A stretch of 34,598 nt of DNA from Paludibacteraceae bacterium (GTDB taxonomy: Bacteria > Bacteroidota > Bacteroidia > Bacteroidales > Paludibacteraceae), in NCBI GenBank assembly GCA_017551025.1, contig JAFZNG010000035.1, positions 1 through 34,598 of the forward strand, given 5' to 3'. Under the pieces are notes generated by a model that worked only from the letters and a program-made list of their open reading frames with translations, did not search any database and had not been told where the DNA came from. The stretch's first letter is position 1; each line of letters starts with the position of its first letter. Made by a program: the position numbers and the translations under genes. This document shows positions 1 through 34,598 of this stretch, piece by piece.

Positions 1-1
1 A

Positions 2-343
2 TCCGGCGCATTGTCGAAACCGAAGAAAGACGGTCAGCACAAGCACGAGAAGATGCTGCTTGGCACGCACCGCAAGGCTGCAACCTCTAACCCGAATTGT
101 ACGCGTGTTTACATGCGTGATCAGGTAGAGCGCTCGACCGAGCCGACGCAGAACGAGCTTGCGGCTCGTACCCGCTTCACCGCTGTACAGGCGGCAGTCA
201 ACACCCGTATGAAGAACCTCTCGACGATCGCTGCTGACCGCGAAGCCTTCGAGGCGCAGAAGGATCTTGCCGGCGGCAAGAAGACCCTGAAGGCGTATCT
301 GTGGAAGGTCTGCGGCGACGCGTACGATCAGCAAAACGGTTAA
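2..343 (+). CDS. Small conserved Bacteroidales protein, C-terminal part (5' end outside window)
   Basis: An open frame runs in from the window edge and stops at 341-343. A TTG at 11 could act as a start, but the frame is open upstream of it (Ser-Gly-Ala-Leu-Ser-Lys-Pro-Lys), so this is more likely the body of a gene that begins outside. The visible part is about 113 residues, basic, without signal peptide or membrane segment. It contains a helical-looking stretch (TEPTQNELAARTRF...) and ends DAYDQQNG. I recall similar ~120-residue proteins of unknown function as common in Bacteroidales, often starting MSxVKLSP. The gene at 31220-31623 looks like a distant relative. No function is proposed. 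Confidence 0.7.
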   Translation, partial: SGALSKPKKDGQHKHEKMLLGTHRKAATSNPNCTRVYMRDQVERSTEPTQNELAARTRFTAVQAAVNTRMKNLSTIAADREAFEAQKDLAGGKKTLKAYLWKVCGDAYDQQNG

Positions 344-358
344 GCCCGTTTTGCTGAT
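327..358 (+). other. Perfect 13-bp inverted repeat around the stop codon
   Basis: Arms 327-339 (ATCAGCAAAACGG) and 346-358 are exact reverse complements with a 6-base loop that contains most of the TAA stop codon (341-343). There is no T tract after it, so it is not a standard rho-independent terminator. It could be a 3' mRNA-stabilising hairpin. A true terminator follows at 388-412. Confidence 0.6.
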
Positions 359-378
359 GGTGTATGGTGTATGGTGTA
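358..378. repeat. Tandem heptamer TGGTGTA x3
   Basis: Three exact head-to-tail copies of TGGTGTA lie between the small gene and the terminator. This is one member of a set of tandem repeats with a 7-base period found through the window. Confidence 0.8.
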
Positions 379-387
379 GAAAAGAAG

Positions 388-412
388 AAGCCCGAGGGAG
401 AGCCTCGGGCTT
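388..412. terminator. Bidirectional rho-independent terminator
   Basis: A 10-bp perfect stem (AAGCCCGAGG, 388-397, paired with 403-412) closes a 5-base loop. Read on the minus strand it is followed by a pyrimidine/T-rich run (CTTCTTCTTTT), so it best serves tnaA. On the plus strand the tail is a weaker TTCGCTTATT. It sits between two convergent genes. Confidence 0.8.
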
Positions 413-430
413 CGCTTATTGTGCGGTATG

Positions 431-1804
431 TCAGAGTCGTTCGAGTTCGACGGTGAAGTGGCGCATGAGTGGCGCTTCCTTGGTGATCTTGAGACCACGG
501 GTGAGCGTCATGCGACGGTCGTAGACATTCTTGAGGGCGGCTGCGATGACATCCATATGGTTGTTGGTATAGACGCGGCGCGGGATGCAGAGACGCACGA
601 AGTCCAGTCCGCCAAAGCGGTTCTCGCGCGTAACCGGGTCGCGGTCGGCCAGGATATATCCGATCTCGCAAGCGCGGATACCAGCCTCGAGATACAACTC
701 GCAGGTGAGTGTTTGTGCGGGGAACTCCTCCTTAGGAATCTGACAGAGCACCTTATCGGCGTCTACGAAGATGGCATGGCCTCCGGCCGGACGCTGGTAT
801 GGAATACCGTATTCATCGAGTTTGGATGCCAGGTACTGGACTTGACGGATACGTGTGTCAAGCATGTCGAATTCGGTGTTCTCCATCAGTCCGACAGCCA
901 GTGCGGCCATATCGCGGCCGTTCATACCGCCGTAGGTAAGGAAGCCCTCAAAGGGGATACAGAACTGCTTGCAGCCCTCGTACCACTCCTCGCGGTTGGT
1001 GGCGATAAAACCGCCCATATTTACCAGGCCGTCCTTCTTAGCGGACATGGTCATCGAATCGACATACGAGAACATCTCGCGGGCGATCTCCTTGATGCTC
1101 TTGTCGGCGTAACCCGGTTCGCGGGTCTTGATGAAATACGCGTTCTCGGCAAAACGTGCGGAGTCCATGTTGACGGGTACGCCGTAGCGATGACACAGTT
1201 CGCAAGTAGCCTTGATATTGGCCATAGAGACGGGTTGGCCGCCAACGGTGTTGTTGGTGACGGTGAGCACCATAAACGGTACGTTGCCCTCGTTCTCGCG
1301 GAGTACCTTCTCGAGTTTTTCGAGCGAGACATTACCCTTGAAGGGTGCTTCGAGTTGGGTATCCTTGGCCTCGTCACAGGTCACGTCGATAGCAAAGGCT
1401 TTGCGTGCCTCGATATGGCCCTTGGTGGTGTCGAAGTGGGCATTGCCCGGGATGATCTGGCCGGGCTTAACGAGATAGGAGAAGAGGACATTCTCGGCGG
1501 CACGACCCTGGTGGGTTGGGATGACGTAGCGGAAACCTGTGAGTTCGGTTACAACGTTCTTGAACTCAAAGAACGACCGGGCACCCGAATAGCTCTCGTC
1601 GCCCATCATCATAGCGGCCCACTGACGGTCGGACATAGAGCCCGTACCGGAATCGGTCAGCAGATCGATATACACCTGCTCTGAGCGGAGCATGAAAACA
1701 TTGTTCTTGGCTTCGCGAAGCCATTTCTCGCGTTCCTCGCGTGTGGATTTACGGATGGGTTCTACCATCTTGATTTTCCACGATTCAGCAAATGGGAGTT
1801 CCAT
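431..1804 (-). CDS. tnaA: Tryptophanase (tryptophan indole-lyase)
   Basis: A pyridoxal-phosphate enzyme of 457 residues that splits L-tryptophan into indole, pyruvate and ammonia in the cytoplasm. The ATG at 1804 (MELPFAESWK) is chosen over an upstream in-frame Met at 1858 because the -7 promoter element at 1836-1843 would lie inside the longer version and the family starts here. The PLP lysine is in MSAKKDG (residues ~253-259). The close relative tyrosine phenol-lyase is disfavoured: this protein has HFDTTKGH where the phenol-lyase has FTTT, RHFTVEL with the His typical of tryptophanase where the phenol-lyase has Phe, and GIRACEIG without the phenol-lyase Arg. No tryptophan permease or leader peptide is visible next to it. 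The AraC gene lies 102 bases upstream on the same strand. Confidence 0.93.
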   Translation of the reverse strand: MELPFAESWKIKMVEPIRKSTREEREKWLREAKNNVFMLRSEQVYIDLLTDSGTGSMSDRQWAAMMMGDESYSGARSFFEFKNVVTELTGFRYVIPTHQGRAAENVLFSYLVKPGQIIPGNAHFDTTKGHIEARKAFAIDVTCDEAKDTQLEAPFKGNVSLEKLEKVLRENEGNVPFMVLTVTNNTVGGQPVSMANIKATCELCHRYGVPVNMDSARFAENAYFIKTREPGYADKSIKEIAREMFSYVDSMTMSAKKDGLVNMGGFIATNREEWYEGCKQFCIPFEGFLTYGGMNGRDMAALAVGLMENTEFDMLDTRIRQVQYLASKLDEYGIPYQRPAGGHAIFVDADKVLCQIPKEEFPAQTLTCELYLEAGIRACEIGYILADRDPVTRENRFGGLDFVRLCIPRRVYTNNHMDVIAAALKNVYDRRMTLTRGLKITKEAPLMRHFTVELERL

Positions 1805-1835
1805 GATATTGTGGGTTTTTGTTAAAAATTTGGTG

Positions 1836-1867
1836 CAAAGGTACAAAAAATAATTCAAAATTAAAAA
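1836..1867 (-). promoter_or_regulatory. tnaA promoter (TTTT-N20-TACCTTTG)
   Basis: On the minus strand TACCTTTG (1843-1836) fits the Bacteroidota -7 consensus TAnnTTTG exactly, 32 bases upstream of the tnaA ATG. The expected -33 position, 20 bases further up (1867-1864), falls in the AT-rich heptamer array at 1852-1882 and reads TTTT rather than TTTG. Confidence 0.65.
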
Positions 1868-1882
1868 TTAAAAATTAAAAAT
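1852..1882. repeat. AT-rich tandem heptamer array (TTAAAAA type)
   Basis: Units of 7 bases (TTCAAAA, then TTAAAAA three times) fill the gap between the AraC gene and tnaA. The array overlaps the presumed -33 region of the tnaA promoter. Related arrays occur at 3881-3910, 11743-11780 and 23638-23671. Confidence 0.85.
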
Positions 1883-1906
1883 GCTATCTCTGTCGTGCGT
1901 TTTTTG

Positions 1907-2764
1907 TTAAAACCGTTCGCGGAACTCGGAGGGTGTACAACCTTTCGATTCGCGGAAGAGCCGGTTGAAGTGGCTGAGGGTGTTGAATCCGCAAGAGAAG
2001 CCGATCTGAGAGACCGAGAGTGAGGTGGTAAGTAGCATACGAGCGGCAATACCGAGGCGATAGTCGATGAGATAGCGGTTAGGGGTGCGCCCGGTCTTAT
2101 TGCGGAAGAAGCGCGAGAACGACTCGGGAGCCATGCAGACGAGGTCGGCCAGTTCCTGGAGACTGATATCCTGCATATAGCGCTCGGCGATATAGTCGAT
2201 GGTGCGGCGTACGCGTTCATCTTCGTTCTCTTCGCGGGCACCGATAAACGAGGACGAGGACAGTTCGCGGGCATCCTCGACGAGCGAGAGACGATACAGC
2301 AGGTTCCATAGACGTATTACGGCCGCAAAACTATCATTACTGTGGGCCAGGTTGACGATATCGTCGTGGAGGATCTGGATGGCAGGTTCGGGAAAGGCCA
2401 GTCCGCGTTGTGCCCGCTCGAGCATGCGGCGGATAGAGACGAAGGCCCGCTTGTTCATAAACGAACCGTTGAACGCATCGGGGTCGATATGGATGGTGAT
2501 CTCGTAGATGTCGTGTTGCGGGCAAGTGCCTTGTTCCCAGACGTGTACAAGCTTGCTATTGGCTACGAGTACCAGGTCGAGATAGCCTATTGTCTCATGG
2601 CTGTCGCCAATGGTGCGTGTGGCTCCGGCGGCATTCTCTACGAAATTCAATTCGTATACTTCATGGCAATGGGCAGGGTACTCGAAGTAGGTTTTATGAC
2701 GTTCGCCGACATAGAAGATATCGAGCGGTTCGAGTCGTGTGATTTCGGTAAAAGATTCTCTCAT
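1907..2764 (-). CDS. AraC-family regulator, likely controls the divergent glucan locus
   Basis: A 285-residue protein. Its N-terminal ~170 residues look like a cupin-type sensor domain (AHCHEVYELNFVE is a typical start of such a fold). Its C-terminal ~100 residues form the double helix-turn-helix of AraC/XylS, with ISLQELADLVCMAPESFSR as the first and SVSQIGFSCGFNTLSHFNR as the second, ending SKGCTPSEFRERF. It is transcribed away from the GH94 gene, with a 175-base shared control region, so the natural inference is that it senses a glucan product and controls that locus. It could also act on tnaA downstream. The family is certain; the target is inferred from position. Most Bacteroidota glycan loci use hybrid two-component sensors or ECF sigma/anti-sigma pairs, so an AraC regulator here is a minority arrangement. 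Confidence 0.9.
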   Translation of the reverse strand: MRESFTEITRLEPLDIFYVGERHKTYFEYPAHCHEVYELNFVENAAGATRTIGDSHETIGYLDLVLVANSKLVHVWEQGTCPQHDIYEITIHIDPDAFNGSFMNKRAFVSIRRMLERAQRGLAFPEPAIQILHDDIVNLAHSNDSFAAVIRLWNLLYRLSLVEDARELSSSSFIGAREENEDERVRRTIDYIAERYMQDISLQELADLVCMAPESFSRFFRNKTGRTPNRYLIDYRLGIAARMLLTTSLSVSQIGFSCGFNTLSHFNRLFRESKGCTPSEFRERF

Positions 2765-2779
2765 GGCCTAAATTTTCTG

Positions 2780-2811
2780 CAAAATTACAACAAAAAAATC
2801 ATATCTGCAAA
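2780..2811 (-). promoter_or_regulatory. AraC gene promoter (TTTG-N20-TAATTTTG)
   Basis: On the minus strand TTTG (2811-2808) and TAATTTTG (2787-2780) are separated by exactly 20 bases, matching the Bacteroidota housekeeping promoter. The predicted RNA would start only about 10 bases before the ATG at 2764, a short leader. Confidence 0.65.
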
Positions 2812-2841
2812 TCAAAAATGGCAGTTTTAGCAAAATTTGCA
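2806..2841. promoter_or_regulatory. Inverted repeat TGCAAAT / ATTTGCA, possible operator
   Basis: Perfect 7-base arms at 2806-2812 and 2835-2841. The left arm covers the -33 element of the AraC promoter, so a bound regulator could repress its own gene. AT-rich arms this short can arise by chance. Confidence 0.35.
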
Positions 2842-2864
2842 TAATTTCGGTCGGAAAAGTGTCA

Positions 2865-2916
2865 GTCTATGTGAAATAAAAGCAGTAATTTTGCAGCGTA
2901 ATTTGGAGACATAGAC
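2865..2916. promoter_or_regulatory. Inverted repeat GTCTATGT / ACATAGAC flanking the locus promoter
   Basis: Perfect 8-base arms at 2865-2872 and 2909-2916 bracket the -7 element at 2886-2893. One arm lies at the -33 position, the other just after the expected transcription start. This is a plausible regulator-binding dyad; the link to the AraC protein is inference. Confidence 0.4.
2886..2893 (+). promoter_or_regulatory. Glucan locus promoter -7 element TAATTTTG
   Basis: An exact TAnnTTTG match 47 bases before the GH94 start. The -33 position 20 bases upstream reads TCAG instead of TTTG, which would fit a promoter that needs an activator. Confidence 0.55.
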
Positions 2917-2939
2917 AAAAATAATCTTAAAATTGACGA

Positions 2940-5525
2940 ATGATGGCACAAGAGTACGGACATTTTGATGACGCCAAACGTGAGTATGTGATTACCAATC
3001 CACGAACCCCTTTCCCGTGGATCAACTACCTGGGTAATGAAGATTTTTTCGGACTGATTAGTAATACTGGCGGTGGCTATAATTTCTATAAGGACGCCAA
3101 GTTTCGCCGTATCACCCGATATCGCTATAATAGTGTACCGATGGACTCGGTCGGACGCTATTTCTATATTGTAGAAGACCGCTTCCAGGATGACCTAAGA
3201 GCAAAGACCGCTGACGCTGAAAGACCGGCTGCGCCTGAAAGACTGATCTGGAATCCGGGATGGAAACCATGCAAGACCGAGTTGGACAGTTATGAGTGTC
3301 GTCACGGATTGAACTACACGCGCATCACGGGCGTGAAGAATAAGGTTCGCGCGAGTGTGCTATATTTCGTGCCGCTGGGCGTAAAAGCAGAGATTCAGCG
3401 TCTGACGCTGACGAATGAGTCGGAGGGGAAGAAGACGCTGCGTCTCTTCAGTTACGCGGAGTGGTGTCTATGGAATGCCGCTACCGACGGCGAGAACTTC
3501 CAGAGGAATCTTTCGACCGGGGAAGTGGAGGTAGAGAAAGTCGAAAGTCAAAAGTCGAAAGACCGCTTCGCTCAAAGCAATGGTTGGACGGCTATCTATC
3601 ATAAGACCGAGTATAAGGAGCGCCGCAATCACTATGCGTACTATAGCGTGAATTGTCCGGTGCAGGGATACGATACCGACCGCGAGTCGTTCGTGGGATT
3701 GTACAATGATCTGAACGAGCCGCAAGTTGTATTAGCCGGTCATTCGGCTGACAGTCTGGCACACGGATGGAGTCCGATCGCAAGCCACTTTATCGAGGTA
3801 GAGTTAGCCCCGGGCGAGAGTAGAGATTTTATCTTCGTTCTCGGATATGAGGAGAACGAGGAATCGAACAAGTTCGAGGATTCCAAATTAAAAATTAAAA
3901 ATTCAAAATTACTCACTTCTCTTGGTGAGAAAGATCATCATATCATTAATAAGGAACGTGCGCACGAGGTGATTCGTCGTTTTGCGACCGTAGAGGCGGT
4001 AGATCAAGCGTTTGCGGAGTTGCAGGCCTTGTGGGATGAGTTGCTGAGCAAGTACCACGTGGAGAGTGATGACGAGCGCCTGAACCGGATGGTGAACATC
4101 TGGAATCAGTACCAGTGCATGGTGACGTTCTGCATGAGTCGTTCGGCTTCGTTCTTTGAGAGCGGTGTAGGACGCGGTATGGGTTTCCGGGATTCGAATC
4201 AGGACTTGGTGGGTTTTGTACATCAGATCCCGTCGCGTGCCCGTCAGCGCATCCTGGACATCGCGGCTACGCAGTTCCCGGATGGCGGTTGTTATCATCA
4301 GTATCAGCCCTTGACCAAACGCGGCAATAATGATATCGGCGGTGGTTTCAACGACGACCCGATGTGGTTGATCTTCGGTACGACGGCTTATATCCGTGAG
4401 ACGGGTGATTTCTCGATCCTGGATGAGATGGTGCCTTGGGACAACCAACCGGGTACGGAGGTGAGCCTGATGGAGCACCTGCGTATCTCGTTCAACCACG
4501 TGGTAGAGAACCTCGGCCCGCACGGACTGCCCTTGATAGGTCGTGCAGACTGGAATGACTGTCTGAACCTCAACTGCTTCTCGATGGACCCGAACGAGAG
4601 TTTCCAGACGACGGGCAACAAGACCGAAGGCAGCCAGGCAGAGAGCCTGATGATTGCAGGTCTGTTTGTCTATTGCGGACGGCAGTTTGTGGAATTGCTC
4701 GAGACCGCTTCGCTGAAAGACCGCTTCGCTGAAAGAATAAAGATCGCTTCGCTGAAAGAGGAGATTGAGAAGATGTGCCAAGCCGTAGAGGAGTTTGGCT
4801 GGGATGGCGAGTGGTACTTGCGCGCTTATGACTACTATGGTCATAAGGTAGGTTCGAAGGAGAACGAGGAAGGCAAGATCTTCATCGAGAGCCAAGGCTG
4901 GTGCGGCATGGCGCGTATCGGTGCGGAGAAAGGTATGCCGGAGAAGGCATTGGACAGTGCGGCACGGTGGTTGGACAGCGAGCACGGTATGGTGCTGAAC
5001 TATCCGGCCTATACGACCTATCATATCGAGCTGGGCGAACAGAGTACGTACCCCGCCGGCTATAAGGAGAATGGCGGTATCTTCTGCCATAACAATCCCT
5101 GGGTCATCATCGCCCAGACCGAAGCAGGTCGCGGTAACGATGCCTGGACGCTGTATAAGAAAATCGCTCCGGCATGGATCCAGGATCAGGACTTGCATAA
5201 AGTAGAGCCGTACGTGTACTGCCAGATGGTAGCAGGCAAAGAGGCGGCCAAACCCGGTGAGGGTAAGAACTCATGGTTGACCGGTACGGCAGCCTGGAAC
5301 TGGTTGACGATCAGTCAGCATATCCTGGGTATCCGTCCGACATACGAGGGACTGATGGTAGATCCGTGTATCCCGAGCGATATGAAGGAATATACCGTTA
5401 CGCGCAAATGGCGTGACGCAGAATATGTGATTACCGTTAAGAACCCGAACGGCAAGCAGAGGGCGGAGAAGCCGACCGTACTGCCGTATGAGCCGGGTAG
5501 ACACGAAGTAATAATCGAACTCTAG
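2940..5525 (+). CDS. Cellobiose phosphorylase, glycoside hydrolase family 94
   Basis: A cytoplasmic enzyme of 861 residues with no signal peptide. It cleaves cellobiose with phosphate to alpha-glucose 1-phosphate and glucose. It follows the Cellvibrio gilvus enzyme as I remember it nearly end to end: [14 protein letters not shown] at the start, [24 protein letters not shown], and the catalytic-acid motif [14 protein letters not shown] with Asp537. The C-terminal part has [13 protein letters not shown] and [13 protein letters not shown]. Cellodextrin phosphorylase is less likely on these motifs. It is ~40 residues longer than the C. gilvus enzyme; most of the excess falls at four places where the DNA is a short repeat (3203-3243, 3538-3580, 3881-3910, 4703-4757), all in frame. 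An ATG at 2943 is an equally good start. It is the first gene of the locus. Confidence 0.93.
3203..3243 (+). repeat. Two degenerate copies of the AAAGACCGCT-N-CGCT element in GH94
   Basis: AAAGACCGCTGACGCTGAAAGA is followed by a looser copy (AAAGACCGGCTGCGCCTGAAAGA). In frame it encodes [15 protein letters not shown], a stretch that I recall as shorter in C. gilvus cellobiose phosphorylase. Confidence 0.6.
3538..3580 (+). repeat. GTCGAAA heptamers plus AAAGACCGCT element in GH94
   Basis: Three units (GTCGAAA, GTCAAAA, GTCGAAA) run directly into GACCGCTTCGCTCAAAG. In frame this encodes [13 protein letters not shown] (residues 201-213), an insertion between GEVEVE and AIYHKTEY. Nearly the same composite lies in an unrelated gene at 21341-21388. 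Confidence 0.85.
3881..3910 (+). repeat. AT-rich heptamer array inside GH94
   Basis: Units TTCCAAA, TTAAAAA, TTAAAAA, TTCAAAA lie in frame and encode [12 protein letters not shown] (from residue 314), a short Lys-rich insertion in an otherwise GC-richer gene. The array at 23638-23671 encodes a very similar peptide in a glycosyltransferase. Confidence 0.85.
4703..4757 (+). repeat. Three copies of a 16-bp unit GACCGCTTCGCTGAAA in GH94
   Basis: Copies at 4703-4718 and 4719-4734 are identical and adjacent; a third (GATCGCTTCGCTGAAA) is at 4742-4757. Because 16 is not a multiple of three, the first and third are read as (T/I)ASLK and the second as DRFAE. The DNA, not the peptide, is what is repeated. 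Confidence 0.9.
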
Positions 5526-5551
5526 AACCTCTAGAGTCTCTAGAATATCTA
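5521..5551. repeat. CTCTAGA repeats, period 9, between GH94 and GH5
   Basis: CTCTAGAAC, CTCTAGAGT, CTCTAGAAT and ATCTAG follow one another, starting in the last codons of the GH94 gene (its TAG stop is inside the first unit). No promoter or terminator is seen in the 42-base gap. Confidence 0.7.
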
Positions 5552-5567
5552 GTAAAAATTTAATACC

Positions 5568-6857
5568 ATGAAAAGAATTTCTGCAGTATTATTGGCGCTG
5601 TTGACGGTGTGTGCCGTGAGCGTAGCGCAAGAGAAGAGACAACGTCCGATGGACAACGAAGCGGTGCAGTTCTGCATGTCGATGGGTATCGGCTGGAATC
5701 TGGGTAACCAGATGGACGCGCATTATAACGGCTGTAGTTATGAGGAGGGTTGGGGCAATAAAGCTGCTACCCAGCAGACCTTCAACGGCGTACGAAAAGC
5801 CGGTTTTCGCTCGGTACGTATTCCCGTCACATGGATGGGTCATATCGGTGCGGCACCGACGTATACGATAGAGCGTGCCTGGCTCGACCGCGTAGCCGAA
5901 CTGGCACAGATGGCGCATAAGGCCGGCTTGATTGTGATTATCAATATCCACCACGACGGTTACGGTGCACAGGATACGCCCAGCAAGGGTTTCCACTGGC
6001 TCGACCTGCCGGGTGCGGCTGCTGATGAGGCGGTCAACCAGCGTATCAAACAGGAGTTGACCATGGTATGGCTTCAAATCGCCCAGCGTTTCCAGAACGA
6101 CGGCGAGTGGCTCGTCTTTGAGACACTGAACGAGATCCAGGACGGCGGTTGGGGTGGAGGCGCGAACCGCACAGACGGCGGTGCGCAGTACCGCGTGCTG
6201 AACGAGTGGAATCAGGTGTGCGTCAATGCGATCCGTGCCGCAGGCGGACAGAACGAGACCCGCTATATCGGTGTGCCGGGTTATGTATGCAACCCGGATT
6301 TGACGGTGGAGAACCTGGTGCTGCCGGAGGATGTAGTTGAGAATAGACTGATGGTAGCGGTACATAGTTACGATCCGTGGGATTACGCCGGTTCGGCCGA
6401 GAAAAACGAGTGGGGCCATACGGGTGTAGATGTCGTAGAAGGTGCGGATGAGAATGCTTATGTAGGCATGCTCAATCGATTGTATAATATGTATGTGCGT
6501 CGCGGCATACCGGTTTATTTCGGTGAGTTTGGTGCGGTGCGTCGCACCAATCCGCAGGACGAAGCCTTCCGCTTGTATTATTTCCGCTATATATGCAAGG
6601 CCATGCGCGACCGTCGTATCGCGGCGCTATACTGGGATAACGGTAACAGCAAGGCGGGTAATGACGGTTTCGGCGTGATCAACCACCAGACGGGTAAGTT
6701 TATCGGTAACGGTGAACAGGCTGTTCGCGCCATGGTGGACTCGTGGGAGAACAACGACCCCGCGTACACGCTCCAGTCGATCTACGAATCGGCCCCGCAG
6801 TCCGGCAGACAACCGGGAGACCAGCATTCAGGCAAACCAACAAATCACTATAATTAA
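5568..6857 (+). CDS. Secreted GH5 endo-beta-glucanase
   Basis: A protein of 429 residues. Residues 1-20 form a type I signal peptide with likely cleavage after SVA, so it acts in the periplasm or outside. The GH5 barrel is clear: MGIGWNLGNQMDA (~40-51), RIPVTWMGH, INIHHDG, the acid/base Glu189 in ETLNEI and the nucleophile Glu320 in VYFGEFGA. It should cut internal beta-1,4 bonds of cellulose, mixed-linkage glucan or a related glucan; these motifs recall the GH5_4-like endoglucanases, but the subfamily and exact substrate cannot be fixed from sequence alone. There is no visible carbohydrate-binding module or type IX sorting domain; the tail after ~405 is low-complexity (Gly/Gln/Pro/His). It sits between the phosphorylase and the SusC gene. 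Confidence 0.9.
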   Translation: MKRISAVLLALLTVCAVSVAQEKRQRPMDNEAVQFCMSMGIGWNLGNQMDAHYNGCSYEEGWGNKAATQQTFNGVRKAGFRSVRIPVTWMGHIGAAPTYTIERAWLDRVAELAQMAHKAGLIVIINIHHDGYGAQDTPSKGFHWLDLPGAAADEAVNQRIKQELTMVWLQIAQRFQNDGEWLVFETLNEIQDGGWGGGANRTDGGAQYRVLNEWNQVCVNAIRAAGGQNETRYIGVPGYVCNPDLTVENLVLPEDVVENRLMVAVHSYDPWDYAGSAEKNEWGHTGVDVVEGADENAYVGMLNRLYNMYVRRGIPVYFGEFGAVRRTNPQDEAFRLYYFRYICKAMRDRRIAALYWDNGNSKAGNDGFGVINHQTGKFIGNGEQAVRAMVDSWENNDPAYTLQSIYESAPQSGRQPGDQHSGKPTNHYN

Positions 6858-6869
6858 AATCTAATCGAC

Positions 6870-9800
6870 ATGCAATCTTATTTTAGACAGGTGCTATGCG
6901 TGATGATGCTCCTCGTGGGCAGTTCGATCGCGTGGGCACAGCACAAGGTGAGCGGCGTCGTAGAAGATGCCGATGGCCCGCTGATGGGTGCAACAGTCAT
7001 CGTCAAGGGAACCACCCGTGGTACGGTTACCGACATGGATGGTAAGTATGCTATCGAGGCCAATGTGGGTGAGGAACTCGAGTTCTCCTATATGGGCTAT
7101 CGTGCACAATCGATCAAGGTCACGGGTCAGATCATCAACGTGACCATGCAAGAAGACGCAGAGGTGCTCTCCGAAGTCGTGGTTACCGCTATGGGTATCA
7201 AGCGCGATAGAAAAGCCCTCGGTTATGAAGTAGGCGAGGTGGACGGCGAAGCGCTGACCAAAGCCAAGGAGACGAACGTCGCCAACTCGCTGGCCGGTCG
7301 TGTGGCCGGACTGGTAGTAGAAGGTACGGCCGGTGGTGCATCGGGTTCGACACGCGTCATGTTGCGTGGTACGACCGAGATGACCGGCAATAACCAGCCG
7401 CTCTATGTCATCGACGGTGTGCCGATGGACAATACCAATTTCGGTTCGGCCGGAACGGAAGGCGGTTATGACCTGGGTGACGGTATCTCGGCGATCAACC
7501 CCGATGATATCGAGTCGATGTCGGTGCTGAAGGGTCCGGCAGCTGCCGCCTTGTACGGTAGTCGCGCCAGCCACGGTGTGATCCTGATCACGACCAAGAA
7601 AGCCAATACGGGCGATGCGAAGTGGGGCGTGGAGTACAACGGTACGTTCACGTTTGACAGCCAGTTGAGCCAGTGGGATAACGTGCAGCAAGTCTATGGT
7701 ATGGGTTCGGACGGTATGTATAACGTGGACGCCGTAAGCAACACCAACAAGTCCTGGGGTCCGAAAGCCGATGGCGGATTGACCTTGCGTTATTACGACG
7801 GTCAGGAGCATCCTTTCCTCATCGTGCCCAACAATACGGCTAATTTCTTTGAACTTGGTCTGACGGCTACGAATACGGCTGTCATATCGATGAATACGGG
7901 CAAGACGGGTCTGCGCTTTACCTATTCGGATATGCGTAACAAGGATATCTTGCCCAACTCGAATATGAGTCGTAACACCCTGAACCTGCGTGCGAACACG
8001 AGTCTTGGTCCGGTGGATTTGGACTTTAATGTCAACTTCACGCACGAGGATGTAAAGAACCGTCCGGCCCTGGGCGACGACAAGTCGAACGTAGGTAAGA
8101 ACCTGATGACGCTTTCGACAACCTATAATCAGGAGTGGTTGAAGAACTATGAGAACGAGTACGGCGAGTATCAGAACTGGAATGGTATGGATCCGTATAA
8201 CGTGAACCCGTACTGGGATATCAATAAGAACAAGAACCAGTCGTACAAGAACCTGCTTCGTATGAACGGAAAGATTGTATATACGATCATTCCGCAGTTG
8301 AAGATCCAGGCGACGGTCGGTGCGGAACTCAACCGTTTTGAGTTCTCGGACTTCAAGTATCCGACTACGCCGGGTTACGAGTCGGGTCGTCTGCAGAACA
8401 GCTATTTCAACAACCGAATGATCAATGCGGAGTTTCTGGGTATCTACTCGGATACGTGGGGCGATTTCGACTTCACGGCCACTGCCGGTGCGAATATCTA
8501 CGATGTACACAACCGTACGACGGTGAATACCGGAACGGATATGGGTATTCGTGAGGTGATTGCGATGAACAGTTTTGAGGAGCAGTCGGTAGAAGAGAGT
8601 GCGTACAACAAACGTATCGTGTCGGTGTTTGGTTCGGCTAACCTGGGATGGCGTCATATGTTGTACTTGGATGCTACGGTTCGTGGTGACAAGTCGTCGG
8701 CGCTGGCTGGTGGCAAGAACCTGTATGTCTATCCGTCGGTGAGCGGATCGTGGGTGTTCTCGGAGTTGATCAAGAGCAACCGCAAAGTGCTGCCGTACGG
8801 TAAGGTTCGTTTGAGTTGGGCCGAGGTAGGTAGCGATACCGATCCGTATCAGTTGGGTCTTCGCTATACCAAGTCGCAGTTCGGTTATTCGGGTTATACC
8901 ATCGGTGCTATCTATGGCAACCTGATGCCGAATGCAGACCTGAAGCCGACGCGTACCCGTTCGTGGGAAACCGGTTTTGAGACCAAGTGGTGCAACCAGC
9001 GTATCTCGTTGGACTTTACGTTCTATCATCAGGTGTCGCGTGACCAGATTATCGGTATGGCCGTATCGCCTACCAGCGGTTATGACTACCGTTTGATTAA
9101 CGCCGGTGCGATCCTGAACCAGGGATTTGAGATTACGTTCGGTGCACGTCTTGTGCAGACCAAGGACTTCTCCTGGGATTTGAATATCAACTGGTCGAAG
9201 AACAACAACAAGGTGCTTTCTCTGACGGAAGGCACGACCGAGTTGGAACTGGCCAAGGCTACGTGGTGTAACGTCTATGTATCGGCTCGCGAGGGTGAGA
9301 ACTACGGTTCGATCTGTGGCCCGGCTTTGGCGCGTAATGCCGAAGGTCGCGTGATTGTGGATGCAGCGACCGGTCTGCCGACCTTTACAACGGAGAACAA
9401 GGTGCTGGGTAATGCGCAGTGGGACTGGACAGGCGGTCTGAGTACTACCTTGCGTTGGCGCATGCTGACCTTGACGGCCTTGTTTGACGTGAAGGTAGGT
9501 GCCGACATCTTCTCGATGTCTGAGCGTGCTTCGTACGAGACCGGTAAGGCCAAGGAGACGCTCGTAGGACGTGCCGAGTGGTACGCTTCGGAGGAAGCGC
9601 GTCGCCAGGCAGGTGTGACCAGCGGTTGGGTAGCTACAGGCGGTTATCTGGTGGACGGTGTGATCGACAACGGCGACGGTACGTACCGCGAGAACGATAT
9701 CTACATCAATCCGGAGGATTACTGGTACGAGGTATCGCGTAAGTCGCCCGAATTGTTTATCTACGACAACTCGTATATCAAGTGCCGTGAGTTGACTCTG

Positions 9801-10010
9801 AGTCTGGACTTCCCGCAGAAGTGGCTCGACAAGAAGGGCATCGTAAAGCACGTAGGTATCAGTTTTGTAGCACGTAACCCCTTCATTGTATGGAAGAATA
9901 TCAAGGATATCGATCCTGATGCACAGTATAACACCTCGGGTCTTGGTCTGGAGTACGGTTCGCTGCCGAGCCGTCGCAGCTACGGTCTGAACTTTAATAT
10001 CAAATTCTAA
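6870..10010 (+). CDS. SusC-like TonB-dependent outer-membrane transporter
   Basis: A protein of 1046 residues. Signal peptide 1-23 (ending AWA), then a carboxypeptidase-regulatory-like beta domain (VSGVVEDADGPLMGATVIVKG, 27-47), a TonB-box-like segment (SEVVVTAMGIKR, ~100-112), the plug (NSLAGRVAGLVV; PLYVIDGVPMDN; GPAAAALYGSRASHGVI) and a long 22-strand barrel ending in aromatic FNIKF as outer-membrane proteins do. There is no extra N-terminal STN signalling domain, so it is unlikely to signal through an anti-sigma factor, in keeping with AraC control. With the SusD protein encoded 12 bases downstream it should form the oligosaccharide import complex, powered by TonB. The ligand (probably cello- or beta-gluco-oligosaccharides) is inferred from the enzymes around it. 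Confidence 0.95.
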   Translation: MQSYFRQVLCVMMLLVGSSIAWAQHKVSGVVEDADGPLMGATVIVKGTTRGTVTDMDGKYAIEANVGEELEFSYMGYRAQSIKVTGQIINVTMQEDAEVLSEVVVTAMGIKRDRKALGYEVGEVDGEALTKAKETNVANSLAGRVAGLVVEGTAGGASGSTRVMLRGTTEMTGNNQPLYVIDGVPMDNTNFGSAGTEGGYDLGDGISAINPDDIESMSVLKGPAAAALYGSRASHGVILITTKKANTGDAKWGVEYNGTFTFDSQLSQWDNVQQVYGMGSDGMYNVDAVSNTNKSWGPKADGGLTLRYYDGQEHPFLIVPNNTANFFELGLTATNTAVISMNTGKTGLRFTYSDMRNKDILPNSNMSRNTLNLRANTSLGPVDLDFNVNFTHEDVKNRPALGDDKSNVGKNLMTLSTTYNQEWLKNYENEYGEYQNWNGMDPYNVNPYWDINKNKNQSYKNLLRMNGKIVYTIIPQLKIQATVGAELNRFEFSDFKYPTTPGYESGRLQNSYFNNRMINAEFLGIYSDTWGDFDFTATAGANIYDVHNRTTVNTGTDMGIREVIAMNSFEEQSVEESAYNKRIVSVFGSANLGWRHMLYLDATVRGDKSSALAGGKNLYVYPSVSGSWVFSELIKSNRKVLPYGKVRLSWAEVGSDTDPYQLGLRYTKSQFGYSGYTIGAIYGNLMPNADLKPTRTRSWETGFETKWCNQRISLDFTFYHQVSRDQIIGMAVSPTSGYDYRLINAGAILNQGFEITFGARLVQTKDFSWDLNINWSKNNNKVLSLTEGTTELELAKATWCNVYVSAREGENYGSICGPALARNAEGRVIVDAATGLPTFTTENKVLGNAQWDWTGGLSTTLRWRMLTLTALFDVKVGADIFSMSERASYETGKAKETLVGRAEWYASEEARRQAGVTSGWVATGGYLVDGVIDNGDGTYRENDIYINPEDYWYEVSRKSPELFIYDNSYIKCRELTLSLDFPQKWLDKKGIVKHVGISFVARNPFIVWKNIKDIDPDAQYNTSGLGLEYGSLPSRRSYGLNFNIKF

Positions 10011-10022
10011 ACTCGTAAATCA

Positions 10023-11744
10023 ATGGCAATTATGAAAAAGAATCTTTTATCTTTGAGCGCAAGCGTTCTTTTCACTTTGAGCGTAGCGGTCTTTGGCCTC
10101 GCTTCTTGCTCCGACAAGGTTTACGAGGAGATCAATACCGACCCGACGAAAGCCGATCATATCAATCCGGCATCTCAGTTGACGTATGCCGAATTGCAGA
10201 TCTTCGGTGATATGAACTATGTGGATGTACATCGTCTGTATACGTATGCGTTCACGCAGCACCTGATGGGTTGCTGGAACACAACCAATTACGGCGGTCA
10301 GCATCGTGCGGATGACAACGAGATGAGTCGTCCGTGGAACAACCTCTATCCGGCAGCTATTCGCAACCTGACCGATGCTATCGAGCAGACGAAGGACGAC
10401 AGTACGCTGGTAAACGTGAATGCCGCGTTGCGTATCTTCCGAGTATATGTGGGTTCGCTCCTGACGGATTTCTATGGTGATGTGCCGTTTACGGAGGCCG
10501 GTAAGGCTTTTATCTCCGGTATCACCCAGCCGAAGTATGACACGCAGGAAGACTTGTATAACTTGTTCTTTGCGGAACTGAAAGATGCGGCCAATTCGTT
10601 TGACAGCAAAGCCAAGGGCATAGAGAGTGATGCCTTGTTCGGTGGGAATATCTCCGCATGGAAGATGTTTGCCAACTCGCTTCGTTTGCGTTATGCGATG
10701 CGTATCTCGGATGTGAATCCGACCCTGGCGCAAGCAGAGTTTACGGCAGCCTTGGCAGACGGCGTAATGCGTAGTGCTGCGGATGATGCGTGTGTAGAAC
10801 ATATGAACGTAAGTTACAGTTTCGGTCAGGAGTCCTACAAAGACTTCCGCGGCAACGCCATGGCGAAGTATTTCTTCGGCAATGACCCGGCCAACAACCC
10901 GACGTATATATGCGAGACGTTCTGGAATCAGTTGTATACCAACAACGACCCGCGTACCACGCGCCTGTTCCGCTTCTATATTGATGACTTTATGGCTATC
11001 TCTACCGGCGACGGACGTATCGACATGACGGATGCGGTGATGGCTACCGAGGCATCCAACCCGGGTAAGATCATCTATCTGATTGCGCCGGGTCAGTTCA
11101 GCTGGGATAACTGGCCTTCTTATACCGACATACCGGGTAGTCCGCTGGCTAATCAAGTGGCGGAGGTGCAAGCCGCCCATACGGGCTTTAACCCGGGAGA
11201 GAATCCGCGTTGGTTGATGCCGAAACTGGCGATGAACTTCTTGCGTTCGGACAACCCGGGTGTGCTGATGACGTATGCTGAGGTATGTTTCCTGCGTGCG
11301 GAGGCAGCTATCAACGGTTGGACCGGCGATAATGCAAAGCAGTACTACGAGGACGGTATCCGTGCATCGATGAATTTCCTCTCGGACAACTACGGTTGCC
11401 AGAAGATAGAGGATGCGGAGGTGGATGCTTATCTGGCTCAGCCGTCTATCGCTTGGGGTGCCAGTGCAGCACAACAGAAGAACCAGATCAATACGCAGGC
11501 ATGGATTCTTCACTTCCACAACCCTGCAGAGGCTTGGGCTAACCAGCGTCGTTCGGATTATCCGGCTCTCACGCCTCCCGATCCGGCTGGCAAGAACCCG
11601 CTTATCGACGGAAACGCCATCCCTGTTCGTCTCTGCTACCCGCTCAAGGAAGAAACTTATAATAACGATGCGTATCAAGCTGCAAAAGCTCGTGTGAGCG
11701 GTACGTATGACTGGCACGCACGCCTATGGTGGGACGTGAAGTAA
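10023..11744 (+). CDS. SusD/RagB-like surface lipoprotein
   Basis: A protein of 573 residues that acts as the lid of the SusC transporter and binds oligosaccharide on the cell surface. Signal peptide with lipobox LASC (Cys at about residue 29), followed by YEEINTDPTKAD, the usual start of SusD proteins. Helical TPR-like parts include AYTYAFTQHLMG-like and WKMFANSLRLRYAMRI segments; the C-terminal region has VLMTYAEVCFLRAEAA, a RagB/SusD hallmark. The start could equally be the ATG at 10032 (MKKNLL). The signal-peptide DNA (10032-10100) is strikingly like that of the GH9 gene at 14374 and contains two reverse-oriented copies of the AAAGACCGCT element. Confidence 0.93.
   Translation: MAIMKKNLLSLSASVLFTLSVAVFGLASCSDKVYEEINTDPTKADHINPASQLTYAELQIFGDMNYVDVHRLYTYAFTQHLMGCWNTTNYGGQHRADDNEMSRPWNNLYPAAIRNLTDAIEQTKDDSTLVNVNAALRIFRVYVGSLLTDFYGDVPFTEAGKAFISGITQPKYDTQEDLYNLFFAELKDAANSFDSKAKGIESDALFGGNISAWKMFANSLRLRYAMRISDVNPTLAQAEFTAALADGVMRSAADDACVEHMNVSYSFGQESYKDFRGNAMAKYFFGNDPANNPTYICETFWNQLYTNNDPRTTRLFRFYIDDFMAISTGDGRIDMTDAVMATEASNPGKIIYLIAPGQFSWDNWPSYTDIPGSPLANQVAEVQAAHTGFNPGENPRWLMPKLAMNFLRSDNPGVLMTYAEVCFLRAEAAINGWTGDNAKQYYEDGIRASMNFLSDNYGCQKIEDAEVDAYLAQPSIAWGASAAQQKNQINTQAWILHFHNPAEAWANQRRSDYPALTPPDPAGKNPLIDGNAIPVRLCYPLKEETYNNDAYQAAKARVSGTYDWHARLWWDVK
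10050..10096 (-). repeat. Two reverse copies of the AAAGACCGCT element in the SusD signal peptide
   Basis: On the minus strand the copies read AAAGACCGCTACGCTCAAAG and AAAAGAACGCTTGCGCTCAA(AG). On the plus strand they encode the hydrophobic core SLSASVLFTLSVAVF. Confidence 0.7.
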
Positions 11745-11780
11745 TTATAAATTATAAATTAAGAATTAAAAATTAGGAAT
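11743..11780. repeat. AT-rich heptamer array between SusD and the binding lipoprotein
   Basis: Units TTATAAA, TTATAAA, TTAAGAA, TTAAAAA, TTAGGAA fill the whole 37-base gap and end two bases before the next ATG, so the array forms the translation leader of the downstream gene. Confidence 0.85.
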
Positions 11781-11781
11781 T

Positions 11782-13020
11782 ATGAAAGCGAAATATTTAA
11801 TTCTCATAGCCACTCTGGCGACAGCGGTCTTTACCTCTTGCGAGAAACAGGATCCGTATGATACCCAGTCGCCGGATGACGCCCCACTGATCTTGGTACC
11901 CTACGAGACCAAGACGGGTCAGATCACGTATACGCTGGCTAATCCGGACACGCCGCTCAAAGACTCGGTGGTGGTTACTCCCTCGGCTTATACTACGGTC
12001 AACTGGTATCTCGATGACGAACTGGTATATACCGGCACGAAGATTGAGAAATGTTTCCTGGCAGGTAACTACTCGCTGACACTGGAAGCAGTGACCACCG
12101 CAGGCAAGCGTACATCGCGTACGGGTACCGTCACGGTCAACCCGTATCCGGAAGATCCGTCGTCTCAGGCGCCGGCTGCCGGTCGCCATTTTGTGCCCGG
12201 TACGGCCGCTACGCTGACCGGTGTAAACCTGACGAAAGTAAAGACAGTGGTAGTGTCGCGTGATCTGGGCGGCAACGATGTCGTTTGTGCTATTGACGTG
12301 ACTGCTGCAGACGATGCGACGTTGACATTCGACCTGCCGGAAATGGCAGAAGGCGTGTATTTCGTGCGCTTCAAGGATGCAGCCGGAAAGCTCTACGGTG
12401 CGGATACCTTTACCGCACATAACTCGGCGGTAGCGCTGGCCGGTTATGAGTCGTTCGTGCCGAATGAGGCATGGACCATTACCGGTGTAAAACTGGAGAA
12501 TGTAGCGTCGGTTACGGTGGACGAGACCGTTATTACCGAACTGACCGCCACGGCTACATCGATTACCTTCATGGCTCCGGCCGCTGAAGTGGGTGAGCAC
12601 ACCCTCTCGATGAAGAATGCCGATGGTTCGAGCGTGTTCTTCATTACCGACGCCGGTGCGGTGACCGAGGTGACCACGATCGTTTCGGAGGAGAGAACGC
12701 TATGGGAAGGCAGTTGTGTGATCAACTGGGGAGATGCCAATGTCAATGTGGACAAAGCTACGATGGCTAATGTGCCTGCGGGATCAACGGTATATATCTA
12801 CTATAACGTACCGGATGCGGATTACCACTCGCTGCGTGTTGTAGTGGCACCGGATTGGAGTGCGGATCTCTTGCCGCAAGTAGATGGTATGCAAGCTCAA
12901 GCCAACCCGTATACCTTCGTCTATGACAACGCCGGCAAGGCTGCAGCTGAAGCGGCGGATAAGAATGGTATTCTCATCACCGGCTTCGGTCTGGAGATAA
13001 CCAAAGTGACTTACAAATAA
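11782..13020 (+). CDS. Surface glycan-binding lipoprotein with Ig/IPT-like domains
   Basis: A protein of 412 residues located right after SusC/SusD, where such loci place their non-SusD binding protein. Signal peptide with lipobox TSCE (Cys19). The mature protein looks all-beta: a PKD-like first domain (~38-108, with TTVNWYLDDELVYTG), two IPT/TIG-like repeats (~115-205, HFVPGTAATLTGVNL; ~210-290, SFVPNEAWTITGVKL), and a C-terminal domain (~300-412) beginning RTLWEGSCVINWGDA, which resembles terminal glycan-binding domains of other Bacteroidota lipoproteins as I recall them. The paired F-V-P-G/N motifs show internal duplication. It should hold the polysaccharide at the surface for the enzymes. 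Sequence is weakly conserved in this class, so the ligand cannot be read from it. Confidence 0.8.
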   Translation: MKAKYLILIATLATAVFTSCEKQDPYDTQSPDDAPLILVPYETKTGQITYTLANPDTPLKDSVVVTPSAYTTVNWYLDDELVYTGTKIEKCFLAGNYSLTLEAVTTAGKRTSRTGTVTVNPYPEDPSSQAPAAGRHFVPGTAATLTGVNLTKVKTVVVSRDLGGNDVVCAIDVTAADDATLTFDLPEMAEGVYFVRFKDAAGKLYGADTFTAHNSAVALAGYESFVPNEAWTITGVKLENVASVTVDETVITELTATATSITFMAPAAEVGEHTLSMKNADGSSVFFITDAGAVTEVTTIVSEERTLWEGSCVINWGDANVNVDKATMANVPAGSTVYIYYNVPDADYHSLRVVVAPDWSADLLPQVDGMQAQANPYTFVYDNAGKAAAEAADKNGILITGFGLEITKVTYK

Positions 13021-13033
13021 ATCGTTTATCTAT

Positions 13034-14377
13034 ATGATACCTCTCCGAGAAAAAATCGGATATGCTCTGGGTGATGCCGCTTCCGGCGGCATCACCTGGA
13101 AGATTATGTCCGTTGCCTTCCCGCTGTTCTTTACCAACGTCTTCGGCCTTACGTTTGCCGATGCAGCGGCATTGATGCTTATCGCCCGTATGTTTGACGT
13201 GATTACCGACCCGCTGATGGGCTCTATCGCCGATCGTACGCGTACGCGCTGGGGCACCTACCGCCCGTGGTTACTTTTTGGTGCAATACCTTTCGGACTG
13301 GTCTTTGCGTTGCTGTTCTTCACACCCGAACTGGGTCCTACCGGCAAACGTATCTGGGCCTATAGCCTCTATCTGCTCATGATGGCTTGCTATACGATGG
13401 TTAACGTGCCTTACGGTTCGTTGCTCAACGTCATGACGGAGGATAGCGACGAGCGTAATCAGTTCTCTGCTTTCCGTATGGTAGGTGCTTATGCAATGGG
13501 ATTCATTACCTTGTTCAGTTTTCCCTATCTCCAGCGGATGGTAGGCGGTACGGAGCAGCATCAGTATGCCGTTCTCGGAGCAGGCTTCGGACTTGTGGCA
13601 GCCGTGATGACCCTCGCTTGCGGATTGCTCACGACGGAACGCCATAAGCCCGTCATCGCCGAGAAATTCAGTTTTCGTCAGTTTGCCGACTTGTTCCGCA
13701 ACCGCCCTTGGGTGTATATGACGCTTATCGCGTTCTGCACCAATTTCTTCAACGGTTTCCGCTATGCCGCTGCGGGGTATATGATTACCTACTGTTTGGG
13801 TGGCGACGTGACCGTTGGACGGTTTATCATCAACTATACGGCGTTCATGGCTTTCAGTGAAGCGGCCTGTATGATATTCGGTGCGTTTAGTCCCGCCTTC
13901 ACCCGCAAGGTAGGTTCCAAGCACCGCGCTTTTATCCTCGCCTCGCTGATCTGCTGCGTCTGCTCTGTAGCGTATTTCTTTATTCCGATGGACCCGGCGT
14001 ATATCTGGGTGATGATCGGTGTGTCGATTCTTACGTCTGTCGGCGTAGGATTCTATTCACCGCTGTTGTGGTCGATGTATGCCGATGTAGCCGATTATGC
14101 CACCGAGCAGAACGGTACGTCCTCTACGGGACTTATCTTCTCGTCCGGTACGATGGCGCAGAAATTCGGTGGTGCTATCTCCGGTAGTCTTATCGCATTG
14201 CTGCTCGGCGTGGCAGGACTGGTATCCCAGACGGATATGCTCACCGGCGAGACCAGTGTGGTGATTACGGATGAGCAATCCGTACGCACCATGGTATGGG
14301 CGTTGTTCTCGCTCTTTCCGGCGGCCATTGCTGCCATCATGGCTGTTTTAGCGTATAAATTCCCCTTGAAGAAATGA
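13034..14377 (+). CDS. GPH-family sugar:cation symporter (MelB-like)
   Basis: An inner-membrane protein of 447 residues with about 12 hydrophobic segments. The N-terminal half has MLIARMFDVITDPLMGSIAD, the cation-site signature of glycoside-pentoside-hexuronide symporters, followed by RTRWGTYRPWLLFG and PYGSLLNVMTEDSDERNQ. It should carry disaccharide or glucose from periplasm to cytoplasm with H+ or Na+. Next to a cytoplasmic cellobiose phosphorylase, cellobiose or short cellodextrin is the expected cargo; this is inference. The gene begins 13 bases after the binding lipoprotein and its TGA overlaps the ATG of the GH9 gene (ATGA at 14374-14377), so the two are translationally coupled. Confidence 0.92.
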   Translation: MIPLREKIGYALGDAASGGITWKIMSVAFPLFFTNVFGLTFADAAALMLIARMFDVITDPLMGSIADRTRTRWGTYRPWLLFGAIPFGLVFALLFFTPELGPTGKRIWAYSLYLLMMACYTMVNVPYGSLLNVMTEDSDERNQFSAFRMVGAYAMGFITLFSFPYLQRMVGGTEQHQYAVLGAGFGLVAAVMTLACGLLTTERHKPVIAEKFSFRQFADLFRNRPWVYMTLIAFCTNFFNGFRYAAAGYMITYCLGGDVTVGRFIINYTAFMAFSEAACMIFGAFSPAFTRKVGSKHRAFILASLICCVCSVAYFFIPMDPAYIWVMIGVSILTSVGVGFYSPLLWSMYADVADYATEQNGTSSTGLIFSSGTMAQKFGGAISGSLIALLLGVAGLVSQTDMLTGETSVVITDEQSVRTMVWALFSLFPAAIAAIMAVLAYKFPLKK

Positions 14378-16137
14378 AAAAGAGTCTTTTATCGTTAAGC
14401 GTAAGCGGTCTTTTGTCTTTGAGCGCAGCGGTCTTTTTTACGGGCTGCAAACCGGCGGCGATGATTCGTCTCAACCAAGTCGGCTATGCCCCCGGGCAGG
14501 AGAAGACTGCCACGATTGTGATGAATGCTTCGTCTACTGTACACCAGACACCGTATACCGTTTTTATCCTCGATGAAAACCGCGATACCGTTTGGATCGG
14601 TAACCCGTCACCCATAACCCATAACCCGATTTCCGGCAAACCCTGTCGGATAGTCGATTTCTCGGCGCTGACGACACCGGGAGCATATCAGATTGTTCTG
14701 AGAAATCGGAACACTCCGATTGTTCAGAGCTTTATTATCACAGATCGTCCTTACCGCGAACTGACGCGTCAGGCGCTGCGTGCCTACTACCACCAGCGTG
14801 CCTCGATGGCTACCGTCGAACCTTATGCTGAGGGATATGCCCGTCCGGCGGGTCATCCCGACGACCGGGTACTGGTGCATGCTTCGGCGGCTACGGCGGA
14901 GCGTCCTGAAGGCACCGTGATCTCTTGTCCGGGCGGATGGTATGATGCGGGGGATTACAATAAGTATATCGTCAATAGCGGCTTTACTATGGGCGTCTGG
15001 CTCATGGCCTACGAGATGAATAAGTCTTACTTTGATACCCTCTCGCTCAATATCCCGGAGTCCGTACACCGTACGCCGGATATGCTTGAGGAGGCTATGT
15101 ACAATCTTCGCTGGATGATGACGATGCAGGACTTGGACGGTGGCGTGTATCATAAGTTGACTGAACCCGACTTCGAGGGATTCATCGCTCCGCATAAGTG
15201 CCGTAAGCCGCGTTATGTGGTGCTTAAGACGACGGCTGCGGCATTGGACTTTGCCGCCACGATGGCACTTGCCGCACGCGTCTATGCTCCCTACGAGAAA
15301 TCTTTCCCGGGTTTCCCGGGTGAGGCTGCCGAGGCGGCGATTCGTGCTTATCAGTGGGCGGAGAAGAATCCACGCATCTATTACGACCAGCCGGCGATCA
15401 ATGAGAAGTTTACGCCTGCTATCAATACCGGTGCGTACGATGATACCGACGTGCGGGACGAGTTCCTATGGGCTGCCACCGAGTTGTACCTGCTCACCGG
15501 TGACGAGAAGTACAAATCACAAATCACCCATTACAAATCACCAATCGCCGGTTATCAACCGGCAGTTTGGGGTAATGTATGGGAACTCGCCTATCTCGAA
15601 CAGGCGATGCGCGATGGCAACTGCGATGCGTTGCTCGACTATCTCAAGCCGCTGCTCGACGAGGCCGATCGCTTGTCGGTCTTCCGTTCGCCGTACGGCA
15701 ACCGCGAGTCGGACTTCTTCTGGGGGTGCAATTCTGAGGGTTGTTGTTGGCGCGGTATCGAGTGTCTGTATGCCTACCGACTGACGGGCGATGACCGATT
15801 CCTGCGTAATGCGGCACGATGCCTGGATTACGTGCTCGGCCAAAATGCAACCGGTTACTGCTATGTCACGGGTTTTGGAACCCGGCCTACTTCGCATCCC
15901 CACCACCGTCTCTCGTATTCGCATCCTAAGGGCACTATCCCCGGTTTCCTGGCCGGTGGACCTAATCCGGCTCAGCAGGATGCCGTAACCGATGGCGTGC
16001 GTTATCCGAAGAACGTACCGGCAGATGAGAGTTATCTGGATAAACAACCCAGTTACGCCTCGAATGAGGTGACGATCAACTGGAATGTCACGCTCTTTGC
16101 TCTAACCGCAGGACTCGATGCTCTATCCCATCCGTAA
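14374..16137 (+). CDS. Lipoprotein GH9 endo/exo-glucanase with N-terminal Ig-like domain
   Basis: A protein of 587 residues. Lipobox FTGC (Cys25) puts it on a membrane, probably the outer one. Residues ~30-120 form the CelD-type Ig-like domain (MIRLNQVGYAPGQEKTA); the (alpha/alpha)6 catalytic domain follows. Catalytic residues are visible: Asp191 and Asp194 in GWYDAGDYNKY, the VTGFG...PHHR signature near residue 505, and the acid Glu565 in SNEVTINWN. It should act on cellulose or other beta-1,4-glucans; some GH9 lipoproteins of this architecture are beta-glucosidases or exo-enzymes, so the cleavage mode is open. Two heptamer arrays are encoded in frame, one in the Ig-like domain (14601-14628) and one in the catalytic domain (15512-15546). 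Its 3' end overlaps the epimerase gene by 20 bases. Confidence 0.92.
   Translation: MKKSLLSLSVSGLLSLSAAVFFTGCKPAAMIRLNQVGYAPGQEKTATIVMNASSTVHQTPYTVFILDENRDTVWIGNPSPITHNPISGKPCRIVDFSALTTPGAYQIVLRNRNTPIVQSFIITDRPYRELTRQALRAYYHQRASMATVEPYAEGYARPAGHPDDRVLVHASAATAERPEGTVISCPGGWYDAGDYNKYIVNSGFTMGVWLMAYEMNKSYFDTLSLNIPESVHRTPDMLEEAMYNLRWMMTMQDLDGGVYHKLTEPDFEGFIAPHKCRKPRYVVLKTTAAALDFAATMALAARVYAPYEKSFPGFPGEAAEAAIRAYQWAEKNPRIYYDQPAINEKFTPAINTGAYDDTDVRDEFLWAATELYLLTGDEKYKSQITHYKSPIAGYQPAVWGNVWELAYLEQAMRDGNCDALLDYLKPLLDEADRLSVFRSPYGNRESDFFWGCNSEGCCWRGIECLYAYRLTGDDRFLRNAARCLDYVLGQNATGYCYVTGFGTRPTSHPHHRLSYSHPKGTIPGFLAGGPNPAQQDAVTDGVRYPKNVPADESYLDKQPSYASNEVTINWNVTLFALTAGLDALSHP
14386..14438 (-). repeat. Two reverse copies of the AAAGACCGCT element in the GH9 signal peptide
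   Basis: On the minus strand: AAAGACCGCTGCGCTCAAAG and AAAAGACCGCTTACGCTTAA. On the plus strand they encode LLSLSVSGLLSLSAAVFF, the membrane-spanning core of the lipoprotein signal. The layout matches 10050-10096. Confidence 0.7.
14601..14628 (+). repeat. TAACCCA-type heptamers inside the GH9 Ig-like domain
   Basis: Units TAACCCG, TCACCCA, TAACCCA, TAACCCG in frame encode NPSPITHNPIS, a loop between WIG and GKPCRIVDF. Confidence 0.75.
15512..15546 (+). repeat. ACAAATC-type heptamers inside the GH9 catalytic domain
   Basis: Units ACAAATC, ACAAATC, ACCCATT, ACAAATC, ACCAATC in frame encode YKSQITHYKSPI, a loop after the ELYLLTGDE helix. Confidence 0.85.
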
Positions 16138-17077
16138 CCGGTTTCTTTCGGCCGTCGTTTCTCCGTATGGAGCAAGGCTTACGTCTCTCATGGTTCCCGA
16201 CCGTGAGGGACGTATAGATGATGTCTTGTTGGGCTATGATACAGAGGAGGCGTGGTATCAAGGCGAACCTTCTATGAATGCCATCATGGGACGCGTGGCA
16301 AATCGTATCCGGGGTGGCGAATTCGTGCTCGACGGGGTACGATATGTCTTGCCCTGTAACGATGGTCCTAATTGCTTGCATGGCGGCCTTCGGGGTTTCC
16401 ATCAACGAGAATGGACGGTCGTGCGGCAGACGGCAGCAGAAGTGCGGCTGCAGTATCTGTCGCCAGACGGTGAGGAAGGCTTCCCGGGGAATGTGACGAT
16501 TGAGGTCTCGTATCGTCTGTCCGGCCGGTCGTTGTTTGTCTCTTGTCGCGCTACGACCGATGCGGCCACACTGGTGAATCTTACCCATCATGCGTATTTC
16601 AATCTCTGTGGCGGTACCATACCTGTAGTGGAAGACCACAGTTTGCAGCTCTTTGCTGACACCTATACAGCCCAGGATAGCACGGCCTGCCCTACGGGAG
16701 AAATACTTTCCGTCAGGGGTACACCGATGGATTTTCGCGAAGCGGTTCGTCTCGGTGATCGGTTGCATGATTCATGGTTTGCGCCTACACGCGGACTGAA
16801 TCATAACTTCATTATCCGTCCGGGGAGCCTGGCTGCACGCCTGAGCGGTGGCGGTCGCACGATGGAAGTCTATACCAACCAACCCGGTTTACAGGTCTAT
16901 ACCGCTGGTTGGCTTGCCGCCGGCATCGGTCGTGGCGGTCGGCGAATCGGTCCGAACAGTGCTATCTGTCTCGAGCCTCAGTGCTGGCCTGATGCCATCC
17001 ATCACTCCCATTTCCCTTCGCCTGTTCTCCGTCCGGGCGAGACCTATTCCTGGCAAACAGAGTACCGTTTCCTCTGA
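16118..17077 (+). CDS. galM: Aldose 1-epimerase (mutarotase)
   Basis: A cytoplasmic protein of 319 residues without signal peptide. It interconverts the alpha and beta forms of glucose or galactose. Motifs of the family are present in order: GRVANRIRGGEF (~52-63), CLHGGLRGFHQREW, LTHHAYFNL with the catalytic His at ~158, and CLEPQCWPDAIHH with the catalytic Glu. At 319 residues it is shorter than typical ~350-residue family members. The start overlaps the GH9 gene by 20 bases and the gene is followed by a terminator, so it is the last gene of the locus. Here it probably equilibrates glucose released by the phosphorylase for glucokinase. The symbol is by family; a galactose role is not implied. 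Confidence 0.88.
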   Translation: MLYPIRNRFLSAVVSPYGARLTSLMVPDREGRIDDVLLGYDTEEAWYQGEPSMNAIMGRVANRIRGGEFVLDGVRYVLPCNDGPNCLHGGLRGFHQREWTVVRQTAAEVRLQYLSPDGEEGFPGNVTIEVSYRLSGRSLFVSCRATTDAATLVNLTHHAYFNLCGGTIPVVEDHSLQLFADTYTAQDSTACPTGEILSVRGTPMDFREAVRLGDRLHDSWFAPTRGLNHNFIIRPGSLAARLSGGGRTMEVYTNQPGLQVYTAGWLAAGIGRGGRRIGPNSAICLEPQCWPDAIHHSHFPSPVLRPGETYSWQTEYRFL

Positions 17078-17107
17078 GTATATCCCCGGCAAATTCAAGT
17101 CTTGACT

Positions 17108-17148
17108 AAAAAAATCTCGCGTACGCTTGCGTATATGAGATTTTTTTT
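17108..17148 (+). terminator. Terminator of the glucan locus
   Basis: An 11-base arm (AAAAAAATCTC, 17108-17118) pairs with 17137-17147, with an imperfect extension GCGTACG/CGTATAT around a CTTG loop, and ends in a run of eight Ts. It is A-rich on the left, so it may also work on the minus strand. Confidence 0.8.
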
Positions 17149-17157
17149 GTAATTTTG
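17126..17157 (+). promoter_or_regulatory. Promoter CTTG-N20-TAATTTTG for the parC group
   Basis: TAATTTTG at 17150-17157 matches TAnnTTTG. Twenty bases upstream the sequence is CTTG (17126-17129), one base off TTTG, and this CTTG is the loop of the terminator hairpin. The next gene starts 40 bases downstream. Confidence 0.55.
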
Positions 17158-17196
17158 CACGCTGAATTAAATATGCATATTTAAAATACTAGTATT

Positions 17197-17361
17197 ATGA
17201 ATAATTTTTTGAAGTATCTGGGCGTGATTTTCGTGCTGCTCGGTGTTTGCTGTCTTGGTGTGTATGAGGTATTGCCGGAGAACCTGCTCCTGGCCGGTGC
17301 ACTCGTGCTAGAACTCATCGGAATCCTGTCGTTCATCCTGATCAACCGTAAACTGGATTGA
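17197..17361 (+). CDS. Small two-helix membrane protein, 54 residues
   Basis: ATG at 17197 to TGA at 17359-17361. The peptide has two hydrophobic segments (LGVIFVLLGVCCLGVY, ~8-23; LLLAGALVLELIGILSFIL, ~30-48), separated by EVLPEN and ending NRKLD. The positive C-terminus suggests both ends in the cytoplasm. I recall similar short membrane proteins in Bacteroidales; no function is known to me. The stop overlaps the parC ATG (TGATG), so translation of parC is probably coupled to it. The promoter at 17126-17157 lies directly upstream. Confidence 0.8.
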   Translation: MNNFLKYLGVIFVLLGVCCLGVYEVLPENLLLAGALVLELIGILSFILINRKLD

Positions 17362-20036
17362 TGAGCGAACCCAACAGTAGTATCAAATATCACCTGACCG
17401 GCATGTACCAGGACTGGTTCCTGGACTATGCCTCGTATGTCATCCTGGAACGTGCCGTCCCCGCTATCGAGGACGGCTTGAAGCCTGTACAGCGCCGTAT
17501 CCTTCATGCCATGAAATGCGTGGACGACGGCAAGATGAACAAGGTGGCGAATATCGTCGGCCAGACGATGCAATACCACCCGCACGGTGATGCCTCGATA
17601 GGCGATGCGCTCGTGCAGCTCGGTCAGAAAGACCTGCTCATCGACTGCCAGGGTAACTGGGGAAACATCCTCACCGGCGACGGAGCTGCCGCACCTCGTT
17701 ATATCGAGGCACGGCTTTCGAAGTTCGCTCTGGAGACTGTGTTCAACCCCAAGACCACAGAGTGGATGCTCTCGTACGACGGCCGTAAGAAAGAGCCGAT
17801 CCATCTGCCTATCAAGTTCCCGCTGCTGCTGGCGCAAGGCGTAGAAGGTATTGCCGTAGGACTCAACTCCAAGATCCTGCCGCATAACTTCAACGAGATA
17901 TGCGATGCCGCCTTGGCCTACCTGCGCCAGGAACCCTTTACCCTCTATCCCGACTTCCCCACCGGAGGCGAGATCGACGTGACGCGCTACAACGACGGCG
18001 AACGAGGCGGACAGATCAAGATTCGTGCGAAGATCCAGAAAGCAGATGACAACCGTACGCTCATCATTTCGGAGATTCCGTACGGCACGACTACCGGCAA
18101 GATTATCGAGACCATCCTGCGTGCGAACCAGAAGGGCAAGATCAAGATCCGAAAGGTAGATGATTTCACGGCCGAAGAGGCACGTATCGTCGTGCAACTC
18201 GCACCCGGTTCGTCGAGCGACAAAGCTATCGATGCGCTCTACGCCTTTACCGACTGTGAGGTGAATATCTCGCCCAATTGTTGCGTAGTAGAGGGCAAGA
18301 AGCCGATCTTCACCAACGTGAGCGACCTGCTCCGTAAGTCGGTGGACAATACCAAGGCCCTGCTCAAATGGGAACTCGAAATCGAGAAGGCCGAGCTCGA
18401 GGAAAAACTCTTCTATACCTCGCTCGAGCGTATCTTCATAGAGAATCGTATTTATAAGGAGCCCGGCTATGAGAATGCACCCGACAAGGAGAAGCTCATT
18501 CGATTTGTGGATCAGGCCCTGGAGTCCTTCAAGCCCCAACTCATCCGCGAGGTGCGTACCGAGGATATCGAGCGACTCTTTGAGATACGCATGATCCGCA
18601 TCACCAAGTTCGACTCGAAGAAAGCCGACGAACTGATGAAGGAACTGCAAAAGCAGATCAAGGAGTGCCAGAAGAATCTCAACCACCTGACGGATTATAC
18701 GATCCGCTGGTTCGATATGCTCAAGCAGAAATACGGTGCACGCTATCCGCGTCGCACCGAGGTGCGCAACTTCGGTGCCATCAACGTAGCAGCCGTGGTG
18801 GAGAACAACGAGAAGCTCTATATCAACCGCGCCGAAGGATTTATCGGTACGGGTCTCAAAAAAGACGAGTTCCTCTTCAACTGCTCGGACATCGATGATA
18901 TTATCGTCTTCCATAAGGACGGTAAGTATAAGGTGGTACGCGTGGCCGAGAAACTCTTCATCGGTACAGATATCCTGCATATCGATATCTTCAAGAAGAA
19001 GGACGAGCGCACGGTCTATAACGTAGTCTATCGCGACGGACGCGGCGGCATCTACTACATGAAGCGCTTCAACGTGACGGGCGTGACGCGTGATAAAGAA
19101 TACGATCTTACGCAAGGCAAACCCGGTTCGCGCATCGTATACTTCACCGCCAACCCCAACGGCGAGGCCGAAGTGATCCGCGTGGCTCTGAAGCCGGCCC
19201 TCCACCTCAAGAAGCTTGAGGTGCTGAAGGATCTGTCGGAACTGGCGATCAAGTCACGTACCGCCCGTGGCAACGTACTGACCAAATACGACGTGAAGTC
19301 CATCACCCTGAAGCAGAAAGGCCACTCTACGCTGGGCGGCCGCAAGGTGTGGTTTGACCCAGACGTGCTGCGCGTCAACTACGACGGCCAGGGCACCTAT
19401 CTCGGTGAGTTCTGGGACGAAGACCGCATACTGGTCATCACTACTACCGGCGACTACTACACCACCGGCTTTGACCTCACAGCTCATTTCGACCAGAATA
19501 TCCTGCGTATCGAGAAATACGATCCGGAGAAACTATGGTCGCTGGCTATGTGGAACTCCGAACTGGGCTTCTACTACGGTAAGCGATTCAAACTGGACAA
19601 CTCCGATAAGCCGCAGTCGATGCTCGGCGAGGGTGAGGAGTCGCGTATCGTGTTGCTGAGCGATCGCGAGGAAGCGCAGTTCCGCATCCTCTTCAGCGAT
19701 GAGAACCGCGAACCGCTCGATATCCTCATGTCGGACTTCATCGACGAGAAATCACCCAAGGCCAAGGGTAAACGCTTCACGACTTACGAGGTGGCATCCA
19801 TGGAGGATATTACTCCGGAGCCGGAACCAAAGCCGGAACCGGAACCCGCCGAAGCAGGCTCTGAAGCCGAGGATGAAGATGAGGACATCCAAGAGCCAAC
19901 CGGAGTAGGCTCCGAAGCTGAAAATAAAGAGAGCCAAGAGCCTATCACCACCGAGGTCAGTGGCGTGAAACTGACCATTACCAACGAAGTGCCCGAGGAC
20001 TCCAAACCTCAGGACGAACAACTAAGTTTATTTTAA
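17361..20036 (+). CDS. parC: DNA topoisomerase IV subunit A
   Basis: A protein of 891 residues that cuts and rejoins DNA to unlink daughter chromosomes, working with ParE (not in this window). The winged-helix breakage domain holds the active-site Tyr114 in AAPRYIEARLS. The opening HLTGMYQDWFLDYASYVI and a C-terminal part with QKGHSTLGGRK instead of the GyrA box QRRGGRG point to ParC of the Bacteroidota type rather than GyrA. At the quinolone-site motif it reads HPHGDASIGD: Ala78 stands where E. coli GyrA has Ser83, and Asp82 matches GyrA Asp87. The last ~80 residues are acidic and repetitive (PEPKPEPEP; two AGSEAED/VGSEAEN copies). ATG at 17361 is preferred to a TTG one codon earlier. Confidence 0.92.
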   Translation: MSEPNSSIKYHLTGMYQDWFLDYASYVILERAVPAIEDGLKPVQRRILHAMKCVDDGKMNKVANIVGQTMQYHPHGDASIGDALVQLGQKDLLIDCQGNWGNILTGDGAAAPRYIEARLSKFALETVFNPKTTEWMLSYDGRKKEPIHLPIKFPLLLAQGVEGIAVGLNSKILPHNFNEICDAALAYLRQEPFTLYPDFPTGGEIDVTRYNDGERGGQIKIRAKIQKADDNRTLIISEIPYGTTTGKIIETILRANQKGKIKIRKVDDFTAEEARIVVQLAPGSSSDKAIDALYAFTDCEVNISPNCCVVEGKKPIFTNVSDLLRKSVDNTKALLKWELEIEKAELEEKLFYTSLERIFIENRIYKEPGYENAPDKEKLIRFVDQALESFKPQLIREVRTEDIERLFEIRMIRITKFDSKKADELMKELQKQIKECQKNLNHLTDYTIRWFDMLKQKYGARYPRRTEVRNFGAINVAAVVENNEKLYINRAEGFIGTGLKKDEFLFNCSDIDDIIVFHKDGKYKVVRVAEKLFIGTDILHIDIFKKKDERTVYNVVYRDGRGGIYYMKRFNVTGVTRDKEYDLTQGKPGSRIVYFTANPNGEAEVIRVALKPALHLKKLEVLKDLSELAIKSRTARGNVLTKYDVKSITLKQKGHSTLGGRKVWFDPDVLRVNYDGQGTYLGEFWDEDRILVITTTGDYYTTGFDLTAHFDQNILRIEKYDPEKLWSLAMWNSELGFYYGKRFKLDNSDKPQSMLGEGEESRIVLLSDREEAQFRILFSDENREPLDILMSDFIDEKSPKAKGKRFTTYEVASMEDITPEPEPKPEPEPAEAGSEAEDEDEDIQEPTGVGSEAENKESQEPITTEVSGVKLTITNEVPEDSKPQDEQLSLF

Positions 20037-20042
20037 ACCATC

Positions 20043-22346
20043 ATGAATAAGGTCATAAGCAAACGTTTCTTCTCCGAGAATGTAGCGGAACTGGTTATCG
20101 AAGCTCCGCTCATCGCACGTAGCCGTCGCGCCGGTCACTTTGTGATCGTACGCGTGGATAAAGACTCCGAGCGAATGCCGCTCACTATCGCTGCAGCCGA
20201 TACGGAGCAGGGAACGATCACACTCGTCGTACAACGTATAGGCGTCTCGTCCTATAAACTCTGTGCACTCAACCCGGGTGACGAGGTGCATGATATCGTA
20301 GGCCCGCTGGGTCGCGCTACGCGTATCGAGAACTACGGTACGGTTGTATGCGCCTGTGGCGGCGTAGGTGCAGCACCGATGCTGCCTATCGCCGAGGCAT
20401 TGAAGCGTGCCGGCAACCGCGTCATCACCGTACTGGCTGCCCGCAACGAGAGCCTGCTCATCCTGCGCGACGAACTCGCCCGCTGGTCGGACGAGGTGAT
20501 CATCATGACCGATGACGGTTCGGCCGGACAGAAAGGTGTAGTGACCCTGGGTATCGAACAGGTTATCCAGCGCGAGACCGTCAACAAGTGCATCACTATC
20601 GGTCCGGCGATCATGATGAAATTCGTAGCACTCACTACGGCGAAGTATAACATCCCCACCGAGGCCAGCCTGAATACCATCATGGTGGATGGTACCGGTA
20701 TGTGCGGTGCCTGCCGTGTATCCGTGGGCGGCAAGACCAAGTTCGTCTGCGTGGATGGTCCGGAATTTGACGCCCATGAAGTGGACTGGGACGAGATGCT
20801 CAGCCGCATGAAATCCTACAAGGCGGAAGAGGCTGCCGCTTTTGAAGCCTATCAAAAGGGCACTTCGGTTAATCAGAATACTCAGAATAATCCGAATACT
20901 CAGAATACTCAGAATGTTCAGTTCGGCGCCGTAGCACCCTTTGAAGGCAAACCCAAAGACCGCGTGGCTATTCCGCGCGTCAAGATGCCGGAACTCGATC
21001 CCAAAGTACGTGCCAAGAGTCTGCACGACGAGGTCAACCAAGGCCTCAGTTTCGAACAGGCTGTTACCGAGTCGCACCGCTGCCTCAACTGTAAGAACCC
21101 AACCTGCGTAGAGGGTTGCCCCGTAAATATCAATATCCCCGGTTTTATTAAGGAGATAGAGCGAGGCGATATCCAGGCCGCTGCGGCTGTTATTGCCCAG
21201 AGCAGTACGCTCCCCGCTGTGTGCGGTCGTGTCTGCCCGCAGGAGAAGCAATGCGAGAGTCGCTGTATCCATCATAAGATGGGTCACGAACCCGTAGCTA
21301 TCGGTTACCTGGAGCGATTTGTGGCGGATAATGCGCAAGAGTCGAAAGTCGAAAGTCGAAAGACCGCTAACGCTCAAAGACAAAAAATCGCTGTCGTTGG
21401 CTCTGGTCCTGCCGGTTTGGCTTTCTCGGGCGATATGGCTAAGTTCGGCTACGAGGTGCATGTATTCGAGGCTCTGCATGAGATAGGCGGTGTGCTGAAA
21501 TACGGTATTCCGGAGTTCCGTCTGCCCAATGCTATCGTGGATCGCGAGATAGGCGGTCTTAGCGACCTGGGTGTACAGTTCCATACCGATACTATCGTCG
21601 GCAAGACGATCACCGTAGATGACCTGATTGCACAGGGCTTTGCCGGTATATTCGTGGGTTCGGGTGCAGGTCTGCCCCGCTTCATGAACATCCCGGGTGA
21701 GAACCTGAATGGCGTACTCTCGTGCAACGAATATCTGACACGTGTCAACCTCATGGATGCCTCTAACCCCGCGACGGATACACCGCTGCTCAGCGGTAAG
21801 AACGTAGCCGTTATCGGTGGAGGTAACACCGCCATGGATGCCGTACGTACCGCCAAGCGACTGGGTGCCGAGCGCGCGATGATCATCTATCGCCGTAGCG
21901 AAGAGGAGATGCCGGCACGTATCGAAGAGGTGCGCCATGCCAAGGAAGAGGGCGTTGAGTTCCTCACGCTCCATAATCCTATCGAGTACCATGCCGATGA
22001 GAACGGCCGCGTCAAAGAAGCTGTGCTGCAAGTCATGCAGTTGGGCGAACCCGATGAGTCGGGCCGTCGCAGTCCGGTACCGGTAGAGGGACAGACGACG
22101 ACCGTAGCCGTTGATCTGGTCATCGTATCCGTGGGTGTCAGTCCTAACCCGCTCATCCCCTCGACGGTCAGCGGACTGGAGATTAGCCGCAAGGGTACTA
22201 TCGTGGTCAACGAGCAGATGCAGTCGTCTATCCCGACGCTATATGCCGGAGGTGATATTATCCGTGGTGGTGCCACCGTTATCCTGGCCATGGCTGACGG
22301 ACGTCATGCCGCTGCGGCTATGCATGAGCACTTGCAAGCGAAGTAA
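20043..22346 (+). CDS. Fused NfnA/NfnB-like flavoprotein (PyrK-like reductase + GltD-like subunit)
   Basis: A protein of 767 residues. Residues 1-265 are a ferredoxin-reductase-type module like the dihydroorotate dehydrogenase electron-transfer subunit, with a [2Fe-2S] site in GTGMCGACRVS. Residues ~310-767 match the glutamate synthase small subunit: Cys clusters CLNCKNPTCVEGCPV and CGRVCPQEKQCESRC, FAD motif GSGPAGL, NADPH motif GGGNTAMDA. Such fusions are common in Bacteroidota and are usually labelled glutamate synthase; the domain make-up is that of NADH-dependent ferredoxin:NADP+ oxidoreductase (Nfn) or sulfide dehydrogenase. No glutamate synthase large subunit is beside it, so balancing NADH, NADPH and ferredoxin is more likely. 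Repeats fill both linkers: a 9-base-period array at the fusion joint (20872-20921) and a heptamer composite before the FAD motif (21341-21388). It starts 6 bases after parC. Confidence 0.88.
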   Translation: MNKVISKRFFSENVAELVIEAPLIARSRRAGHFVIVRVDKDSERMPLTIAAADTEQGTITLVVQRIGVSSYKLCALNPGDEVHDIVGPLGRATRIENYGTVVCACGGVGAAPMLPIAEALKRAGNRVITVLAARNESLLILRDELARWSDEVIIMTDDGSAGQKGVVTLGIEQVIQRETVNKCITIGPAIMMKFVALTTAKYNIPTEASLNTIMVDGTGMCGACRVSVGGKTKFVCVDGPEFDAHEVDWDEMLSRMKSYKAEEAAAFEAYQKGTSVNQNTQNNPNTQNTQNVQFGAVAPFEGKPKDRVAIPRVKMPELDPKVRAKSLHDEVNQGLSFEQAVTESHRCLNCKNPTCVEGCPVNINIPGFIKEIERGDIQAAAAVIAQSSTLPAVCGRVCPQEKQCESRCIHHKMGHEPVAIGYLERFVADNAQESKVESRKTANAQRQKIAVVGSGPAGLAFSGDMAKFGYEVHVFEALHEIGGVLKYGIPEFRLPNAIVDREIGGLSDLGVQFHTDTIVGKTITVDDLIAQGFAGIFVGSGAGLPRFMNIPGENLNGVLSCNEYLTRVNLMDASNPATDTPLLSGKNVAVIGGGNTAMDAVRTAKRLGAERAMIIYRRSEEEMPARIEEVRHAKEEGVEFLTLHNPIEYHADENGRVKEAVLQVMQLGEPDESGRRSPVPVEGQTTTVAVDLVIVSVGVSPNPLIPSTVSGLEISRKGTIVVNEQMQSSIPTLYAGGDIIRGGATVILAMADGRHAAAAMHEHLQAK
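20872..20921 (+). repeat. TCAGAATAC repeats, period 9, at the fusion joint of the Nfn-like gene
   Basis: About five units of TCAGAATAC with small changes encode NQNTQNNPNTQNTQNVQ (about residues 277-293), a flexible linker joining the two ancestral subunits. Confidence 0.85.
21341..21388 (+). repeat. GTCGAAA heptamers plus AAAGACCGCT element in the Nfn-like gene
   Basis: GTCGAAA three times, then GACCGCTAACGCTCAAAGA. In frame it encodes SKVESRKTANAQRQ (residues ~433-447) between the iron-sulfur domain and the FAD motif KIAVVGSGPAG. The composite nearly duplicates that at 3538-3580 in the phosphorylase gene. Confidence 0.85.
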
Positions 22347-22382
22347 TACTAGAAACCATATACCATAAAAACACACACTACT

Positions 22383-23279
22383 ATGACAGAAGTAGAATGT
22401 ATGAAAAAATTCGAATGGGAACGTGTCGTGCGTGACATCCATCGCCGCGAGCTGGCGGTGCTGCGCAATGTCGACCGTTTGCCCGTTGATAAGGGTGACT
22501 TCATATCCCGCGATATGGTCGTCGTTATCAATCTCGCCGGTCATGCCGAGGTGCTATATGACATGCAGCGCTTTACCTTCCATCAGTGGAATGTAGCAGT
22601 AGTATGTCCTAATCATATGATCGCACCGATGGAACTGAGTCCGGATTATAATGCCGTTCTGATGGTTATCTCGCCGGAACTATACGAAGAGATGCGTCAT
22701 CGTACGCTGGCGCACAATCACATCATGTACCACTCTCGTCCGCAGTTTGCACTCACCGAGGAACAGGTGCGCAAAGCGATGAAGATCGTGGATGTCATCG
22801 AGATGATCAGCCAGACAGATCTGCAGCAAATGCCCAATCGGCATGAACTGCTGGCCTATATGTTTGATGTCTTCTTTGAAGTGATTGCGATGTACCAGCC
22901 CGAGGAATACAAGGCCAACAGCAGTCTCGACAAAAACGAGATGCTCTTCTCCTCGTTCTGCGAATTGCTGGCTAAGAACTACCGCGACCACAAGACCATG
23001 ACCTGGTATGCCGAACAACTCCACTTGACGCCCAAGTATTTCTCGGCGCAGATTCAGCGTATCATCGGTAAGACGGCCGCCGACTGGATTCAGGAGTGGC
23101 TGCTCACGCGTGCCAAGAACCTGCTCGACACCCGTGGCGATATGAATATTCAGGAGATCAGCCAGTCGCTGGGCTTCGACGAACAGGCTTCGTTTACGCG
23201 TTTCTTCCGTCGCGGCACCGGCCTCTCGCCTCGTCAATGGCGCGAGCGAGATAAATCTGTTCCGGTTGACCGGGTGTAG
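22383..23279 (+). CDS. AraC-family regulator, second copy type
   Basis: A protein of 298 residues. The N-terminal ~180 residues are a sensor domain with little recognisable sequence (RFTFHQWNVAVVCPNHM is cupin-like). The C-terminal ~100 residues are the AraC/XylS DNA-binding domain: MTWYAEQLHLTPKYFSAQI, then NIQEISQSLGFDEQASFTRFF and the closing GLSPRQWRER. The ATG at 22401 (MKKFEWE) is an alternative start. It follows the Nfn-like gene by 36 bases and may be cotranscribed. Its target is unknown; the phosphorylase regulator at 1907 is only distantly similar. The last ~29 codons overlap the 3' end of the glycosyltransferase on the other strand. Confidence 0.88.
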   Translation: MTEVECMKKFEWERVVRDIHRRELAVLRNVDRLPVDKGDFISRDMVVVINLAGHAEVLYDMQRFTFHQWNVAVVCPNHMIAPMELSPDYNAVLMVISPELYEEMRHRTLAHNHIMYHSRPQFALTEEQVRKAMKIVDVIEMISQTDLQQMPNRHELLAYMFDVFFEVIAMYQPEEYKANSSLDKNEMLFSSFCELLAKNYRDHKTMTWYAEQLHLTPKYFSAQIQRIIGKTAADWIQEWLLTRAKNLLDTRGDMNIQEISQSLGFDEQASFTRFFRRGTGLSPRQWRERDKSVPVDRV

Positions 23280-24192
23280 GAATAAGTTCTGCACGATCCA
23301 GCACGCCCAAGGCGGCCAGATCCATGATAGTAGAGTAGCCCGAGCGGGCAATGATATGATGTGCGTGGAGCAATGCTCCGCGCATTTCGTTATCCGATAG
23401 GTGGGGAACGACGGTCAGATGACCGCGATGTATCGTGGTGCGTGGCCGACCGATGAGTCCCTGCACGAGCAGTACCTCCTGCTCGCTATGTGCAAAGCGT
23501 TCCCGGAGTTGTTGCTCGAATAGACTGCGCTGCGGTTCCAGTCCGCTCAGTACGGCTACCGTGTCGTATGTTTTTGTCGGCGTGCTGCTATCCGAAGTCG
23601 CCGGGAGTGTAAACCGACTCAGTGGCCCGATATACGTAATTTTTAATTTTAAATTTTTAATTTTGAATTTCTCAGGGTGACTGAGCGCACCGCTCAGGCA
23701 ACGTGATGTATCTTCATAGTCGGGCACCCATACTTCCGCGTACCTATTATATATACGCGCGTGCAACGCGTGCGCAAGGGGTTCGAGCCAGTGCCAGCCA
23801 TCCGGCAGACAGATATGCAATTGATGGGTGAGATAGACGCAGCGCGTGCCGGGCGTATAGAGTCCGAAACGGTTGTCGGAGATGATCATCTCGAATCCGT
23901 ACTCCCGCTGGTAGCGGCGTAAGAGACGATGGTCCTGCAGGCTGCTCCATAGGATACGCGGCATCGCGCGTAGCATCGCTCCTACCTGACTATGCCCACG
24001 ACTGTAACGCAGATTAAGCGGCGAAAGGGCTAAGACGCTAAGTTTTGGAAAATGGCGCCTAAGTAGCATCAAACTCTCGCCATCACCGCCCAATACAACC
24101 TGATGTCCCTCATCCAGCAGGCGCTGAATAAGCGGGATACAACGGGTGGCATGTCCCAACCCCCAATTGAGCGGCGAAACAAGAACAAGCAT
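23194..24192 (-). CDS. MurG-like glycosyltransferase, GT-B fold
   Basis: A protein of 332 residues resembling a Bacteroidota family with the GT-B fold. N-terminal half: LVSPLNWGLGHATRCIPLIQ (the GxGHxxR nucleotide-sugar motif), GGDGESLMLLRR, ISDNRFGLY. C-terminal half: AVLSGLEPQRSLFEQQL, LTVVPHLSDNEM, ARSGYSTIMDLAALG and PTPGQPEQIYLA. The acceptor is unknown; a cell-envelope glycan is plausible. The interdomain link contains an AT-rich heptamer array encoding FKIKNLKLKI. It ends only ~17 residues after PTPGQ, within the antisense of the AraC gene, and may be C-terminally altered. It is the last gene of the minus-strand operon, 5 bases after the radical SAM gene. Confidence 0.8.
   Translation of the reverse strand: MLVLVSPLNWGLGHATRCIPLIQRLLDEGHQVVLGGDGESLMLLRRHFPKLSVLALSPLNLRYSRGHSQVGAMLRAMPRILWSSLQDHRLLRRYQREYGFEMIISDNRFGLYTPGTRCVYLTHQLHICLPDGWHWLEPLAHALHARIYNRYAEVWVPDYEDTSRCLSGALSHPEKFKIKNLKLKITYIGPLSRFTLPATSDSSTPTKTYDTVAVLSGLEPQRSLFEQQLRERFAHSEQEVLLVQGLIGRPRTTIHRGHLTVVPHLSDNEMRGALLHAHHIIARSGYSTIMDLAALGVLDRAELIPTPGQPEQIYLARAIDEARGRCRDGRNA
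23638..23671 (-). repeat. AT-rich heptamer array inside the glycosyltransferase gene
   Basis: On the minus strand the units are TTCAAAA, TTAAAAA, TTTAAAA, TTAAAAA. In frame they encode KFKIKNLKLKI between SGALSHPE and TYIGPLSRF, the usual linker of the two GT-B halves. Confidence 0.85.
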
Positions 24193-24197
24193 ATCGT

Positions 24198-24965
24198 TTA
24201 GGCGCTGATGATTACGTCGTAGCCTTGGGCTATCAATGGTGCGGCGATGCGCTCCATCTCTTCGCGGGGTATTTTAGACAAGTGTTCTTCGGGCGTCTTG
24301 CGGTCAATGACATAGATCATGATTTGCTTGGGATGCAGACAATGTACGGCGGCGTACCATGCCTCGAGTTCCTCGGGCCTGGTGTTGTCGATTGGTTGCC
24401 CGTCATGTTCGCCACGCAGGAAACAGGTCTGTAGGGTGAAGTCGCCCCCGAACTGTTGGAGTCCGGCTTCGATCTGTGCCACGGTCAGCGAGGCGTTGAC
24501 CGGCAGGTCGATACGGCGCATCATCTCGTCGGTGGCGGCATCGAGTTTGAGGATGCGGTTGTCGCATCGGCGCAGGGCTTCCACTACCTCCGGCCGTCCC
24601 AGTTGGGTCGCATTGCTCAGCACGCTCACCTTGGCCCGAGGTTGATAGCGGTTGCGCAAGATCAGCGTATCGTCGATGATACCGGCAAAGTCGGGATGCA
24701 GGGTCGGTTCGCCGTTGCCGGAGAACGTGATGACATCCAGGGTCGTACCTTCGGCTGCCAGCGCCTGCAGCTTTCGCTCCAGCGCTTCGCGCACCTGTTC
24801 GCGGGACGGCAACTGAGGATGACTGATCGGACTATTCCAACCGCATTCACAATAGACGCAGTTGAAGGTACAAAGCTTATGATTGAGCGGCATGAGTTCC
24901 ATGCCGAGACTTACGCCTAGTCGGCGCGAGTGGATAGGTCCGTATGCGATTTCCGTAAAGAGCAT
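24198..24965 (-). CDS. Radical SAM protein, wyosine-related (COG0731-like)
   Basis: A protein of 255 residues with the radical SAM motif CxxxCxxC at Cys32, Cys36 and Cys39 (LCTFNCVYCECGW), preceded by AYGPIHSRRLGVSLGMELMP, a signature of a widespread bacterial group distantly related to the tRNA wybutosine enzyme TYW1. ITFSGNGEPTLHPDF is the second SAM-binding motif. The reaction of the bacterial members is not established to my knowledge. There is no extra C-terminal iron-sulfur domain. It lies 12 bases after dnaG and 5 bases before the glycosyltransferase in the same operon. Confidence 0.85.
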   Translation of the reverse strand: MLFTEIAYGPIHSRRLGVSLGMELMPLNHKLCTFNCVYCECGWNSPISHPQLPSREQVREALERKLQALAAEGTTLDVITFSGNGEPTLHPDFAGIIDDTLILRNRYQPRAKVSVLSNATQLGRPEVVEALRRCDNRILKLDAATDEMMRRIDLPVNASLTVAQIEAGLQQFGGDFTLQTCFLRGEHDGQPIDNTRPEELEAWYAAVHCLHPKQIMIYVIDRKTPEEHLSKIPREEMERIAAPLIAQGYDVIISA

Positions 24966-24977
24966 AGGCTGGCAGGA

Positions 24978-27002
24978 TTAGTGGGTGATGACGCGGTTGC
25001 CCAACTGACGGCAAATCTGGTTGCGTATCTCGAGCAGTCGGGGTTGATCGGCCAGCAACAAGCGCTGCATTTCCCAGTTGCCGCTTTTCTCTGCCTCTTG
25101 GAGTGCACGCTCCATTTCGTCGATACGTTGCTCCAGAATGGTGTATTTGAGTTCCAGCAGCAGGCGCGGGATGAGCGTAGGCAGATCGTCTTCCTCGGTC
25201 TTGGGTTTGACCGTCTGAGTTACGTTCTCGGAGATGCTCTGTTTACTGAAGATAGTACTCAGTTGGTACTTGTCGGCAATGAGTTCGATAGCCAGCGCAC
25301 TGATCTCGGGATCGGGGTGGAACTTATAGAACTGGGCGGCCTGGAATCCCTCGTCGGATTGATGCTCGGCAAAGGCGTCAATGACCTGCTGGTAAAGCGG
25401 CGTCGGTGCCTGGATATCATCCGCACGCAGTTGGGCGATGATATACGCACCTACACTGATGACGCTGCCGTCGCTCAGGGTGTAGAGCGGTCGCTCGCCG
25501 TAGCGTACGATGAGTTGCAATAGGTTGCGATAGTTGGTAAGCAAGGCTGCCGATTGTTTTGGCTCAGCCACCATGACGGGAACGGTCGTCTCCGCCGGCG
25601 TTTGGCCCTCAACTGCCAACGCCTCTTCCTGAGGCTGAGGCTCTGTGCGGTCGTCCGGCTCATTTTCCTTAAAGATCGCTCGGCGCTGTTTCTGCACCTC
25701 GTCCAGTAACAGCTTCTCGGCTATCTGCATCCGCTCTGCCGTGTCGCTGATATAGACCTGACGCGTGATGCGGTCGGGTATTTGGGCGATAGAGAGCGTG
25801 ATATCCTTGATCAGTTGTGCCCGTTTTTGCGGGTCGTTGCCCATTTCGGTGCGCAGCAGATCCACCTTGAAGCGGATGAAGTCGGTTTGATGAGTTTGGA
25901 TATATTTGATGAAGTCCGAGGCGTTGTGCGAGCGTGCAAAACTGTCGGGGTCTTCACCATCGGGCAGGAGCAGTACCTTGACATTAAATCCCTCGCTGAG
26001 GAACATATCGATACCGCGTAGGGCGGCGTGGATACCGGCCGCATCACCGTCGTACAGCACCGTAATGTTGCTCGTGAAGCGCTTGATAAGCAGGATTTGC
26101 TGCTTGGTGAGTGCCGTGCCACCACTGGCTACGACGTTCTCTATGCCCGCTTGGTGCATCGAGATGACATCCATCTGTCCCTCCACGAGGTAGCAGAGGT
26201 CAGCTCGCGAGATAGCCTGCTTGGCGATGAAGATGCCGTACAGTTCGCGCGTCTTAGAGTAGATAATCGAGTCGGGCGAATTGACGTATTTGCCTACGTT
26301 GTCTTTTTTCTTGAGGATACGTCCGGCAAAGCCGACGATCTTACCGCTTACAGAGTGGATGGGGAAGATGACACGGTCGCGGAAACGGTCGTACAAGTGA
26401 CCGTCCTGTTGGCCTCGTCCGCATATACCTGTGCCGACTTTGGATTCTACATCGTTGAGGATATACTCCTCGCGGAAACCTTGTTTTTGGAGCGCCTTGG
26501 CAAGCGGACTGCCTTTCTCGGGCGAGTAGCCGAGTTGAAACTTACGGATGATATCATCCCGTAGACCGCGCTCATGGAAGTATCCGAGGCCTACAGCTTG
26601 ACCTTCCGGGGTATCCCAAAGCTGCTGCTGAAACCAGGTGTTGGCAAACTCATTGACGGCGAACATCGACTCGCGGTTGTCTTGGTGCTGCTGTTCTTCG
26701 GCGGTGAGTTGCCGTTCCTCAATCTCGATATGATAGCGACGGGCTACCTGCTTCAGCGCTTCGGTGTAGGAGCATTGTTCGATCTCCTGCACAAACTTTA
26801 CGGCATGACCGCTCACGCCGCAACCGAAGCACTTATAGATACCCTTGGACGGACTGACGGTGAACGACCCGGTCTTCTCCTGGTGGAAAGGACACAAGCC
26901 GATGAGGTTGGCACCGCGACGGTGCAACTTCACGTAGTCGCCCACGATATCTTCTATCTTGGCCGCCTCGTATATGCGATCAATGGTTTCCTTTGGAATC
27001 AT
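24978..27002 (-). CDS. dnaG: DNA primase
   Basis: A protein of 674 residues that makes RNA primers at the replication fork. The zinc-binding domain has Cys37, His40, Cys58 and Cys61 (CPFHQEKTGSF...YKCFGCG). The RNA polymerase core includes GRILKKKDNVGKYVNSPDS; the Toprim motif is LVEGQMDVISMHQAG with the acidic partner LYDGDAAGIHA. A Pro/Glu-rich linker (~445-480, EPDDRTEPQPQEEALAVEG) leads to a C-terminal helical region that should bind the DnaB helicase; this part is poorly conserved, as usual. The length is normal for Bacteroidota DnaG. It sits among envelope genes instead of with rpsU-rpoD. Confidence 0.95.
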   Translation of the reverse strand: MIPKETIDRIYEAAKIEDIVGDYVKLHRRGANLIGLCPFHQEKTGSFTVSPSKGIYKCFGCGVSGHAVKFVQEIEQCSYTEALKQVARRYHIEIEERQLTAEEQQHQDNRESMFAVNEFANTWFQQQLWDTPEGQAVGLGYFHERGLRDDIIRKFQLGYSPEKGSPLAKALQKQGFREEYILNDVESKVGTGICGRGQQDGHLYDRFRDRVIFPIHSVSGKIVGFAGRILKKKDNVGKYVNSPDSIIYSKTRELYGIFIAKQAISRADLCYLVEGQMDVISMHQAGIENVVASGGTALTKQQILLIKRFTSNITVLYDGDAAGIHAALRGIDMFLSEGFNVKVLLLPDGEDPDSFARSHNASDFIKYIQTHQTDFIRFKVDLLRTEMGNDPQKRAQLIKDITLSIAQIPDRITRQVYISDTAERMQIAEKLLLDEVQKQRRAIFKENEPDDRTEPQPQEEALAVEGQTPAETTVPVMVAEPKQSAALLTNYRNLLQLIVRYGERPLYTLSDGSVISVGAYIIAQLRADDIQAPTPLYQQVIDAFAEHQSDEGFQAAQFYKFHPDPEISALAIELIADKYQLSTIFSKQSISENVTQTVKPKTEEDDLPTLIPRLLLELKYTILEQRIDEMERALQEAEKSGNWEMQRLLLADQPRLLEIRNQICRQLGNRVITH

Positions 27003-27008
27003 GCGCGT

Positions 27009-27050
27009 ATAACCTTTAACCTCTAACCTTTAGCCTCTAACCTTTAGCCA
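27009..27050. repeat. AACCTTT-type heptamer array between the barrel gene and dnaG
   Basis: Six 7-base units (AACCTTT, AACCTCT, AACCTTT, AGCCTCT, AACCTTT, AGCC) fill nearly the whole 48-base gap upstream of dnaG. On the minus strand this is the leader of dnaG and is purine-rich (AGAGGTTAAAGG), so it could supply ribosome-binding sequence. Confidence 0.85.
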
Positions 27051-27770
27051 TTACTTATACCAAAGGTACATACCGAGTTTGATTTCCCACTGGTCGAGAC
27101 GTCCGCGGGTGTAACGGTCGATGGTTGTACCGGCTACGGCGAACTGGGCATTCTTATACGGATTGATCAATCCGAAGTCGTAACCGCCACGCAGGAAATA
27201 ACGCTTGTACTGGAATCCGGCACCTACACCCCAAGTAGCGTTCAACTGACGCAGGTTGGTGTTGGTGAGATCCTCGTCATAGCGACTTGCCTCACCAGTG
27301 ATGCTGATCGTACCGAACATATCCGTTTGCGTTTTCTCTTTAAAGGCTATTCCGTACTGGATCGTCGGACCCGTATAGAGCATCAGATAGGTCTCTTTGG
27401 CAATTTCGAATTTGTACTGCCAGTCTACGAAGACTTCCATCTGGTGGTAGAACAATTGGTTGCGTACCTTCGGATACACGGTAACGCCGGATTCCCACAC
27501 GGTATTGGTCGTGGCAAAGGTGTAGTTGATACCCAGCGACGCACCGAAGCCCTTAATGAAACTACCGTCGTAAACGAGACCGGCCTTCAGTCCGTGGAGT
27601 TGGGTGGTATTCACGAGAGAGTCTTTTGGGTACAGTACGTTGGGCGAATTCAGACGCAGGGTTGGTTGGGCATAGCCGATTTGAAAACCGAATCCCTGCT
27701 TAGGCAGTTCAGCAGCCATCATCGCCAATGAGAGCACGCTGAAAGTGAGAATAAATAGATAACGTTTCAT
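27051..27770 (-). CDS. Outer-membrane beta-barrel protein, unassigned
   Basis: A protein of 239 residues. Signal peptide ~1-20 (MKRYLFILTFSVLSLAMMAA). The mature part alternates polar and aromatic residues in short strands (FGFQIGYAQPTLRL; ASLGINYTFATTN; GVGAGFQYKRYFLRGGYDFG) and ends WEIKLGMYLWYK with an aromatic-rich last strand, as porin-like barrels do. It resembles the general porin/OmpW-type small barrels of Bacteroidota, probably 8-10 strands. It could be an assembly client of, or structural partner for, the OstA-like and SurA-like genes just upstream (6 bases separate it from the OstA-like gene). No ligand is suggested. Confidence 0.8.
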   Translation of the reverse strand: MKRYLFILTFSVLSLAMMAAELPKQGFGFQIGYAQPTLRLNSPNVLYPKDSLVNTTQLHGLKAGLVYDGSFIKGFGASLGINYTFATTNTVWESGVTVYPKVRNQLFYHQMEVFVDWQYKFEIAKETYLMLYTGPTIQYGIAFKEKTQTDMFGTISITGEASRYDEDLTNTNLRQLNATWGVGAGFQYKRYFLRGGYDFGLINPYKNAQFAVAGTTIDRYTRGRLDQWEIKLGMYLWYK

Positions 27771-27776
27771 GTTGTT

Positions 27777-29519
27777 TTATTTTTTTGTGTTCGTATTCGT
27801 TGTTATGGGTGGTTCTTTGCCGCTATCCGAGGCACTGATGACGGCCGACGGTCGTTTGGTGCGTGCGGGATGCTGCATGACGGCGCCGGGACGTTTGGGC
27901 CGTTCGGCTGCCGCCCAGAAGAAACCGCTCAACCGATCGCTGCCGCCCGGTATCTTATCCATCGGATAGAGGGTACACTGTGACTGCGAGGTGAAGACCG
28001 AATGGTCCACCTCCTGTTTTTCGAAGTAGACCTTGATGAAATTCGACTCCGTGACGTTCATGCCCAGATACGAACCGTCATCCTCCTTGGGAAAGAAAAT
28101 AGTGCGGGCATTGGCATTGACATCGATGCGACGTATGGTGTCATCTACTACGTAGGCGGTCATGTCCTTACCTGCCAACTGGTTGTAGTAATCCTTGACT
28201 TCGTGCTTCACGGCCAGGGCGTTGCCTTGTCCGCAAATACGTTCTACGCTACCGTTATGGATATAGATCTGGGCACTGTCGGCGGATACCTGCATCGCTT
28301 CCTGCCAACAGATAGGATCGTAGTAAAGCCGCAGTACCGAGTCGCGATCCATCCAACTGAGCGAGTCGCAAACGCATTGCGCATCGCTGCGGTAGACGCG
28401 CACATGTCGGTAGGCGCGTATCCAGTTGGTGACGGTATCGATATAGGTTGTGTCCACCAGGTCGGTCGAGTCGTTACGGGGCGTGAGTACCTCCAGTTGG
28501 TAGGGTTTATCCTCCGTGCGGAGAGTGTCGGCATGTACGTACGTCCAGACGCTATCTGACCAATCGACGAGCAGCGCTTGCTTGGTGGCATAGCCGCGTT
28601 TGTCTTTCTCCCACATTTCGCCGTAGTCGCCGTAGAGCGTCTTCTGCTGGGCGGAGTCGGTGAGGTGCATCTGTCCGAAGAGGCGGCCGAACTTATTGCG
28701 CTTGTCATAGAAAATCGTGTCGCCCGTCATGGTCTGCCCGCTCTGGTGGGTGACGATCGACCGATGGAGCAGCATCGACTGTTCTGTCTGGGTGTTGTAC
28801 CAGCCGGCCGTACTGTAGATATGCGTCGAGTCTTGATAATCGATGTTCGTAGGGCCTTGCAGTTGGGCGATATGATTGCTGGTATTGTAGTGGAGCGTAT
28901 CTGCCTCCAAGGTAAAATTAGGATGCCGTAGATGGATGTTCTCGTAGAAGACCGACTGGTGCTGACTCGGGGTGTACTCGCCTCGTATCGAACGCAGGGT
29001 GTTCAGTTCGTCGCGTATCACGCCGCCGCGGTCGAAGTAGGCCACGCCGCGATTGCGGTCATAGACTACAGAGTCGGCTGCCAACTGGGTGACGGTATAG
29101 GATTTGTGCACCAGTCGCACTTTGCCCTTCAAGCGTGCCTGGCGGGTATTACCGTTATAGAACAGCGTTTCGCCGTAGGCGATGACTGAGTCGCTTTGCA
29201 GCATGCGCACCTTACCGTAGGCATCCAGCGAGTTTTGCTTCTCGTAGAAATAGGCGGAGTCGCAGTAGAGTAGGGCATCGTCGTGACGGAAGACGACATG
29301 TCCGCGCAGGATCTTGAGCCCTACGGTCTTGCGCTCGTCGTAACTGAGACTGTCGGAGTGGAGCAGACGGATGAGCCGGTCGTTGGAGGTGCGGGTGGAG
29401 TCGGCTTTGGCAGTGGCCGCACTCGCCTGCTGAGGCCGCTTCTTAGCAGTCTCTGCGATACCCCATGCCGTCGCCAGGACAAGCACTATAAGTATTATGA
29501 ACGGTACACTACGCTTCAT
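27777..29519 (-). CDS. OstA/LptA-like protein of LPS transport
   Basis: A protein of 580 residues. An N-terminal hydrophobic segment (FIILIVLVLATAWGIA, ~7-22) is either a signal peptide or an anchor. The rest is built from repeated short beta motifs typical of the OstA/LptA fold: LKILRGHVVFRHDDALLYCDSAYF, GETLFYNGNTRQARLKGKVRL, ADSVVYDRNRGVAYFDRGG, GDTIFYDKRNKFGRLFG. In Bacteroidota such long OstA proteins are thought to form part of the periplasmic LPS bridge; this is family knowledge, not shown here. The last ~60 residues (after DKIPGGSDRLSGFFW) are low-complexity, rich in Pro, Arg and Thr. It is preceded by the SurA-like gene, which fits a role in the envelope. Confidence 0.85.
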   Translation of the reverse strand: MKRSVPFIILIVLVLATAWGIAETAKKRPQQASAATAKADSTRTSNDRLIRLLHSDSLSYDERKTVGLKILRGHVVFRHDDALLYCDSAYFYEKQNSLDAYGKVRMLQSDSVIAYGETLFYNGNTRQARLKGKVRLVHKSYTVTQLAADSVVYDRNRGVAYFDRGGVIRDELNTLRSIRGEYTPSQHQSVFYENIHLRHPNFTLEADTLHYNTSNHIAQLQGPTNIDYQDSTHIYSTAGWYNTQTEQSMLLHRSIVTHQSGQTMTGDTIFYDKRNKFGRLFGQMHLTDSAQQKTLYGDYGEMWEKDKRGYATKQALLVDWSDSVWTYVHADTLRTEDKPYQLEVLTPRNDSTDLVDTTYIDTVTNWIRAYRHVRVYRSDAQCVCDSLSWMDRDSVLRLYYDPICWQEAMQVSADSAQIYIHNGSVERICGQGNALAVKHEVKDYYNQLAGKDMTAYVVDDTIRRIDVNANARTIFFPKEDDGSYLGMNVTESNFIKVYFEKQEVDHSVFTSQSQCTLYPMDKIPGGSDRLSGFFWAAAERPKRPGAVMQHPARTKRPSAVISASDSGKEPPITTNTNTKK

Positions 29520-29537
29520 TACGCACTTTTTCGGCTC

Positions 29538-29554
29538 CGGAGCCTACTCCGGTT
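29538..29554. repeat. 17-base hairpin element shared with the parC tail
   Basis: CGGAGCCTACTCCGGTT is the exact reverse complement of 19898-19914 inside parC. It can fold (CCGGAG, loop CCTA, CTCCGG) and lies on the stop codon of the SurA-like gene in the gap before the OstA-like gene. No T tract follows, so it is more likely an RNA-processing or stabilising hairpin than a terminator. Confidence 0.6.
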
Positions 29555-30908
29555 ACTCATGTATCCATCCCGGGTATTCGAAGTCGCAACCCGACCAGCG
29601 GGGATCGATATGAATATAGGTCGATTGTTGTTTTTGTTCAATCCAGTGGCGGATAAACTCTTGTGAGAGTTTCTGCTCGAGCATCGAGCGTATCGTCTGG
29701 AAGTCGTCCTCGAGGTTGGCGCGGTGGATATCGGTCTTACGCTTTACGCGTACGATGGCGCATACTTCGCGGTTCTTGGTCTCGTCCATCATGACGAACG
29801 GGGCGGAGAGTTCGCCTTCTTGCAGCAGATAGACCTGCTTGGCGATCTCGGGCGGCAGGTCCTTGTACTCGAAGCTGCTACTACCGGTGGCAGGATTGAT
29901 CATCACGCCGGTATTCATGACGGTGCTCTTGTCCTGGGAGAAGAGGATGACGGCCTTGTTGAAGTCCAGACGTCCGCTATCGATCTCCTGCTTGATAGAG
30001 TCGAGTCGGGCGAGCGAACGCTGCTTGTCGTCCTCTGATACACGCGGACGGAGCAGGATATGACGGCAGTTGATACGGTCGCCGCGTTTCTCTATCAACT
30101 GGATGATATGATAACCGTACTCGGTATGCACGATACGCGATACTTTCTTGGGGTCGTTGAGCGCGAATGCTGCCTCCGCAAACTCGGTCACCAGTTGTCC
30201 GCGGCCTACGAAACCCAGTTCACCGCCTCGCTTGGCCGACTCGGTGTCCTCCGAATACATGCGGGCGAGCATTGAGAACTGCGATTTGCCGGACGTCACG
30301 CGCTCGGTGAAGTCACGCAGTTGCGACTTGATACGCTCAATCTCTTCGATAGGTACGATAGGTTCGAAGCTGATGATCTGCACCTCTACCTGGGCGGGCA
30401 TCATCGGTAGCGAGTCGAGCGGCAGCGTCTTATAGTAACGGCGTATCTCGGCCGGGGTGGACTTGATGTTCTCGGTCAGTTTGCTCTGCATCTGCTGGAT
30501 GATCATCTGGTTGCGCACCGCCGTCATCATCTCCTCGCGGATCTCGGAAGTCGTCTTTCGGAAGTACTCCTCCATCTTTTCCTTCGAACCGATCTGGGAG
30601 ATATAGTAGTTGATACGCATGTCCACCTGGTGACTTACCGTCGATTCGTTGACGGTAATGGAGTCGAGCTCGGCCTGGTGGAGAAACAGTTTCTGGATAG
30701 CCATCTGTTCGGGGATGACGCAGTAGGGGTCACCGTTCAGCTCTTGCCCTTCGTACTCGGCACGCAGGCGCTCTTCCTCTACTTCACTACGCAGGATAGC
30801 TTCGTCGCCTACGATCCAGATTACCTCGTCAATGACATTGTCTTGGGCCGCCAGCTGCACGCTCAAAAGCGTCAGCACAGCCGGTATGATATGTTTCAGT
30901 TTCATCAT
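29553..30908 (-). CDS. SurA-like periplasmic peptidyl-prolyl isomerase
   Basis: A protein of 451 residues counted from the ATG at 30908 (MMKLKHIIPAV). A longer reading from 30998 is rejected because the promoter at 30939-30970 lies inside it. Signal peptide ~1-22 ending LAAQ. Then a SurA-type N-terminal chaperone domain (VIDEVIWIVGDEAILRSEVE), a first parvulin domain (~175-275: SMLARMYSEDTESAKRGGEL, FVGRGQLVTEFAEAAF, EYGYHIIQL) and a second (~280-390: NCRHILLRP, FNKAVILFSQD). It should help outer-membrane proteins fold. It is the first gene of the minus-strand operon. Confidence 0.88.
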   Translation of the reverse strand: MMKLKHIIPAVLTLLSVQLAAQDNVIDEVIWIVGDEAILRSEVEEERLRAEYEGQELNGDPYCVIPEQMAIQKLFLHQAELDSITVNESTVSHQVDMRINYYISQIGSKEKMEEYFRKTTSEIREEMMTAVRNQMIIQQMQSKLTENIKSTPAEIRRYYKTLPLDSLPMMPAQVEVQIISFEPIVPIEEIERIKSQLRDFTERVTSGKSQFSMLARMYSEDTESAKRGGELGFVGRGQLVTEFAEAAFALNDPKKVSRIVHTEYGYHIIQLIEKRGDRINCRHILLRPRVSEDDKQRSLARLDSIKQEIDSGRLDFNKAVILFSQDKSTVMNTGVMINPATGSSSFEYKDLPPEIAKQVYLLQEGELSAPFVMMDETKNREVCAIVRVKRKTDIHRANLEDDFQTIRSMLEQKLSQEFIRHWIEQKQQSTYIHIDPRWSGCDFEYPGWIHE

Positions 30909-30938
30909 GTTATTTGTTGCTACAAATAAAATAGCCTG

Positions 30939-30970
30939 CAAAAGTACAAAAAAAAAATGACATACACAAA
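30939..30970 (-). promoter_or_regulatory. Operon promoter TTTG-N20-TACTTTTG
   Basis: On the minus strand TTTG (30970-30967) and TACTTTTG (30946-30939) are exactly 20 bases apart, 31 bases upstream of the SurA-like start. A clear consensus match for the six-gene operon. Confidence 0.8.
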
Positions 30971-31018
30971 AAAAACAACAAGAAAAATGAACATTCATGA
31001 CATTAAGGATGGTAAAAA

Positions 31019-31050
31019 TTTGGAAATGTCAGATTTTTGTAGTACTTTTG
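31019..31050 (+). promoter_or_regulatory. Promoter TTTG-N20-TACTTTTG for the small gene
   Basis: TTTG at 31019-31022 and TACTTTTG at 31043-31050 with a 20-base gap fit the Bacteroidota consensus fully. The first ATG of the downstream gene is at 31220, so the RNA would have a leader of about 160 bases. Confidence 0.8.
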
Positions 31051-31117
31051 CAGAGGATTTCGGAACAAGGAGATTTTCGGCAGTTTTAGGGGAAGGAGAG
31101 AGGAACGTGATTGTACG

Positions 31118-31216
31118 ATGACACCTTGATGACACCTTGATGATACCGAGAATATCTAAAGAATATCTAAATAATAACTAAATTATAACTAAAGATTAAC
31201 TAAAAAATAAGTAATA
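31118..31216 (+). repeat. Leader with a continuous 11-base period
   Basis: Nine consecutive 11-base units: ATGACACCTTG twice, ATGATACCGAG, AATATCTAAAG, AATATCTAAAT, AATAACTAAAT, TATAACTAAAG, ATTAACTAAAA and AATAAGTAATA. The sequence drifts but the spacing holds up to 3 bases before the ATG at 31220. Confidence 0.75.
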
Positions 31217-31219
31217 AAT

Positions 31220-31284
31220 ATGTCGAGAGTAAAATTAAGTCCGGGATTGATATTTGGCGAGGAAAAGTAAGTGGCAAATCAGGC
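31220..31284 (+). pseudogene. N-terminal piece of the small gene, out of frame with the rest
   Basis: ATG at 31220 opens MSRVKLSPG and then runs off into LIFGEEK and a TAA at 31268-31270. MSxVKLSP is, as I recall, the usual start of a family of ~120-residue Bacteroidales proteins. Re-reading one base back at about 31246 continues as IDIWRGKVSGKSG and joins the frame of the following gene. A single lost base in the run CCGGGATT would explain this. Confidence 0.55.
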
Positions 31285-31623
31285 ATGACGATGCGGATCA
31301 AGTCATATCGCGATGATGAAGGGCACATCGTAAAGATGGGTCCGCAGGAGTATTATCGGAAAGACAAGCGCGACTACAAGGTGCATCCGCGTAGCGAGCA
31401 AGAAGAGGCGCAACGCTTGGTTTGGCAGGAGGTATGCCGGGAGGCGAGCGCGATTGTAAAGGATCCGGAGCATCCGCGGTATGCGGAGCTGAGAGCGCGA
31501 TGGAACGCACAATTCAAGAGCGGAGGCGACGCATTCTTGAATGAAGGGAGAAAAGAAAAGAGGACTTACGGTATGTTTCCTGTGTTTGTACGAATGGTGT
31601 TACTGAAAGAGCGGAAAAACTGA
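31285..31623 (+). CDS. Small conserved Bacteroidales protein, probably frameshifted near its start
   Basis: An open frame of 112 residues from ATG 31285 (MTMRIKSYRDD) to TGA 31621-31623; the frame is open upstream to 31204. The protein is very basic, with no signal peptide. It contains YYRKDKRDYKVHPRSEQEEA and DPEHPRYAELRARWNAQFK, a helical layout like that of the fragment at 2-343 (polar helix, then a conserved aromatic-xx-Ala-Gln). The natural start is probably 31220, out of frame now. If the frameshift is real the product starts at 31285 or is not made; if it is an assembly error the full product has ~134 residues. Promoter and long leader precede it, a terminator follows. Function unknown. 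Confidence 0.65.
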   Translation: MTMRIKSYRDDEGHIVKMGPQEYYRKDKRDYKVHPRSEQEEAQRLVWQEVCREASAIVKDPEHPRYAELRARWNAQFKSGGDAFLNEGRKEKRTYGMFPVFVRMVLLKERKN

Positions 31624-31669
31624 CCCGTACCGAACGGCGCGCATATCGCCCACAAAGCGAAGGACACAA

Positions 31670-31695
31670 AAACGACCCACCGAAGTGAGTCGTTT
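31670..31695. terminator. Bidirectional terminator between the small gene and the lipoprotein
   Basis: AAACGAC (31670-31676) pairs with GTCGTTT (31689-31695); after one C/A mismatch CAC pairs with GTG around a CGAA loop. On the minus strand it ends GTCGTTTTTGTG, so it serves the lipoprotein gene; on the plus strand the tail is weaker. A second small hairpin (31695-31709) covers the lipoprotein stop codon. Confidence 0.7.
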
Positions 31696-31706
31696 AGGTA
31701 TTGTAC

Positions 31707-32114
31707 CTATTGTTTGCCGAGTCTTAATCCATTGCAATGGTAATATCCCAACGAAAGAGAATCTATTATCAGCGTATCTCCTATTATGCGGAAAGTAGTT
31801 GTTGATTCAATTGGCAGATTCCAAAAGGTTTCGTCATAGTAGCAATGTAGTTTGTTGCTTCCTATAACCGAATAGTTAAAATTCACGCTATCACCAGGAT
31901 ATATAATATCATCTTTATCTAAAACGGTTGTGTCCGGTATGACTTGATAGAGAGCTGACCCATCTTTTCGAAAAGTGATTGATGTAATCATATCTTTGAC
32001 ATGATAAGGCTCAGACCATCTGCCAATCAGTTGCTTTTCGATAGGTTCATTTGTCTCACATGCCGTGCATAATACAGCCAAAAGGCCTGCGATAAGAAAG
32101 ATTTTCGTTTTCAT
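31707..32114 (-). CDS. Small lipoprotein, lipocalin-like, function unknown
   Basis: A protein of 135 residues from ATG 32114 (MKTKIFLIAGLLAVL). Signal peptide with the Cys of CTACE at about residue 19 as lipid site; the lipobox is slightly atypical. A longer reading from 32183 is rejected because it runs through the promoter at 32153-32184. The mature part starts NEPIEKQLIGRWSEPYHV and continues TSITFRKDGSALYQVI, the pattern of short lipocalin-like or DUF-type lipoproteins of Bacteroidota (the GRW motif near the N-terminus). No partner is suggested by position; it is more AT-rich than the operons to the left. Confidence 0.75.
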   Translation of the reverse strand: MKTKIFLIAGLLAVLCTACETNEPIEKQLIGRWSEPYHVKDMITSITFRKDGSALYQVIPDTTVLDKDDIIYPGDSVNFNYSVIGSNKLHCYYDETFWNLPIESTTTFRIIGDTLIIDSLSLGYYHCNGLRLGKQ

Positions 32115-32143
32115 AATGCTCAACAATTTAGTGTGTTCGTTGA

Positions 32144-32210
32144 ATTTTGGCGCAAAATTAGTAAAATTTTTACGGATTTGCAAATAAATTTACATATTTT
32201 GCGCCAAAAT
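32144..32210. promoter_or_regulatory. Perfect 15-bp inverted repeat around the lipoprotein promoter
   Basis: ATTTTGGCGCAAAAT (32144-32158) and its exact reverse complement (32196-32210) are 37 bases apart. The left arm covers the -7 element; the right arm lies upstream of the -33 element and 13 bases past the protease stop. Possible operator pair or cruciform. Confidence 0.65.
32153..32184 (-). promoter_or_regulatory. Lipoprotein promoter TTTG-N20-TAATTTTG
   Basis: On the minus strand TTTG (32184-32181) and TAATTTTG (32160-32153) are exactly 20 bases apart, 39 bases before the ATG at 32114. Confidence 0.75.
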
Positions 32211-32222
32211 GACATGTTTTTC

Positions 32223-34463
32223 TTAAATCTGTACTTTTGTTTGAGCGATTATACAGCCATTTGCTTTAAGCGACAGTATATATATTCCTTGTGGCAGGGC
32301 GCTTATATTCAACCGCTCAATAGCGTTGTTTATCGGCCTTATCGCCATGCGCCCATAAATACTATGTTCGATCTCTAATGTGTATTCACAATTCTCTTCA
32401 AGTTGCGCTGGTAGATGTTCCTGATCATCGCTCTCATCATATATCGAGACAACGAGTTGTCCCCCATCAACATAGCCGCTCAAAAAATGGAATTGACGGG
32501 ATACCACGAATTGATATATGTTGGATTGAGCCGGTCCGCAATCACCGGATAGATTTATTGCATAGATGTTTAGACTATCCTGTTGTCCTAGTTTGACGTT
32601 TGGAGATGTGTATGTCAGCGTTCTCCCATAATAATAGTTTGTAACTACCGCAGGAGGAAGGGATGGTAAATGATTTGGTATTATTTTTTTTACAGTCCAT
32701 TGCAGTAATGAGTCAGGCACGCCAATGCAATTTGTGATTGTAAAAGTACGAGTTGTATTCGGGAGCCAAAGTGTTGCAAAACTGCTTGCCGAAATAGTCG
32801 GGATGTCCGTTTTAGTATGTCTAAGAGATTTCGTATACGTATTAGATCCGGAATTAGAACTGATGGTCACGGACAAATATTTTCGCTTGTCCACCATTCC
32901 TATTGAATCTAGACCTCCTTTGGCGGGAAGTTCGTACTCAGTACATGCTATCAGTACAGTATCTTGACTATTGGAGCCGACTATAGAATAGACCGGGCTG
33001 TCATACGATCCGTTATACACGCTCCAAGTTACAGTTTCTCCCTGCAGAGGCTGATTTTTTAGATAATATTTTGCTGTATCGCACATAATGTCAGGACCTT
33101 GAAGCGGCAATCTTGCCTTTGCTTCTAAAACCGCAGCATACGCATCAACTAATCCATAGCCCATCTCTATATTCCATGTACCATTTGGATGGTTTGAGTG
33201 AGATGTATATGAATAACCTCCTACCTTTTGTGCAGTAGATTCAATAATATCAATTATCTCTTCTCTAGTTAAATCAGGATTTATGGAGAGCATCAATGCC
33301 ATAACACCAGAAACTTGAGGGGCAGCAAAGGATGTTCCGCTTGAAACTCTATAGATTGATGATTCTGACGATAAATTTAATCCATGTATATCTTCACCGG
33401 GAGCAACGAGCCTTAGATTCGAACCATAATTTGATATTGACGCTCTTTCAAAATCTTGGTTTATTGCTCCTACTGCAACTACTGTGGTATCTGAAGCGGG
33501 GAATGTTATATATGAATAGCTTTCATTTCCCGATGCACAAACCACTAATACGTTGTTGCTTTTTGCATATAGTAAAGCAGCTTTTATTGAGTTAGTCTCC
33601 ATGCATGACAAACTGAATTGTATTATTCTGGCTCCATTATCTACTGCTGCAATAATTGCATCATCAATGACGGCGGAGTTTGGATAATCCATCCCCACAC
33701 AATATGGAATAATACTAACACCGCGAGAGTTCCAGCCTCCTGCTATTCCGGATATCCCCAAATCATTATTTGTTTTGGCACCGATAATGCCTGCTACAAA
33801 TGTTCCATGATAAAAACTTCCCCTAGAATCATTTGAGTTTAAATCAAAATTCCAACCTTTATAATCATCAACAAAACTATTCAAATCATCATCTATATGA
33901 TTTCCGGAATTTGGATTATTCGGAGATGCCCAATCATTTTCTTGCGCATTACAGAATACATTCTGGTATAAATCACTTCCTTTTCCTAAGTCGGGATGCT
34001 CCCAATCAGTGCCGGAATCTAAAACTGCTACCTTGATAGATGGGCTACCAGTAGTAAATACCCATGCTTGAGGTACATTAATCGCGTTAAGATGCCACAT
34101 ATCATTCCAATGCTCATCATTGGGGATAAAATCGTTGTATGTACCTTCACTATTATAGTCAATACTTGAGATATTCTCATCAGTTTCTAAAGCACTAACA
34201 AATTCATCAAAAGAAGAATTACGCGAGATTTCTATATCCGCATAATTGAGTTTGTTATACCTAATGACTTGGTATTTAGTTTGTAGGAGTGATATATCAA
34301 TGTATTTTACCGTTACTATAGGTAATACTTTGTATTCTCTATTATTGTCGATAACATAAATTGTATCATTCTTTGTTATGATAGATTGTTGAACTTTACC
34401 ATTTGCAAATAATTCGCCAATGCATAGTAAAGTGAAAATGTATAATAGAAATCGCTTTTTCAT
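32223..34463 (-). CDS. Secreted subtilisin-like serine protease (S8) with probable type IX sorting tail
   Basis: A protein of 746 residues. Signal peptide ~1-20 (ending LFA), propeptide-like region ~25-110, then the subtilase domain with the full triad: Asp149 (AVLDSGTDWEHPD), His219 (YHGTFVAGIIG), Ser378 (SSGTSFAAPQVSG), and oxyanion Asn313 (CASGNES). The protease should be active. Beta-rich domains follow (~450-650). The last ~80 residues (ERLNISALPQGIYILSLKAN) look like a type A sorting domain of the type IX secretion system, so export to the surface or medium is likely. It is clearly AT-rich with A/T-ending codons, unlike the genes to its left, which suggests transfer or a separate genomic compartment. 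Three bases separate it from the upstream gene. Confidence 0.88.
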   Translation of the reverse strand: MKKRFLLYIFTLLCIGELFANGKVQQSIITKNDTIYVIDNNREYKVLPIVTVKYIDISLLQTKYQVIRYNKLNYADIEISRNSSFDEFVSALETDENISSIDYNSEGTYNDFIPNDEHWNDMWHLNAINVPQAWVFTTGSPSIKVAVLDSGTDWEHPDLGKGSDLYQNVFCNAQENDWASPNNPNSGNHIDDDLNSFVDDYKGWNFDLNSNDSRGSFYHGTFVAGIIGAKTNNDLGISGIAGGWNSRGVSIIPYCVGMDYPNSAVIDDAIIAAVDNGARIIQFSLSCMETNSIKAALLYAKSNNVLVVCASGNESYSYITFPASDTTVVAVGAINQDFERASISNYGSNLRLVAPGEDIHGLNLSSESSIYRVSSGTSFAAPQVSGVMALMLSINPDLTREEIIDIIESTAQKVGGYSYTSHSNHPNGTWNIEMGYGLVDAYAAVLEAKARLPLQGPDIMCDTAKYYLKNQPLQGETVTWSVYNGSYDSPVYSIVGSNSQDTVLIACTEYELPAKGGLDSIGMVDKRKYLSVTISSNSGSNTYTKSLRHTKTDIPTISASSFATLWLPNTTRTFTITNCIGVPDSLLQWTVKKIIPNHLPSLPPAVVTNYYYGRTLTYTSPNVKLGQQDSLNIYAINLSGDCGPAQSNIYQFVVSRQFHFLSGYVDGGQLVVSIYDESDDQEHLPAQLEENCEYTLEIEHSIYGRMAIRPINNAIERLNISALPQGIYILSLKANGCIIAQTKVQI

Positions 34464-34466
34464 AAA

Positions 34467-34598
34467 TTAATATTTATTAATGATTTGTACAATTGGCCTT
34501 ATGTGTTTGATAGCATCCTTTGGAAAATCATAGACATCGTACGCGTATACGTAATCTATTGCATCATAACATTCCAAGCATTTTCTGATGGTAATGAA
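34467..34598 (-). CDS. C-terminal end of an unknown protein (continues beyond window)
   Basis: On the minus strand a frame is open from the window edge for 43 codons and stops with TAA at 34469-34467. The visible end reads CLECYDAIDYVYAYDVYDF then PKDAIKHIRPIVQIINKY. It is AT-rich like the protease gene and ends 3 bases before its ATG, so the two are probably cotranscribed. I do not recognise the family. Confidence 0.5.
   Translation of the reverse strand, partial: FITIRKCLECYDAIDYVYAYDVYDFPKDAIKHIRPIVQIINKY

What the first reader, a model, noticed from the sequence alone, without database searches (positions are those of the whole stretch)
358..27050. Many unrelated tandem repeats share a 7-base period
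At least nine arrays in 27 kb have a 7-base period but different unit sequences: TGGTGTA (358), TTAAAAA type (1852, 3881, 11743, 23638), GTCGAAA (3538, 21341), TAACCCA (14601), ACAAATC (15512) and AACCTTT (27009). Some fill short gaps between genes and others lie in frame inside enzymes. The common period with differing sequence points to a shared way of making or keeping them, not to one transposon family. The nearest analogue I know is the heptamer STRR repeats of cyanobacteria. I do not know of a described equivalent in Bacteroidales, though similar strings may have been noticed there.
Basis: partly seen in the sequence, partly recalled or inferred. Interest (0 to 1): 0.8.

Follow-up and report, generated by a model that had tools for sequence, protein, structure and literature searches.

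The report
Heptamer arrays rewriting a rumen genome
A rumen Paludibacteraceae bacterium and many of its relatives carry hundreds of short DNA arrays repeating every 7 bases, often with different units at the same place in different species, which looks like a period-specific copying process that slowly rewrites gene ends and loose protein loops.

Summary
All ten listed arrays exist. In 832 kb (43%) of this 1.94 Mb draft genome, 203 of 355 called arrays (periods 5-23) have period 7. Half of that sample was biased to AATTAAA sites; the less biased half gives 76 in 398 kb. In gaps, 150 period-7 arrays stand against 2 in simulated sequence. They form 54 unit families, mostly 25-35 bp. Congener G035 repeats the pattern (137 in 477 kb); congener G028 (200 kb) and E. 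coli (100 kb) show none. Arrays sit just after stop codons, in inter-cistronic gaps and in frame inside enzyme loops. The same gap or loop in other species is empty, or holds another repeat. No target-site duplication; no RVT_1 match in this draft. Best reading: a period-7-specific slippage or realignment process keeps 4-5-unit arrays alive and turns over their units at unconstrained sites, with some copying between loci. Heptamer-rich bacterial genomes are known, so this is a new variant of a known kind. The enzyme responsible is not identified.

The parts
357..378 (+). ATGGTGT array, 3.1 units, gap between convergent genes
1852..1882 (+). AATTAAA array, 4.4 units, in the gap about 24 bp after the stop of an AraC-type regulator gene (minus strand) and before a Beta_elim_lyase gene
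3536..3561 (+). GTCGAAA/GTCAAAA array in frame inside a GH94 enzyme; absent or different in 7 orthologous sequences from 6 congeners
3885..3911 (+). AATTAAA array in frame between the two GH94 domains; one of two G004 copies also has AATTAAA there, and two other congeners (L222, L223) have other period-7-like units
11743..11786 (+). AATTATA/AATTAAA array filling the 37-bp gap from the stop of a SusD-like gene to the start of the next gene
14601..14627 (+). TAACCCA array in frame in a GH9 enzyme; no net length change against four orthologues without an array (L233-L236)
15512..15546 (+). ACAAATC array in frame in the GH9 catalytic domain; weak (75% matches)
21340..21362 (+). GTCGAAA array in an interdomain linker; other congeners carry other repeats or plain sequence at this linker
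23637..23670 (-). AATTAAA-type array inside ORF 23194-24192 (minus strand, no Pfam match); L029-L031 have no array there
27010..27053 (-). TAAAGGT/TAGAGGC array between an upstream gene and a dnaG primase gene; L030 has the empty site (overlapping ATGA stop-start), L029 has other period-7 arrays

Best explanation
These are members of a genome-wide population of heptanucleotide arrays kept by a period-7-specific replication slippage or primer-realignment process. Shown: period 7 dominates; arrays have a typical size of 4-5 units (25-35 bp); many different units occur; arrays lie where sequence is least constrained (near stop codons, inter-cistronic gaps, protein loops and linkers); and at one site the unit often differs between species while the 7-base spacing stays. 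Inferred: once a site has about three heptamers, a polymerase or repair step with a 7-nt register adds, removes and homogenises units, so that arrays settle at 4-5 units and drift in sequence; selection removes arrays from constrained sequence; now and then an array is copied to another locus, which would explain the large AATTAAA family of this species. The enzyme is unknown.
For: Period-7 excess in this genome and in G035 and in 80 relatives' gyrA loci (133 arrays at period 7, the next 53 at period 11; 54 of 80 loci have at least one). Typical size 25-35 bp across unit families: 73 of 116 own arrays outside the AATTAAA family, 105 of 137 in G035, 88 of 133 in relatives, but only 11 of 20 in G017. 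Orthologous gaps: same-gap units are more alike than shuffled ones (mean distance 2.04 against 2.80 of 7, 0 of 300 shuffles as low), yet 119 of 160 same-gap pairs differ at two or more positions: the array persists and its unit turns over. In-phase mosaics of units within one array. No target-site duplication. Location: 97 of 117 co-directional arrays overlap or lie within 15 bp of the upstream stop; in 39 gaps above 80 bp, 29 are nearer the stop and 10 nearer the start. Literature: Mrazek's idea of a polymerase register for heptamers, as cited in PMC4692102 and PMC4679880 (passages read).
Against: A plain slippage model predicts many two-copy 7-bp duplications. Outside called arrays, exact period-7 runs of >=7 matches are not special (15 against 11.3 expected; period 8 has 31 against 5.3), though at >=8 matches there is a mild excess (8 against 3.0; period 8 has 13 against 1.7). 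In own gaps the smallest class (score 7-8) is ordinary for period 7 while full-size arrays peak, so a threshold for slippage is needed. One family (AATTAAA, 87 of 203 arrays in a sample partly biased to it) dominates this genome, with the same variant units at the same position in unlinked arrays, which points to copying. Units share a sequence grammar beyond composition, which pure slippage does not predict. Much of the closeness to stop codons is forced by short gaps: 61 of 117 are also within 15 bp of the downstream start. Why 7 and not 6 or 8 is not explained, and no strain-level length variation could be seen.
Confidence: 0.47

Rival explanations
1. Block copying: finished arrays of about 33 bp are copied whole from one locus into another (template switching, ectopic gene conversion or an unknown insertion activity), and each species amplifies its own families.
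For: In own gaps period-7 scores do not fall off but peak at full size: 23, 19, 16, 18, 23, 47, 35, 11 over the bins 7-8 to 25+. AATTAAA arrays: 68 of 103 are 31-34 bp and 90 of 103 start at the same unit position or one base before it; 65 of 71 arrays of 31-36 bp have five boxes. Among 53 arrays with exactly one variant unit of the seven commonest types, 127 pairs are identical against 91 expected (5 of 5000 permutations as high); position-by-type association 142 of 5000. Empty sites in relatives: an overlap of -4 opened to +48 and +73.
Against: 31 of 54 own families have a single array and G017 has 19 families in 20 arrays, so copying cannot be the general source. Intermediate sizes do exist (19 arrays of score 9-10 in own gaps against 2-8 for other periods), and in relatives the size classes are flat, not peaked (129, 28, 20, 20, 25, 24, 16, 27). 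Some coding arrays replace loop sequence without net length change (14601). No target-site duplication or inverted flanks.
Confidence: 0.3
2. Functional element: heptad-spaced sites for a DNA- or RNA-binding protein, or unstructured spacers with stops in all three frames between genes.
For: Fairly constant size and spacing; placement near stop codons; 76 of 117 co-directional arrays have stops in all three frames on the sense strand, 58 of 117 on the antisense strand; shared unit grammar.
Against: Presence at orthologous gaps is sporadic (58 of 551 gaps); units differ between species at the same gap; 61 of 203 own arrays lie inside called genes (approximate); G028 shows none in 200 kb.
Confidence: 0.12
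3. Assembly artefact of short-read metagenome assemblies.
For: AATTAAA arrays never show a pure run over 28 bp while other own families reach 37, which fits collapse of pure arrays by a k-mer assembler; 2 of 33 own contig ends inspected end in period-7 arrays.
Against: Period-7 arrays occur in 54 of 80 relatives' loci from many separately deposited MAGs, lie in frame in conserved enzymes, and hold internal variants that anchor their length; at least 8 of the 33 contig ends carry another multi-copy module instead.
Confidence: 0.04

Closest known systems
Heptanucleotide long simple sequence repeats of prokaryotes (Mrazek 2007, seen only as cited in PMC4679880 and PMC4692102)
   Same: Period 7 is the commonest class in most genomes studied; a polymerase register was proposed as cause.
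   Different: Here 54 units in 832 kb of one genome, 4-5 units typical, many in frame in enzymes, and unit replacement at orthologous sites.
GGGAATC arrays of Xanthomonas and GGGGA(C/T)T arrays of Nostoc (Rehm 2015, PMC4692102, abstract and passages read)
   Same: 186 and 183 heptamer arrays in two Xanthomonas genomes, most with four units; length and sequence variation between close species.
   Different: That study concerns one G-rich, quadruplex-forming unit type; none of these units was found among the 203 own or 137 G035 arrays.
TAACTGA repeats of Beggiatoaceae, cyanobacteria and five Bacteroidetes (MacGregor 2015, PMC4679880, abstract, passages and section 12 read)
   Same: Intergenic heptamer arrays, 2-6 copies in the Beggiatoaceae genome; shorter gaps without repeats in close relatives of some; two sets in Paludibacter propionicigenes.
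   Different: One unit, mostly just upstream of start codons in that genome; here many units and arrays that hug stop codons. TAACTGA itself: 0 of 203 own arrays, 1 of 137 in G035.
STRR repeats of cyanobacteria (recalled)
   Same: Heptamer tandem repeats dispersed in a genome.
   Different: Fixed unit sequences; the CCCCAAT and CCCCAGT units that I recall are in 0 of 203 own and 0 of 137 G035 arrays.
Rickettsia palindromic elements (recalled)
   Same: Repeats that end up in frame inside loops of diverse proteins.
   Different: Those are longer palindromes of a few families; these arrays are direct repeats.

Membership tests
Heptanucleotide long simple sequence repeat | Tandem 7-nt units longer than chance allows | tested here: met
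Heptanucleotide long simple sequence repeat | Copy number varies between strains by slippage | not testable with these tools
   Only one genome per species was available
Cyanobacterial STRR | Specific unit sequences (CCCCAAT or CCCCAGT, recalled) | tested here: not met
   0 of 203 own and 0 of 137 G035 arrays
TAACTGA repeats | Unit TAACTGA | tested here: not met
   0 of 203 own arrays; 1 of 137 in G035
Transposon or MITE | Target-site duplication | tested here: not met
   TSD-like lengths equal those of shuffled flanks, 90 AATTAAA arrays; other families not tested
Transposon or MITE | Terminal inverted repeats | tested here: not met
   Inverted matches in the 15-bp flanks equal those of shuffled flanks, 90 AATTAAA arrays; other families not tested
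Reverse-transcriptase-made repeats (telomerase-like, DGR) | A reverse transcriptase in the genome | tested here: not met
   PF00078: 0 matches in G000 and in G035, both rich in arrays; drafts, 95% and 97% complete, so a gene could be missing
Rickettsia palindromic element | Palindromic sequence inserted in frame | tested here: not met
   In frame yes; direct repeats rather than palindromes

The most novel reading that the evidence does not exclude
A dedicated or diverted enzyme writes size-defined blocks of 4-5 heptamers into the genome, with a unit drawn from a species-specific repertoire, and so steadily replaces gene ends and protein loops with new sequence. Finished blocks would appear in one step, which would explain why the smallest period-7 duplications are not in excess while full-size arrays are.
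Probability: 0.1. Interest if true: 0.92.

Novelty: new variant of a known kind. Interest (0 to 1): 0.6.

Why it matters
Why heptamers are the favoured long simple repeat of bacteria was asked in 2007 and, in the papers I saw, has not been put to a test. A genus in which species carry from none seen to roughly 20-30 such arrays per 100 kb, with many units, makes the question testable: the responsible step should differ between G028-like and G035-like species. It also shows how tandem repeats can feed new sequence into enzyme loops and separate overlapping genes without breaking them, since a 7-base spacing puts a stop-bearing unit in all three frames.

Tried and rejected
One transposon family: rejected by differing units, no target-site duplication and no inverted flanks, both tested on AATTAAA arrays only. 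Reverse transcriptase source: no PF00078 match in this genome or in G035. Phage vector: the exact 26-mer AATTAAAAATTAAAAATTAAAAATTA occurs in only 33 stretches of the 2.9 million viral contigs; these were not read further. General bias to 7-bp duplication: not special among periods. Identity of variant arrays as proof of copying: the first null (90 pairs against 26) was too loose because nearly every array has a variant; with that fixed the excess is smaller. Hot gaps: arrays share gaps across species only slightly more than gap length predicts (102 pairs against 80, 72 of 2000 permutations as high). Divergent gaps: 8 arrays where 33 are expected by gap length but 12 by number of gaps; convergent gaps 15 against 20 and 13, so no enrichment there. 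The reversed-pattern controls are uninformative because those heptamers are mirror-symmetric. G046 and G055 stretches were chosen at known matches, and the own stretches came from contigs that one search had listed, so their densities are too high. My gene caller is crude: it missed ORF 23194-24192, so 'inside genes' (61 of 203) is approximate. Literature: 8 searches in open-access papers; Mrazek 2007 is not held. I found no description of multi-unit heptamer arrays in Paludibacteraceae in those searches, which does not prove absence.
Full report
WHAT WAS CHECKED. The ten period-7 arrays named in the finding are all present. In the window, exact period-7 runs with at least 12 matches number 5; none appeared in 20 Markov simulations. 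The window is the whole contig C31 of a 1.94 Mb, 36-contig draft that is 95% complete (window length equals the contig). Its relatives by GyrA are MAGs labelled Paludibacteraceae or Bacteroidales, many from rumen or gut (best 80 kept).

GENOME-WIDE PERIOD. On 434 kb, period 7 gives 80 exact runs (expected 0.0), its multiples 14 and 21 give 31 and 25, period 11 gives 7, all others at most 5. On 832 kb (43% of the genome) a caller that allows mismatches finds 203 period-7 arrays among 355 of period 5-23. Half of this sample came from contigs listed for AATTAAA matches and is rich in that pattern (35.2 per 100 kb against 20.2 genome-wide); the other half has 18.1 and yields 76 arrays in 398 kb, about 19 per 100 kb. 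In own gaps, 150 arrays of score 11 or more stand against 2 in simulated sequence. With the same caller: G035 28.7 per 100 kb in 477 kb (some of its contigs were also known from pattern matches), G017 7.1 in 280 kb, G033 3.1 in 160 kb, G028 0 in 200 kb, E. coli K-12 0 in 100 kb; G007 18.2 in 33 kb, G001 11.2 in 80 kb, G008 0 in 43 kb. The trait is strong in part of the genus and not seen in other parts. In 80 relatives' gyrA loci (1.54 Mb) period 7 is again first with 133 arrays, then period 11 with 53; 54 of the 80 loci have at least one.

UNITS AND SIZE. The 203 own arrays fall into 54 unit families, 31 of them with one array. The large ones are AATTAAA (87), AGTTGAG (11), ACACCAT (11), AAAGTCG (9) and ACACCCT (7). 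G035 has 48 families in 137 arrays, G017 19 in 20. When units are rotated and flipped to a common register they share a pattern, roughly T[AC]ANYNN, beyond composition: 3.87 bits against a permuted maximum of 3.12 for 36 own units of the first 434 kb, and 3.64 against 2.87 for 73 units of relatives (10 permutations each). Most arrays are 25-35 bp: 73 of 116 own arrays outside the AATTAAA family, 105 of 137 in G035 and 11 of 20 in G017, 88 of 133 in relatives. AATTAAA arrays are sharper still: 68 of 103 are 31-34 bp, and 65 of 71 arrays of 31-36 bp have five boxes. G035 shows the same form by eye.

WHERE THEY LIE. Of 203 own arrays, 117 are in gaps between co-directional genes, 15 convergent, 8 divergent, 61 inside called genes, 2 at edges. 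Divergent gaps are poor in arrays (33 expected by gap length, 12 by gap number); convergent gaps are near expectation (20 and 13). In co-directional gaps 97 of 117 overlap or lie within 15 bp of the upstream stop, and 61 are also within 15 bp of the downstream start, since many gaps are short; in 39 gaps above 80 bp, 29 arrays are nearer the stop and 10 nearer the start. The stop codon ends inside the array in 71 of 117. This is what tolerance predicts: promoters and coding cores are avoided.

SAME SITE, OTHER SPECIES. At 27010 the congener L030 has overlapping genes (ATGA) and no array, the window has TAAAGGT/TAGAGGC units, and L029 has other period-7 arrays. In the linker at 21340, 30 genus orthologues (of 41 genomes searched) show a range: period-7 arrays with other units (for example L114, L115, L120), other tandem periods, palindromic repeats, or plain linkers, mainly in the more distant congeners (read by eye). 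In the GH94 and GH9 enzymes the same loops hold different heptamer-like units in some species and plain sequence in others; at 14601 four plain orthologues have the same loop length, so there the array has rewritten rather than lengthened the loop (alignments in such loops are loose). GH94 was found in 8 of 41 genomes and GH9-like matches in 11 of 41, so these comparisons rest on few species. Over 551 orthologous gaps in 38 clusters of four or more species, 58 hold period-7 arrays. Units at the same gap are more alike than shuffled units (mean distance 2.04 against 2.80; 0 of 300 shuffles as low), but 119 of 160 pairs still differ at two or more of seven positions; 26 are identical. So arrays can persist through speciation while their unit changes. 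L061 and L070 share an identical array with similar flanks, probably by descent.

HOW IT MAY WORK. Simple slippage alone is not enough. Outside called arrays, 7-bp duplications with 7 or more matches are near chance (15 against 11.3), whereas periods 8, 10 and 11 exceed it; at 8 or more matches period 7 has 8 against 3.0. In own gaps the period-7 scores read 23, 19, 16, 18, 23, 47, 35, 11 over the bins 7-8 to 25+: an ordinary smallest class, some intermediates, and a peak at full size, while other periods fall off; in relatives the larger classes are flat rather than peaked. Either arrays become slippery only beyond about three units and then move to a set size, which I prefer, or whole blocks are copied. 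Copying between loci is supported for the AATTAAA family: 63 of 95 arrays have exactly one variant unit among the first four; in the 53 with a common variant type, the same variant at the same position recurs at unlinked loci more than expected (127 pairs against 91, 5 of 5000 permutations), and variants favour units three and four. But single-array families are common here and the rule in G017, so copying is not the general source. There is no target-site duplication, and no RVT_1 match in this genome or in G035.

CAUTION ON ASSEMBLY. No AATTAAA array has a pure run above 28 bp, although other own families reach 37 bp, and none of the 95 four-unit arrays is free of variants. Short-read assemblers may have shortened pure arrays by one unit. 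Arrays with internal variants, and arrays in frame in conserved enzymes, are less open to that doubt. Of 33 own contig ends looked at, 2 end in period-7 arrays and at least 8 carry another multi-copy module.

KNOWN OR NEW. Heptamers as the favoured long simple repeat, and a polymerase register as cause, are Mrazek's (2007; seen only through PMC4679880 and PMC4692102). Xanthomonas GGGAATC arrays also mostly have four units (PMC4692102, passages). MacGregor (PMC4679880, section 12) describes heptamer arrays in five Bacteroidetes. Not seen in those papers are the number of units in one genome, the presence-absence pattern within a genus, and the rewriting of the same gaps and enzyme loops with new heptamers. 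I file it as a new variant of a known kind.

Noticed in passing
window:10043-10094 and 14384-14437: Period-24 repeats lie inside what look like lipoprotein signal peptides of the SusD-like protein and the GH9 enzyme (MKKNLLSLSASVLFTLSVAV.. and MKKSLLSLSVSGLLSLSAAV..), so a repeat family seems to have been built into signal peptides.
   Followed up: partly
window:3203-3243, 4702-4759, 3561-3580, 21362-21380: A second repeat family with core GACCGCTnnnGCT, next to GTCGAAA units at two places in the window; at 3203 it is an insert of at least 60 nt in a GH94 enzyme that seven orthologous sequences lack. In the genome sample there are 21 sites of a looser core, 3 with a GTCRAAA-like unit nearby.
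   Followed up: partly
L112, L119, L129, L130 and L123, L125 (linker of the DHODB/GltD-like protein): Other repeat kinds at the same linker in congeners: units around CGGTCTGTCAGCGAAG and palindromic CCTCTCCTCAAGAGAGG elements, in frame (by eye).
   Followed up: no
window:1-343; ends of contigs C1, C2, C5, C17, C30, C34, C36; inside C16: A multi-copy coding module (KHEKMLLGTHRKAA..) sits at several contig ends and may have broken the assembly; no Pfam match.
   Followed up: partly
window:31117-31214: Two adjoining period-11 arrays (GATGACACCTT and AGAATAACTAA); period 11 is the second peak among relatives.
   Followed up: no
G046 (another family of the order): 165 places of the AATTAAA pattern, many as AATTAAC/AATTAAT units in runs, outside this genus.
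   Followed up: no
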